Source of the DNA: Nymphaea colorata
Lineage: Eukaryota > Streptophyta > Magnoliopsida > Nymphaeales > Nymphaeaceae
Reading direction: 5' to 3'
DNA: 64,000 bases
Assembly: GCF_008831285.2 (NCBI RefSeq)
Contig: NC_045147.1
Span: 6,788,334-6,852,333 of the forward strand
In this document: positions 1 through 64,000 of the stretch, piece after piece
Layout of the letters: every line of letters starts with the position of its first letter
Numbering within the stretch: position 1 is the stretch's first letter
Position numbers and translations under genes: made by a program
Notes under the pieces: generated by a model
What the model saw: only the letters and a program-made list of their open reading frames with translations
Told to the model about the DNA's origin: nothing
Databases searched by the model: none

Positions 1-1152
1 GAAAGTTTGCATCAACAAGTTTTTCACTTCTTGTATATGATTATCCGAATTGCCCATAATGACAATGTTATCCACATATATATGCAACAAAGTGACATTC
101 CTTTCCTTGTAAATGAAAAGGGAATGGTCAAGAAGGTACATGCTAAAACTACAACTTTGAATCTTGAAGGGGGAAACTATGAAACCAAAAATGTGATGCC
201 TATTTCAGTCCTTGGAGAAATTTTCTCAATTTGCATACCCAAGTGTTGGGGTCCTTCTTAATATGTCCAAAGATCTGCGTCATGTATACTTTTTCTTTTA
301 GATCTCTATATGACAACACTTTTTACATCTAAATAACTTAATTTCCAACCATGATCTGTTGCCAAGGATATGATAGTACCTAAGTCACTGTGGTACGTGG
401 GGGAACCCACGTACCCGTACCGGGACAAGGTTCGTTTGGATCGGTTTCGGGTCAGAACCGATCCAAACTACAAAAAAAAAAAAGAAAACATTGTCTTGGT
501 CTGTTTATGTTTTTTTTTTCTATGAGATTATATGTAAGAACTATGAAAGGAACATTGTCTTAATAATGTGATGATATCAATTTTGTTTTTTATAATTAAA
601 AATATGTAATTATCGCCATATTGCCATACCAAGATTGGCAAAAAACGCCATACCTGCACTCGTACCTATGTGAGATAGGATAGTACTCATCGTTCGCTCT
701 TGATCATGTAGTCCTACACATATTGTTGTGTAAAACCTTGTGCCACAAGCCTTTCCTTATATTTTTAAATCTTCCATTAGGTTTATATTTAATCTTGTAA
801 ACCCATTTGGAGCCCACAATAATTTCCCTTTAGGTCTAGGCATTACTTGTCAAGGCTAACATTCATGAATTTCATTTATAGCTTCTATCCATTGACGAGA
901 CTTGATGGCTTGACTAAATTTAATGGGTTCATCGTGTTTTGCAATCAAAGACATAAGCAATTGAAAATCTAATAGAAGTTTTCATAACTAGCCCATCATT
1001 GAATTGGGTGAGTAACTCATATTTCCTTGTAGGCTAGCCAATTCCAACTTCTATATTATTTGGGGTAGTATCCTTTTCCCATCAGATATATGCTTGACTC
1101 GGAAAACGTTGAACCGTATTTTGACTGGCATCTTCTATAGTGGCTGCAGTTT
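1..1152 (-). mobile_element. Copia element A, reverse-transcriptase part (outermost element, left arm)
   Basis: Reading the minus strand, positions 1-100 encode a Copia reverse-transcriptase stretch containing YVDN, a decayed form of the catalytic YVDD motif, and positions about 690-1050 encode the N-terminal side of the same domain (KWVYKIK-like, positions about 800-820). The two parts are separated by a short inverted-repeat element at 380-678. The frame is broken by many stops and shifts, so this is a dead copy. It continues off the left end of the window, where its 3' LTR should lie. Element B interrupts it at 1153-1157/23467-23471; the rest of A resumes at 23472. Confidence is high for Copia origin, moderate that left and right arms are one element. 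Confidence 0.8.
380..678. mobile_element. Short inverted-repeat element, CTATGTCACA-like family, copy 1 (299 bp)
   Basis: An 8-bp direct repeat GATAGTAC flanks the unit (372-379 and 679-686). The ends are CTAAGTCACTG and, on the other side, CTATGTGAGATAG; read inward they form an imperfect terminal inverted repeat. The left arm is rich in GTACCCGTACC. There is no coding capacity. The 8-bp duplication fits the hAT superfamily; the ends differ from the usual CA(G)GG start of hAT elements. It interrupts element A. Three related copies lie at 2630-3219, 14617-15445 and 39773-40178. Confidence 0.8.
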
Positions 1153-1157
1153 CTTCT

Positions 1158-1385
1158 TGTAGAATAGTAACAAAGAAGGCGATCGTAACGTGGAAAACCC
1201 TTGACTTGAGGGATAAAAAACCACGGTGGAGAAGATCCGGCCCCCACTAGCTGCCGGTCTCTATCTCTCTCTTAATTTTCATTAACGACGTGAAATTCGG
1301 GTTACAAATGTTTAAATAGAGCTCAACATGAATAACAGGTCAGATAGGGTCCAGAGCCGGACCCAAACATACAAACACGCTAACA
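1158..1385 (-). repeat. 3' LTR of element B
   Basis: It starts TGTTAGCG and ends TTCTACA on the minus strand and aligns along its full 228 bp with 23239-23466. The purine-rich tract just inside it (1386-1396, read as GCGAGGGAG on the minus strand) is the polypurine tract. Confidence 0.92.
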
Positions 1386-2629
1386 CTCCCTCGCAAGTTG
1401 GACATACAAATCAAACATGTCCAACTTGGATACATTTCAATCAAATGAAGTTGATGACAAGGCCTTGGTCAGAGCATCAGTTGTCTAGTCTTCGGACTTC
1501 ATGTAAGGCAGAACAAATTCTTTAGCATCATTTCTTTCCCGAATGAAATGATGGTCAATCTCTACATGCTTCGTTCTATCATGTAATACCAGATTGTTGG
1601 CTAAGTTGATTGCAGACTTGTTATCACAATACATCTCCATTGGTCCCTCAGTTTTGATTCTAATGTCAGCCAATTGCACTTTCAGCCACAACAACTTAGA
1701 GACCCCTATGGACACAACTCTATATTCAGCCTCAGGACTAGAGCGAGAGCAAACGTTCTGTCTCTTACTTTTCTATACCATGAGATTTCCTCTCAAGTAA
1801 ATACAATAGCCTGAGGTGGATCTTTTAGTATCAACACATCCTGCCCAGTTAGCATTAGAATACTTTCAATCTCAAGAGAGTCTTGCTTAACGCACAAGAG
1901 GCCCTTGCCAGGACTCTTCTTCAAATAACATAAAATCCTGTCAACTGCTTTAAGTGAACATGTGTGGGTGCATGCATAAACTGATTCATCACATTCACAG
2001 CAAAGGTAATATCAGGTCTAGTAAGAAAGATAAATCAATTTTTCAACAAGACATTGATATCTTTCTTTTGCTTTTTCATAGAGGACCTCCCCATTTATGA
2101 GGCTAAGTTTGTTTCTAACATCTATGGGAGTAGAAGTAGGTTTACACCCAAGTTTCTCAGTCTCCTTTAATAAATCTAGAGTGTACTTTCTTTGGTTTAA
2201 CACAAGACATGTGCCAGACCTAGCAATTTCAATGCCAAGGAAATATTTCAACGTGTCAAGGTCCTTGAGGTCAAACTCAAGAGCCAACAATTCCTTAAAC
2301 TTTGTTCTTTCATCTTCATCATTACCTGTGATTATCATATCATCAACATATACCAACAGAAGAGCTACCTTGTGCTCATTTCTCTTTACAAAGAGAGTGT
2401 GATCTCCATTCCTTTGATGATATCCATGTTGTCTCATTACAAGTTTAAGTTGTGCAAACTACGCCCGCGGAGATTGCTTGAGCCCATACAAATCTTTCTT
2501 CAACCTGCAACATTTTTCAGGTTCCTCATATCTTGGAGGCATGCACATATACACTTCCTCTTTGAGGTCTCCATTTTGAAATGCGTTCTTAACATCAAAT
2601 TGGTACATCTTCCACTCATTTATTATTGC
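1386..2629 (-). pseudogene. Element B: RNase H and reverse-transcriptase core (decayed)
   Basis: The minus strand from 2437 down to 2018 reads as Copia reverse transcriptase, with YVDDMIITGN (the catalytic YVDD) near 2330-2350 and the FLGIEIARS segment after it. From 1715 down to 1485 it reads as RNase H (MYCDNKSAINLANN, HVEIDHHFIRER). Several frame changes separate the blocks. The protein sequence is close to the matching part of element C. Not translatable as a whole. Confidence 0.88.
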
Positions 2630-3219
2630 CTATGTCACACGGAAGAGGAGTACCCGTATGGTCCGGGTACGGGTACGGCCCTGGTGCGGTCAACGCAGTA
2701 CCGGGTACGGTCAACGTACCCGGGATCATTTGTGTCCATTTTCGGACTCGGTCAACTTTGACCAAGTCCAAAGTTGTCCAGTTTTTAGTTGAAAATTAAA
2801 AATCCCCCTCTTTTCTTGTTTCATTTTTCACTCTAAACCTTTGTTGTACATAGTTCCTCACAACTTTTCATTTAAAATCTTCCATACAATGTTTCGAAAA
2901 TCCATTCCTTCTCTATAACTTGACTATTCAATAATAGTGTGAGCCATAACCATAACGATGTCAATATATCTTAAAAGCGTGACCTGTTGCTCCTTCTAAT
3001 CTTGATGATGCGACGGAGAATCAAGAAAGCTAATATATTTGTATGTTAATTACTTCTATACTGTGTTTTGTGAATATGTTATTCATTTTGAAATTTTTTG
3101 ACACACACATATATATATATATATATATATGTCCGCGTGTATGTACGGCTGTACCCCCGCACCCAAATTTTTTTAAAATGGTCCGTACCCGCACCAGTAC
3201 CCGTACCTATGTGACATAG
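2630..3219. mobile_element. Short inverted-repeat element, CTATGTCACA family, copy 2 (590 bp)
   Basis: An exact 8-bp duplication ATTATTGC (2622-2629 and 3220-3227) brackets the unit. It begins CTATGTCACACGG and ends CTATGTGACATAG, so the first 10 bases are perfect inverted repeats. Both arms are packed with GGTACGGGTACGG/CCGTACCCG. An (AT)n tract at 3109-3130 is internal and recurs at the same place in copy 4. No open reading frame. It lies in the reverse transcriptase of element B. Confidence 0.85.
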
Positions 3220-3852
3220 ATTATTGCTAAGGAGACAATAACTCTGACTGTCTTCATCTTTGCAACAGGAGTAAACATTTCCAAGCAGTCAATCTCATTT
3301 CTAACTAAACCCCTTGGCAACCAAACGAGCTTTGTACCTGTCCACACTTCCATCTGACTTATATTTAATGGTGTAGACCCACTTGGATCCTACCAGACGA
3401 GCCACTTCAGGGATATTTACCACTTCCCACATTTTGTTTTTATTTATTGTTTCCATTTCTTCTTGCATCGCATGAGCCCACTAGGGATTGCTCTGAGCCT
3501 CAGTAACAGTTCTGAGAATCACAACTATAGAAAGAGACGATATAAAACATTTATACTTCTTCATCAATTTAGAATATGATATGAAATTACCAATAGGGTG
3601 TTGAGTACATGACCCGATACCCTTTCTGAGAGCAATGGGTAACTCTTCATTTCCAGCTTTTGTCTAACTACCTTCAACCGACATCTCACAGGCACAACTT
3701 GGGTCATCCAAGGAAGGTGTAGGAATAGGATTGGGATTGAGGTTTTTGTTACCAGTCAACTCACCAAGAGCCTCTTTTGTAGTCAATCTTCTCCTGGAGT
3801 AAACATGTCCAAACAAGCAGTCACACTCCTCCTCATTCCCAGTGGAGCAACC
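3220..3852 (-). pseudogene. Element B: N-terminal reverse transcriptase and linker (decayed)
   Basis: On the minus strand this encodes the integrase-RT linker (YSRRRLTTKEALGELTG near 3780-3800) and the RT start (ALRKGI, HPIGNFISYSKL, VGSKWVYTIKYKSDGS down to about 3340). It matches element C closely. The upstream end is cut by element E at the CAACC target site (3848-3852). Confidence 0.87.
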
Positions 3853-4067
3853 TGTTGAATATTGGAGGAAGAAGGGGACGAGAGAGAGAGAGAGAGAGGG
3901 AGAGAGAGAGGAAAACACTTTCTTGCTTATTCACGTGACCCTAATCTCATATTAAAAGAGATTAGGGTTGGCAACATAACAAATTACAAAATCAGTCCAC
4001 TAAATATAAGAAAATATTTAAAAAACTACTATTTAACTTTCTAATATTGCAGAAACACTCTTTAACG
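3853..4067 (-). repeat. 3' LTR of element E
   Basis: 215 bp, matching 13753-13973. It ends AATATTCAACA on the minus strand. The inner end reads CGTTAAAG where the other LTR has TGCTAAAG, so the canonical TG start is mutated. A (GA)n tract sits at 3879-3910. The adjoining 4068-4082 (GCTTGAGGGGGAG on the minus strand) is the polypurine tract. Confidence 0.9.
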
Positions 4068-5656
4068 CTCCCCCTCAAGCTGGAGCATAGATATCAATTA
4101 TGCTCAAATTGTTACAACCTCTCAGGAAATCACCTATGGAAAGAGCCTTGGTGAACATATCGGCTGCCTGATCTTCAGAGGAGACATGAATAGTTCTAAT
4201 AATTCCTTGAACTAAATCCCGAACATAGTGGCAATCCATTTCAATATGTTTTGTCATTTCATGAAAAACAGGATTGTTAGCAATATAGGTAGCCGCCTTG
4301 TTGTCACAATACATTTTTATTGGGAGATTCACTGAAACACCCAACTCTAAAAGTAATGATCTGACTCATGACATTTCAGCCGCAGTTTGAGCCATAGCCC
4401 TATATTTCGACTCAGCACTAGATCGAACCACTACATTCTGCTTCTTGCTCCTCCAAGAAATAAGATTACCTCCCACAAAGACACAAAAACCTGTAGTAAA
4501 CTTTCTGTCATCTACAGATCCTGCATAATCAGCATCACTATATGCTTCAATGTCAACACCTTATCCTTTTTTGAACCATAACCCATTTCCTGAGGCTGAT
4601 TTCAGGTATCTGACAACCATTAGAGCAGTGTCCCAATGAACTTTCCTAGGTTTCTCCATGAATTGACTTAGTTTATTCACAGCGAAACTAATGTCAGGGC
4701 GAGTGACAGTCAAATATAGCAGTTTTCCTATCAGAGATCTGTAAGATTTAGAGTCAAAAAGCTCTGATTCATCATCATGTATATGAATGTGAGAGAAGCA
4801 TGGGGAGAGTTGCAGATTTAGCCCCCAATAAATTTGTTTGTTGTAGAAGATCCAAAGCATATTTTCTCTAAGATACCACAACTCCTTTACTACTATGGGC
4901 CACCTCAATACCAAGAAAATAACGGAGTTGTCCAAGGTCTTTTGTGACAAAGTGTTTCTGAAGAAACTCCTTTGTTTGAGCTATCTCTTGATCACTTTCC
5001 CCAGTCAGAACAATATCATCAACGTAAACAATTAATATCACTATACCAGATGTACCTTGCTTGATAAACAATGAGTGATCAAGTTGGGACCGACGAAAGC
5101 CACATTTAGATAAGACCTCAGATAGCTTATGAAACCATGCACGAGGACTCTGTTTAAGCCCATAATTAGCCTTCTTTAATTTGCATACCTTGGAACACTC
5201 CCCCTGTCTCTCAAAACCAGATGGTTGCTGCATATAAACAGTTTCAGAAAGATCTCTATATAGAAAAACATTTTTCACGTCCAACTGAAATAAAGGCCAT
5301 TGTCGCTGGACAACAAGAGATATAATAAGTCAAATAGAGCCCAATCGAGCCACGGGTGAAAAGGTCTCAAAGAAGTCGACACCATAAGTTTGTGTATATC
5401 CTTTAGCGACAAGACGTGCCTTGAACCGTTCAACTGAACCATCAGAATGATACTTGATGGTGAACACCCACTGGGAGCCAACCACATCACAGTGCCTCGG
5501 TGGATCCACCAATTCCCAAGTCTCTCGAGAGATAAGAGCATCCATTTCCTCCTGCATGGCATGTCGCCACCGTGAATCTAATAGGGCTTGATGGTGAGAG
5601 GAAGGGATGATGTGACTAAACAGAGCTCGATCAAACTGCACCAAACTTGTACTCAA
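4068..5656 (-). pseudogene. Element E: reverse transcriptase and RNase H (decayed)
   Basis: Minus-strand reading gives the RT start (ALLDSRWRHAMQEEMDAL, GSQWVFTIKYHSDGS near 5460-5590), the core with YVDDIVLTG (about 5010-5030) and the FLGIEVAHS segment, then RNase H ending with [14 protein letters not shown] and [13 protein letters not shown] (4344-4075). Frame changes near 4900, 5280 and 5330 break it. It is a different Copia lineage from B/C by sequence. Confidence 0.88.
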
Positions 5657-7092
5657 ATGGTCAGTAGAGACAGAATTAGAAATCGGGTGTAGTGTGCACT
5701 ATCGCTTTCCCTTACGAATAGCAATAGGAAGATCATCTGCATAGTGTTCATCATTTAAACCTGAATCAGTCTGATCAGTGGAGTTTACCTCTTGAGAAGA
5801 CGCTGGTAGGCGGTTGGAAGAGGGACCAAGACGACGAGTGTAAACCAATGGAGGATCAAAGAAACGTTCATGTAACATAGGTTGAGATGGAGGTAAGGAC
5901 TAAAGGGACACTGGTGGAATGGGAAGAGGAACAGGTATAGGCATCTCAGACAGAGGAGGACTCGAAGGAGAAAAATAAAGACGAGACTCAAAGAATGTAA
6001 CATCCGCACTGATAATCTCTTTCTTGGTCTGGGGATCAAAGCACTTATATCCTTTTTGATTGGCAGAGTATCCAATAAATACACATTTGATGGCTTGGGC
6101 AGCAAGTTTGTTTTCGTCTGGGCCTAGGATGTGTGCAAAGCAAGTGCATCCAAATACTTTGGGAGGTATATGAAATAGTGGTCGATTTGTATATAAAAGT
6201 TGAATGGGAATATGTTCTTGGATGGCTGACGAGGGTAATCTGTTAATGAGGTAACATGCAGTAAGAATAGCATCCCCTCAAAAGTAGGCAGGCATGTGAG
6301 AATGCAACATGAGGGTACGGGCCACATTTAGGAGTTGTCGATGTTTGCGTTCGGCAACACCATTTTGTTGGGATGAGGCCGAATTCCATGATTGGCATAA
6401 AACTGAAGTAGAACAGAAGATTTGAATTCAAGAGCATTATCAGTGCGAATATTTTTGACAATGAAACCAAACTGAGTTTTTATTTCCTTGACAAATTTAG
6501 AAAGAATACAGATGACTTCAGATCTTTCCCGTAACAAGAATACCCAACTGGCTCGAGTAAAATCATCAACCAAAACAAGATAATACCGAAAATACGAGTG
6601 AAAAGGAACCCGATTAGGACCCCACACATCCACATGAAGGAGATCAAATGGACTTTGACTAGATGGTTCTTGACTCGAAGGAAAGCTACTCCGTGTATGT
6701 TTGCCTAATTGGCAAGCATCACATAAGAAGGACTCTGATATAGTAATACCTGGAAGCATGCGACGAAGTTTTGACACTGAAGGATGACCCAGTCTGAGAT
6801 GCCACTGAAAAGGAGAAGGCTTTGAGGAGAACGAAGATGCAACAACATTTACTGGGACAGACAAGAAATAGAGAACCTCACGTTCATGGTCGCCACCAAT
6901 CATCTTCCTAGTTAGTAAATCCTGAAAAAAAACATGTACCAGGGTAAAAAATGACTACACTTTAAATCAATAGCCAGTTGCTTAACAGATAACAAATTAA
7001 CAGGAAACCTGGAGCATAGAGCACGTGGGTAATAGTGCCTAAATGTGGGAGATAAATATCATCGCTGCCCAATACAGGAGATAGCTTGCTAT
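5657..7092 (-). pseudogene. Element E: integrase region and linker (decayed)
   Basis: The clearest block is 6903-6328: the zinc-binding part (WHLRLGHPSVSKL, CDACQLGKHTRSSF) followed by the catalytic core (HVDVWGPNRV, VDDFTRASWVFLL, IRTDNALEF). The frame is lost near 6370, after which the C-terminal integrase region continues in other frames to about 5990, followed by a proline/serine-rich linker. The upstream end is cut by element F. Confidence 0.85.
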
Positions 7093-7522
7093 TATAAATG
7101 TGACTATAATAGTCACTAAAGAAGAATATGATAGGAAAAGGCACTAAGGCCACTTGAAATATATCAATCTTATTGAATGAATGTCAAATGGCTGTGTAAA
7201 ACAGCATACATTGTACAAGAGGCAGCCCAAGAATATATATAACCAATTAGAGTGAAGGAGAGAAGGAAGAGAGGGCTGTTCTAGCCGTTGGAGGTTCCAA
7301 CGGCTCATAAAGGAGCCGTTGGAACTCCCAACGGCTAGAACAAAGGGGAAACAAAAAGAAAAAGAAAAGGAAAAAGAAAAGAAAAGAAAAAGAAAAGAAA
7401 AGAAAAGAAAAAGAAAAAGAAAAATAAAAGAAATAATAAAATACATAAAAATGAAAATAAAATGTAAAAAATGTAAAACCTAATCTAGCTATGATATCAA
7501 AAAGATATCTTATTTCCTAACA
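7093..7522 (-). repeat. 3' LTR of element F
   Basis: 430 bp, apparently identical to 12048-12477. It holds a near-perfect inverted repeat (arms 7283-7306 and 7313-7336, 6-base loop) and a purine-only A/G-rich block (about 7338-7440). An apparent 100-residue frame here is only that low-complexity block. Confidence 0.93.
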
Positions 7523-7533
7523 CCCCCCCCTTA
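7523..7533 (-). promoter_or_regulatory. Polypurine tract of element F
   Basis: The run CCCCCCCCTT reads AAGGGGGGGG on the minus strand and abuts the 3' LTR, the position needed for plus-strand DNA priming. Confidence 0.8.
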
Positions 7534-7536
7534 AAC

Positions 7537-8325
7537 TTACGGTGCTAACACCGAAAGTTTATCTAAAAGAAAGTTGAATCTGGGAGAACATAGAGGCTTC
7601 GTGAAGAAATCAGCCAGCTGGAACTCGGAGGAGACATATGGAAGTTTGATTGACTTGTTCAAAAATTCTTCACGAACATAGTGACAATCCATCTCTATAT
7701 GCTTTGTTCGTTCATGAAATGTTTGATTCTTGGCAATGTAGATAGAACTCTTGTTATCGCAGCACAAATCAGTAGGTTCTTCTATTCTTGTTCCCATATC
7801 AAGAAGCATTTGACGAAGCCACACAATTTCCATAGTTGTAGAAGCCATGGCTCGATATTCAGCTTCAGTAGAGGATAGAGAGACTTTCTGTTGTTTCTTG
7901 CACTTCCATGAGATGAGTGATTCTCCTAAAAAAACACAAAAACCAGTAGTTGAGTGTCTATCATTTGGATCTCCTCCCCAATCAGCATCAGTATAAGCAA
8001 TCAAGTTTAAAGGGGAAGAGGAAGACATAAATACTCCCTTATTTATTGTTCCCTTGATATATCTAATGATACGAAGAACAGCTCCCATATGAACGGTTGA
8101 TGGAGCATGTTGGAATTGACTCACAGTATGAACTGCATGAGCAATGTCAGGCCGAGTGATGCTAAGATACATTAAGGAACCCACAAGTTGTCGGTAAGGA
8201 GTGGGATTTGTAAGTGGAACTCCATCATCAATCTTCATTTTGTTTCCTACTGCTTCAGGAGTTTCTATGACCTTATCATCTGTTATGCCTGATTTAGCAA
8301 TGATCTCTGCAGCAAACTTAGTTTG
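7537..8325 (-). CDS. Element F Gag-Pol, C-terminal part after an internal stop (RT end and RNase H)
   Basis: This continues the 8326-11826 frame without a shift after a TAA at 8323-8325. It encodes the end of reverse transcriptase (YRQLVGSLMYLSITRPDI near 8150-8200) and RNase H ([56 protein letters not shown]), ending at a normal terminator just before the polypurine tract. With the upstream part the frame spans 1430 codons, a normal size for a Copia polyprotein. As it stands RNase H cannot be made without readthrough. Confidence 0.9.
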   Translation of the reverse strand, partial: QTKFAAEIIAKSGITDDKVIETPEAVGNKMKIDDGVPLTNPTPYRQLVGSLMYLSITRPDIAHAVHTVSQFQHAPSTVHMGAVLRIIRYIKGTINKGVFMSSSSPLNLIAYTDADWGGDPNDRHSTTGFCVFLGESLISWKCKKQQKVSLSSTEAEYRAMASTTMEIVWLRQMLLDMGTRIEEPTDLCCDNKSSIYIAKNQTFHERTKHIEMDCHYVREEFLNKSIKLPYVSSEFQLADFFTKPLCSPRFNFLLDKLSVLAP

Positions 8326-11300
8326 TTATAAAAAATATCCTCTAGTAGAATATGCAACCTCAATACCCAAGAAATACGTTAGAAAACCTAAATCTTTCAT
8401 TTCAAAAGTTCTTTGTAACAATTTTTTACATTCTCTAATACCTTCCTTATCACTACCTGTAATGATCATGTCATCAACATACAGTAGGAGGATTATGATA
8501 CCTGCATTAGTATTCTTAACAAACAAGGCAGTGTCAGTTAAACATGAATGAAATCCATAATCAGAAATAACAGAGTAGAAACGGTCAAACCAAGCTTTAG
8601 GAGCTTGTTTGAGGCCATAAAGAGCCTTATTAAGTCTAAGAACTTTTCCTTGAGGAACTGACAACCCTGGTGGTACTTCCATGTAAACTTCTTCCATAAG
8701 ATCTCCATTTAAAAATGCATTTTTAACGTCCATTTGGTAGATATTCCAGTTTTTAATAGATGCTAAAGCAATAAGGGTCCTAACAGTAGTCATTCTAGCT
8801 ACAGGAGCAAAGGTTTCCTCATAGTCAATACCATATTCTTGAGCGTACCCTTTGGCAACAAGCCTGGCTTTATATCTTTCTAAAGATCCGTCACTTCTAG
8901 TCTTCACCTTATAAACCCACTTGCATCCAATAGTCTTTTTTCCTATAGGTAGGTCTTGTATTTCCCAAGTTTGGGCTTTTCTCAAGGCATCTAATTCTTC
9001 TATCATGGCATTCTTCCATTCAATATATTTAGAGGCTTCATTAAAAGTAGAAGGTTCAAAGTGAGAGTGAATGGCATTAATTCTAGCTCTATGAGTTGGG
9101 GTGAAAGTTTCATATGACACAAACCTATTGGGTTGTCTTACATTTCTAATAGATCTTCTAAGGTTTTCTTCACTTTGTAGAGTTGGTTGGAGATCAATAG
9201 TCTCATGATGTTCTCCTTCATCAACATCTTGTTGCCGGTTTCTTCTATGATATGTGATTATATCCTTGGCTACTCCGTTATCGTTATCATCAGTGTTACT
9301 ATCATCAACATCATGCATTTCATCATCACATTGAGAGAGATACTTAAATAAAAAGGAATAATCATTGTTGTGTTGTGATTTTTCACAAATTTTGAATCCA
9401 TTTTCGTCTTCACAAAACTTTACATTTCTTGAAACTATGATCTTGTCTTTGACTGGATCATAACATTTGTAGCCTTTTTGTGTTTCAGAATAACCAATAA
9501 AAACACACTCAATAACCTTTGAACTTAGTTTATCAGCCTTGTCATTAAGAACAAAACATTTGCAACCAAAAACACGAAGCCTTTTCAAATCAGGTTCATA
9601 TTTGAATAATTTTTCAAAAGGGGTTGTATTATTTAAAGCTTTTGAAGGCATTCTATTGATGAGATATACAGATGCTAGGGTTGTTTCGGCCCAAAAGTTT
9701 TTAGGCACATTTTTGGCAATAAGAAGAGTTCTAGTTGTTTCAATTATGTGCCTATGTTTTCTTTCAGAAAGTCCATTTTGTTGAGGTGTTCTTGGACAAG
9801 ATTTTTGATGGACTATTCCATAGTTTTCTAAATATCTTTTGAACTCATTTGAAATGTATTCGCCTCCAGAATCAGTCCTTAGGATTTTAAATTTAGCATT
9901 AAACTGTGTTTGTACTAAGTTGTGAAAATTTTTGAACATCTCAAAAACCTCAGATTTGTATCTTAAGAAATATATCCAACAATATCTAGTGAAATCATCA
10001 ACAAATATCACATAATATGATAGCCCTCCTTTTGACATGATAGGAGAGGGCCCCCACACATCGGAATGAACAAGTTCAAAGGGAAAAGAGGAAAAGAAGC
10101 TTCTTTGTCCAAAAGATAAGGATTTTATTTTTCCATGTATACAATCATTACATTTGAAATTCTCAATACAAACGTCCTTGGTAGGGCTCATCATAGACAA
10201 TTTTCTAATGTTTGGATGACCTAATCTTTGATGCCAAACATTAATGTCCACATTTTTCACATAATGACAAAACTTTTCCTTGGGGATGCATAAATTGTCC
10301 ATGTAGTAAAGGTCCCCTTTTCTAAAACCTTTCCCAATCAATCTCCCGGTTTGGTGATCCTGCACCAAACATTTATTTGATGAGAAAACGATGTCAAAAC
10401 CAAGATCTGAAATTTGAGATACAGAAAGTAAGTTAAGATTAAGTCTAGGGACATAACTAACTTTTGGAACAAAGAACTTTTGTTTTCCAAATTCTTTTTC
10501 AAAATTCCCGATCCCTTTAACATTCAAAGATGTTCCATCGGCAGTAACTACATTAGATTCTTTTCTTGCTTGTTCAAAATTGGTCAAAGATGATATATTT
10601 GGTGTCATATGAAAAGATGCACCGGAATCTAAAAGCCAAGAAAACATACCGGGAGTGTTGGAGGTAGATGCCGTTGTTGCTAGTGCTCCGGGATTCGACT
10701 CTTTGATCATAGGTTGAAGCACCGACATGATTTGATTCAACGTTGTGGAGATTGAAGAGAGATCACATCCTTCATTTGCAACATTTGCAACCCTCCTTTG
10801 GTCAAATTGTCTATTATTGTATTGCCCACCTTGTGAATATGAAGTTCCACTTCCACGGTTGTGTTGCCCTCCTTGAGGATATGAAGCTCCTCCTTTGAAA
10901 AGATTTCCTCCATAGTTTCGTGGTTGTCCTTCATTGTTATTCAACTTTGGACAACTAGGTCTAATGTGACCCGGTTCATGACAAAAGTGGCAAACAACCT
11001 TAAATTCCCCTCTATTTTGATTTTTAAAGTGAGGAGGTCTAAAAGATTTGATGTTGTTCCCGGGTCTAGAGGCGGCTAAAACTTTTTCTTCTTGTTTGGA
11101 AATAAGAACACTATCTAATTCTTTGGATAATTTCATTCTAGTTTCTTCACCGCTTAACTTCGTAAGAAGTTCATGAATGGGTGGAGGAGAGGCTAAAGAA
11201 AGTAGGGCTGACCTAATTTGTTCAAATTCGGGTCGTAGACCTTGAAGAAATTGAAAAAACCTAAATTCATCGATTTCTTCTCTTCTAATCTCATGACATT

Positions 11301-11826
11301 TACAATCCAATCCTAGTTTGGGAGTAAGTTGATCTACCTCATTCCATACACTAGAGATTTCCATAAAATAATCTCTAACATTATTCTCACCTTGCTTGAT
11401 ACTTTGGGCTTTTTGAATCAAGAGATATGTACGGGCCATATCTTTTTGGGTAAACATTCCCTTGAGATATTCCCAAACTTCACTTGCTCTTTCATAATAC
11501 ATGAGATTTTGGGCAATTCTAGGTTCTATACTTCCGTAAATCCATTCTTTAATTCTAGAGTTTTTGGCCTCCCAATCATCTAATTTTTTATAGTATTCAT
11601 CCATGGCATTTTTTCTCTCTTCTACATTCAAGTCTTTCTCAACTCCATTTTCAATTTTGGTCAACTTGAGAGAAGGAGGGGTAGACGTACCTCTTATGAA
11701 ACCCCATAAATATTTCCCTTTGATATGCATCTCCAAGCATTTTGCCCATAGAGTGTAGTTGGTTCCATCAAGCTTGTACGGAGCATGATAACTTCCTCCT
11801 TCGATCAAGACTTTGGAGTCCTCCAT
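8326..11826 (-). CDS. Element F Copia Gag-Pol, N-terminal 1166 residues (Gag, protease, integrase, most of RT)
   Basis: The polyprotein would package the RNA, cut itself, copy the RNA and insert the DNA. Domains in order are: Gag (1-275); CCHC zinc knuckle (279-292, CHFCHEPGHIRPSC); aspartic protease with DSGA at 400-403; integrase HHCC (H532, H537, C559, C562) and catalytic D589, D652, E688 with 35 residues between the last two; reverse transcriptase from about 955 with YVDD at 1116-1119. All catalytic residues are present. The ATG at 11826 lies 209 bases inside the primer site and opens a typical Gag start. The frame ends early at a TAA (8323-8325) within RT. Confidence 0.95.
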   Translation of the reverse strand: MEDSKVLIEGGSYHAPYKLDGTNYTLWAKCLEMHIKGKYLWGFIRGTSTPPSLKLTKIENGVEKDLNVEERKNAMDEYYKKLDDWEAKNSRIKEWIYGSIEPRIAQNLMYYERASEVWEYLKGMFTQKDMARTYLLIQKAQSIKQGENNVRDYFMEISSVWNEVDQLTPKLGLDCKCHEIRREEIDEFRFFQFLQGLRPEFEQIRSALLSLASPPPIHELLTKLSGEETRMKLSKELDSVLISKQEEKVLAASRPGNNIKSFRPPHFKNQNRGEFKVVCHFCHEPGHIRPSCPKLNNNEGQPRNYGGNLFKGGASYPQGGQHNRGSGTSYSQGGQYNNRQFDQRRVANVANEGCDLSSISTTLNQIMSVLQPMIKESNPGALATTASTSNTPGMFSWLLDSGASFHMTPNISSLTNFEQARKESNVVTADGTSLNVKGIGNFEKEFGKQKFFVPKVSYVPRLNLNLLSVSQISDLGFDIVFSSNKCLVQDHQTGRLIGKGFRKGDLYYMDNLCIPKEKFCHYVKNVDINVWHQRLGHPNIRKLSMMSPTKDVCIENFKCNDCIHGKIKSLSFGQRSFFSSFPFELVHSDVWGPSPIMSKGGLSYYVIFVDDFTRYCWIYFLRYKSEVFEMFKNFHNLVQTQFNAKFKILRTDSGGEYISNEFKRYLENYGIVHQKSCPRTPQQNGLSERKHRHIIETTRTLLIAKNVPKNFWAETTLASVYLINRMPSKALNNTTPFEKLFKYEPDLKRLRVFGCKCFVLNDKADKLSSKVIECVFIGYSETQKGYKCYDPVKDKIIVSRNVKFCEDENGFKICEKSQHNNDYSFLFKYLSQCDDEMHDVDDSNTDDNDNGVAKDIITYHRRNRQQDVDEGEHHETIDLQPTLQSEENLRRSIRNVRQPNRFVSYETFTPTHRARINAIHSHFEPSTFNEASKYIEWKNAMIEELDALRKAQTWEIQDLPIGKKTIGCKWVYKVKTRSDGSLERYKARLVAKGYAQEYGIDYEETFAPVARMTTVRTLIALASIKNWNIYQMDVKNAFLNGDLMEEVYMEVPPGLSVPQGKVLRLNKALYGLKQAPKAWFDRFYSVISDYGFHSCLTDTALFVKNTNAGIIILLLYVDDMIITGSDKEGIRECKKLLQRTFEMKDLGFLTYFLGIEVAYSTRGYFL

Positions 11827-12034
11827 AAGAGCAAGATTTTAAGTAACAATCTCCAAGAGAAACAAAGAGGAAGTCCTCCTAGAAATTTCACCAAACAGTT
11901 GGTGAGCAGCAATAATAAGGTCTTCAAGAAATGTTGATCAGCAACAATGGCCTCGTCTGAAAATTTTCTTCAACAGTCCAGTAGCATAAACAGCAAAAAA
12001 CAGCTTATAAAAGCTTTCCAACATGCAGCCCAAT

Positions 12035-12047
12035 GGCTCTGATACCA
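12035..12047 (-). promoter_or_regulatory. Primer-binding site of element F
   Basis: GGCTCTGATACCA on the plus strand reads TGGTATCAGAGCC on the minus strand, the site complementary to initiator tRNA-Met used by most plant Copia elements. It directly abuts the 5' LTR. Confidence 0.92.
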
Positions 12048-12477
12048 TATAAATGTGACTATAATAGTCACTAAAGAAGAATATGATAGGAAAAGGCACT
12101 AAGGCCACTTGAAATATATCAATCTTATTGAATGAATGTCAAATGGCTGTGTAAAACAGCATACATTGTACAAGAGGCAGCCCAAGAATATATATAACCA
12201 ATTAGAGTGAAGGAGAGAAGGAAGAGAGGGCTGTTCTAGCCGTTGGAGGTTCCAACGGCTCATAAAGGAGCCGTTGGAACTCCCAACGGCTAGAACAAAG
12301 GGGAAACAAAAAGAAAAAGAAAAGGAAAAAGAAAAGAAAAGAAAAAGAAAAGAAAAGAAAAGAAAAAGAAAAAGAAAAATAAAAGAAATAATAAAATACA
12401 TAAAAATGAAAATAAAATGTAAAAAATGTAAAACCTAATCTAGCTATGATATCAAAAAGATATCTTATTTCCTAACA
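12048..12477 (-). repeat. 5' LTR of element F
   Basis: 430 bp, no difference from 7093-7522 seen by eye. Its outer end abuts the GCTAT duplication at 12478-12482. Confidence 0.93.
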
Positions 12478-12714
12478 GCTATCAGCCAGTCAGACATGCT
12501 GTGGTGTAGAGAACCTGACTAATGATGAAAAAATATGTGGTTGATTACAACAGTGCCTGGAGGCGCCAGAATCTATCATCCACATCATATCCGGGTCATC
12601 GGTAGGAGCACCAACAGAGAAGGAAGAGTCTATCACAGTCGTGCAGGCATATGAGAAGGAATTTCCGGCCATCTTGTAGTCATTGGAACCTTCAGACACA
12701 TTACCATCAGCCAT
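12478..12714 (-). pseudogene. Element E: protease fragment and apparent new start
   Basis: The minus-strand frame starts with ATG at 12714 (MADGNVSEG), reaches the Copia protease motif WMIDSGASRHCC near 12560-12580 and stops near 12490. The normal Gag and zinc knuckle that should precede it are absent. The rest of the polyprotein lies beyond F, at 7092 and below. Confidence 0.7.
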
Positions 12715-13752
12715 AGTAAAATTCCAACCGGAATTGTACTCACAATATGTATGTATAAGGTGCAGTAGTTAACTTCAACCAAGGCACGACAACATAGAAG
12801 AATCTGGAACACACTTATGGCTCTAATCATCAACTCAAAAATTCACTAAAACAGGCAGCAACATAGGCATAACTCAGTCAGCAACTCAACGAAATAATAT
12901 CAGCTGGCTGCAACACAAGCTTTACGATTAGCAGTAGTCCACAACTAATGAGACCTCAACTTATAGATTTCATATCCACGATCTGTAGATCATTCTGCTC
13001 CTCACGTCAAATTATATCCACAAGCAGTAGATTGACTCTGCCCCACACGGTCAACATAAAAATCTGATTACAGGAACAATAACCTCCATGAGATCCACTT
13101 AAGGATCAGGTTGAACACAAACACAAAACAAATTGGCGGATTGTTTTCAGACGTGGATAGCAGGCAGCACTCTTTGATGTCGATAATAGGTAGCAAACAA
13201 GCACAAGTTTGACAGTAGAGAAAACCTGTCTCACTTCAACGATGCAGACAGAAAACAGAAATCTGCCTACTCCATACAATTTCAAACTTGTCTCACTTCA
13301 ACGATGCAGGAAAAAGACTGAACCTGCCCACACGACATATCGTTGCTTGTGAGAATCCACCAGGCACCACACTTCTAAACAAATCAGACTGCCCTAGCAG
13401 ATTCGACATTCTTTGGCCTGAACATCTTCCACGGCTGCACTTGAGTTAGATTTGATTTTGCAGCAAGGTCTGATCGGATTCACCATTTCAGCGACGTGAT
13501 AAGCTTCAACGGCAGCAGCTTTCAGCAACTTCACGACAGCAGCAGCAACACAAGGGTGCTAATCACGTTTTCACATGTTAAAAACGTGATTAGCCCCTAT
13601 CCAACCAACCAATCAACTTGCTTGTTTTGTAAACAGCAAGAACCCTAGGTGTGAAACCCTAGTTTGGCGGAAGAGAGGAGAGATGAGAGGAGAAGGGAAC
13701 CCTAGGCGTGAAACCCTAGATCACACAGCCCTATGTCTAAAGCTTGATACCA
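12715..13752 (-). other. Element E: non-coding leader in place of Gag, with primer site
   Basis: About 1 kb between the 5' LTR and the protease shows no long frame and no Gag-like motif. Next to the LTR, 13742-13752 (GCTTGATACCA, minus-strand TGGTATCAAGC) is a primer site one base off the initiator tRNA-Met type. A perfect 14-base inverted repeat lies at 13558-13571/13581-13594 with a 9-base loop. Confidence 0.65.
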
Positions 13753-13776
13753 TGTTGAATATTGGAGGAAGAAGGG

Positions 13777-13823
<47 letters not shown>

Positions 13824-13973
13824 CACTTTCTTGCTTATTCACGTGACCCTAATCTCATATTAAAAGAGATTAGGGTTGGCAACATAACAATTACAAATCA
13901 GTCCACTAAATATAAGAAAATATTTAAAGAACTACTATTCAACTTTCTAATATTGCAGAAACACTCTTTAGCA
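13753..13973 (-). repeat. 5' LTR of element E
   Basis: 221 bp, same as 3853-4067 apart from a longer (GA)n tract (about 13780-13818), small indels and a few substitutions. It starts TGCTAAAG on the minus strand and abuts the CAACC duplication. Confidence 0.92.
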
Positions 13974-13978
13974 CAACC

Positions 13979-14608
13979 ATAATCCTTTTTGTGCTTTAGA
14001 AGGTCTGTAAGTTCCTTTTTGTATTCCAGAAAGTCTGTAAACTGAATTTCTTGATTTGGGGAATACTCTTCTCTTCTGATGAATCTTTCCCATTGAAGAG
14101 AATTCTCAACAAAATAGGAAACATGTTCAAGGAAGGAGACATCTTTGGTTACATGTACACGACCAGTGGAAGAGTCTATATACTTATATCTTTTTTGAGT
14201 AGGAGAATAACCAAGAAATATTCCCTTAATCGACCTTGGATCAAGTTTTCTGATATTAGGACTATGATTGTGAATAAAACAGACACAACAAAAAACTCAA
14301 GGTGAAAGAGAAAAAGGTTCACGAGTCCCTACTAACATAGAATGAGACGTTTGTCCATTCAACACACGACTAGGCATACAATTAATCAAATATGCACTGG
14401 TTAACATAGCATCTCCCCAATACTTTTTTGGAAGATGTCGTTGGAACAAAAGAACCCTGGTGACATTTAGCAACTAACGGTTCTTTCGTTTGACACCTTA
14501 TTTTGAAAAGAGGTATAACTACAAGATGTCTCATGAACAATCTCCCTTTGTCGAAGGAAACTATCGACAAAATGACACATATACTCACGTGCATTGTTAG
14601 AGCGAAAG
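13979..14608 (-). pseudogene. Element B: integrase core end and C-terminal region (decayed)
   Basis: The minus strand encodes the end of the integrase core (KTFRSNNAREYM, LRQREIVHETSCSY; 14610-14510) and, further down, FLGYSPTQKRYKYID and DVSFLEHVSYF (14220-14120). Stops and shifts are frequent. The region is bounded by E on one side and by an inverted-repeat element on the other. Confidence 0.85.
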
Positions 14609-14616
14609 GTCTTAAC

Positions 14617-15445
14617 CCACGACACATGGACGCTGCAAAATCGCCCCCGTATCGGTGTCGACACTCCAACACGGCGATTCCGACATGGGATTCGGCAGAA
14701 CACGTTCTGGATCGGGTATGAGTCAAACCCGATCCAAACCGTCAAATGACCCGATAAAACTTATGCTTTTCGACTTTTTTTTTCACTTTTCACCTTCGAG
14801 TCTTCGACCTCTCCCACTGGCGACGAGCAGTGAGCAGTTCACTTCGGCGGAAGACGGAAATGATGGCGGGCGATAGCAACGATGATCGGCGATCCACGGT
14901 GACGTCCGGTGGCAGGCGGCCAGTAGCAGGTAACTGTTTTGGTTGGTTTATAAAGTTAGGGTTTGCATTCCCCTCTTTCTTCCTGCTCTGTGCTGGTCAG
15001 TTGCGGGGCGAGGTTGATTGCACGATCTCATTGGTTTCATGTCTTGTATTTGCTTTTTTGTTTTTTAGTTTGTTGCTGGTGGCATGGAGGAGAAACTGTC
15101 GCATGGATAGATTTATGATTCTTTTCAAGATTTGGGAGCTTATTTAAATTGTTGTTTACTGTCATTTTTTTCATCAATATGTGAAATCTTGGAAGAAGAA
15201 GATGAGAACGATTTGGGCATTGACGATGACTACAATGATGATATTGATGAACAATGTTTTGTGATAAACAATGTTTTGTTTGTGAGTTTAAGTGAATTAT
15301 TAATTTAATGTTTTTTTTTCAGTTTATTATTTTTTAAAATATTATATTTGCCGTGTCCGCATAGCCCACAATTGTGAAAATTGCCGTGTCCACACCTGTT
15401 TCCCCGCACCTACACCTATATCACACCCGCAGCCGTGTGACTTAG
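14617..15445. mobile_element. Short inverted-repeat element, CTATGTCACA-like family, diverged copy 3 (829 bp)
   Basis: Flanks GTCTTAAC (14609-14616) and GCCTTAAC (15446-15453) are an 8-bp duplication with one change. Ends CCACGACACATGGACGCTGC and, read inward from the right, CTAAGTCACACGGCTGCGGG agree at most positions. The right arm has CCGTGTCC/CCGCACC repeats like the CCGTACCC repeats of copies 1, 2 and 4. It is the longest copy. A frame at 14830-15147 (105 codons, one hydrophobic stretch) and an acidic stretch near 15180-15240 show no family I know. Confidence 0.7.
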
Positions 15446-15453
15446 GCCTTAAC

Positions 15454-15902
15454 AGAAGCTGAAAGCTGAAAGTTGCAATGACATTGGGCACTTCACTACG
15501 GTCCTTCAGCAAGTACACAAATGTGGTACGTGAGTAATCATCTATAAATGTTATAAATTACTGAAAACCATGACAAGAAGGAATTTCTGAAGGCTCCTAC
15601 ACATCTGAATGGATGAAAGCAAATACTTTATTAGAACGACTTGTAGACACAAGGTACAAAGCCCTAACATGTTTAGCCAAATGACAAACATCACAAAATA
15701 ACCTAGTCATATTTAGACTATCAGGAAACAAATGTCTAAGTATTCTGAACGGAAGATGCCCATGCCTCTCATGCCACCACAAGACAAGCTGAAGGAAGTC
15801 CTTTCTACTCTTCTTTGTCTTGTTAACCGCCGTCACGAAAGCTGTGGCAACACGCATGGGTAATCGATATAGACCCTTAGAAACCAAACCAATCCAATCC
15901 AA
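15454..15902 (-). pseudogene. Element B: pre-integrase and integrase N-terminal region
   Basis: From 15902 down, the minus strand encodes LYRLPMRVATAF, WHERHGHLPFRIL (histidine pair) and CDVCHLAKHVRALY (cysteine pair) of the integrase zinc domain, then the start of the catalytic core. It closely matches element C 18920-19180. Confidence 0.87.
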
Positions 15903-16540
15903 TCCTCTTCCCCATCACAAAGTCTTGCAAGACACAGCGATTAGCAGAAAAAATAAGTTTGCAATTCAATTCTTTCGTAATCTTGCTAACTGACAAGAGG
16001 TTTAAGAGAAGGTGAGGAACATGTAAGGCATTGTGAACTAAGAACTTATTTAACAGTAAAAACTCCCTTTCTCGACTATGAAGATAGATGAACCATCAGC
16101 TTACATTCATGGAGAAACTTAGGATTGTTGATCATGTGGTAGGTAACACCACTATCAACAATCCACTCTTCCATACAAGAATTACTTTTTTCGCCAGAGA
16201 GAGCAAGGGCGCGATTGACTTTCACATCATCTAATGACTTAGTTTGACTAGTTTCAATGCAACTCATGTATGCACGAAGCTCATGAATCTGATCGGCAGA
16301 GATTGTTGTTTTTTCCCCATCTAGATTGACAGTTTCAGACTTCTTCCACTAGAAGATCTTCCACGACTATTCTTCTTTTCAGGATGTAGATCTCAACAAA
16401 ACTCAATGGTGTGACCAGGTTTTTTGTAGTGAGTACATTTTCGAGAGGGTCGGGTAGCCCCCATAGGAGCTCGGCTAACAAGGGCAGACCACTCACTACA
16501 TGTGGAACGAGCCCCCATTTTCTGTCATAACAAGGTGTCA
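15903..16540 (-). pseudogene. Element B: protease and zinc-knuckle region (decayed)
   Basis: The block 16267-16076 contains WIVDSGVTYHM, the Copia protease motif DSG. The stretch above it (about 16390-16440) corresponds to the CCHC zinc knuckle but is out of frame. It is collinear with element C. Confidence 0.8.
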
Positions 16541-16955
16541 GTGCTCTTTAGCCTCGATGCTACAATAGACATCCTCAATGTTGACCATATCTTTTGAATT
16601 AAGAATTTGACTTCTAATGCCTTCGAAGTCATCATTTAGTCCAGCCAAGAACATAAACATCATGTTCTTCCATTCTTTGGTCCAATAATGCAGCTGGTCT
16701 TGAGGACAATTCCAAGTGTCATCAGAGTAGTAGTCAAGTTTCTCCCATTTGGATTTTAGGGCCGCATAAAAGTCAGCCACAGGAAGCTTTCCTTGCCGTA
16801 GAGCATATACATCTTTCATCAGTTGATATACATGAACATCCTTTTTCTTCTGACCGTACATCTGTTCGAGGATAACCCACATATCTCGAGTAGTCCTCTT
16901 ACGAAGAATAAGAGGTTGAATATCAGATGATACAAAGTTAACAATCCAAGTTTTA
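16538..16955 (-). pseudogene. Element B: Gag body
   Basis: The minus strand reads as Copia Gag (TWIVN, RDMWVILEQMYGQKKK, YALRQGKLPVADFYAALKSKWEKLDYY, FLAGLNDDFEGIRSQILNS). It aligns along its length with element C 17810-18200. It ends at the target site of element C (16956-16960). Confidence 0.88.
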
Positions 16956-16960
16956 ACTTG

Positions 16961-17206
16961 TGTTGATAGATCGTGTGTTTCGGGTCCGGATCCGTATCCG
17001 ACCCATCTTGTAGCCCGTGTTGGGCACTACTTAAGTCATGTAACCCTAATCCTTATGTGTTAATGATAATCTAAGGAGAGAGAAAGTCTGGCTGCTAGTG
17101 GGCACCGACTCCTCCTCATTCGTGGTTTTTTCTCCCTCGTGTTGAGGGTTTTCCACGTTACATCGTGATCACTGTTCCTCTTCCTCTCCTTGTTCGTGTT
17201 TCTACA
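16961..17206 (+). repeat. 5' LTR of element C
   Basis: Starts TGTTGATAGATC and ends GTTTCTACA; identical by eye to 21863-22108. It resembles the LTR of element B in order and in several blocks. Confidence 0.95.
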
Positions 17207-17219
17207 TGGTATCAGAGCC
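17207..17219 (+). promoter_or_regulatory. Primer-binding site of element C
   Basis: TGGTATCAGAGCC directly follows the LTR; it is complementary to initiator tRNA-Met. Confidence 0.92.
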
Positions 17220-17559
17220 GTGAAGTTTCAGCATTAACGTGTTGGAGGAGGCGCCCCGCACTGTTTATCGTCTGACGGAGTCACTGTTCATCGTCGCCGT
17301 CCGACGCCAAGACGTCCGCCGTCTGCCGCCGTCCGCCCTCCCGTCGCCCGTCCGACCGCCGCCGTCCGCCGTCCGCCCTTCTGCCGCTCGTCCTCCTGCG
17401 CTCGGCGAGCACCTCCAAGCGCCGCCCAAGGGCTTCTGCGCTGCTCTGCTCCCGCCGCCGTTGTCTGCTCCCTCTGCCGCCAAGCGCCTCACGCTCCGCC
17501 CTTCTGCTTGACGCCGCTGTCTTCCACTCATTTCCGCTGTCCGCCGCCTCACTGAAATT
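17220..17559 (+). other. GC-rich untranslated leader of element C
   Basis: About 340 bases rich in CCGCC and CCGTCCG repeats. Long frames on both strands here are by-products of this composition. It precedes the Gag ATG at 17560. Confidence 0.7.
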
Positions 17560-19491
17560 ATGGCAGCCTCTTCTTCCTCGTCGATGGTCAGTCAAACTGA
17601 AATCGGAACTGTGAGACTCGAGAACGTTCCTATGCAGATTATTACTCTTCGCCTCACAAAGGAGAACTATTTCTCGTGATCACCGGCTATGACTATGGGG
17701 ATTGCTGGCCGTGGTCGGATGGCCTATATCGACGGGAGAAACCCTGAACCAACAAGAACAAATGATGTGTGGCACACTTGGTTCCTTGAGGACAATCAGG
17801 TAAAAACGTGGATTGTCAACTCTGTCTCCGCTGAGATTCAACCTCTTATCCTTCGGAAGAAGACTGCACGGGACATGTGGGTGGTCCTTGAGCAAATGTA
17901 TGGCCAGAAGAAGACGGCCATTCGCACTTATCAAGTAATGAAGGTTGTTTATAACCTCCGCCAAGGGAACTCTTCTGTTGCAGAATACTATGGGGCCTTG
18001 AAAGCCAAGTGGGAAGAACTTGACTATCACTCTGATATTCCGTGGCACTGTCCCCACGATCAGGCCCTTTACATTGCCCAGAAATGGGAAAACAGAGTGT
18101 TCCTCTTTTTAGCTGGCTTAAATGATGAGTTTGAAAGTGTTCGGAGTCAGATTCTGAATTCTGGGGAGGTGTCTAGTATTGAAGATGTATACTCGGTTGT
18201 TGAAGCAGAAGAACAGAGAAGGCTGGTCACCAATGAAAGCAAGAGGGATCTTGGTCTCTCTCATGAGAGATCAGCCCTTGTGAGCCGTGGACCTGGAGGC
18301 TTGGCTAGACCCCCTCGCCGATGCACACACTGCAAGAAGACGGGTCACACTGTCGATTACTGTTGGGATCTCTATCCAGACAAGAAAGGAAATAGAGGGA
18401 GGTCTTCTAGTGGGAAAACACCTGGGCCTGAGGCGCCCAAATCCAGTGGGGAAAAACTCTCTATTTCGGCTGATCAGCTTCGTGAACTAAGGGCTTATCT
18501 GGGCAGGATCGATGTCAACAAGATTGAGACCTCAGAGGAAACTACAACGAATCATGCTCTTGCAGTTATTGGCAATAAAGGTAACTCTTCTGTGGGGGAA
18601 TGGATTGTTGATAGTTGTGCTACTCATCACATGACAGGTAATCCAAAATTGTTTCATGAGTATAAGTTGTCCTCGGGAAGGGAACATGTTTCTCTTGCAG
18701 ATGGTTCCTCTACCTGTGTGGCAGGCGAAGGCACTCTGTCCTTGTTGGACAAATTTCATGTGCAGGGCGCATTACATGTCCCCCAGTTTCCTTTAAATCT
18801 TTTGTCAGTCAGTAAACTTACAAAAGAATTGAATTGTGAGCTTATTTTCTCTGCCGATCGCTGTGTTTTGCAGGACTTGGTGATAGGGAAGAGGATTGGG
18901 ATTGGTTTAGCTTCTGATGGCTTATATCGTCTTCCCATACGTGTGGCTACTGCTCTGTTGACAGCGATCCGCAAGACAGATAAGAGAAGAGAAGATTGTC
19001 TTCAGTCCTTTATGTACTGGCATGAACGTTTTGGGCATTTACCTTTTGGGATTTTGAAACATTTGTTTCCAGACTTGTGTTCCTCCTTTGATTTGTCTTC
19101 CATTTCTTGTGATGTTTGTCAGTTTTCCAAACATGTGAGGGCTTCGTACCCTCTTTCTACTAGTTGTGTTAATGAAGCTTTTTCCCTGATTCACTCTGAT
19201 GTATGGGGGCCTTCGGGAATTCATACCCGTCAAGGTTTTCAATATTTTATCACTTTCATTGATGATTTCTCTCGTGCTACATTTGTGTACTTGTTAAAAG
19301 ACTGCAGTGAGGTTCCTCGTATCATCGAGACATTCATTCTTCTTGTGCATACCCAATATGGTGCGAATGTTAAAACTTTCCGGTCCGATAATGCCCGTGA
19401 ATACATGTGTCAGTCTGTTGAGGAGTTTCTTAGACAAAGGGGAATTGTTCATGAGACATCTTGTAGTTACACCCCCCTCAAAATGGGGTAG
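17560..19491 (+). pseudogene. Element C Gag, protease and integrase (interrupted)
   Basis: The Gag ATG is at 17560. A TGA at 17677-17679 stops the frame after 39 codons, within a conserved YFSW-like segment; the same frame reopens at 17689 and runs 600 codons. It contains Gag (RDMWVVLEQMYGQKK, FLAGLNDEFESVRSQILNS), a CCHC knuckle (CTHCKKTGHTVDYC, about 18322-18363), protease with DSCA in place of the usual DSGA (about 18610-18621), pre-integrase (WHERFGHLPFGIL), integrase zinc cysteines (CDVCQFSKH) and catalytic core (HSDVWGPSG, FIDDFSRATFVYLL, FRSDNAREYM). A one-base loss in the C run 19472-19477 ends the frame before the catalytic glutamate. Confidence 0.92.
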
Positions 19492-21868
19492 CTGAAAGGA
19501 AAAATCGTCAACTTCTTAATGTCACCAGGGCTCTTTTGTTTCAGCGAACCTTCCTAAACACTATTGGGGTGATGCAGTTCTTACTAGTGCCTATCTTATT
19601 AACCGCATGCCCAGTCGTGTTTTGAATGGTAGGACTCCCCACTCGTTACTTCCTGGCAGTCGTCCACCGTTCCTACTTCCTCCTCGTGTTTTTGGTTGTG
19701 TATGTTTTATCCCTGATCACAGTCCAAATGTCAAGAAACTTGATCCTAGGTCTATCAAAGGTGTCTTTGTTGGATACTCTCCTACGCAAAAAGGATACAA
19801 ATGTATTGATCCTATTACTGGTCGAGTTTATGTTACGAGGTGTTACCTTCTTGGAACATGCCTCTTACTTTGGTGAGAATCCTCTTCAGGGGGAGCAGTC
19901 TGTGGGCAGGGAAGAGTATTCTCAGAGACAGGAACTTCTGTTTACAGATTTTTTGGACTACACGAAAGCAGAATCGCTTACTACTGTTGATGTGCCTGAG
20001 AAGGAGGAAAGGTGTGACACGAGCATTGAGAAGGAAGGCCCTTGATTGTTTGGACAGTTCTACTCTAGACGAGGTACTCGGACAGAGATGATTTGTGATG
20101 GTAGATCTACTTCCAATCCCAATGCCACTCCTTCCCTGGATGAACCAAGTCCTACCGTGGAGACTGTGGAGACTCATGATGAGGTTGAAAAGAAGAATGA
20201 AGATCTTCCCATTGCCCTGAGAAAGGGTGTCAGGTCATGTACTCAACACCCCATTGGTAATTTTGTATCTTATTCCAGACTTGGAAAAGATTACAAGTGT
20301 TTTGTTTCTACTCTTTCTTTGGCTGTGATCCCCAGGACTGTTGCTGAAGCTCAAAGTGACTCCAAGTGGGCTGATGCAATGACAGAAGAAATAAATAGAT
20401 GCCCTGAGAAGAAATATGACATGGGAAGTGGTGAAGATTCCTGAAGCTGCGCACTTAGTCGGATCCAAATGGGTGTATACCATCAAGTACAAACCAGATG
20501 GGAGTGTTGAAAGATATAAAGCTCGACTTGTGGCCAAGGGATTTAGCCAGAAATATGAAATTGATTACTTGGAAACCTTTGCTCCTGTTGCGAAAATGAA
20601 GACAGTGAGAGTGGTTATATCCCTAGCTGTGATGAAGGAGTGGAAGATGTATCAACTAGATGTTAAGAATGCATTCCTCAATGGTGACCTCGAAGAAGAG
20701 GTATATATGCATATGCCTCCAGGATATGAAGAATCAGAAAAATGTTGTAAGCTGAAAAAGGCCTTATATGGCCTTAAGCAATCTCCCAGAGCGTGGTTCG
20801 AACGACTGAGAAGAGTGATGATACGTCATGGATACAAACAAGGAAATGGAGATCACACTCTATTTGTGAAGAAGAAGGAGAGCAGGGTTACTCTCCTGCT
20901 GGTCTACGTAGATGACATGATTGTCACAGGAGATGATGAGGAGGAGATTATCAAGCTAAAAGGGTTACTGGCTACAGAATTCGATCTCAAAGATCTTGGC
21001 AAGCTAAGGTATTTTCTTGGTATGGAGGTTGCTAGGTCTAGTACTGGTCTTGTACTAAACCAAAGAAAATACACATTAGATCTACTGGAAGAAACTGGTA
21101 AATTGGGATGTAGACCTACTCCTACCCCATTTGACACTGGGCACAAGTTGAGTCTTAGAGATGGAGAGCCTCTCTGTGAAGAAGACAATGGAAGATATCA
21201 ACGTCTCGTTGGGAAGTTGATTTATCTTACCATCACACGACCTGACATCACCTTTGCAGTGAATGTTTTGAGCCAATTCATGCATGCACCAACCGATGCA
21301 CATCTGAAGGCTGTGGACAGAGTACTATGCTACCTGAAGAAAAATCCTGGCAAAGGACTCCTGTATGTGAAACAAGAGACTGTGGAAATCGAGGGCTATT
21401 CTGATGCGGATTGGGCAGGTTGTAATGATACCTGACGATCTACTACAGGGCTTGGGAGGAAACCTTGTTGTATGGAGAAGCAAGAGACAGGATGTTTGCT
21501 CTAGATCTAGTGCAGAGGCATAATATAGGGCAGTTGCTATGGGAGTGTCAGAATTACTATGGTTGAAGATATTGCTGACTGACATTGGAATAGAGATTGA
21601 AGGACCTATGAAGATGTATTGTGATAACAAGTCTGCAATTAACTTAGCCAACAATCCTGTTCTTCACGACAGAACAAAGCATGTTGAAATTGATCGTCAC
21701 TTCATTCGGGAAAGAATTGATGCGAAAGAGTTGATCTTGCCTTACATGAAGTCTGAAGACCAAACTGCTGATGTTCTGACAAAAGCTCTTCCTTCAGCTT
21801 CATTTGAGAGGAATGTATCCAAGTTGGGCATGTTTGATATGTATGCCCAACTTGAGGGGGAGTGTTGA
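19492..21868 (+). pseudogene. Element C integrase end, reverse transcriptase and RNase H (interrupted)
   Basis: The protein continues in shifting frames. A base is lost near 19540; the VFGCVCFIPDHSPN to YSPTQKGYKCID block is at 19690-19815; a shift follows near 19838; there is a TGA at 20043 and another shift near 20400. The RT frame 20416-21435 is then long and clean (VGSKWVYTIKYKPDGS, MDVKNAF-like [31 protein letters not shown] with YVDD at about 20905-20916, YSDADWAG). It ends at TGA 21433-21435. RNase H resumes with a shift and a TAA at 21521-21523, then MYCDNKSAINLANN and VEIDRHFIRER to 21868. Confidence 0.92.
21850..21862 (+). promoter_or_regulatory. Polypurine tract of element C
   Basis: ACTTGAGGGGGAG immediately precedes the 3' LTR. 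Confidence 0.85.
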
Positions 21869-22108
21869 TAGATCGTGTGTTTCGGGTCCGGATCCGTATC
21901 CGACCCATCTTGTAGCCCGTGTTGGGCACTACTTAAGTCATGTAACCCTAATCCTTATGTGTTAATGATAATCTAAGGAGAGAGAAAGTCTGGCTGCTAG
22001 TGGGCACCGACTCCTCCTCATTCGTGGTTTTTTCTCCCTCGTGTTGAGGGTTTTCCACGTTACATCGTGATCACTGTTCCTCTTCCTCTCCTTGTTCGTG
22101 TTTCTACA
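21863..22108 (+). repeat. 3' LTR of element C
   Basis: 246 bp, no difference from 16961-17206 seen by eye; followed by the ACTTG duplication. Confidence 0.95.
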
Positions 22109-22113
22109 ACTTG

Positions 22114-22330
22114 GTTGTCCTCAAGAAATCACATGTCCCATGCTGAGCTAGCCTTAGGTGGTTCAGTCTTTTTCCTATTGACATAACTAATTCGCCCCCT
22201 ACCAGCAATTCCCATAGCAATGGCAGCGGACCGACTCAAATAATTATCCTTGGTGAGTCAAATAGTAGTGACTTGAATAAGAATATTTTCAATTTTGAAG
22301 ACCCAACATCTGCTCGGTCATTACTAACAG
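22114..22330 (-). pseudogene. Element B: N-terminal Gag
   Basis: The minus strand encodes LTKDNYLSRSAAIAMGIAGRGR and FLEDNQV (about 22310-22120), which joins the Gag body at 16955 across element C. In-frame stops are present. Confidence 0.83.
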
Positions 22331-23238
22331 CTGATGAATTTCCATCACAGTGCAATAACTTTAACAATCAGGAGCACAAGAACGAAAGATCCTCCAACAA
22401 AAAAAAAAGGCCACCAAGGCGCAAATCCAAGCATGGCAAAGCAGCGATGGCAGTTGCGGGCAGAAGCAATGACAGTAGCTGCAGAGAGGAGCAACGGCAG
22501 CTGCGCATGCGGCGGTGGCAGAAGCAGCGACAGTTCTGTTGTAGACAGAAGCGGCAACGGCAACTGCGCAGGCAGGTAGAACCCTCATGTGGGATGCAGT
22601 AGTAGATGATTGGGGCGACGCAGTTGACAATGGAAACTACAGAGGAAGTTTAGGCAGCAGGCGGTTGGCGACAGAGGAAGCAGAGACAGCAACGGCAACA
22701 GAGAAAACAGACTGCAGCGGCAATGACAGAGGAAGTTCACGCTAGGGAAGATAAAGCATCAGCAGGGAGGAGGCGACCACAGGGAGGACAACGATCTCAG
22801 CAACGGCGGAACTTCACGTCAAGGAAGTGACAAGACAACAGGAATGAGTGGCGTCGGTAGCGTGGGTGACTAAAAAACAGGCAGCGGCAGACGACAATGA
22901 CATGGGAAGTTCAGGCGACGACGACACAAGAGCTCATGCAATGACTGCACAAGGGGTGATCAAGAAGAAGAAGAATCCAGCCAGTAGGTTGCACTCCTCC
23001 AGTCGAACAGGGTTCCAGCAAGATCGCCAAAAACAAAGGAGTCTGTCTGAGCAATGGTCGATGCTCGCCGATCAGATTTTCGGCAGAGTTCCACTTTGAT
23101 GGCCGATGGTCGCTGGTGGCAGTGACTGGGTTCCTTGGATCAGGCGGAGCTCTACAGCAGGGCAGTGGAAGAAGCGATAGTGACGATTCTTGTTCAACAA
23201 TAGAAAAAAAAATTAAAACCTCGTCGGCTCTGATACCA
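22331..23238 (-). other. Element B: untranslated leader and primer site
   Basis: About 0.9 kb rich in GCAACGGCAG-type repeats lies between Gag and the 5' LTR; open frames here look compositional. The primer site is 23226-23238 (minus-strand TGGTATCAGAGCC). Element C has a shorter leader in the same place. Confidence 0.6.
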
Positions 23239-23466
23239 TGTAGAACGGTAACAAAGAAGACAATCGGAACATGGAAAGCCCTCAACTCGAGGAATAAAAA
23301 ACCACAGGGGAGAAGATCCAGTTCCCACTAGCTGCAGGTCTCTCTCTCTCTCTTAATTTTCATTAACGACATGAAATTAGGGTTACAAAGGTTCAAATAG
23401 AGCTCAACATGAATAGCGGGACGGATAGGGTTCAGACCCGGACCCAAACATACAAATGCGCCAACA
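23239..23466 (-). repeat. 5' LTR of element B
   Basis: 228 bp aligned with 1158-1385; by-eye identity about 86%. It abuts the CTTCT duplication at 23467-23471. Confidence 0.92.
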
Positions 23467-23471
23467 CTTCT

Positions 23472-24311
23472 AATTCTTTGTTTGAGTTGGAGAATTGATG
23501 AGTCTGTTGACATCCTTGGCTTGTCTTTTGCAAACAAGTCTTTACTCATCCAAGGACCATAAACTTCAGTAATACAGCATGATTCTTGGTGACTATATCT
23601 TCAATTTTTTTGTTCATTAAACATCTTTTTGGAAATTTTGATGTGTGTCAACAGGATCATGACATTTGTGCCATGTATGCTCATCTGCATATCCAAGGAA
23701 TCTGCACTTCACAACCTTGCCCTAAAATTTGTTCCTCAAGGATGCGTGAATGTGAAAATAATATACATAACCAAAAACATAGACTTTACAAGTAGGATTT
23801 TGTTCAAAAAATGTAAAGTGAGGAGACTTGTGTGCTAAAATGGGATTTTCTAATACAAGTTTTTCAATAAATCCATGGCTACAATGACCTAGACGATAGT
23901 GCGATCATTTAGCTTATTACATTGAGAATTTTGTTAACGTCAAAACGAGATCTAAAACTGTGAACTTCAAATGTAAAACTAAAGAAGTTGTGGTTCCGCC
24001 TTGAAGATGTATAGATTTCCTTGTCACTCCCCTTTAGCAAATGTCTCCTTTGTTCGAAGATCCTTGACATACACAAAAGGAAGAGTGAATTCGATAGAAG
24101 AATTCATATGATGAACAAGTTTGGAGTTAGAAATGATGCTCTTTTCATTTTTCAATGTTCGGAGCAAGTAAAACACATTAGGCAAAACTAGATGTGACCC
24201 ATATGTAAAATTTATGCACTGCCAGCATGACTAATGGGATACTACCAAATAGACTTAAATTCTCTTTAGGCATGCCTTTTGATAGAACTCAGTAACCTCT
24301 CTTTGATACCA
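23472..24311 (-). mobile_element. Copia element A, right arm: integrase and upstream remnants, primer site
   Basis: The minus strand contains an integrase C-terminal-like segment (GYADEHTWHKCHDPV, about 23640-23700, in broken frames) and scattered earlier-domain similarity up to about 24150. CTTTGATACCA (24301-24311; minus strand TGGTATCAAAG) is a primer site close to the initiator tRNA-Met type. Most of Gag appears to be missing. It joins the left arm at 1152 across element B. Confidence 0.65.
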
Positions 24312-24487
24312 TAAAAGAATTTGTATTATCAGACTTGATTTAATGACCATCACATTAATCTGCTGAAAACTTACGAAAAAGATAATGAATGCTGTCAAGG
24401 AAGGGACAGCAGCAGCCAAGCACACCCTCAGCTGTAATTCATTATATTCTTAAATGTAATACAAGCTGGACAAAATTACCCCTAACA
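24312..24487 (-). repeat. Probable 5' LTR of element A
   Basis: Bounded on the left by the primer site and on the right by CCCCTAACA, which reads TGTTAGGGG on the minus strand, a common Copia LTR start. The second LTR would be outside the window, so neither the length (176 bp) nor the ends can be confirmed. Confidence 0.45.
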
Positions 24488-24746
24488 TCAATAAATCATA
24501 AAATAATTTTGCACATCTTATATCATATGTGTCCTGTACTAGCTGTGTTTGTATCTGGCCTCATCTAGATCCAGATCCAAACATGGGTTCTATTACTTTT
24601 TCACACATAATGCCCAAGTTTAAAGAAGCTGAGCATCCTACAGGTTTGTTGCTTGGGCAGAAAAAGGCAATTATACAGCCTTTCTTAATAATAGAACACT
24701 TTCCTATTTAACTGTATTTATGATGACTTGTTTCATGGCTCATTAG

Positions 24747-25126
24747 GAAAATGGATGACGCAAGAAGAGGCATCCACCTTGAACAATGCTCCGAGATCAG
24801 ACTGTGCTGGTGCCACTTGTTCAAAAGCTAAGGATGGCTGTGAAAGAATTGCTTTTTCCGCTGTGAAGACCTTGGTCACTTACAGTGAAACAGAACATTC
24901 ACAGAGTCAGGGCAGTCCAGCACCTCGGCCAGTTCTCAAATCAGCGGCATGTGCTAGATCAATAAAAGGTGTCCCATCCTCTATTGCTGTTACAAAGAGG
25001 AAGAGGGATGAGAAACCAAAGGCTGTATCTGAAGAAGAAGCCGCTGCTCTTAAGGCAAGGGATGCCGCAAGAAAGAGAGTGGAAGAGAGAGAAAAGTCTC
25101 TTCTTGGGCTGTACAGATCATATTGA
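24747..25126 (+). CDS. ZOP1: ZOP1-like protein (zinc finger and OCRE domain), last coding exon
   Basis: The exon opens after an acceptor CATTAG (24741-24746) with the segment GKWMTQEEA, the end of the OCRE repeat, and closes with the basic, Ala/Glu-rich tail KRKRDEKPKAVSEEEAAALK to EREKSLLGLYRSY and a TGA at 25124. This order and tail match the C-terminus of Arabidopsis ZOP1, a nuclear protein with an N-terminal U1-type zinc finger that acts in pre-mRNA splicing and RNA-directed DNA methylation. The frame is fully open for 125 codons. The upstream exons (zinc finger, OCRE tyrosine repeats) are not found in the 250 bases before it; element A lies there. Either A and its nest fill an intron, or this is a truncated copy. 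Identification is by recalled family features. Confidence 0.6.
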
Positions 25127-25560
25127 TGCAACATAAAAGTCGCTCTTGACTTGATATATCATCAGTTTGTGTTTCATATGGTGGGCAGTATGTTGTGTTA
25201 CTGTTTAGTTTATAATGATTGGGATCAAGGCACCAGCATTCTATTTACCTTGTGATGGGGACCATATATGTGGCCTTCTGCCCCTTGTTGGGTCTACTCT
25301 GCTGGTATGCTAACAGGAGTTGAATGATCCGATGGCATTTACATGGCTAACTGGAAACACTGATTGGCCTGATCTGCACTCAATTTGATGTACATTGTCA
25401 AGTTCACATAAATCAGTTCCTATTACAAAACATTTATTTGTTGAACTGCCCAAAGTGCTTCTGTAATCTGACCGAAGCACACAAGTTTGTATTTGTATAC
25501 CTTTGTTCTGATGAGGAGTCAACTTCCCCATTTGCTGATGGTCGCATTAACAAGTTGGGA
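25127..25560 (+). other. Likely 3' untranslated and downstream region of the ZOP1-like exon
   Basis: No coding potential. AT-rich sequence with ordinary composition; no clear polyadenylation signal can be assigned with confidence. Confidence 0.35.
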
Positions 25561-27583
25561 ACACTTGCATTTTGTTCATAGCGTGCTTATTTGGACATGA
25601 CAATAGCGAGTCTCATCTGGGGCGGGTGCTATCCTTGTTCTCCTTCTCCCGTACGCAGGTCTGCTCAAGAAAGCTACGAGAAGTCGAGAACGCAGGGACG
25701 AATTTGATTCGAACCAAACCAGATGTTATCTTTACGATATCCAAATTACCGTTCACATATTTGAATTCAAATTCAGTTATGAATGAGAAGGAAGAAAGAT
25801 GAAGAAAAGGTTATACTATAGTTGAATTCGATTCTCGAATAAACTAATCCGAATCTGATTTGAATCTAATTTTTAAACCCATAACAAGATTTATCTAAAC
25901 TGCTAATTTTGAAATACCCGAATCCACATTCTAAATCTGAAATGTCGGGTTCCTAGCAAATTTAACAATGAAGACGAAATAACCTGATTGACTAAAACAA
26001 TACTTGGATAAATGAGAAACGGATGTGATTTAGTTGGCTTTCTTCACATTTAGCCGTTCAGTAGTGCAGTGAGAAATCTAAACTAAGGCGAGTCACGATG
26101 GAGGTGCCAATGTTTTGGCGTCATAAAAAAAATTGGCCTGGCCAAGTTTAATGCACTATAGAACAGGGTCTGACTCTTTCATGCACGAGAGAAACAAAAT
26201 TCTGATTAGATTCAACCCAAAAAGTGCAAATAAAACCTTCCCATATATATCTGATACAATAACCCCTTTTCATATTCATAGGCAAAAGCGGAGGTCCTAG
26301 AAGAAATTGTGTCAGAACTTGGTTAATTTGATATGAATCTACTCTGCAAGTTCATTCAAATGGGACCAGCGAAATCCAAATCCAGTTGAACTTCTGCATG
26401 CAATCGCAATTGAATTCTGTTGTTCTATTTGAGAACGCTTCAAACCGAATTACACGACAAACTGTGCGTCAGTGTTTCTGTTGCTAAACGCCCTGTAAGG
26501 GTTGAAGGTTGGAAGATGAAAGATTTGGAAGTAGAAAAGTCATACCCATATAGGTTTGAGTTGGATGTTAATGATATACCATATCTCACGTATGCATGCG
26601 ATAGACCAAAATTTAAACTTCTTTTATTTTTTTTCTTTATTAGAAATAAAATATATTTTTACTAAAGATTTAATTGATACATTAAATTAATTAAAATTGT
26701 GTACACTAATAAACAAAATTGGTAGCTTCATTCAATAAAACTTGGGCTGTTAAAACTTTGAAACTTTATAATATTTTTTCAAATATTTTCTTTACACAAT
26801 TCCTCTTCTAAATATTTATCTGAGAAAGCTAGCTTATTGATCAAGTACTTGAAACTTTTATGTGGATATAGTTTATTTAATAGTTGCTTAAATAAACAAA
26901 TTATTTGTGGTTTTTATGTTTTTCATATTACGGATGCTAGTTTAAAGTTACCCTTTATATTTCTAAAGAATACAATTTTGTTTGGATTCCTTGATTAAGG
27001 TGCCCTCTATTGTTTCTTATTAAACAATCAGTTTTTGAGAAAACTTTCTTAGTTTGTTTGGTCAAATAAAATAGTTTGCTTGATTATATAATTTTTTGGT
27101 TTAGTTAAATAAATTACCTATTAGTAAATAACTTTTTTATTTGTTATTTTTTTTTCTCAATTAGGCAATTTATATGTTTTGAAAAATTTAAGCCTCCAAT
27201 AGTTGTTGTGCTGATATTTTTTATTAATTAACTAAGCAAAGTACTTTGTTTTATATTTTATATTTTCTGTATCTTAACTATCCAAACATAGGATTTTGAG
27301 TCTAGTATGGAGCTATATTAAACTTGTTCCAACAATATATATTCGCTTATATTAGAATTTATATCTTTAGTTCTTGAATTTTTAAATTAATTTTGTTTGT
27401 AGAATATTGGTTTCTTTCATATTAGTATTTATTCCTGCAATATTATTTTATTATAAAGAAATTGCTAGTTTCTTAGCAATTCTTGATTAAGATGTTTTAA
27501 ATCATTTTCAATAATTCTTAGACTAATCTTTTTTCTTTTGTAGACTAAATTTTCAATAAGATCTTTTCAATCGTTTTCAAAAA
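25561..27583. other. Non-coding DNA, AT-rich toward the right
   Basis: No gene or family recognised. Positions about 25690-25930 carry many GAATCCGAAT/GAATTCGAAT-type short repeats. From about 26640 to 27580 the sequence is strongly AT-rich with T runs. Confidence 0.5.
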
Positions 27584-28281
27584 TTGGTGTCACCACACTC
27601 AAATTTTTAATATTATTTTTATTTTAATAACTCATATTTTATATTTTATATGAAAAAATATTTTTTTTATTTTAACCAGGTCGTGCCCAAGCTGGGGTTT
27701 TGGGTGTCAGGCCGGGCCAGCCCAAACTCGGGTTTCAAGCTGTGGGCCGGCCCAAGCCCGACTCTTATCGGGCTGGGCCGACCCGATGGCCGGCAACAGC
27801 ATGGTCAAACAGGACCAGGGCATTCGTGGATCATTAATGGCCATCATAGGAGAAGATGGGTCCATGACCAACATCAGTACAGCCAGTCCAGGCCGAGGCG
27901 GAAGGACCCACCCATGATCGACTTAGGTGCAATTCCTACCCACAGGCAGGACCCACCTATTCAAGTGGGAAAACCTGTTGAGACGATTTCCTTCGTATTA
28001 TTCCATTTGGGAGGCGAGCTAGCACCAGTAACTCGAATGGTCAGATTATGACAATGAACCTGCCTTACACTGTATAAAAGCGATTCAATACCTCATTTCA
28101 TCTATCTTTGATCGATTAAAGAGTCCAATCTTTACCCCATGCAATTCTCAATCAAACACTCACACTCTCTGACGAGCTTTCGGGAGCTTCTCACAACAAT
28201 CCGGCAAGCTTTCAGCCTGCACTTAGCAGCATTGACAAATTACAATGTGGAGTAAAAAAACTTTCAGTGTGGTGACACCAA
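27584..28281. mobile_element. Inverted-repeat element, Mutator-like or other DNA transposon (698 bp)
   Basis: Ends TTGGTGTCACCACACT (27584-27599) and AGTGTGGTGACACCAA (28266-28281) are perfect 16-base inverted repeats. The flanking 9 bases TTTCAAAAA and TTTCACAAA differ at one position, which would be the 9-bp duplication of Mutator-like elements. The interior changes from AT-rich to GC-rich (CGGGCCAGCCC, GGGCTGGGCCG repeats near 27700-27790) and contains TATAAAAG at 28073-28080. No transposase is seen. Confidence 0.5.
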
Positions 28282-28620
28282 TTTCACAAATTACAATGCA
28301 GAGTTAAAAAATTCGAGGCACCGAGCAGAGGGTCTGTGCCAGAATATCAAGGGGAGTTTGAATATTTGAGTAGTATGCACAAGAATGACCCAAACTAGCC
28401 TTGATAGGGAACTTTATTGATACGGAAATCCACACAGAGCGGTGGCTCAAAATCCGGTGTAGTTGAGGCACAGTTTTAAGCTAGCTTGGATTATTGAAGA
28501 AAAGAAAGGGAGCTGGGTGCACTCAAAAGGCCAACCAGGCCCATACCTAAGCTGGTTGTGGCCCAGCAGAAGGCTGGCCTATGCCAAGGTGTAACTATCT
28601 TCTTCAGTCACAGTGCCTAA
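28282..28620 (+). pseudogene. Ty3/Gypsy element, Gag fragment
   Basis: In broken frames the plus strand shows EYQGEFEYLSSM (about 28340-28376) and LRHSFKLAWIIEEKK (about 28466-28510), the pattern of plant Gypsy Gag before the zinc knuckle. The start is lost; the inverted-repeat element 27584-28281 abuts it. Confidence 0.55.
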
Positions 28621-28811
28621 CAGGGGCGGAGGGAGGGGGGGCCCGCCTAGGCCGTGGCCCCACCCCAACTAATTGAAACAAAAAAAAACTACATTACAAA
28701 AATTGAAAATTTTTGATTGCGTAATATATTTTTTAGATTCAGGTTTAGTTTGGCCCTACCCGGATAAATTCATTAGGCCATTTGGTCCGGCCTTGAAAAA
28801 AATCCTGCCTG
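28621..28811. mobile_element. hAT-type MITE (191 bp)
   Basis: Perfect 8-bp duplication GTGCCTAA (28613-28620 and 28812-28819). The left end CAGGGGCGGAGGGAGGGGGG is the classic hAT start. The right end TCCTGCCTG keeps only part of the inverted repeat. It lies in the Gypsy Gag remnant. Confidence 0.85.
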
Positions 28812-28819
28812 GTGCCTAA

Positions 28820-28950
28820 GACCCAACTGATTTCACACAAGAGTGAAAGGACATAATAAAAAAGGGTTTGTGTTTTAATTGTGGTGAAAAATGGGTAAAC
28901 GTCCATCAATATAAGCATCTTCATATTTTCCATGTAGCCAACGATGATAG
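28820..28950 (+). pseudogene. Ty3/Gypsy element, zinc-knuckle fragment
   Basis: The plus strand about 28862-28946 encodes KGLCFNCGEKWVNVHQYK followed by an acidic segment, a Gypsy CCHC knuckle in which the last cysteine position is tyrosine. The sequence is cut by element G at its GATAG target and resumes at 33238. Confidence 0.7.
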
Positions 28951-29294
28951 TGTTGTTAATGCTCCTTATCTTTATTATATTTTTAATATGAGTTATGGTG
29001 TGAATTAGTGGGGTGGTTACTTTTGCTTTATGGTCAATTAATTTAGAAGTTTTATAAAAAAAAACTTATGAAATTATGAATAGTTATTAAAATAAGGAGT
29101 TTCATGTTTAAATAGGTATAAATAAATTGTGTAACATAAGTATCCCTTGGTGACCTATAAATAGACTATGTATTTGTGATTGCACTATGAAAAGAAATGA
29201 AAGAAGCCTCTTATGTTTGAGTACATGTGTTTCTAGCATTGTGTACTAGTTCTCTCTTCTTTTTGGGAAGTTTTTTCAACTGAGTATTCCAACA
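28951..29294 (+). repeat. 5' LTR of element G
   Basis: Starts TGTTGTTAATGCTCC, ends ATTCCAACA; carries CTATAAATAGAC (29155-29166), a good TATA box. It matches 32903-33232 with several substitutions and short indels. Confidence 0.9.
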
Positions 29295-29408
29295 AAGCGG
29301 TATCAGAGAAGGTTCGAGGTGTGACTTGGAATTGCAAATATTACTACTGAAACAGAAGTGTTAGAAAGAGAAGGTGAGTTAAGCATATGAAGAGATATTG
29401 GTAAACAT

Positions 29409-30300
29409 GACATCTAGTATGACTTCCTTAAACTTGTCGCACACTTTGATTCCTGTTTTCAATGGTGAAAATTTTGAATTTTGGAGCATCAAGATGAAAA
29501 CGTATTTTTTTTTCTCAAGGTTTATGGGATTTGGTAGATAATGGTGTTGCTAGGGAGAATGAAAAATCACTTAAAAATCAGGTGACAAATCAGAAAATCG
29601 AAAAAAGGATGCAAAAGGACTATTGTTTTTACAACAAGCAGCTATAAACAACATTTTTCCAAGAATTGAAAATTCAATCACAGCCAACCAGACATGGAAT
29701 ATTTTAAAACAAAATTTTCATAGAGATAAGAAGGTAACAATTGTTAAATTACAGACCCTATGTAGAGAATTTAAAATATTTTTTTATGAAAAACGGTGAT
29801 TCTGTACAAGACTTCTTTTCCAAACTTATAATTATTATAAACCAAATGAGGTCTTTTGGAAAAAAATATATTTAATCAAAAGATTCTGGTAAAAGTGTTA
29901 AGAAATCTTCATCATAAGTTTGATAATGTAGTAACTGCAATTTAAGAATCTAAGGATTTGTCACCACACAACCTTAATGAGTTGACCAGTTACTTGTTAG
30001 CACATGAGAGTCGTATAAATATAGTTGAAGAAAAAATGGTTGAGCATGCTTTTCAGGATAGGGAAGAAAGCTCAAATAAGGAGAAATTGATCGAAGGGAT
30101 CAATGATAAAAAAGAGAGATTTAGAGGTTGATGCAGAGGAGGTTATAGAGGTAGCTTTCTTGGTAAAGGAAGAGGATGTGGAAGACATGGTGTAGAATTC
30201 TCTAAGGAATATAATACCTACATACCAAACTATAATATTGGAGCAAATTGCTTCGAAAGCAACAGGCAAATATTGCAGAGGATGATACTAACTTATTTCT
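29409..30300 (+). pseudogene. Element G: Gag (decayed)
   Basis: From ATG 29409 the plus strand reads MTSSMTSLNL, then PVFNGENFEFWSIKMKTY, a typical Copia Gag start. A shift at the T run near 29505 and later stops break it. Basic and glycine-rich remnants near 30090-30190 mark the Gag end. Confidence 0.75.
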
Positions 30301-31157
30301 TACAAGTGTTGACAATTACAAAAGGAGGGCTTGGTATTAGACAGTGGTCGCAACAATCATATGACAGGAAAGGAAGAACTTTTTAAAGAGTTTGACAAAT
30401 CAGTAAAGCTGAAAGTTAAGTTAGGCGATGATAACGACATCAAAGTGGAAATGAAATGTACTATTGCTGTGAAAATCAAATCAGGTTAAAAAAATTATTC
30501 AAGTTGTGTATTTCGTACTTGGTATGTCTCAAAACCTACTTAGTGTAGGCCAGCTTATCCAAAAAGATTATTTGGTCTATTTTCATGATGAAATTTATGA
30601 AATAAAATATAAGAAGACCGACATGATGATAGCAAAAACCCCCATGCTACAAAATAAGTTGTTTCCACTTGAGGTTGCAAATGTGGATACATGTTCATAG
30701 TAGCTAGTACCGATGACAAGTCGAAATTGTGGCACATACAATATGGCCACTTGCATTATAGTGGTTTGAAGTTAGTAAATCAAAAGAATATGGTGCATGG
30801 TTACTATTGGTTTCAATGACTAATAAAGTTTGAGAAGTTTGTGTTTTTGAAAAACACAATCAAACTTCATTTTTAGTAGAAAAAGCATGGGAAGCTAGGA
30901 GACCACTTGAACTTGTTGATGCTCACATTTGTGAGCCCATGAATATTTTGTCATTAAATAAGAATAAATATTTCTTATTATTCACTAATGATTATATAGG
31001 TATGAGTTGAGATTATTTTCTAACACAAAAATCAGATGTCTTTGACAAATTCAAAGAATTTAAAGTGCTAGTTAAAGTGGTCTACCAATAACAACAATCT
31101 ATATTGATGGGAATACACAAATAATTCTTTGTAAGAAAAACACCACAACAAAATAGG
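30301..31157 (+). pseudogene. Element G: protease and pre-integrase (decayed)
   Basis: Positions about 30335-30365 encode a DSGRNNHMTG-like stretch, the protease motif. The frame 30506-30700 (LGMSQNLLSVGQLIQKDYLVYF) is the segment after it. Pre-integrase and zinc-domain traces follow near 30720-30790 with several stops. Confidence 0.7.
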
Positions 31158-31697
31158 GTGACAAAAATAAAAAATAAAACAGTGGTGAAAATAGCAAGCA
31201 ACATGCTTCTTGAAAAAGACTTGCCATATGATTTTTGTGCAAAAATGGTAGCAACATCTATGTATCTGTTGATTATATCTCCTATAAAAGCAGTTCAAAA
31301 TAAGACACCATATCAAGCATGGTTGAACCACAAGCCTAGTGTAAATCATGTATATATACTTAGATGTTTTGCTTGTGCTTTGATTGATGCTTCTGAACAA
31401 TTTGAACAATTTAAATTAGAAAAAAAGAGTGAAAAGTGTATATTTATTGGCTTTAGTTCTAATGCTAAAGGATGTAGACTTTATAATCCTATAACCAAGA
31501 AACTAATTATTAGGAGAGAGATAATTTTTTGTCAAAAAAATTGCTCGACATGGGAGAATGATGAAATCAAGCATGTGACATTTAATAAATTGGAGGGAGC
31601 AACATCAAAGGATGTGCCATCTACAAGCAGTTCATCAAGGAAAATGTTTAGAAGTACACTTGATTCATACTCACCTCCAATGAAGGTAAAATCTTGA
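31158..31697 (+). pseudogene. Element G: integrase C-terminal part
   Basis: A 179-codon frame with TPYQAWLNHKPSVNHVYILRCF, IFIGFSSNAKGCRLYNP and the linker SSSSRKMFRST. The catalytic core upstream (about 30960-31150) is out of frame. Confidence 0.78.
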
Positions 31698-31788
31698 AGA
31701 TATATATGAAAATTATTCTTTTACTCTTTTTACATTTGAACCATCAAGTGATGATGAAGCATGCAAAAACACAGAATGGGTAAGCCCA

Positions 31789-32320
31789 ATGAAAGAAGAA
31801 ATTTCATTGATAGAGAAGAATAAGACTTGGGAACTAGTGAACTTACCTCATGATAACGTGCCAATAAGGGCAAAGTGGGTTTATAAACTTAAACATGATG
31901 CTGATGGCAAAATAAAAAAATATAAAGCAAGACTTGTAGTAAAAGGCTATGCTAAAAAATATGGTGAATATTTTCTTGAAATTTTTTCTTATGTTGCTAA
32001 TTTGAGACAATTCATATGGTTCTTGCAATTGTAACTCAAATGAAATGGAAAGTTTTTCAACTTGATGTAAAATCTACATTTCTAAATGACTATTTAAATG
32101 AAGAAAGTTATGTAGAGCAACCACAAGGATTTGTTATGGCACGAAAAGAAGAAAAAATATATAAGTTGAACAAGTCATTGTATAAGTTTAAGCAAACATC
32201 ATGTGCATGGTGTAGTTGATTGGACTCATACTTGTTAAAAAATGAGTTTCATAGGAGTGAAAGTGAACCAACATTATATGTGAAGATGAAAGGTAGTGAC
32301 ATTATACTTTGTTAGGAAAT
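31789..32320 (+). pseudogene. Element G: reverse transcriptase, N-terminal part
   Basis: Frames 31789-32034 and 32016-32219 contain KNKTWELVNLP, AKWVYKLKHDADGKIKKYKARLVVKG, LDVKSTFLNDYLNEESYVEQPQGF and YKFKQTSCAW. The YVDD part is missing; after about 32310 the sequence is not recognisable until RNase H. Confidence 0.8.
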
Positions 32321-32482
32321 GCACGTTAGAAAATGCGATCGGTTTGTAAGGCAAGGAGTTTTGTTAGGGAAAGTGAGCCGTCTCTAGCACACGAGACATT
32401 ATGCATTAGGAAAAGTTCATATACACTAACGCAAAGAGTATTTACGATAGTAAAAGATGTGATATAGGTTTTTTTAACGCAG
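32321..32482. other. Unrecognised stretch replacing the RT end in element G
   Basis: About 160 bases with no Copia similarity by eye, lying between the RT N-terminal part and RNase H. It may be a small insertion with deletion of the RT catalytic end. Confidence 0.4.
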
Positions 32483-32902
32483 TTGATCAATGTGTTACAG
32501 AAACTATCAACAATAACATTTATAGTATTGCATTTGAGAATCCACATGCCAACTCTAGCGCATCTCTTTTATGTGTTTCTGTATATGACAATTGTTGTAG
32601 TGAGAGGGATTTTAAAGTTAAAAAAAGAGAGAGATATAAAGACACCTATAGAGAATTTTTGTGGTAACAATACAACAACTTCTATGATAAAAAAATCTTG
32701 TTTTTCATGGAAGAACAAAACATGTGGAGAATAAATATGATTTCATTAGAAATGTCATATCAAGAGGACTTGTTGTAGTAAAAAAATGTGCAATATAAAG
32801 AACAAGTTGTTGATGACTTTACTAAGTCATTGTCATTATCAAAGTTAGTCAAATTTAGAGAAAAATTAGATGTATTTGAGTTGTCGCAGTAAGGGAGAGC
32901 AA
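32483..32902 (+). pseudogene. Element G: RNase H remnant and 3' end
   Basis: IENFCGNNTTTSMIKKSCFS and a KTKHI-type remnant (32640-32730) match the Copia RNase H pattern; later LVKFREKLDVFELS precedes the polypurine tract. Confidence 0.7.
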
Positions 32903-33232
32903 TGTCATTAATGCTCCATATATGAGTTATTGTGTGAGCTAGAGGGGTGGTTACTTTTGCTTTATGATCAATTAATTTAGAAGTTTCATAAGGAAAAAAA
33001 AAACTTATGAAATTATGAATAGTTATTAAAATAAGGAGTTTCATGTTTAAATAGGTATAAATGAATTGTGTAATTTAAGTCGCTTGGTGACCTATAAATA
33101 GGCTATTTATTTGTCATTGAGCTATGAAGACAAATGAAAGAAGCTTCTTATGTTTGAGTACATGTGTTTCTAGCATTGTGTTGCTAGTTCTCTTTTCCTT
33201 TTCAGAAGTTTTTTCAACTCAGCATTCTAATA
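32903..33232 (+). repeat. 3' LTR of element G
   Basis: 330 bp; starts TGTCATTAATGCTCC, ends ATTCTAATA (canonical CA end mutated). TATA box CTATAAATAGGC at 33095-33106. Confidence 0.9.
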
Positions 33233-33237
33233 GATAG

Positions 33238-33437
33238 TAATGACTAGGCCAAGGAAGACGAGACTATGGGCATCAAGGATGAGATAGCTGTTGAGACTAC
33301 AAACGTGACTTGCCACACCCTGGCCAATGTGTTGGTACATAACTTGATGAACTATCCCAGCACCATTGGCCAGTGCCAAGTGACAGTCTTGGCAGACACC
33401 ATCCGCCTACAATTTCGTGAGCACACTAATAGTCAAG
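33238..33437 (+). pseudogene. Ty3/Gypsy element, protease start
   Basis: The plus strand continues the zinc-knuckle frame with an acidic segment, then CHTLANVLVHNLM and VTVLADTIRLQFREHTN, in which LADT marks the aspartic protease active site. The following solo LTR interrupts it. Confidence 0.65.
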
Positions 33438-33442
33438 GAGAT

Positions 33443-33800
33443 TGTTGGATAGTGGCCCTGAGCTGTATCTCTACATCTTGTAACTGCAAGAGGGCCCATT
33501 TGCAGTTACATGATTAAATAAGAAAACTGTCCATTAATTGAGAAAATTAATCTCTTTGGCCATAATCATCCGTTGCTGGGCATTGGGAAAACCTAGGAGG
33601 TGGTCTATAAAAGCACAGATCCTTTGCTTAGGGTTAATCGATGAGATTAGCCAAGTCTGCGCCTCCCAGAAGCAAACCCGTGAAAATCTCTGTTCTTGGT
33701 TCCTTTTCTTCCTTTCTCTCCCGTTTTGTTGTTGTGCATGATTAAGTTGCTGGCCAAGCTTGAGCGTTGAGATCTTGGGCGGAACATCAAAGTTCCAACA
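33443..33800 (+). repeat. Solo LTR (358 bp)
   Basis: Starts TGTTGGATAGTG, ends GTTCCAACA; a perfect 5-bp duplication GAGAT (33438-33442 and 33801-33805) flanks it. It contains TCTATAAAAGC (33604-33614), a TATA box. With no internal region beside it, it is the product of recombination between two LTRs. Confidence 0.88.
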
Positions 33801-34440
33801 GAGATTGGGTGTAGGGTTAATGATCACCCCCAAATTTAATGTTATGGTTGAAGATGAGACCGAATTGCATCATGTTATGTGGCCAAATGTTGAGATTGTC
33901 ATCCAAAATATATCCCTTGTAGTAGATCTTTATGTCCATCGAAGGAGTAGACAGGGTGCTTGGTATGCATTGTTTGTGGGAGTGAGGGGCACGGTTAGGG
34001 GATGTCACTTGGGACTTTTTATGAATCATAAAGTCCCTCAAGGGGGGCTAGAGACACGGTTTTGGTTGACTGCTCAAAACACACTCTATGCCAAAATGAA
34101 CATGGGCTTTTCAAAGTCGGCAGCCAGCGGTTATGTTGTTCTCCATGACCACAAAGATACAGCTAACAGTGAGCCTACTGAGGTAGTACACAAGGCAGTT
34201 TAGCACGTGTTGGATGAGTTTGGGATGGTGTTTGATGAGCCTAAGGGATTGCCCTACAGTGTAGTTATGACTGTCACATTGAGCTAATGTTTGGAGGTTA
34301 TATCATGAGTGTGCAGCCATGCCAATATGCTCACTCTAAAAAAGGATGAGATAGAGTGGCTGTTAAAAGAGATGATGGAGGCAGAGATTATCTGGTATAT
34401 GCTGGCTACCATCTGATACATTCGGTTGGGAGGAAAATTG
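33801..34440 (+). pseudogene. Ty3/Gypsy element, protease end and reverse-transcriptase start
   Basis: The frame reads ITPKFNVMVEDETELHH and VEIVIQNISLVVDLYV (33822-33935), the protease end of plant Gypsy Pol, then VLDEFGMVFDEPKGLP (34206-34253) and, after a shift, SKKDEIEWLLKEMMEAEII (about 34336-34395), the opening of Gypsy RT. The rest of Pol is missing. Confidence 0.78.
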
Positions 34441-34525
34441 CCAAGTCAGACTTCCACACCTATGACAACCAGTGCACTTTTGGGTATAAATACAATTTAG
34501 CAATCAAATTCAAATCCATATTTAA

Positions 34526-35345
34526 ATTATAAAGTCAAATATAATGATATAATACATTGAGAAACCATGCACCAATTACAATTTCCAGATTTCACAAGGA
34601 GTTGGGGTCAAACTTTGTGCTTAACTGTTGGGTTTCAATTCAAGTAGAATCAAAAGTGAACAAGTGCGATAATACTCAAAGAAGTGCTTCTATTGCTTTG
34701 ATGAAAGTGTTCAATTATAGAGTCAAATATAAAGATATAATACATTGTGAAACCATGCACCAACTACAATTTCCAGATTTCACAAGTAAGGAGTTTGGGT
34801 CAAACTTTGTGGACAACAGTTGGGTCTCAACTCAAGTAGAATCAAGAGTGAACAAGTGCGATAATATTTAAACAAAGTGCTTCTATTTCTTTGATAAAAA
34901 TGTTTCAATTATAAAGTGAACAAGTGCAGTAATACTTAAAAGTACTTCTATTGCTTTGATTCAAGTGTTTCGATTATAAAGTCAAATATAATGATATTAT
35001 ACATTGTGAAACCATGCACCAATTACAATTTCCAGATTTCACAAGTATGGAGTTCGGGTCAAACTTTGTGGACAATTGTTGGGTCACAACGCAAGTAGAA
35101 TCAAGAGTGAACAAGTGCGATAATACTCAAAAGTACTTCTATTGCTTTGATTAATGTGTTTCAACTATAAAGTCAAATATAATGATATAATACATTGCGA
35201 AACCATGCACCAATTACATTTTCCAGATTTTACAAGGAGTTTGGGTCAAACTTTGTGGACAACTGTTGGGTCTCAACTCAAGTGACACAAGTGCGATAAC
35301 TCTCAGAAGGAGTACTTATATTGCTTTGATTAAAGTCTTACAACT
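34526..35345 (+). repeat. Tandem repeat, four imperfect units of about 190-250 bp
   Basis: Units begin with GTCAAATATAA(T/A)GATAT at 34534, 34732, 34981 and 35172. Each contains AACCATGCACCAA, TTTCCAGATTTCACAAG, GGGTCAAACTTTGTG and AACAAGTGCGATAAT. The third interval is longer because part of a unit is repeated. Confidence 0.85.
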
Positions 35346-37138
35346 GTTCATCAATGTTGCATGGATCCTTAACTCATACAAAAGTGTTACACTTAATAAA
35401 AGCAAATAAAAGAAAACAAAAAAATCCTAAATCTAAATATGGTAGCCGTTTGAAGAGACTAGAGCTTTTTCATCTTCAACAGCTCCTTCAATCTCCAATA
35501 CGAGCAGCTCTCGATCTCATTGTTGTTGGTCCACCTCCCTCTTGAGTGGATTGTGAGATGCACAAGTTGCACAAGAAGGCGTTCAGCTGCACGTATTAGA
35601 AAACGAAAGTGGTAGCTATATAAATCTGTCCCAACACAAAAACAAGACAGTATATAATGTGTTTGTGTGCGATGTTAACCGGTTACGAGTACAAAAATAT
35701 CGACAGGTTTTTAGTGTTATGTGTCAAAAGTTGTATAATACTTGGTTAATGTTGGATAACCTAAGTTATACTATTTCACATATGTTCTTACCCTTGATTT
35801 TCACTTACATGAACTTAAATATGCAACGTACTATCATAGGTTGGTGAACAAAAAATAGATGTAATTCCAATACAAAGATTGGAACTAGCTATGCATAACT
35901 ATAAATAATATAAAAAGAATGAAAAGAAAGAACACAATATAACCCCACCGCATTGTTGTTTTGGAAATATATAAATAAATAAAATCAATTTTTAATGGAT
36001 AATTACTTTGTCATTTCTTATTTTTTTATTTTCTCCTTCTTTTCGATAATGGGCCATTGCCTCCTTTTCCCCCACTTCAACCACCACCTGAAATTCGGGA
36101 AAGGTTACTTAAATTTGTTTTAAATGGAGTACTGGGCCAGTAAGAGAGAAGTGACATTCGTGTCTTCTATGTCGTTCTCCCATACTGCTTAGTTGGGCTC
36201 CGTCAAATGGTTGTGTCGACTGTCGTCAGGTGGCTGCGGTAGAAGGTAGACTGCCACCCTTTAGTTTATTATGTTATACATGCATTACTATATGGATGAG
36301 ATATGCCTTCGTTGGTAGAATGGCTCATATGTGCATGATTTCCATTCATTACATAAAAATATATGTTTTGTCTGCATGATGGATACTGTATGATGACAGC
36401 ATTAGGAAGGCATGGTCGTTTCCCTATTTATCAGCTTTATTTATCTTAACGTGTGATTACTGAGATGATCTCTACCATGCATATGTGATCTCCCTTTTAT
36501 GTACCATGTAACTTACATGCACTATCCGGAGCAGTGTGCGCATAAAAGAAATAAGGAGATCAAATAGAATGCAGAAAAATATGGTTGAAACCATGTCATT
36601 GTGATCGACTAGGACCAGCGTATGTGGATGTATGTCATAGCATTAATTCCATCTTTTGATGCATCTCAACGTATTGTGTACGGCTTTAATATGCATGCTA
36701 GTTGTGCTAATACATTATACCACATTTGTTCATTGTGTTCACTAGATTTTTTTTTTCATAGCCATAGAAAACGCATTAGTGCCCTTTTTTGTGTGGGTTT
36801 TCATTTTTTTCATGTTCTTTTGCGTTTTTCGTGCTCTTTTTTTACAATTTTAATTGCCAAATTTTATTTTCACGTTTTTTTTAAATTTTCTTCACCGAAA
36901 TAATAACTATTTTGAAATTTTTCGAGTTTTTCTCTATTTTTTCCCCAAAAAAACAACTTTTGTCGTTTTAAACCCAAAAACCACATTTATGGTTATGTTT
37001 TTTTATGTATACATACATCACCGTAGAGAGCATATGCTTGAGGGAGCAGAGTTCTCTCTGCTCGACCAATGTGTTTCTAAAGAAATTAAATAAAACAAAA
37101 TAGATGGATTGTTCGAGTGGTTAATGGAAAATTTTCAC
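35346..37138. other. Non-coding DNA, nothing recognised
   Basis: No family similarity seen in either strand. The right part (36740-37020) is T-rich and gives meaningless open frames. Confidence 0.5.
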
Positions 37139-37201
37139 CTGGTCCTCGGGATTCTGATATTGCTGCTCACTGGGACAATGCCATTCTCCATCGCTGCAAA
37201 T
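37139..37201 (-). other. Possible coding exon (second of a minus-strand pair)
   Basis: On the minus strand, TTTCTGCAG is followed by a short open stretch with ATG at 37191 (MENGIVPVSSNIRIPRT) and then CCAG|GTGAAAA, a fair donor. The base composition is higher in GC than the surroundings. I do not recognise the protein. Downstream exons were not found. Confidence 0.3.
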
Positions 37202-37401
37202 CTGCAGAAATAAGTGATGTAGGGTTTAATTTCATAAATAATAATAACAATAAGAATAAAACTAATAACAACAAAAGAAAGTAGCAAGCATGGAGTGAGT
37301 CTCTTTGTTCAGCCACGGGTTCCCTAAACCCTTGCTCTATAGGAAAACCAAAAACAAGGAAAACAAATAATAAATAAATAAGATAGAGGGGAAGAACTCA
37401 C

Positions 37402-37560
37402 CAGGGCTGTGTCATCGTGGCCGCTAACGGACGGATGGCGTCGGATCCCATTCGATGGCGGAGATGGGCAGAATGGCGATGGGAGCTTTTTGCCTGAAAA
37501 GCGAATGGAGAGGACAGAGAGAGTGCTTGGGGGAAATGAGAAGAACATCAAGGGAAAATT
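37402..37560 (-). other. Possible 5' exon of the same minus-strand gene
   Basis: GC-rich minus-strand stretch with ATGGGATCCGACGCC (about 37452-37438) ending CAGCCCTG|GTGAGTTC, a strong donor. If spliced to 37201 the upstream ATG frame would stop at once, so this would be mainly untranslated leader. It may be a captured gene start. Confidence 0.3.
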
Positions 37561-38732
37561 AGGCTTTAAAACCTTTTTATGGAAAATTTTTATCTGTTCT
37601 ATATTTTCTGATTTTTTTTTTTTTTACAAGAGCACAATACAATAAGAACGTGTCCACACGTCCTTCTTAGAAAATAATTGCAGAAATGGTATGTGCCATT
37701 GTTTTGCCAATTTCCGACTTTTTTTTTGTTGACTTGGAAATTCCGAAAGGAGAATCCTTGTTAGGAAAACTCCTATTAGCCCATTTCTAAATTTTATAAA
37801 TGTTGAAAAACAAATGAGGGGGGTGGGTTCGACCAAGACCATGTTTTCTAAATTTTGGAGTGTAGTCTTCTGCTTATATTAAAAGCTCGACTCTAAAAAT
37901 AGAAAACTAAAGTCTCATGAGTAAGAGTTTATGAGAGATCGCTTTTAACTTACAATAATGACCGCTGCAGAAACTTTATTAGTCTTAACTAAACACGGAC
38001 CAGTTTAGGGTTAGATCTAAATTGGTTAATTCCACTAAATCGCTTGAGACTTCACTTTCAACTTCTAAATGTCATTTTGATTCGGGTTGCTTAAATTGTT
38101 CAGGTTGCATGCATTGTCCAGTTCTCACTATGTTGATTAAATGTATATAAGTGGTTACTGGTCGCCAAGTTGGATCCGGATCCAATGCATATTAAAGTAG
38201 ACACTTTGGTTCATGTTTTACAGAAATTTAGATTTAAATATGATTTTGAATTGGTTCTACCTCTGTTGGTATATCCTTTTGGATATTTGTTGGTCTCATT
38301 TATGTTTCTTTGAAGACTGTTTTTTGAAACGTAGTTTTTAAATAAATTAATCTGGATGGATCAGAATGCAATTCGATCCGGGGTTAATCTACACCCACTT
38401 TTGAATTTTAATATTTCATTAGAAGGGCCACGATCAATATTTCGAAGTCTAAATAGATTTGGACTAAGATTGATTCTAGTTGAACTAAGGTGTTTCCAAG
38501 AGTTAGCGTTCGGTTGGAGATTTAATGCCTTTATCTAGATTTGATAAAAAAAGCTTACAATTTATTTTTAAACTAGAAATAATAATTTTAGGCCTTGTTC
38601 ATGCCTTTATGAGTTACTCTTGATTTGACGTTAAAAGAATTTTGGATTTGATACTTACTCTGATTTGACCTTACTTGTTTTAAAGATATGCATTTGTTAC
38701 CGTAAATGGAACTTAAAAATGAAGCCAATTAT

Positions 38733-38735
<3 letters not shown>
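37561..38735. other. Non-coding DNA, nothing recognised
   Basis: Mixed AT-rich sequence; no gene or repeat family recognised. Confidence 0.45.
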
Positions 38736-38785
<50 letters not shown>

Positions 38786-38797
38786 TATATATATATA
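38736..38797. repeat. (AT)n microsatellite
   Basis: About 62 bases of alternating A and T with one interruption. Confidence 0.95.
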
Positions 38798-38799
38798 AT

Positions 38800-39560
38800 T
38801 GCTATTAATGGATTTTCCACAAAGAGAGATGATTCTTAATGGCCTTCAAAATGTGTCATTGAATGTCTTTTGTAGAGTATAATGAGACCCACCAAAAATG
38901 CCAATAAATGTCACCATAGTTAAAGTATTTTTGTGGCATAAACCCAAACGCCATGAATGGTTCATTCCATAGCGTTTTATTCATCCCATTGAAAACTATT
39001 CAATGATGTTGGAGTTGTGCCATGGTTAAGACGCTTTTAATGGGCATGGGCAGTCATCGAAGGAGCTTTCAACGTCATTTTTTGAGTGATGGTATTAGAT
39101 TACTATGGGACATAAAAAAACGGCACTATAAATCTTTTATATGGCGTTGCATATATGGTGGGAATTGTCACTAACCATCTTTAGTGACAAATATCTGTAC
39201 GCTATTACTTACATTTTGTGACAAATTGCAAACGCTACTAAATGCCTATTAAAATTTCATTAACAACCTTCAGTAAAAAACACACTATTCAAGGATGGTT
39301 CATACCAGTGACATATCAGCGGTGACTATGTCACCGGTAATAATTGAACGAGTGTTCGACATAGACACGGGCGGGGAAATAAGCCGGTAAAAAGTCTATA
39401 CTATTGACGTTTACCGGTATAAGTCACGCGTTATTCCCACCTAAACTTGCGGTAAAAAGTCTATACTATTGACGTTCACCGGTATAAGTCACGCGTTATT
39501 CCCACCTAAACTTTTTTCTCTTTCTTCCCCCGTGGTTTTATTCCATCTGAATAAATTCCT
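38800..39560. mobile_element. CACTA-like subterminal repeat region, with a 65-bp tandem duplication
   Basis: Many short motifs of the type GTGAC, CACCGGTAATAA and CCGGTAAAAAG recur in both orientations, as in the subterminal arms of CACTA elements; CACTATTCAAGG at 39293 is a possible terminus. A 65-bp unit is duplicated in tandem at 39385-39449 and 39450-39513 with one difference seen. No transposase is present. Confidence 0.4.
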
Positions 39561-39568
39561 CTTTCCAG

Positions 39569-40207
39569 ATGGAGATGATTTCAGATGCCATTGATGATGT
39601 TCTGGACAAAGATGAAGTTGAAGAAGAAACAGATGAACTCACAAACCAGGTTTTTTTTTTTTATGTATATCGATTGTGTTACTTATGCAATATCTATGTT
39701 ATATTTTGGACATTTTCTGTGTAAATCTTGTCTTTCCCTTTGGTGCAGGTCCTGAATGAAATTGTGGTTGACCTTTGTCACATGGGTATTGCTGTAAAGG
39801 CAACTCACCCGTACTGGTCACGTACGACACCGGTACTAGTATTGGTACTGGTACTGTCCCAAGTACTTTTTATGTACAGGTTAAACAATACCGGATACGG
39901 TCAACGTGCATGGGACCATATCTGCCTAATTTAAAACTCGGTCAAAGTTGGCCGAGTCCTTTCCAATCTAAAATTTAGGATTTCAGTTTTTACACTCAGG
40001 AAACACATACAGAGCTGTGCTTTCATATTCTATTCAAAAGTTTATTCTTTAGAATCTATAAATTTTGAATCATGAATGTGTCATTTTGTTTGAATATATA
40101 TATATATATATATACCCAAGTTTTTTTAAAATAGTCTGAACCCGTGGCTGTACCCGTAACCGTACTTATGTGGCATAGTGGTTGACGTGGTTTTGCAGGA
40201 TAGTTGA
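39569..40207 (+). pseudogene. VPS2/CHMP2-like ESCRT-III protein, C-terminal exons, interrupted
   Basis: Exon 39569-39649 (after the acceptor CTTTCCAG) encodes MEMISDAIDDVLDKDEVEEE plus TDELTNQ, the acidic C-terminal helix of VPS2-class ESCRT-III subunits, which act in multivesicular body sorting at endosomes. A 99-base GT-AG intron follows, and exon 39749 encodes VLNEIVVD, matching the family's V-L-(D/N)-E-I-x-V-D. Within that exon a 406-bp inverted-repeat element is inserted (39773-40178); after it the frame runs only seven codons to TGA at 40205. The N-terminal ESCRT-III core is absent upstream. This is a broken gene piece with its intron kept. Confidence 0.72.
39773..40178. mobile_element. 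Short inverted-repeat element, CTATGTCACA-like family, copy 4 (406 bp)
   Basis: Perfect 8-bp duplication TGGTTGAC (39765-39772 and 40179-40186). Ends CTTTGTCACATGGG and TATGTGGCATAG. Internal blocks match copy 2: ATACCGGATACGGTCAACGT, CTCGGTCAAAGTTGGCCGAG, an (AT)n tract, TTTTTTTAAAAT and CCGTAACCGTAC. It is inserted in the VPS2-like exon. Confidence 0.85.
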
Positions 40208-40309
40208 AAGCTTCTGCTAAAGGTGCACAATGTAAACACAGCACACACACACAAATACAGATTTAATGATCAATGGTTCGTTGATGCTTATTAATTTCTT
40301 GTGACGGTT

Positions 40310-40366
40310 GTCTTCTTCTCCAAATGGTCACATTGTTGGCAAGAAAGTCAAAAATATTTCTACTGG
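40310..40366 (+). pseudogene. Possible N-terminal IQD exon
   Basis: A short open stretch ends HIVGKKVKNISTG with donor ACTGG|GTAAAG at 40366. The GKK-basic motif is like the start of IQD proteins, and its phase fits the exon at 40620. No clear start codon, so it is tentative. Confidence 0.35.
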
Positions 40367-40619
40367 GTAAAGGGACCTCTCTCTCTCTCTCCTCCCCCCC
40401 CCCCCACAAGGTGCACATGCACACACATCTGAACATGACTCATTTTGAGTTACTTTCTACTTAGTAAACATTTGTCTGTTACTCAGTTTGAGATGAATGG
40501 GTTAACTGATGGTAGCATTTGAACATCCATAAAATGCATTTTTAATGCATTAAAAGTATCAATGCTTTCAACAAAGAAAACTATTTTTTCTTTCTTTGTA
40601 AATTGTTTTTGCTTCCTAG

Positions 40620-40956
40620 ACGTGTTAACGAAAGACTGTTTGAATATTTGAGAGTAATGGATATTCATGAGAAGGGCCAGCTGAGCTCTGCGAAGGAGCC
40701 TATTGCTGACTTGACTGTCAATTCAACCTTGGTTTCCCAGCAAGTTCCTACAAAAAATGATGTACACGGCTCTAACGTGGAAGCTGAGACAAGGGCGACT
40801 GCTGAAGTATCATGTGAAGTGGGCACCTTTGCGGCTGTGCACAAAGATGTACATTGTCCTGAGGCATGTGTTGGAACCAAAGCTTCAAATGATCCTGAGA
40901 AGATCAGAGAAGAGCACGCTGCAATAAAAGCACAAGAAGCTTTTGGAGGTTACCTG
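40620..40956 (+). pseudogene. IQD-like (IQ67-domain, calmodulin-binding) protein, internal exon
   Basis: After the acceptor GCTTCCTAG the frame stays open for 112 codons and ends REEHAAIKAQEAFGGYL at a donor CTG|GTACC. Splitting the IQ67 domain exactly at this point is the conserved intron position of the plant IQD family, whose members bind calmodulin and associate with microtubules or membranes. The upstream ADLTVNSTLVSQQVP segment is like the linker of the IQD28-33 clade. The conserved IQ-motif arginine is glycine here. The next exon (ARRA..LKG) is not found in the following kilobase. It is probably a broken copy or a captured fragment. Confidence 0.7.
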
Positions 40957-41960
40957 GTACCTTTTTATTGCTGGACAAAGTCATTTTGATTGCACCAACT
41001 CAAATTAACTTATTCAATTTTGATGTATGTCATTGTCATAGAATAATAGAATATAACTTTCTCTGTTAGCTTTTTAACAAACCTTCAAGGACATGATTAT
41101 TCATTCATGACATTGCATTATCTTGTTTGCTTTAAGTCAACTGCCATGGTTGTGACTTCAATACTGTCTCTGACGTGCTATAGTTTTAACAGAACAGAGC
41201 ATGATCCTATAAATTTTTTTCATATCTGTTCACAACTGTTGCCACATATTTCTAGATTTTGGCAAAGTAAATAAGTTCCATTCTGTGGACCATTTTTTGC
41301 TGGATCTGTCTGGCTGTGAACTTTCAGATGAGGGGTTTCAGTTAACTTGGCTGCAGTATGGGCCAGGTAGTTGGTGCTTATTTATTCTAAATTTGGCAAC
41401 TAACTGATGTTGTAAATTAGGTTCTGCATAGTTTCAGAATGGTCACTAGTATGGCATTTCAGCTGATAGGCATCATCTTGCATTAGGTCATGGCCATAAA
41501 ATAATTTTAGACAACTCTCTTTTGATATTTTTTCTACTGTTTTGTTCAATACAAGGCTGAATAAGGCCAAATGCATAAGACCAATATAGGTTGATGAGGG
41601 TCAAATTAACTCATATTTGGAATGCCCTTATCGGCCCCTACAATGTTGCATTGAGGGACCAATATAATGTTTACTGGCCGGTATGCATTGAGATTGTTAA
41701 CATTGAAACTGAAACTTAAGGACATATCAATGCTAGGCCCAACCATAAAAATGTTGTTATTCCACATTTATTTAAGTGATATACATTGTGGTCGTCGTCA
41801 CTGTCTGTATTGTTCCTCTAACTGCATGTATATGTGCATTTGGATTTTGTTTCCTCAAACACCTCTTGCAAAGGGGAGTCTCTGAAATAAATGGTCAGTT
41901 CATTTTATATATCTTCTACAGATACAAACATGAGCTCAAATCTTTAGTTTCCCAGCATTT
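40957..41960. other. Intron-like or intergenic DNA, nothing recognised
   Basis: No exon matching the rest of an IQD gene and no repeat family identified. Confidence 0.45.
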
Positions 41961-41961
41961 C

Positions 41962-42396
41962 CCGACTAATTGATGGTCACTTCACTGTTGTATACACATA
42001 TTATGGGTGTATACAACAGTCAGGATGGAGCCAACTAATGAAGTACTTCTCATGAAACTTGTGGTCATAGGGCGGTTTATTACTTTTACGACAACGCACC
42101 TTACAAAGAAAATCCACAGGTTTTCACCTATCTGAAACTTTTCCTTTGTTCTTGTCAGCTCAACCATGCGAGAGAGAGAGAGCTAGAAGAGTGCTAAATA
42201 CCGTTTTCTTCTTTAGCAATTAAACACATTTATTTTTTTAATAAAATAAGAAAGGTACAAGGTGTACTCTAGAAAACATATAATCCCTCAAACATGTCGA
42301 TATGGGAGAGAGAGAGAGATAGAGATGGTGGTAGTGGTGGATGTGATGGTAGCTTGTTATTTCTGCTTGTTCAACAGCCATCATACATTACCATTT
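41962..42396 (+). repeat. Dispersed direct repeat R, copy 1 (with inverted left end)
   Basis: The stretch from about 42010 to 42396 matches 44995-45398, including GCCAACTAATGAAGTACTTC, TCACCTATCTGAAACTTTTC, a GA tract and AAACATGTCGATATGGGAG. Its left 50 bases (41966-42012) are the reverse complement of 44946-44993, forming a palindrome (GTTGTATACAC at 41990-42000, GTGTATACAAC at 42007-42017). Confidence 0.8.
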
Positions 42397-44829
42397 TATC
42401 CATAGACAAATTGGCAGTAGGCCGATGGAGGAAATGGATGAAAGTCACCAATCTAGTGGATGATAATGGAGAATGTTGTCGACTGTGCTATGCTTTGGCT
42501 CTATGAGAGAATAAAAAGTCCTCACACTACTTATGCTCACCTTTTCCTTAGAGGAAATGGAGATGAAAAGGCAGATGAATGATGCTCCTCTGCTGCTGGA
42601 AGATAAATTGCTCATCGGTGGCAATGACAGAACCATTCGTTGTTGCTGAAAACTCATAGAAATCAGAGCCAGAGAAGAAAAATGGACAACATGAAGCAAG
42701 TTGCCAAAAATGTTCTCTTTCGTAGAAAAACTCACAAAAATCATGCAAAAGTGAGGAAGCTCATGGGATGTGAACGAAAATGGTTTACATATAAGCCCCT
42801 TTTGGCAGCAAACCCTAGTTTTTGTTGATAAATAATAAAAACACTAGGAATGAAAGTTGAACTTCCTTATTTTCGTTACTAAGTTTATCATATTGTGACA
42901 AAAGGACAATTTCATTACTGATGCTCTGATACTTGGCTCAACAGCAATGAAAGCCTTCCTTTGTTACTAAAGCCTAAACAAAAATAAGTGTAGGTTCCTC
43001 TTGCATGACTAAAAATCATGTTTCTCGTAGTGAGAGAGAGAGAGAGAGACTTCCTTGTCCCTTTGAGTACTCTTTTCCAATATGCAACCATTTGAACAAA
43101 GGTTTGTCAGTTTTTAGTAAAAATTGCAAATGTGATGCAGCATTTGATAGCTTGTAACAAGTTTTTTGTCCATTATTTTTTATATCTTCAACCAGGAAAG
43201 CCTTTAGGACAAAATTCCATCATGTCAGTTTTCCTTGTCGTGAAAGGGACTAGCCCTTTGCCGGCAAAGGCTTGGTCAACAAAGGAGGAAAGGTTGTAGC
43301 CAGAACATGTGTCTATAACCTTATACTTTTTAACAACCACTGAAGCCACCACCAAAATTGTCCCTTGTTGTAGTGCAAGCCCTCTCATGAATTCCTACCT
43401 AATGGCAAACAGCTATGTCAACACAAATGCAATGTTATTAAACCATATCTTTGCAACAAAATGAATGTTATTATTGTTGACAATAATGTTCTAACCTTTA
43501 AGGGAATTATATTGTGAGGGTAAAGATGTCAACAAAAGAACTATGGAATTATTATCAACAAGTAGGGTGATTTACTTGATGTTTCAAAAAAGGACAGGAA
43601 ATATCTAGAGATTCTTGTAAAATAAAAGGTATAAAAATCAATTTTCACATCACCAATCAATAAGGTTAATAGTGGCCTTTAGTAGTGGAGAACCACGTTA
43701 TTATCCTATTTTTGTTAGTTTGAATGTTTTACTTAACATGGTATAGGAGAAGGAAGATCCCTATATGGTGCACGCAAATCAGATGAATCTTAACTTTAAA
43801 GTGATGTTCAAGTTTGGATGTATAATATAAAGATGGACAATGAGTAGCACTTGCTAAAGAATATCTAGACTTCAATGACAGCCTACAGATGATGAAAAGA
43901 TAGCTGGATTCTTCAACAAAGTGATGACTCAATTCATCTCCACAAACTTTTCAGGGCCAACATAGGCTGTCTAAATTCATCATCTTTGAGAAGGGAAGAA
44001 ATAGAAGGCATTATACGAAGTATTTAATGTTATCAAATATGATTTTTTCAACAAAAGGAATGTTGTTTTCATTAAAAATAATGTTGTAGCCAATAAGGGA
44101 ATGATATCGATGGAGGTAGAGATGCCAAAAATTAATAAAGGTATTTTTATCAACAAGGAGGTCAAAAATGGAAAATGTTGTGGAAGCATCTAATGTCATG
44201 ATACAACATATTCTTGATAAAAGGTAGGTTATTATTGTTAAAAATTATATTGCAACCCATAAGGAAATAATATCTATCAAAGTAAATATGCTAAAAAAAT
44301 AATAATAGAATTCTTATCAATAAGGAGAGTTGTTGACATGGAGTTGCAAAAATAAAAATAAGGAGAAATATCTAGAAATTATTGTAAACAGGAAGTATAA
44401 ATATCAAATCTCATACTATCAATCCATAAGCCTAATCATGGCCTTTTTGGTGAAAAACCATGTTAAATCTCTTACTTTTGTTTTCTTTATGTTTGTTTAA
44501 TATCATCACAGGTGTTACAATTAGGGTTTTTTTATTAAACCATAAAAATACATGAGTGGCCAATGAAAATGAGATGCTAGTGAAACTATGTTGACTTGTT
44601 GGCTATCACCTTGGCCAATGGCAGGATGACCTGATAACCCATGCTTTCTAATGCAACCTGCTGGGAAGGAGGGGCTCATGTCCAAATTTAATAAGAATGA
44701 ATGATAGAATACAACTCAATCAAGAAAATCCTCGTACAAGCCTGACAATCAGGCTAGAGAACCCCAAGTCTCGGGGAGAGAATTGCAAGTAACAACGGAA
44801 TTTATGAAAACATAAAAACATAGCAAACT
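42397..44829. other. Non-coding DNA with an internal diverged duplication
   Basis: Positions about 43440-43740 and 44217-44512 are diverged direct copies (shared order: ACAATAATGTT, GAATTCTTATCAA-like, GGAAATATCTAGA, TATAAAAATCAA, CCATAAG..TAAT.GTGGCC, AACCA(C/T)GTTA). A shorter third piece lies near 44040-44165. No gene recognised. Confidence 0.5.
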
Positions 44830-45176
44830 AATAGTTTTTGCAACCAATTAGCCATACTGTGATAACATTTTTAATATCATACTAACTACTAGTCATATGC
44901 ATAAGTCAAACCCTTCGTATATGAATTGGTAGGTATGCCTAATATGCACCCTTAATATGTGTATACAACGGCGAAGTGACCATCAATTAGTCGGCAATAT
45001 GAACTTCCAGAGTGGGGTATCAGTGGTCATGTTTGAGCCAACTAATGAAGTACTTCTCATGAAACTTGTGGTCATAGGGGCATGGTTTATTATTTTTAAG
45101 ACAAGGTACGTAACAAAGAAAAACCATAGGTTTTCACCTATCTGAAACTTTTCTTCTATTCTTGTCAGCTCAACCA

Positions 45177-45209
<33 letters not shown>

Positions 45210-45398
45210 AGTGATAAACACCGATGTCTTCTTTAGCAATTCAACACATTTATTTTTTTAACAAAATAAGAAAGGTATAAGGTGTACTCTAGAAAACATA
45301 TAATCCCTCAAACATGTCGATATGGGAGAGAGAGATAGAGATGGTGGTAGTGGTGGATGTGATGGTAGCTTGTTCTTTCTTCTTGTTCAACAGCCAAC
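44830..45398 (+). repeat. Dispersed direct repeat R, copy 2
   Basis: Matches copy 1 from 44995 on and copy 3 (45976-46440) from 44830 on. Contains a (GA)n tract at 45185-45210. Confidence 0.8.
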
Positions 45399-45901
45399 AT
45401 CCATGACCTTTTTTTTCATTCTTTCCATTTTCTTGGTGTGGTTAAGTTGTTTATATGAGCAATCAATACCCTTCCTAATAATTGGTTAGTGTAAAGGAAA
45501 ACAAACCAGAAATCTGAAAAATTTGAAAAAGTGTTCTGACTTGTTTTCTAATTTTCTCCTTCAAATTTTGTCTTTTGGAATTTATTTACCATTTGTTATT
45601 TTTTAAATTTAGGTATATATAAAATTTCCTTAGTCTAACTAATTATTAGGAAGAAATTTAGTGCTCTCACAGCATCACAACCATGCACACCAAGAAAGCG
45701 GAAAGAAAGGAAAAGATGTGATGGGTGGTGAATGTAGAACAATAAGCAAGAACAAGCTACCACCACAACCACCAATCTTCTCTCTCACTCTTAAATATAT
45801 ATCAGTTTGTGGGGTTAAATTTTCAAGTGTCCTTATACATTTTTTATGTTATTAAAAGAAATAAAAGTGTTTATCTACCAAAGAAGGCATCAGTTTTTAG
45901 G
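45399..45901. other. Non-coding spacer between repeat copies
   Basis: No gene or family recognised; a 64-codon frame at 45661 shows no known motif. Confidence 0.4.
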
Positions 45902-45902
45902 A

Positions 45903-45978
<76 letters not shown>
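45902..45978. repeat. Compound (CT)n(AT)n microsatellite
   Basis: CT repeats (45902-45927) run directly into AT repeats (to 45978). Confidence 0.95.
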
Positions 45979-45981
<3 letters not shown>

Positions 45982-46440
45982 ATTTTTGTGACCAATTAGC
46001 TATATAGTGACAACATTTTTAATATCACACCAAACTCTAATAATCATATGCACATGTGAAACCCTTTGTATATGAAGTGTGGTAAACTTAACAAACATTC
46101 ATAGCGTGTGTATACAATGGTGAAGTGCAGTCACAATTCAAACATCTAGGGTGGGCAGAAATGAACTTGTTTGAGCCAACGAACGATGTGCATCTCATGA
46201 AGCTCGTGGTCATAGGGCAATGATTTATTATTTTTGAGACAAGGTTCCAAACAAAGGAAAACCACAGGCTTTCACCTATCTACAACTTTTCTTCTGTTCT
46301 TTTCAACTCAACCATGAGAGAGAGAGGGGGGAGAGAGATAGGAGAGTGCTAAATACCAATGTCTTCCTTAGCAAATAAACACATTTATTTCTTTTAATAA
46401 AATAAAAAAGTATAAGGTGTATCCTATCAATTTTCATCTA
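45976..46440 (+). repeat. Dispersed direct repeat R, copy 3
   Basis: Starts AATTTTTGTGACCAATTAGC and follows copy 2 through TGTGTATACAA, GTGGTCATAGGG, TTTCACCTATCT and CACATTTATTTC to about 46430. More diverged than copies 1 and 2. Confidence 0.75.
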
Positions 46441-46480
46441 TCTTTGATCAATTGTATCAGTCTTACAAAACTAATAATAT

Positions 46481-46726
46481 CCAACACTAGAGTTGTTTTA
46501 TGTATTTGTTGCCCTATTGGTGTAGGGTTTCGGTCATTTGTTGCTGATTCAAGGCTGGCAAGGTCGACTTCCTCAAGCAAATCGAGGTCATGAGAGGTTA
46601 AGTCCCAAGCCTGTACAAACTAGAGCAAACCAGTCATAGGGTAAGTGGGTGTGCTTGTGGTTTGTTTTTGGAAACCGGCAATAGCAAAGTGAGTTGACTA
46701 CAACCAACACTAGAGTTGTTTTATGT
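46481..46726. repeat. Direct repeat pair CCAACACTAGAGTTGTTTTA
   Basis: The same 20-plus bases occur at 46481 and 46704, enclosing about 200 bases of unrecognised sequence. Confidence 0.8.
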
Positions 46727-46762
46727 TATGGATGCTTGTTTGATGCTACTTTGAGGGATAAA

Positions 46763-49700
46763 TGTCACACCCCAACCTTTTAACTCTCAAATAAATTTTT
46801 TTTTTCTTAACCATAAAGCATTGAGGTGCGACGACACAATAATTCAAAAAGGAGGGAGCTATGTCATTCGAAACAATGGGGCAAATTTTCATTTATATAA
46901 CAATTTCAGTTCATACAAAATTACATCTGTGTATGACAAAAATACTCAAAACAACATAATTGATGCCTAACAAAAACAAGACATCAATAAAATCAAAATA
47001 AGATGCGCCGGCACTACAAAGGACCCAAAACCTCTCCAGTAGGATGTGAGTGAAGCTATCTGATCAACCTGCCGCCCCAGATCTGCCAAAACCTGAAAAA
47101 AAGAAACAATTGAAGGCTTAGCCTTCGCAGTATGGCAACAAACCAGGAAAATCCCAAACCCTCGTAGGTAGGGCTCAAATATGAAATAATCACAATCATA
47201 AAAACAAATCATCTTCATGTCGTGATAGGGCATAGTCACATCATTACCAAGAAATCTCCTCACATATACCACGACATGTAAAGGTCATTCAATGGCCACG
47301 ATAACACAATTCCATCACATGTCAGGCATGCATAAAGTATCATTTCCATTCATTTCTTTTACATGTGCATCATTCATATACATTTATTCATATTCTTATC
47401 ATTTTCATTAGATTCAGTGAATTGACAGTTCTTGTGGGTGCAAACACAGGGATGTGCATGCCGCGGGCGGCCTACAACCGAGAGACAACCCCCGTGGTGG
47501 CCCATAAGAGTATGGATCTATTCTTGCTGTAGCTGTAGAGCACTCATCCATGGGTGGTGCATTCCAAGAAGAGATACTCAGCCTTCCCTAGGACACCCAG
47601 GTTGGGAAGGTGGGAGCCCAACGCTCCAAGCGCATCACACAGCAGTACCCTGGGGTCTTACACCACCTGTGCTCGGAACAAGCGAGACCAGTAGCGAAGG
47701 CGGGACAACTCTCAAACACATAGCCACATCCCACTAGCCTCTTATCTCTTATTCTTTCATTATTATCATTATAATTGCACAATTACAAAATAACTGGCTA
47801 GCTCATGAGGTTGGTTCATTTCACGAGTGCACTCACACCTCCAATTGCCTCGACACGAGGGCCATACATATCATTAATATTCTTAGCTAGCCGCCATAGC
47901 AATACGGGTACAACTACCCTTCCATTTCAATCAATTGCATCATTGCTTGCGGCAATACATATGCAACAGATCACAACATTCACATTTATAAAAACTCACA
48001 TCTTATCAAACATATCATTCACATCTTTCAAAACTCAGCCAAATCCCGGAGAGTAATCTCGATTTGTGATTGGCTCGTAGCTGTCCTAGGTAGTTATCAT
48101 TCTAGGATGCTTTTTAATGCACAATTGGGGTCGATGAGACACTCGACTCGATACCCCACCTCATTTGTCCTAAGCAGTTATCAATTCTAGCATGCACATG
48201 CAAATGCGTAACAATTTTCAAAACAAGCTTCTAATAGTTTTTCAAAACATAGCTTATCATATATCAAATCATTCGCATGCATACATGCATTCTCTCACAA
48301 AATAATCATTCAATCACATCACAATCCTAGGATCCCACAATCCTAGGAACACATATTCACACATTGGCCTCAGGCAGGGATTTGCCTGCAATGTCGCCAT
48401 ACCTGTCGCGCGTCCATAAAACACTCCAAAATGCCTCGAGCTTCACGTCTAGTTGCTCAAGGTCAACTGGACGTGCTTACTGTACCTACAAACATACACA
48501 AGTGGTAAATTTTCTACTAATTTAGTTTCACAATCCATACAAATATAAAACAAAATCATTGAGGCACATGTCATCGCCTCAAGAGGGTGTCGACGGGTAG
48601 TGTCAACCTACAAAGCCCTCCAATAAGCCTCTTCTCAGCCCTAGAGGTTATCATCAAATGGCTTAAGCTTTGCGTTTTTTATTTGAACCGATCACTAATC
48701 CATTTCTCCCTTGCTTCCTTAATTGAGGCGTCAACCTAACATACCCCAACAACAACGTTCGTGCACCTCAACAAAAACATACTTCATGAGTTCACTACCA
48801 CAATTCTAAATCTTCTCCACACCATAATAATTCCTACCATGTTTCCCCAATTGCTTCAAAAACCAACTTATAATGCTAAAGAGATAAACATACACGTGGG
48901 TGCTTGTCTTACTCAACATAGTCATAATCTTCCCTCAAAATAACAACATCGCTAATATGCATTCTAAATCATCAATTCTTAATTCTAGCATGCTCAAACA
49001 TTAATTATACTTTCTCCAACAAAAAATATACAACAATCTAAGCTCGATAGGCCTTGCTCACCCCAATTTAGAGTCTTAGCTGCTGCAGTTCTCCCGGCAG
49101 CCACCTTACGAGTTCAAGTGATCCCCCAAACAACTAAAATTAACTATCGTCGTCACTTCCCAAGCCTTCAACTCGCTGGTATGAGGGGAAATGATGTGTC
49201 CCCAACTGCAATCCAAACCAACAGCCCCAAAATAATAAAAAACAGCAATAAGAAGGTTAGAAGAGGACCTTCCGCAGTGAAGAGCTGGTTCGGTTAAAGA
49301 TGGGAGGCTCTCGGAGTGAGGAAAAACTGGTGGGAAAGAGGGAGAGTGCACGATTGAGGGGAGACTGACAGGGAGAGGGTTCGAGCAAAGGGGAAAGACA
49401 GGCAGAGGGGAGGGAAATCAAGCGGGAGAAATGGGAAAGATTGAGAGGAACAGAGGAGACGGGGAGGGAGCTCGAGCAGAGAGGAAGAGAGGGCACGGGA
49501 AAAGGAGGATGCTGACAAAAAGGGGAGAAGGTTGCACAGGAGGGAGGAGGAGAAGAAAGAAGATAGAAAGGAGACGAAGAGCCGGAGAGAGATCAGAGGG
49601 CTTACCAGCGCCACCGCCGCCGTCCTCATCGCCGCCCTGCACCACCTTCGTCTTCTTCTTCTTCTCTGCGTTGGCACGAGAGGCAACAGGGAGGAAGACG

Positions 49701-49816
49701 AGGGAGAAGAGGGAAAGGCGAGTGAGAAGAGCCCTCGCATTGGGCTCCTTCACGCCAGTGGGTTCGGGTTCGGGTCTGGACCTGATCTGGCCCACCTGAA
49801 AACATAAAGCGTTACA
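46763..49816 (-). mobile_element. Very long solo LTR (3054 bp), probably Gypsy
   Basis: The unit starts TGTAACGCTTTATG and ends GGTTGGGGTGTGACA on the minus strand, a common Gypsy LTR 3' end. A perfect 5-bp duplication ATAAA (46758-46762 and 49817-49821) flanks it. No primer site or polypurine tract adjoins it and no Gag-Pol is inside. The right 500 bases are strongly purine-rich on the plus strand and produce long but meaningless frames. It could also be a large non-autonomous element; a second LTR inside was not seen. Confidence 0.7.
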
Positions 49817-49821
49817 ATAAA

Positions 49822-52010
49822 TGTTATTTCATGTGCATCTTAAGGCCTTATATGTGTCGGGAACCTGTCCGGTCGGGTTTGAGCCATACTAGCCTAATCT
49901 GTGAGTTGAGCTACGGTAGATAGGTCTTGGGAGAGGGCTTACCCTAGAAATTTATGTTCTCTTTAACATAACATTGTCATGTATAGCAGCTACTAATTGT
50001 GCTATATCAGTCCATCACCATGGTAGGTTGCAGATTCAAGACTAATGGAGACAGGGACAAATAACTTTAATGTTGAAATTAAAGTTGAAAAAAAGCCAAA
50101 CTTGTATTACAATTGGATTCATTTAGTTAAAAGATTGGTTCCTTAATCTATAACTTATATTTAAGTCTGTGGATGGGACTTGACCGAGAAGCATTAACAT
50201 TGAATCCAGATTTCAATTTGGGTTTAGTGTTTGGGTTTGGATTAACCCTTGAATTGAATTGATCGAATAAAGTAAACTGGTTCATGTTTGGGTCATCTGG
50301 GATCTAAATCCAGTTAATTTATAACCTAGATTCATTTAAGGACCGTATCACATCTTTAGATCTAGATAAAAGTTATTCTACCGCCATTTATCAATCTAGA
50401 TCTATTAAGGAATAGTGGATCAGATTTGAATTTGAATCTGCCAGCTTGGCAACTAGATCCATTTGGTAAAAAATCAAACAATGATGTTGGATTATTATAT
50501 GTTGATCCATGTTTGTTTTGATCCCATCCAGTTTCTTTTGGATCCTTACTTGGATATGTTCAAAGTTCATTCACTTTAATTGAGTTCGGATCTAACATAT
50601 TAGTGTCTATATCATAATGATGAATCAATACACTGGAATTGATTCACTGTATCCCAACTTGGCTCATGGTTCATAAGAGCTAGTTCACTTTGTTCATAAA
50701 CTGGATCTTATAGTCTTTAACGGCTCATAAAGGTTTGGAACTAGTTAAAGATATTTTGTAACCAAATCAAATTGTACATGGTTTGGCCTCCATTCATATA
50801 TTAATTGGTCCAATAAAGTAGAGTGTACTGATTTTCAAATACTATGGATATGGATTCAGGTGATAGGCATTAGATCTGGAATGTTTGAGTTGTTCCCATT
50901 TGGATTTTTGGGTGGGACCAGATCTAATAAAGTAAATAGATCAGATCTGATTATGTTCAAGGATTGGATTTTGAATTTCAGATTTACGCGTAAATGTTTA
51001 TGGGTCCAATTACCAAGGCAAATCCAATAAACTAACATGGATCAGCCCTAAGCCCGAATTTCAATTGTCTTGTAACATAGGATTCATGATCCATTAAGGA
51101 TTAGGTCCATTTTACAGTAAGTTATGGGTCATAAACTTTTGGTTTCAATAGAATTCAGGATCCGTAAACATGGCCTTTCACAGTCCACATGTTCTGGCTC
51201 GATCTTTCTATAAGCTAGTTTATGTGTTACGTGAACTATTTTGCTCATGTTTAAAACCAGTTCATCTAGGTTTTATTGAACGTCTTTGTTTCCTTGCCCG
51301 GTTTATAAAGTTTTGGAACTGGCTCATGGCAGTCTCAAATCGGTTGATAAGGACATGGAAGCAATTTAGATGATTTCAAACTGGATCATATAGTATTGAA
51401 GCCAGTGAATATATTTGAAACAAATTCAGTGGACTTTGGAACACAGTTTTATACTGGTTCATAGATCATTTGAATCATTTTGCCCCATTTTAAGGACTGG
51501 TTCATGGGTTTGTGAAATTATTTCAGTGCATTTCCTTTTCTGTACACAAGGGTTCAAATTGATACAGGACACTTGCGACCAGGTCAGCAGGGCATTGGAT
51601 CTTTTGCATATCTAGGGCATATTTATAGAGCTTTGTATAGGTTTTGGTCTATTTTAAACCAACTCCTGCAGTTTTTAAGCCAATTCAACTTACTGGAGCA
51701 GGGATTTGACCAGAACAAAAGTTTTGAACCGATTCATTTAAGATAGGTTTATGACATGCTTAAGTCAGTTCACAAGGTTCTGAACTGATTTGTTGTCAAT
51801 TTTGATGATATCATGTGGACTTAAGACTGGTTCATAAAGTTTTGTATTGGTTTATTAATATCTTTGCCAGTTCTGAACCATTTTGGCTATTTTATGGACC
51901 CATAAGCTAGTTTAGGCACTATTTGAATTAGTGCATAAAATAAAGAACTGATTTCATATAATGTTGAATTGGCTCATAAGGTACTGAACCAATTTAAAGC
52001 TTTTATAACC
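49822..52010. repeat. Degenerate repeat-rich region, CTGGTTCATAAAG type
   Basis: Variants of (A/C)TGGTTCATAA(A/G)GTTTTGAAC and AACTGG.TCATA recur every 60-120 bases from about 50640 to 52000. They are too diverged to give a clean unit. No gene recognised. Confidence 0.45.
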
Positions 52011-53698
52011 AATACATGAAACTTCAAGGTTGGCTTCGTACTATTCTTTTAATCTACATTATATTTAGAAAATTTGTTTCCGTTGTTTTCTAACTGGTTA
52101 GTTGTAGAGAATTAGAACTCATCATTCATAAATTACAAACAAAATTTGTTGCATTTACAATGTTTGTGCATGGTTTTATGCTTACAATGGATTTTTACAT
52201 GAATAAAGTATGATCATGCGTGCAAGGTGATTATATTCAACATATTTTGTCATTCCATGCATATTTATTTCTTGATGTTGATCTTACATGTAGTGAAAAT
52301 TACGATTGACATGTGATAATAACACCAAAGTGGTTGCCATTTGTTAATTATTTCCTTTAACTACTATAGGGGTTGACCAATTTCAAGGTTGTATACTTTG
52401 TTTATACATTATTTCATGTAATTATTGGTTCATTGTTGTGCAACGGTGAATATTGCTCTGTAAAAGGTTATGATAATGCATGTATTTATTGTTTCACCCT
52501 CAAGTACACACAAACACAATATTGACATTAAAAGTGATTAAATGCTTAGATAAGTGTGCATTTGTGACCACCAAAGTGGCCAAGTGCATGACTGATCATG
52601 TCTTCTTAATCGCTATGTGTAGTTCAATAATGGATTGTGCTGAAACTTATCAAAGCAATCTGTGCTACCCGAAGGTGGTCCATCATGTTCAAAGTTTAAT
52701 TAGGGTAAAACTGGAGACATACACTCTAGCATTTGGCATGTAGCGCCAAAAGGTGCCATGTTCATTTGTCATAGTTTTATATAAATCTTTTAGTTTTACC
52801 AGTTATGGTTAAAGCAAAGTACCTTTGTGTGTTAGGGTTTGTCACCAAAGGGGTGCCCTAATGACCCCTTGTATTTGCCTTAAAAAGAGTAAATATAAAA
52901 GGCCTTGAAAATTTACCTTTTTGTCAAAGTCATGCATAAAAGATGTTATCTTGATTAATAGTTTAAATATTATGGGATTAGACTGTCCATCAGATTTTGG
53001 AGTTTGCCTTATGAAAATATACATTTACTCTATCATAAATTAGAGCATGAATTTAATTATAATGTTCATGCTGTTGGTGAATCCTCCATTTTTTTTGTTT
53101 AATGTATTTTAGCTTATTGTATGGACAACATAAGGCAATTAAGATATATGAGACATTTTCTCCTTGGGCAATCTACATGATTGTAGGTGTTCTTTGAAGA
53201 ACTGTTTTGACATGAGGAGTTTGTTGAAGCCATTGTTGATAACATTTTGTGAATGCATGTCCATAAAATTCTCCTTACATATAAAGAGAAGAATTTATCT
53301 CTACTTCCATGATCATAAAAAAAAAGAAAAAGAGAATGTTCTTTCCTAATGGTAGGAAGTACACTGTGCGAGACTTTCAAACAGGTGATATGGTCTATAA
53401 CTTCATGTAGATCATACGAAAGTGAATTTCATAAGTTCATAGAAGATCTTATTTGGATAATGAAGATGTATATATATTCCTTTTCATTATTTGTGTAAAA
53501 AAAAAAAGGATTGGTAATCATTTGTTATACATCAACAATGAGAAAATTTTTTAGGCCATCATAAGGATCATTTGTGAATTACTGAAACCATAGCTTAATG
53601 AACCGATTGAATAGATTTGAGGTCAATTTATTTATAAAGTATTTACATTGGTATATCTGTAGTTGGTAAAGTACATATCATTAGGCCAGCTGGGAGAA
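52011..53698. other. Non-coding DNA ending in a polypurine-like tract
   Basis: No coding domain recognised. The last bases before 53699, GCTGGGAGAA, look like a polypurine tract in front of the LTR that follows. Confidence 0.4.
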
Positions 53699-54027
53699 TG
53701 TTGGAATTATTGGTCTAATCCAATTGTAATGGCTTTAATGATATGATAAATATCTATAAATAATTGATTATGAAATGCTTACTCATGTCCATGATATCCA
53801 TTTTCTTGTCACTACATGCATGTATATCTTTGATGGAAAAAATGAACATGTTTGAGAGTGAAGTGATGCAATTCTTGAGAGTCTAGACACATAAGGAGGA
53901 GAGGAGTCAATCCTAATCTTGGTTGCTGTTGGGCTTGTGCTCATCAACATGCAGCAACAGTAGAAGAGAAATCAACTTTGTGCAATGAGTCTTGATTTTT
54001 AGCTCTATAGCATGTGAAGCTCCAACA
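53699..54027 (+). repeat. LTR of Copia element I (329 bp)
   Basis: Starts TGTTGGAATTATTGG and ends GAAGCTCCAACA, with 7-base inverted ends TGTTGGA/TCCAACA. Copia Gag-like sequence follows within 100 bases. A polypurine-like tract precedes it and a possible primer site ATGGGTAATATT follows it. An inverted related copy is at 58099-58300. No direct second copy was found. Confidence 0.6.
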
Positions 54028-55080
54028 ATGGGTAATATTTGTCAAAATATTATGGAAATGAAGAATATAGTGAGACAATTGAATGACATGACTTTTGACA
54101 AATCTAACTCCTTCTCAGTGCATTTCAATTTGGTGTCTCCATAGCTGAAACATGTGTCATTTAAGATCTTTTACAACACACATGACACTCAATGGATAGT
54201 TAATGAAGTATTGTTCAAGTGTTGAAGAAGAGGAGAGATTTTAAGGTGAGAAGGTGCAGGCACACATATGGCTTCTCACCAGAAATCCAACAAGTAGGAC
54301 CCAAAAGAAAAGATACGAAAAAAGGAGCCAAGAAGAAATCATCAGAAGAAAATGCTTCTCGGGTCAGGCCATCCAATCCAGCTCCTATAAAGTGCTTTTT
54401 TAGTAAGAAGAAGTGATGCTTCATTTGTTTCTCATGAATGTAATTTATTACATATTCTTGTAAATAGCTAATGGATTGAGTCAAGTTTGCAGTGCATATT
54501 GCCAATACTTTGTAGGACTTTCTGAGCAGAAGGAAACCAACAATGCATGACAAGAACATTTTTTCTGAGAATAGGATCCATTCATGTATAAAGGTTGTTG
54601 TGACCTACCAAGTCAAACTTGTTACTAGTTTCATTTTGGATCTTCATGATCTAATTTTTGTACCATCATAACGTAAAAAACCTTATATTTGTATCAAGGT
54701 TAGACTAACTTAGAATTTGTCTAAGGTTGTCAATGCCAAAACGTATATACATAAATATTTTGCTGAAGTTAGTTCTATTGTTTTGTGTGGTGGTTTCTAT
54801 AAATGAAATATAAAGACTCTAGAAACATTGGTTTCTAAATTTACAGTAATTGGCTATAAATGCGACATCATAAATGACACCTCCTATAGGCTCTAGCACA
54901 ATAGACTAAGTCATATCTCTGAAACAAAAATAAAGTGGCTTGTAATTGGTAGGACTTTAAAATATTTAGACTTCAAAGATAATGGTCCATATGTTGATTG
55001 TATGAATGCAAGGCAAAACAAACCATCACCTATAAAAAATGTGTTACGATAAGTAATAAGAGATTAGAGATAGTCTATAC
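54028..55080 (+). pseudogene. Copia element I: Gag, protease and pre-integrase (decayed)
   Basis: Gag traces at 54060-54200; KCFFSKKK at 54390-54413 is a knuckle-like piece. The best block is 54895-55035: HNRLSHISETKIKWLV, GRTLKYLDFKDNGPYVDCMN and ARQNKPSPIKN, the pre-integrase and zinc part of a Copia integrase. Many stops. Confidence 0.7.
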
Positions 55081-55620
55081 TGATGGTTATATACGCAAAG
55101 GTATTTTGACATCTTTATTAATGATTATTTACAGTATATGTATCTCTACTTAATCTTTGAAACATTAGATGTTCATCAAGTTTATAAAGAGTTTGAGAAA
55201 TAAGTAAAGAAACTAATTAATGAAATACAAGATAGTTAGATTAGAGAGAGGTAGCAAATATTATGGTAGATTTACTGAGATTGGACAAATAGAGGGGCTA
55301 TTAGTGTAAAAAGAAAGAGGGTATTAGTGCCTATCAGAATGGTATAACATAAAGGAGAAAAGTGCATGAATAAAATCATGGTTAGAGCTATGTTAAATGT
55401 ATTTATCTATTCATTTGTGGGGAGAAACTCTTTAGATAGCAGTGTTTTGAATAAGGACTACACTAAACTTGTACCTAAAACTCCACATGAGTTATGGATA
55501 GACAAGAGACCTTTCCTATCTTATATAGATATATGGGAAGGTCGTGCTGAAGCTAAACTATATAACCCTACATAAAGGTCTTTGATACTAGAATAATGAG
55601 TAGTTTTTTCATTGGTTATC
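55081..55620 (+). pseudogene. Copia element I: integrase (decayed)
   Basis: The frame 55366-55575 contains SFVGRNSL and LVPKTPHELWIDKRPFLSYIDIWEGRAEAKLYNP, the integrase C-terminal pattern. The catalytic core before it (55080-55360) is broken. Confidence 0.75.
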
Positions 55621-57150
55621 TAGAAAGATCGAAATGATACACATTCTACTATCCATTTTATTCATTCCATATTGTGGAAACAGATAAAGATAAGTTCCTA
55701 GAAGGTGGTTCAATTGGGTTGAATGCATACAAAACATCGATTTGAGGAATTGTATGATACAAAATACAAACTTTTTGAAGAAAATATTAAAGGATTTGAC
55801 TTTATCATCTCTTATAAAAATACAAAAATTTACACAGTATGTAATGTACCAAACCAACATGAACCAAATATAGATCATGTTGATGGGAAAGAGCAAGATA
55901 TACAGGTTTAGATTGAGATTGTATAACCACCTATTTGAAGATCCACTAGAATAAGAAAACATGTTATTCGAACTGACTATGTAGCATATCTACAAAACTC
56001 TACTGATTTTATAGATATTGATGACGATCCTTAGACATTTATGGAAACTATAAGAAGTAACCAATACACATATTGGATAAATTTCATAAAAGAAGAGCTT
56101 GACTCTGACCAAAAACTAAACGTAGAGTCTTGTTGATTTGCTTGAAAGAGTAAAACTGATAGGATGTAATTAAGTCTATAAGATGAAAAAGAACTCTAAC
56201 AATATTGAAAGATACAAAGCAAGACTAATTGCGAAAGATTTTACCTAGATAGAGGGCATAGATTATAATGAGACATTTTTTTTTGTCTCTACTAAAGAGT
56301 CAATGAGAATAATTCTTGCCCTAGTAGTTCATTTTAAGTTAGAGTTACACCATATGGATATTAAAACAGTTTTCTTGAATGGAGATCAAGATGAAAAAAT
56401 ATTTACAAAACAGCCTCAAGAGTTTTCTAAAAGCAATACATATCATTTAGTTTGCAAACTTAATAAGTTAATTTATGAACTTAAACAAGCATCTTAATAA
56501 CGGTATATTACGTTTTTCCATAGTTAGTATGACTTTTGGGTTTACAGAAAACATCACTAATTAATATATATAATATAACACTAGCGGGAGCAAGTTTATA
56601 ATTTTGATATTATATGTTGATGATATTTTGTTTGCAACTAATGCTATACAAATGCTAACAAAAACCAAGAAATTTTTTGTATCTCATTTTTAAATAAAAA
56701 ATATGGGTGAGAGACTTCTATCTGACCGAGACTTGATGCATTGAAAGGTCATAAAAAGAGTCATGTCATATTTGTGAGGCACAAAAAATTACATGTTTAC
56801 ATATCGTGAGCTGGACCATCTTGAAGTAATTGATTTCTTGAATGTCGACTTAAGAAGATATTTCGACAATGGGAAATCTACGATGGGATATGACTTCCTA
56901 ATAGCTAGAGGTAAAATTTACTCAGGAAAATGGAATCTATTGAGAAACCATGTAAAATTTACTATGAATTGGAAAATACAATGTCTATCTCTAATAACAA
57001 GGAAACTACAATTTCATGTAAGCATATAGATTTGAAGTACGTTATCATTAAGGAGATAACAGAGAATCATCTGGTGTAGATTATTCAATACATCAATACT
57101 AAAGATATGGTGGCAAATCCTCTTATTACAGTGTAGTATCTATAATATAT
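55621..57150 (+). pseudogene. Copia element I: reverse transcriptase and RNase H (decayed)
   Basis: RT pieces: KDFTQIEGIDYNETF-like near 56230-56275, then 56303-56497 (HMDIKTVFLNGDQDEKIFTKQPQEF, LIYELKQAS) and a YVDDILF-like stretch near 56610-56630. RNase H: YRELDHLEVIDFLNVDLRRYFDNGKSTMGY (56799-56890). AT-biased and heavily interrupted. Confidence 0.75.
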
Positions 57151-58083
57151 TCTCAGCATGTAATGAGGATGGGTTTATCAATTCAATTTCAACATGCCAT
57201 ATGTAATATAGTGATTGCATATAGTTCATTGATTCTAATAAAGATTGATTATTTGTTTTACATAAATTTTTCTTATTTTTTTGCTTCAAGAATGTAAAAC
57301 AATGACTCAAAGACCATAGAATGGATCCCAAGGTCATTCCATCCATAAAGTATTTAACCATATATATCAATCAGGAGAGATTTTTGGGTCTAGACTTTCC
57401 ATAATAGTTTTGCATCAATAAAATAAAGAATTAGAACCGATAAAACATTGTAAATATATAAAACATAGTATCTCATGGTGAGAAAGAGATGTAATGCACA
57501 CTCTATAAGTTCGGGTAAACCCAGTCACTCTCAGCCCTTGTCATTGCATGTGCACCCTCATCATGTGGGATGATGGATGAGGGAGAAGCCCATCTCCTCC
57601 TTCCACTACTACAGGTGTAGTTGCTCATTCGGAAGCTACCGATAGTCAATCGGTGGTCCCCAACTTAGGTTCTCTTCTTCCAAATTTTATTTGTTTTTTG
57701 CATCTGACCTAATTCCCCACTAATACTAGGTTATGAGCCCACGAGCGGGAAGTAAGTACAACCGGATGAGAGGCGGTGAGCCCTCCTATCTCCATCCCTA
57801 TCTGCTACAGCATGGGAGAAGGAAGAAAAGTTGGAAATGAGAGAAGCATGGACCACCATGTTGTGGTCCCTACCCTTTCCTCTTTCTTCTCCAGCACGGA
57901 GCAGGAGGACTTGATAGCCCTCCCTCTACCTTCCCGTTTTTCCAAATGGCTAGTCATAGGCACCCAAGGTGCCTGTGCTGCCATCAAGAGAGGGAGAAAA
58001 CACTCTCTTTGTTTTTATGATAGGAAAAGGAAGAGCCCAATGGCCCATAATTGGCTTCAAGCGCTGGTGCCGTGCAACCGTGT
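57151..58083. other. Non-coding DNA between element I and the inverted LTR copy
   Basis: No coding domain recognised. The right part may be the leader of a minus-strand element whose LTR is at 58099. Confidence 0.4.
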
Positions 58084-58300
58084 GGGCCCATAACCCATTG
58101 ATGGAGTCAACCTGCAATAGAGCTAGAAATCAAGATTTAGTTTCCAAAGTTGTTTTCTCCTTTGTCATTGTTGGCTGCTGATGAGCATGGCTTATTGACA
58201 ACCTAGGGTAGAGTCGACTCTTCTCCTCCTTATGTCTCTAGATTCCCAAGCATTGTGTTGCTTCACTCTCAAACATGTTCATTTCCCATCAATGATGTAG
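58084..58300 (-). repeat. Inverted partial copy of the element I LTR with a possible primer site
   Basis: Read on the minus strand, about 58300 down to 58099 matches 53820-54027 (GAACATGTTTGAGAGTGAAG, ACATAAGGAGGAG, TTGATTT.TAGCTCTAT, CTCCA.CA). The adjoining 58084-58098 reads ATGGGTTATGGGCCC, aligned with ATGGGTAATATT after the other LTR. So it is an LTR of a related element in opposite orientation. Confidence 0.65.
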
Positions 58301-60600
58301 ACACATGTACAAAGACACTAATCAACCATAATTATAAGGTCACATTTGAACATATAAAGGGAGAGGATAACCGCCTAGCCAACATGCAGAGTAGAATTTT
58401 ACACAATGAATAGGGATATTGACGTTTATGAATATGAAATTAGAAGACTCGATAAAATTATAAGATATCTAGAACAATCAAGAGAATGACTGCATGATTG
58501 ATCCCTCTATGTCTATTGAAATAAGAAAAGCCAGGAGAATTTATTAGATATTGTTTTAAACATGCAGCAGCTGGTTGCCACCATGAAATGAGTTAGGGTA
58601 CGAGCATCTTCATCTAATTCTTACATTAATTCATGTAGCAATGAGTAGAGATGTGGCCCCATTCAGGTGGGAGCAACAATCTAAATAATACTTTCCTTTA
58701 GGGATGAAACATCATATAAGATAGATTTAAATTCTTTTTGTAAGTAGACATTAGCCATGGTAGACAATATTGAATGCATTGTTTTACCCAATAAAAAATT
58801 TATATTGCAGAATTTATGGTCTTCACAAGCTGCATGCCTAATTGACCCAGACCTAAGGTTACCAATCTTCCCTCCCCATTAATAATCCATCCCTCACTCT
58901 TAAGTGCTTGGTTGGCTTCAAGTCCTCTCGGTTCTTGTCTCCTCTCCTAAGCCCCTCTTCTCTTCCTTCCCTCTTCTTCTCTGTCTCCCATGTTGTAAGA
59001 ATAGCGAACCGGCACTTTTGGTGTGCAAATCCGGACTCATACTCGATAATTGCTTTTATATTGATTTTTTATTTTGTTGTACTACTATTTTTTATTTGGC
59101 CTAAAAATCCTACATTTATAAGTAGGTTTGCCTTTCCTGTAAACGTCTCATATCCTTTAGTTTGGATTCCTATAACCATATGTTTGAGATCTCTTATGCT
59201 AAGCAAGAAATCGGGTGCACAATAGAATATCCCTTTATTAACTGACATGTCAATTTCCATACTTGCTATAATAGTCTTCCCGGCATCAATCGCTCATCTT
59301 TTATCTAGTAGGGTGATTAGAACTTTTGTCCGTAAATTTCTTCAGGCTAATCCCTTAATTTCTATAATTATTAGCCCAAGATGAATAAACCTATTTTGAT
59401 TTCATAATAATTGTTTAATATTTTCTTGACTTACGATGCCGATATTTTGGTGTTCAGTAGTTACACAGACTTCTTCCTCTGACTTATTCTAACTGATTGA
59501 GGGTTTATACTTCAAAACCCTATCCTATATAAGATTCTAGGATTTAATAGAGTTAGTTGATAATTATTATAGATTTCTAAATCCTAGTTTACATCTATTA
59601 GCTCTTCAAGTGTTCTAGAGCTAGGACCTTGGAATCATTCTAGTCAATAGATTTTCATCTGTTTGTCTTATTTCATTAGTATTACTAATGGTTCTACTGA
59701 GACCAGAAAAGAAAATTCTTGCAGCCATGATCTTATAGAAAAAACAATACTTTTAGGAATAGGGGTATATTTTACTTCGCCACTTCCTATATTAAGATTG
59801 CCTTGTTTTTTTGTTAGTTCTTCTAAGTTTTCTCCTTGTGGTCTGACCTTTTACCTATAGTTCGTTCGAGTTGACTAATTTTCTTGTGGTCTAAATCAAT
59901 GCAACCCAAAACAATCATAACAGTTTCTTTTCGGTCCTTAAAATTCGAACCATTTAACTCAAGAATAGTAATCAAATTTGCAGATATCATGGAAGCATAA
60001 CTCACTATACAAAGAACAAAAATACCAAACATGCTCACAATCAATACATGTACATAAATGCAATAACAAATATAAATGAATTTAAATACAATGGCCTAAA
60101 TCCCATCACAAGGTACCGGTGCAACATTAATATCCAATCTTTGGAATGAAACATTAACTGCAAGTGGTATTATTAGTCAACAATGAATATAGATAATTAA
60201 CTCTGTCAAATAACGAGCTCATCTTTGCATTGACTCACTATTCACATGAAAACCTGAAAATTATCACATATTCATTGCCATGTATGCTTTAACCTGACCA
60301 AGCAACAATCCTCCTTTGTGTTGATCATTACCTGTATGGATTAAGTATACTATCATCGAATGTTCAAAATAGGCAAGTTCTTATAACAGATATCACTTTG
60401 GCGACATAAAGTATAAATCTACTCATTTTGAATAATAGACATGACCAAAGATCAAATTCATAGTCAAAATATTCATCTAAGGTACACCCACAAATTTAAT
60501 AACATGCAAAACATGATACATATATTAAAATTTACACACAAAAATCCCTTATATTGAATCCAAAACCAAATGGTTCAATGAAATAGGTCCAAAAGAATCT
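58301..60600. other. Non-coding DNA, nothing recognised
   Basis: Frames at 58904-59225 and 59663-60044 show no motif I know. No borders of mobile elements could be read. Confidence 0.45.
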
Positions 60601-60980
60601 AAAATTTTATAAACCGGTATGATAATTGTGCTTAAGTGGGTTAAGAACCACTGAATTGGCCTTAAAATAGCCCGCATCATTCTTAAACCGCAATTAAAAC
60701 ACCCACATGGCCCTAAATAGGGCTGAACCGGATTAAAAATAGACTAAACCGGTAAAAAATAGACCGAATCGGTTCTAAAACCCACTAAACCAGTTATAAA
60801 ATGGTTAAAATTGGTTTTAAGACTGAATGAACCGGTCTGAAAGGGTCTGAATCGGTAAGAACTGTTTTAAATTTGAACTGAATCGTCTCAAAAAAGTATG
60901 AACCAGTTCTGAATCGAGTTGAATCGGTCTTAAACCGAATGAACCGGTTCGATTCTCTTCAGACTCGGTTTGACAAAAGA
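60601..60980. repeat. AACCGGT/GAATCGGT-rich degenerate repeat
   Basis: AACCGG, AATCGGT and AACCAGTT variants occur about every 20-30 bases. This is the same kind of word as in 49822-52010 but denser. Confidence 0.5.
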
Positions 60981-61093
60981 ACTGTTTTTTCAAAATTTAA
61001 ATCGTATGGATACGGGTTGGGTCCGACAGGACCTGACCCGGGTCCGAAGTTCTTACCGTAAGCGATCTCAGGCGGCAATTTTTTTTTATTATT

Positions 61094-61345
61094 CTTATGG
61101 ATCCGGGTCGGGTCTGCAATGACCCGACCCGGGTCCGACCGCCTACTTATGGATCTGGGTCGGGTCTGTCATGACCCGACCCGGGTCTGACCGCCTACTT
61201 ATGGATCTGGGTCTATCATGACCCAATCCGGGTCGGACCGCCTACCGCGCGAGCGGTCTTCAACGTCCATCGTTTTGTTTTTAAAGATTCTTATGGCTTC
61301 AGGTCGGGTCTGTCATGTCCCGACCCGGGTCTGACCGCGTACCGC
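61094..61345. repeat. 52-bp tandem repeat with internal palindrome
   Basis: CTTATGGATC(C/T)GGGTC units start at 61094, 61146 and 61198 with an exact 52-base period; a related unit starts at 61290. Units hold GGGTCGGGTCTG and TGACCCGACCCGGGTC, which can pair. Confidence 0.88.
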
Positions 61346-61443
61346 GCAAGTGGTTTGTAGTAGCGGTTCCACCGCTCGCCTGCCCCGGGTCTGACCGCGT
61401 ACCGCGCAAGTGGTTTGTAGTAGCGGTTCCACCGCTCGCCTGC
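61324..61443. repeat. Perfect 60-bp tandem duplication
   Basis: 61324-61383 and 61384-61443 are identical base for base. The unit starts CCCGGGTCTGACCGCG and ends CCACCGCTCGCCTGC. Overlapping open frames simply repeat the same residues. Confidence 0.95.
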
Positions 61444-61880
61444 CGAACGGCAGGCGAATGGTGGAGCTCTACCAAAAGGCCACCCAACAGCGTGGGTGGG
61501 TGCCGGCGGGTTGCCTCACAACAGCCGGCCATCGCCCACCAAGAAAACTGGTGGAAGCTGGCAGTCGCCCAAACCTTCCGTGCCTCACGGTCTTGCCGAC
61601 GGTGGCTTCCACCGTTTCCTCAGCAACCGAACACCAGCACGCGGGGTAGAGAGATTTTCGTTTTCCTCTCTAGCCTTCCAAGGCGTGCAATAGAGAATGA
61701 GAAGGGACTTCAATTAATCCCCCTTTCTTGCAGTCGACAGAGAGAAAGAAGGCCCAAAAGCCTTTCCTCTATCCAACAGCAGCCACCGCTGACCTGACCA
61801 GAGAGCAAACACACAAATTCATCCAAAAATTGTGCGGATGTTTCAACAATTAACCCAAAAATCCAATGATTTAACAATAA
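61444..61880. other. GC-rich leader-like DNA of a minus-strand retroelement
   Basis: No coding domain recognised. It lies next to the primer site near 61890 and may be that element's leader. Confidence 0.35.
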
Positions 61881-61884
61881 CACA

Positions 61885-62340
61885 TGCTCTAATACCAATT
61901 GCTGGAGATTTCCTAATGCATATACAAACAGAAGAATATGCCCTAAAGCAGGATCTCGTCCATGCTAAATTACTGAATCAAAACTTTAACTGTAGCGGAA
62001 GTGTACCTGACTCCATCTGAACAACCATACGGTGAGATCGCAATAGGATCTTTCAGGGTCTGTGCGGAGCACGTACGGCTTCTCTCAGATGGGGAAGAGA
62101 CAATCCTAGAAAGTGATGTTTCAACTCTCTTGTTCTCTACACGACCCCAGGGACCACTACCTTTTATATTATGAGCAATTTCAGATTCAACCCATCAAAG
62201 AATCCGTAATTGCGTACATGTATCTATACATTATGAAAATACCTCATACCATATTAAATGACGTGATATCCCAAAACGCAATCACTTAATCAGATATGTA
62301 CATTAAGATAGCCATAATGTATGAAATTCCTCATCGACAT
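61885..62340 (-). mobile_element. LTR-retrotransposon remnant: primer site and LTR start
   Basis: ATGCTCTAATACCAATTG (61885-61902) reads TTGGTATTAGAGCA on the minus strand, one change from the initiator tRNA-Met primer site. TGCTGGAGATTTCC follows, a plausible LTR end. The far LTR border is not defined; 62340 is only a guess. Confidence 0.4.
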
Positions 62341-64000
62341 ATGCCGACCTACTAAATGATCATTACAGAGTATAAATAACAGAAATCAATTCAAGGACCT
62401 GCAAGTGAGCATCAAATCCATTTTTGAACAAGTCACAACCTTCTGTTGATGGAGCCTATGAGTATGTCCCTCATTGATAGCAATCTTCAAGGGCTTCATT
62501 CATCAATGGCTTGCCTCAACCCAGCATTGTGTATCCACCGCCAGCAATTCTCCCTTGCTGATTGTGAGGAGATGCACCAGTGTTTGCCCATGCTGCTATA
62601 TAGCATGACTAGAATGCTGGCCCATGCTTTGGATAGAACACCACCGCCAAAGGCTGCTGCTCACTGAAAACCTGGTTTTCATCTAAAAAAGGAGGGGAAA
62701 GCAGGTTTTGCAAAACCTGGTTTCAACCAGGATTTGAGCAAAACTGGGTTTTTTGCAGCCTCCCAAAGGCACCTAAAACTGGGTTTTAGAGCCAAAACGA
62801 GGGTTTTGGCTCCGAAACGCAGTTTATGGGTGTCACTCAAACACGGCCTTCGACCCTTGCCCTTTCCATATCACCTACCATCAACTTCATCATCATCATC
62901 ATCCTTTTCTTCTTTGGACATCTCCGCTTTCTCATAATGTTCATCTTTCTCCACGTTTTTAACCTATAATTTTTGTTGTCTTCTTTTTTTACTATTGTCC
63001 TTCTCCTTCTTTTCTCTTAGATTTTTGTTTTGCAATTATTTTTGTTTCTTTTCTAATTTCTTTCTTTCTTATACCACTTCAGTCATTCATCATTTAATAA
63101 CCTTTCTCTGTCGACCATTGTCTATCCTTCAATTAGTTCATCCACTATCTTTTGCTTTTCTTTTCCTTGAAGATTTTTTTCACTAAAAATAGATAACCCC
63201 TTTAATGCTCTCTTCCTTTCCCTTAGTACAACTACATTAACAGGAGCATGAATGAGTGGGATTTGCTATGCATTTCCAACTCCTCTTCAATGAAAGGACA
63301 TTTGCTGAATGCCCATGGAGACTACTGCTTGACAGATGAGAATCAACAAATGACTAGCTTGGTAGATAACGATTGGTTGGGTCTTGCAACCTCAACCCAT
63401 ACTCTGGTGTTGGTGTTTGTTTGCTTTTTGGCTCTAGCAGTTTATTTCTCATGTAGATCTTCATGATATCATTGTACTGCTGATTGTTACTAAAATGTGT
63501 TACTCGTGCCCCTCATCTAATGGCATTTTGCTATCCACTTCTATCGGTTTGTTGGCCACTGCTATTGGGCAAGGCATCTCTATCAACTTAGTGTGGCTGG
63601 CTATTTGTTATTTGCATTGACGTTTTTGCATAACTCTACTAGAGTCCCCTGCTCCTCCTGAACCTCATCGATCAACATTTCTCTACAAATAGTTGAAGCT
63701 TTGGTAACCATCGCAATGCTCAAAACTCTACATCTCCTATTCCTATTCATGGACATTGTTGGAATGCGGTTTTCTGCTATCTACAACCGCATCTCGTAGA
63801 CTTCTACTCCTCGTCATCTAATCGTGTTTGAATACGCTTCTTTCGCAACTACATCCCAACCTCCTATTCACTAATAACAATATACATTGTCATGTCCTAT
63901 AATGTACCAACAAACAACTATAACCCTATCGTTTGCTTCCTTGGTTTATTAATTAGAGATTTCTTTTATGCTTGTTGAATCTGCTTTGAAGCTCGTGTGA
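62341..64000. other. Non-coding DNA with a possible MITE remnant
   Basis: Positions about 62668-62850 are full of AAAACCTGGTTTT and AACTGGGTTTTAG repeats and end GTGTCACTCAAACACGGCC, the kind of border seen in plant MITEs; no duplication could be fixed. Frames 62446-62667 and 63248-63466 show no known motif. Positions 62940-63190 are pyrimidine-rich. Nothing is recognised to the end. Confidence 0.4.

Follow-up and report, generated by a model that had tools for sequence, protein, structure and literature searches.

The described systems closest to the elements presented here are the maize Ds elements, the hAT-like MITEs of carrot and Brassica nigra, and Hermes, the host of which is a fly. The Ds elements of the Ac/Ds family form a heterogeneous set, the members of which vary in size and composition but have short terminal inverted repeats, and also some of the subterminal repeats, in common; they are flanked by 8-bp duplications, and internal-deletion derivatives are found alongside a short class of ~400 bp (PMC3260210). 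The MITEs of carrot (PMC8227079) and B. nigra (PMC7385995) are a few hundred bp long, are assigned to hAT by their duplication and have many copies; those of carrot also occupy coding regions and UTRs. Hermes prefers 8-bp targets of the form nTnnnnAn (PMC2803484, PMC10368747), its left end is unlike its right end, and a quasi-palindromic pair of subterminal repeats is located near the left tip, at bases 11-27 (PMC10368747).

Here, we consider four short elements in the window, i.e., the whole 64,000-nucleotide stretch of Nymphaea colorata DNA that was analysed (Table 1). They resemble Ds elements in each of the properties given above, the carrot and B. nigra MITEs in size, copy number and the basis of their assignment (by comparison with descriptions, also as regards the carrot sequences), and Hermes in target sites, dissimilar ends and the repeat pair near the left tip. 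In contrast, the terminal sequences differ from those of Hermes (PMC10368747), and instead of the Ac/Ds family ends, C/TAGGGATGAAA over 11 bp, and the Ds subterminal repeat AAACGG (PMC3260210), we find CTATGTCACA-like ends and GTACCC repeats. Among the papers listed in literature searches by end sequence, none is, judged by title, about plant transposons; one concerns silkworm MITEs, and CTATGTGACAT occurs once in a Phyllanthus genome paper (PMC13412785). Searches combining Nymphaea with MITE or hAT gave, by title, nothing on these elements, and CTATG has no match in the main text of the MITE papers PMC8227079, PMC12804786, PMC3991616 and PMC12550479.

We regard the four copies as non-autonomous DNA transposons of the hAT superfamily, in related subfamilies with ends near CTATGTCACA (probability about 0.92) that function like Ds elements or hAT MITEs. 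The assignment is made because of the 8-bp duplications, a Hermes-like target motif and the presence of hAT domains in an element with similar ends.

Table 1. Positions of the four elements and associated features in the window
Feature	Position	Strand	Description
Copy 1	380..678	+	299 bp, very probable non-autonomous hAT element; ends 5' CTAAGTCACTGTGG and 3', inward reading, CTATCTCACATAGG
Copy 1 left target-site duplication	372..379	.	GATAGTAC
Copy 1 right target-site duplication	679..686	.	GATAGTAC
Copy 1 5' quasi-palindrome	392..415	+	GGTACGTGGG..CCCACGTACC
Block common to copies 1 and 3	433..468 (copy 1)	+	GGATCGG..CCGATCC
Copy 2	2630..3219	+	590 bp; ends CTATGTCACACGGA / CTATGTCACATAGG
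Copy 2 left target-site duplication	2622..2629	.	ATTATTGC
Copy 2 right target-site duplication	3220..3227	.	ATTATTGC
Copy 2 subterminal GTACC repeats, 3' side	3185..3207	+	
Copy 3	14617..15445	+	829 bp
Copy 3 left target-site duplication	14609..14616	.	GTCTTAAC
Copy 3 right target-site duplication	15446..15453	.	GCCTTAAC, one mismatch (7/8 bases)
Four-base overlap in copy 3 (bases 553-556)	15169..15172	+	place of ~2.57 kb absent relative to a longer element
Copy 4	39773..40178	+	406 bp; ends CTTTGTCACATGGG / CTATGCCACATAAG
Copy 4 left target-site duplication	39765..39772	.	TGGTTGAC
Copy 4 right target-site duplication	40179..40186	.	TGGTTGAC
VPS2/Snf7-like exon 5' of copy 4	39569..39650	+	

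The profile used to find ends in the window was trained on the four copies, i.e., recovery of the ends is circular, but that of the duplications is not. Among 148 end-like site pairs, exactly the four copies carry an 8-bp duplication with one mismatch or none (6/8880 in a displaced control), while duplications of 7, 9, 10 or 11 bp were found at none. When the profile was derived from the other three copies, each copy ranked first among the non-training pairs that have a duplication. The coordinates, sizes, ends and 8-bp duplications proposed in an earlier, sequence-only reading were confirmed, where the duplications are exact in three copies. Similar inverted ends are indeed seen in all four, but the 5' end of copy 3 (CCACGACACA) matches poorly. 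The motif-rich arms claimed for every copy are evident in copy 2, with 10 GTACC/GGTAC motifs, and less so in copies 1 and 4, with 4 each, but copy 3 contains no such motif. Copies 2 and 4 share a 3' block and an internal 5' block, as had been noted, and the score of the 3' block was reached by 0/500 shuffles. Copies 1 and 3 have a 5' block in common (0/500 shuffles; 2/500 without the terminal 14 bases), and the outer flanks of the four copies have nothing in common. The elements display the features of MITEs, i.e., they are short (299-829 bp in the window), non-coding, have inverted ends and are present at high copy number. No hAT family was matched by 24 distinct frames of the window at the Pfam thresholds used, and the 129-aa frame of copy 3, the sole frame from a copy that was scanned, had no Pfam match.

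Copies 1 and 2 both interrupt Copia reverse transcriptases, of which the first is decayed and the second is read on the minus strand, while copy 3 interrupts the integrase core of a Copia element. Copy 4 occupies an apparent VPS2-like exon, the one that follows the exon given in Table 1. These contexts agree with the earlier view that three copies reside in Copia elements and one in a host-gene exon, where the exon context is the weaker because the Snf7 match is below the Pfam cut-off; a search of solved structures with the VPS2-like peptide yielded two designed proteins and nothing else. Removal of copy 2 together with one duplication restores an empty site, at which 133 reverse transcriptase positions, one of which is a stop codon, align free of gaps, with an E-value of 2.8e-75 compared to 4.9e-57 with copy 2 present. 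Copies 1 and 2 are found near each other at homologous positions, which suggested a hotspot in the Copia reverse transcriptase. This idea was dropped because just 7/63 insertions (3/58 genome copies, the coding element L111 discussed below and 3/4 window copies) have flanks that match the Copia frames of the window, at differing places; insertions in other Copia families would escape this comparison.

The genome-wide search that the sequence-only reading had called for was run with copies 1, 2 and 4 over the host genome (408 Mb, 783 contigs), and each has many relatives: at least 49, 44 and 53 matches for copies 2, 1 and 4, respectively, with 40 candidates scored for each. In an initial pass, restricted to types 2 and 1 and to 20 bases from the expected ends, a duplication was found in 17/40 copies; the search was widened because the copies are often longer than the query. 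Both ends were then located in 59 of 60 sampled genome copies, and in 47/59 an 8-bp duplication is present with no more than one mismatch (37/59 exact; displaced control, 3/5310), lending support to the earlier lean towards hAT. Because two of the copies (L091 and L092) represent one common insertion, these correspond to 46/58 events. Among the 12/59 copies that lack such a duplication, five have two mismatches. Homology that continued past the proposed ends would have counted against the elements; it was looked for, but mean column identity, which is 0.86-0.96 over the last 14 bases at the ends, drops to 0.26-0.29 in the flanks. The 14-mer common to the 3' ends, CCTATGTGACATAG, occurs 919 times exactly in the genome and the reversed pattern twice. 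Exact scans of the collections viral_contigs and genome_contigs with CTATGTSACAYRGGTACGGGTAC gave no match, as expected for a plant repeat.

The observed duplication lengths also bear on whether the copies are instead Mutator-like MITEs, mobilised by a MULE transposase. Short MITEs of the Mutator-like type, without coding capacity, are frequent in plants (PMC8227079), but Mutator duplications are 9 or 10 bp (PMC3579700), and exact duplications of 4, 5, 7, 9, 10 or 11 bp were found in 0/59 genome copies (6 bp, 1/59). Together with the hAT domains of L111, the ends of which are similar, these data make a Mutator origin very improbable. Even less credible is a model where the copies are chance look-alikes, composed of short inverted motifs next to accidental 8-bp repeats. 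Copy 3, with its weak 5' end and mismatched duplication, is the one that would fit such a model, but the leave-one-out ranking, the empty sites and the relatives throughout the genome, which for copy 3 include L111, all speak against it, and we consider it refuted by the genome copies.

The target sites of the hAT elements favour nTTnnAAn (n=46 duplications). The bases predicted from Hermes were found at T2 in 24/46 (p 0.0031) and at A7 in 24/46 (p 0.0037), uncorrected for the seven positions tested; both are present in 12/46 and one or the other in 36/46. This preference is not evident among the four window copies on their own. T3 (22/46) and A6 (29/46) are also preferred, which is outside the Hermes prediction. 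A final C in the duplication, seen in 4/4 window copies, is not general (13/46 genome copies, p 0.05). In the ends of hAT elements, position 2 tends to be A and position 5 tends to be G. The majority ends have G5, while position 2 is T rather than A, a mismatch that is not decisive because the pattern is a tendency and not a strict rule.

A search for longer copies that encode a transposase had also been suggested. One such element, L111, was reached via copy 3. It is 3437 bp long, has a perfect 8-bp duplication, CTTAAGAC, and its ends deviate from CTATGTCACA by 2 and 1 mismatches of 10. The coding sequence is read in three separate frames that include DUF659 (E 3.1e-21) and Dimer_Tnp_hAT (E 7.1e-13), both above the Pfam cut-offs, and the dimerisation frame matches the Hermes transposase (E 2.7e-6). 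At L111 bases 1205-1672 a BED-like pattern is discerned by eye, where Pfam gives just zf-C2H2_4 below its cut-off (E 0.058). Copy 3 aligns with L111 on either side of a 2.57-kb gap and looks like an internal deletion derivative of an L111-type coding element. A coding element was found for the copy-3 type; for copies 1, 2 and 4, no coding element with GTACCC-type ends (CTATGTGACATAG/GTACCC) was found at the 30 hAT loci examined. These Dimer_Tnp_hAT loci, taken from 150 scored hits of 1113 candidates, have no GTACCC-type end within 1.5 kb; the best, at one locus, has 3/14 mismatches and the others 4 or 5. Because L111 is not among the 150 scored hits, the list misses elements of its type.

This difference raises the question of whether copy 3 belongs to a hAT family separate from that of copies 1, 2 and 4 and is moved by a different transposase, such that the ends resemble each other through convergence or a very old relationship. 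Such a division, which we consider unlikely, would agree with the absence of GTACC from copy 3, with the GCACCC-type repeats at the 3' end of L111, and with the 5' ends of the three other subfamilies, which over 60 bp compare with L111 no better than shuffles (957, 61 and 63 of 1000 reach the score). It is opposed by the majority 3' 60 bp of the same three subfamilies, for each of which the score against L111 was reached by 0/1000 shuffles; without the terminal 15 bases, the 3' arms are weakly above shuffles (23, 6 and 90 of 1000). The 5' block common to copies 1 and 3 also opposes it, as does the copy-1 majority sequence, which matches L111 at this same block (45 bp, 78%, E 0.001). A single hAT lineage may combine a near-fixed right end, composed of GTACCC repeats and CCTATGTGACATAG, with several left ends that have subfamily-specific letters in the stem of the quasi-palindrome, a proposal that we make only tentatively and hold to be doubtful. 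If true, the structure rather than the sequence of the left end would be conserved, and new passenger families could arise by left-end swaps while relying on one transposase.

For the four copies as non-autonomous hAT elements, a hAT transposase encoded at another genomic locus would bind the ends and subterminal repeats, excise the element and reinsert it at a target cut with an 8-bp stagger. At the left end, GGGTAC..GTACCC forms a quasi-palindromic pair, and at the right end, GTACCC repeats are arranged head to tail; by comparison with Hermes (PMC10368747) and Ac, both are putative binding sites of the transposase. Copy 3 would have originated from internal deletion of a coding element, while copies 1, 2 and 4 may be derived families that kept little beyond the ends and spread as passengers.

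The elements are real and have clear limits, but their hAT type is a familiar one, and the general view of transposons is unaltered. They constitute a well-delimited, high-copy group of hAT passengers whose ends would escape a search for CAGGG-type ends, and they illustrate how a coding element probably gave rise to a deletion derivative. With its unlike left and right ends, the group is also a small natural collection in which end recognition by hAT transposases could be examined.

The four short elements (copies 1−4) have the ends, sizes and 8-bp target-site duplications that the sequence-only reading had assigned to them. Of 148 pairs of end-like sites tested in the window, these copies are the only ones with an 8-bp duplication of zero or one mismatch; the displaced control yielded 6/8880. 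Because the end profile was trained on the copies themselves, the test was repeated with each copy left out in turn. In each of the four runs, the highest-ranking non-training pair that had a duplication was the left-out copy, at 23.9, 38.4, 21.8 and 28.5 for copies 1−4, respectively; no other such pair scored above 10.8. When a duplication was not required, 15, 1, 27 and 5 pairs, including the left-out copy and the training copies, scored at least as high as copies 1, 2, 3 and 4, respectively; copies 1 and 3 thus cannot be told apart from other pairs by their ends alone.

A search of the genome (407,766,735 bases, 783 contigs) with copies 1, 2 and 4 revealed relatives, referred to as types 1, 2 and 4. 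Forty candidates each were scored, of 192, 1033 and 297 for copies 1, 2 and 4, respectively, so that the numbers of relatives are lower bounds. We examined 60 genome copies with 300-bp flanks, 20 per type (for types 1 and 2, the 20 top-ranking ones that lie elsewhere than in the window; for type 4, 20 covering most of the query), accepting ends near the expected place with at most three mismatches of 10 to CTATGTCACA (most had 0 to 2). Both ends were located in 59 of the 60 (one locus, L030, was excluded). In 47/59 (15, 15 and 17 of types 1, 2 and 4) the element is bordered by an 8-bp duplication of zero or one mismatch, exact in 37; five further copies displayed two mismatches and seven practically no duplication. 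Exact duplications of 4, 5, 7, 9, 10 or 11 bp were found in 0/59 and of 6 bp in 1/59, and the displaced control gave 3/5310. Two loci about 22 kb apart on contig 3 (L091 and L092) share identical duplication bases and nearly the same ends; they probably reflect one insertion in a region that was later duplicated, which leaves 46/58 events. Homology past the proposed ends, which would have spoken against the elements, was not seen: mean column identity is 0.86−0.96 across the terminal 14 bases and 0.26−0.29 beyond. In this sample, chosen for similarity, mean divergence from the majority is 7.9%, 3.7% and 7.8% for types 1, 2 and 4. The exact 14-mer CCTATGTGACATAG occurs 919 times in the genome (466/453 by strand), the reversed pattern twice.

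The assignment of copies 1−3 to Copia hosts is supported by Copia alignments across the junctions. When copy 2 and one duplication are removed, 133 reverse transcriptase positions align gap-free at 74% identity, with E 2.8e-75 versus 4.9e-57 with the copy in place; one of these positions is a stop codon, which does not lie at the junction. At copy 1, where the frame upstream of the junction is decayed, 27 gap-free residues align (11 of them identical; E 1e-5 as a single comparison), and its 47-residue peptide has no Pfam match. At copy 3, a 40-residue integrase stretch extends five codons across the junction; in its other frame a Pfam integrase match (E 0.1) falls below the cut-off. The Copia pieces around all three contain stops or frame changes. 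When the two Copia reverse transcriptases that house copies 1 and 2 are aligned, the insertion points differ by about 20 bp (about 33 bp by gapped alignment); a reverse-transcriptase insertion hotspot, considered from these positions, is not evident among 63 insertions. As for the host-gene exon proposed for copy 4, the upstream exon matches a VPS2 probe over 28 residues (71%, E 9.2e-9). With the next exon joined on and the copy left out, the score against Snf7 rises from 13.8 to 17.8 bits, still below the cut-off of 27.3. Because only one residue past the junction fits clearly and the joined frame soon reaches a stop, the location of copy 4 in a VPS2-like exon is likely but not strongly established.

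Positions of the elements and neighboring features in the window
Feature	Position	Strand	Observation
Copy 1	380-678		299 bp
Copy 2	2630-3219		590 bp
Copy 3	14617-15445		829 bp
Acidic stretch EEEDENDLGIDDDYNDDIDE	15176-15270		retained in copy 3; may be the transposase gene tail
Tandem pair of 65-bp units	39385-39513		98% matches; directly upstream of VPS2-like exon; may lie inside another mobile element
Copy 4	39773-40178		406 bp
Weak VPS2-probe match	40305-40355		130 bp past copy 4; E 0.19
Open frame with IREEHAAIKAQEAFGGYL	40546-40989	+	no Pfam match; by eye, presumably like IQ67-domain (IQD) plant proteins

A single majority 3' end, which reads CTATGTCACATAGG inward, is common to the three subfamilies, whereas each has its own 5' end (CTAAGTCACAGTGG, CTATGTCACACGGG, CTTTGTCACATGGG). 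Direct GTACC repeats are found in the 3' arms (GTACC 2.7−3.6, GGTAC 0.0−0.4 per last 70 bp) and a quasi-palindrome in the 5' arms (bases 11−48). Judged by folding against letter shuffles (z < −2 in 18/19, 12/19 and 9/20 of 5' arms and in 6/19, 0/19 and 3/20 of 3' arms of types 2, 4 and 1), this quasi-palindrome is clear in type 2, fair in type 4 and weak in type 1. Whole copies 1, 2 and 4, folded as single strands, gave z of −6.3, −5.6 and −2.8. Hermes likewise has a quasi-palindromic subterminal repeat pair near its left tip (PMC10368747). Among the 46 duplications, T2 (24, p 0.0031), T3 (22, p 0.016), A6 (29, p 1.6e-5) and A7 (24, p 0.0037; all p uncorrected) are enriched over a flank composition of 0.32 for both A and T, with no clear enrichment at T4 (6), A5 (11) or C8 (13, p 0.05). 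The Hermes pattern nTnnnnAn (PMC2803484, PMC10368747) foresees T2 and A7, but not T3 and A6.

Copies 2 and 4 share internal blocks, as had been noted: a 74-bp block (76%) and the 3' end, where their arms exceed all shuffles (0/500) even without the terminal 14 bases. A 5' block common to copies 1 and 3 is reached by 0/500 shuffles (2/500 without the terminal 14). The 3' end common to copies 1 and 2 (0/500) ends at the terminal 14 bases, the remainder being reached by 220/500. All other arm comparisons were reached by at least 24/500 shuffles and every outer-flank comparison by at least 50/500. The GTACC-type motifs ascribed to the arms hold for copies 1, 2 and 4 (4, 10 and 4 GTACC/GGTAC), but not for copy 3 (0).

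Of the longer, transposase-encoding relatives sought for all types, one was located, for copy 3. Its bases 3-353, 351-556 and, after 2.57 kb, 553-803 match a contig 5 locus (L111), a 3437-bp element with ends CTACGACACACGGA and CTAAGTCACATGGG, a perfect duplication CTTAAGAC and an extra 65 bp near base 352 that copy 3 lacks. Two of five frames scanned reach the Pfam cut-off (DUF659, E 3.1e-21; Dimer_Tnp_hAT, E 7.1e-13), the latter also matching the Hermes transposase (E 2.7e-6); as they stand, these frames are separate, which may reflect introns or decay. The simplest account of copy 3 is an internal deletion, its two sides overlapping by 4 bases. Among the loci that match copy 3 only over about its last 220 bases, two were examined: one is an element of 416 bp, the other of 417 bp, and their duplications are ATAGTTGT (exact) and CCTCCTGG/CCTCATGG. 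These two, which have about the last 190 bp in common with L111 and copy 3, represent a further short subfamily of ~416 bp with 8-bp duplications. For types 1, 2 and 4, a GTACCC-type end within 1.5 kb was found at 0/30 hAT loci examined, of 150 scored (1113 candidates); this list does not contain L111.

For types 1, 2 and 4, the majority 3' end scores higher against the 3' 60 bp of L111 than any of 1000 shuffles, but without the terminal 15 bases 23, 6 and 90 shuffles reach the score, and 957, 61 and 63 at the 5' end. It is thus chiefly the 3' tip that links L111 to types 1, 2 and 4. The weak links of the inner 3' arm and the 5' end would also suit two separate hAT families, copies 1, 2 and 4 and copy 3, with ends alike by convergence or very old kinship; they made this alternative somewhat less improbable, though it remains unlikely, and lowered very slightly our confidence that all four copies are non-autonomous hAT elements of related subfamilies, copy 3 being derived from a coding element by internal deletion (probability about 0.9). 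The novelty is at most that of a family rather than of a new kind of element.
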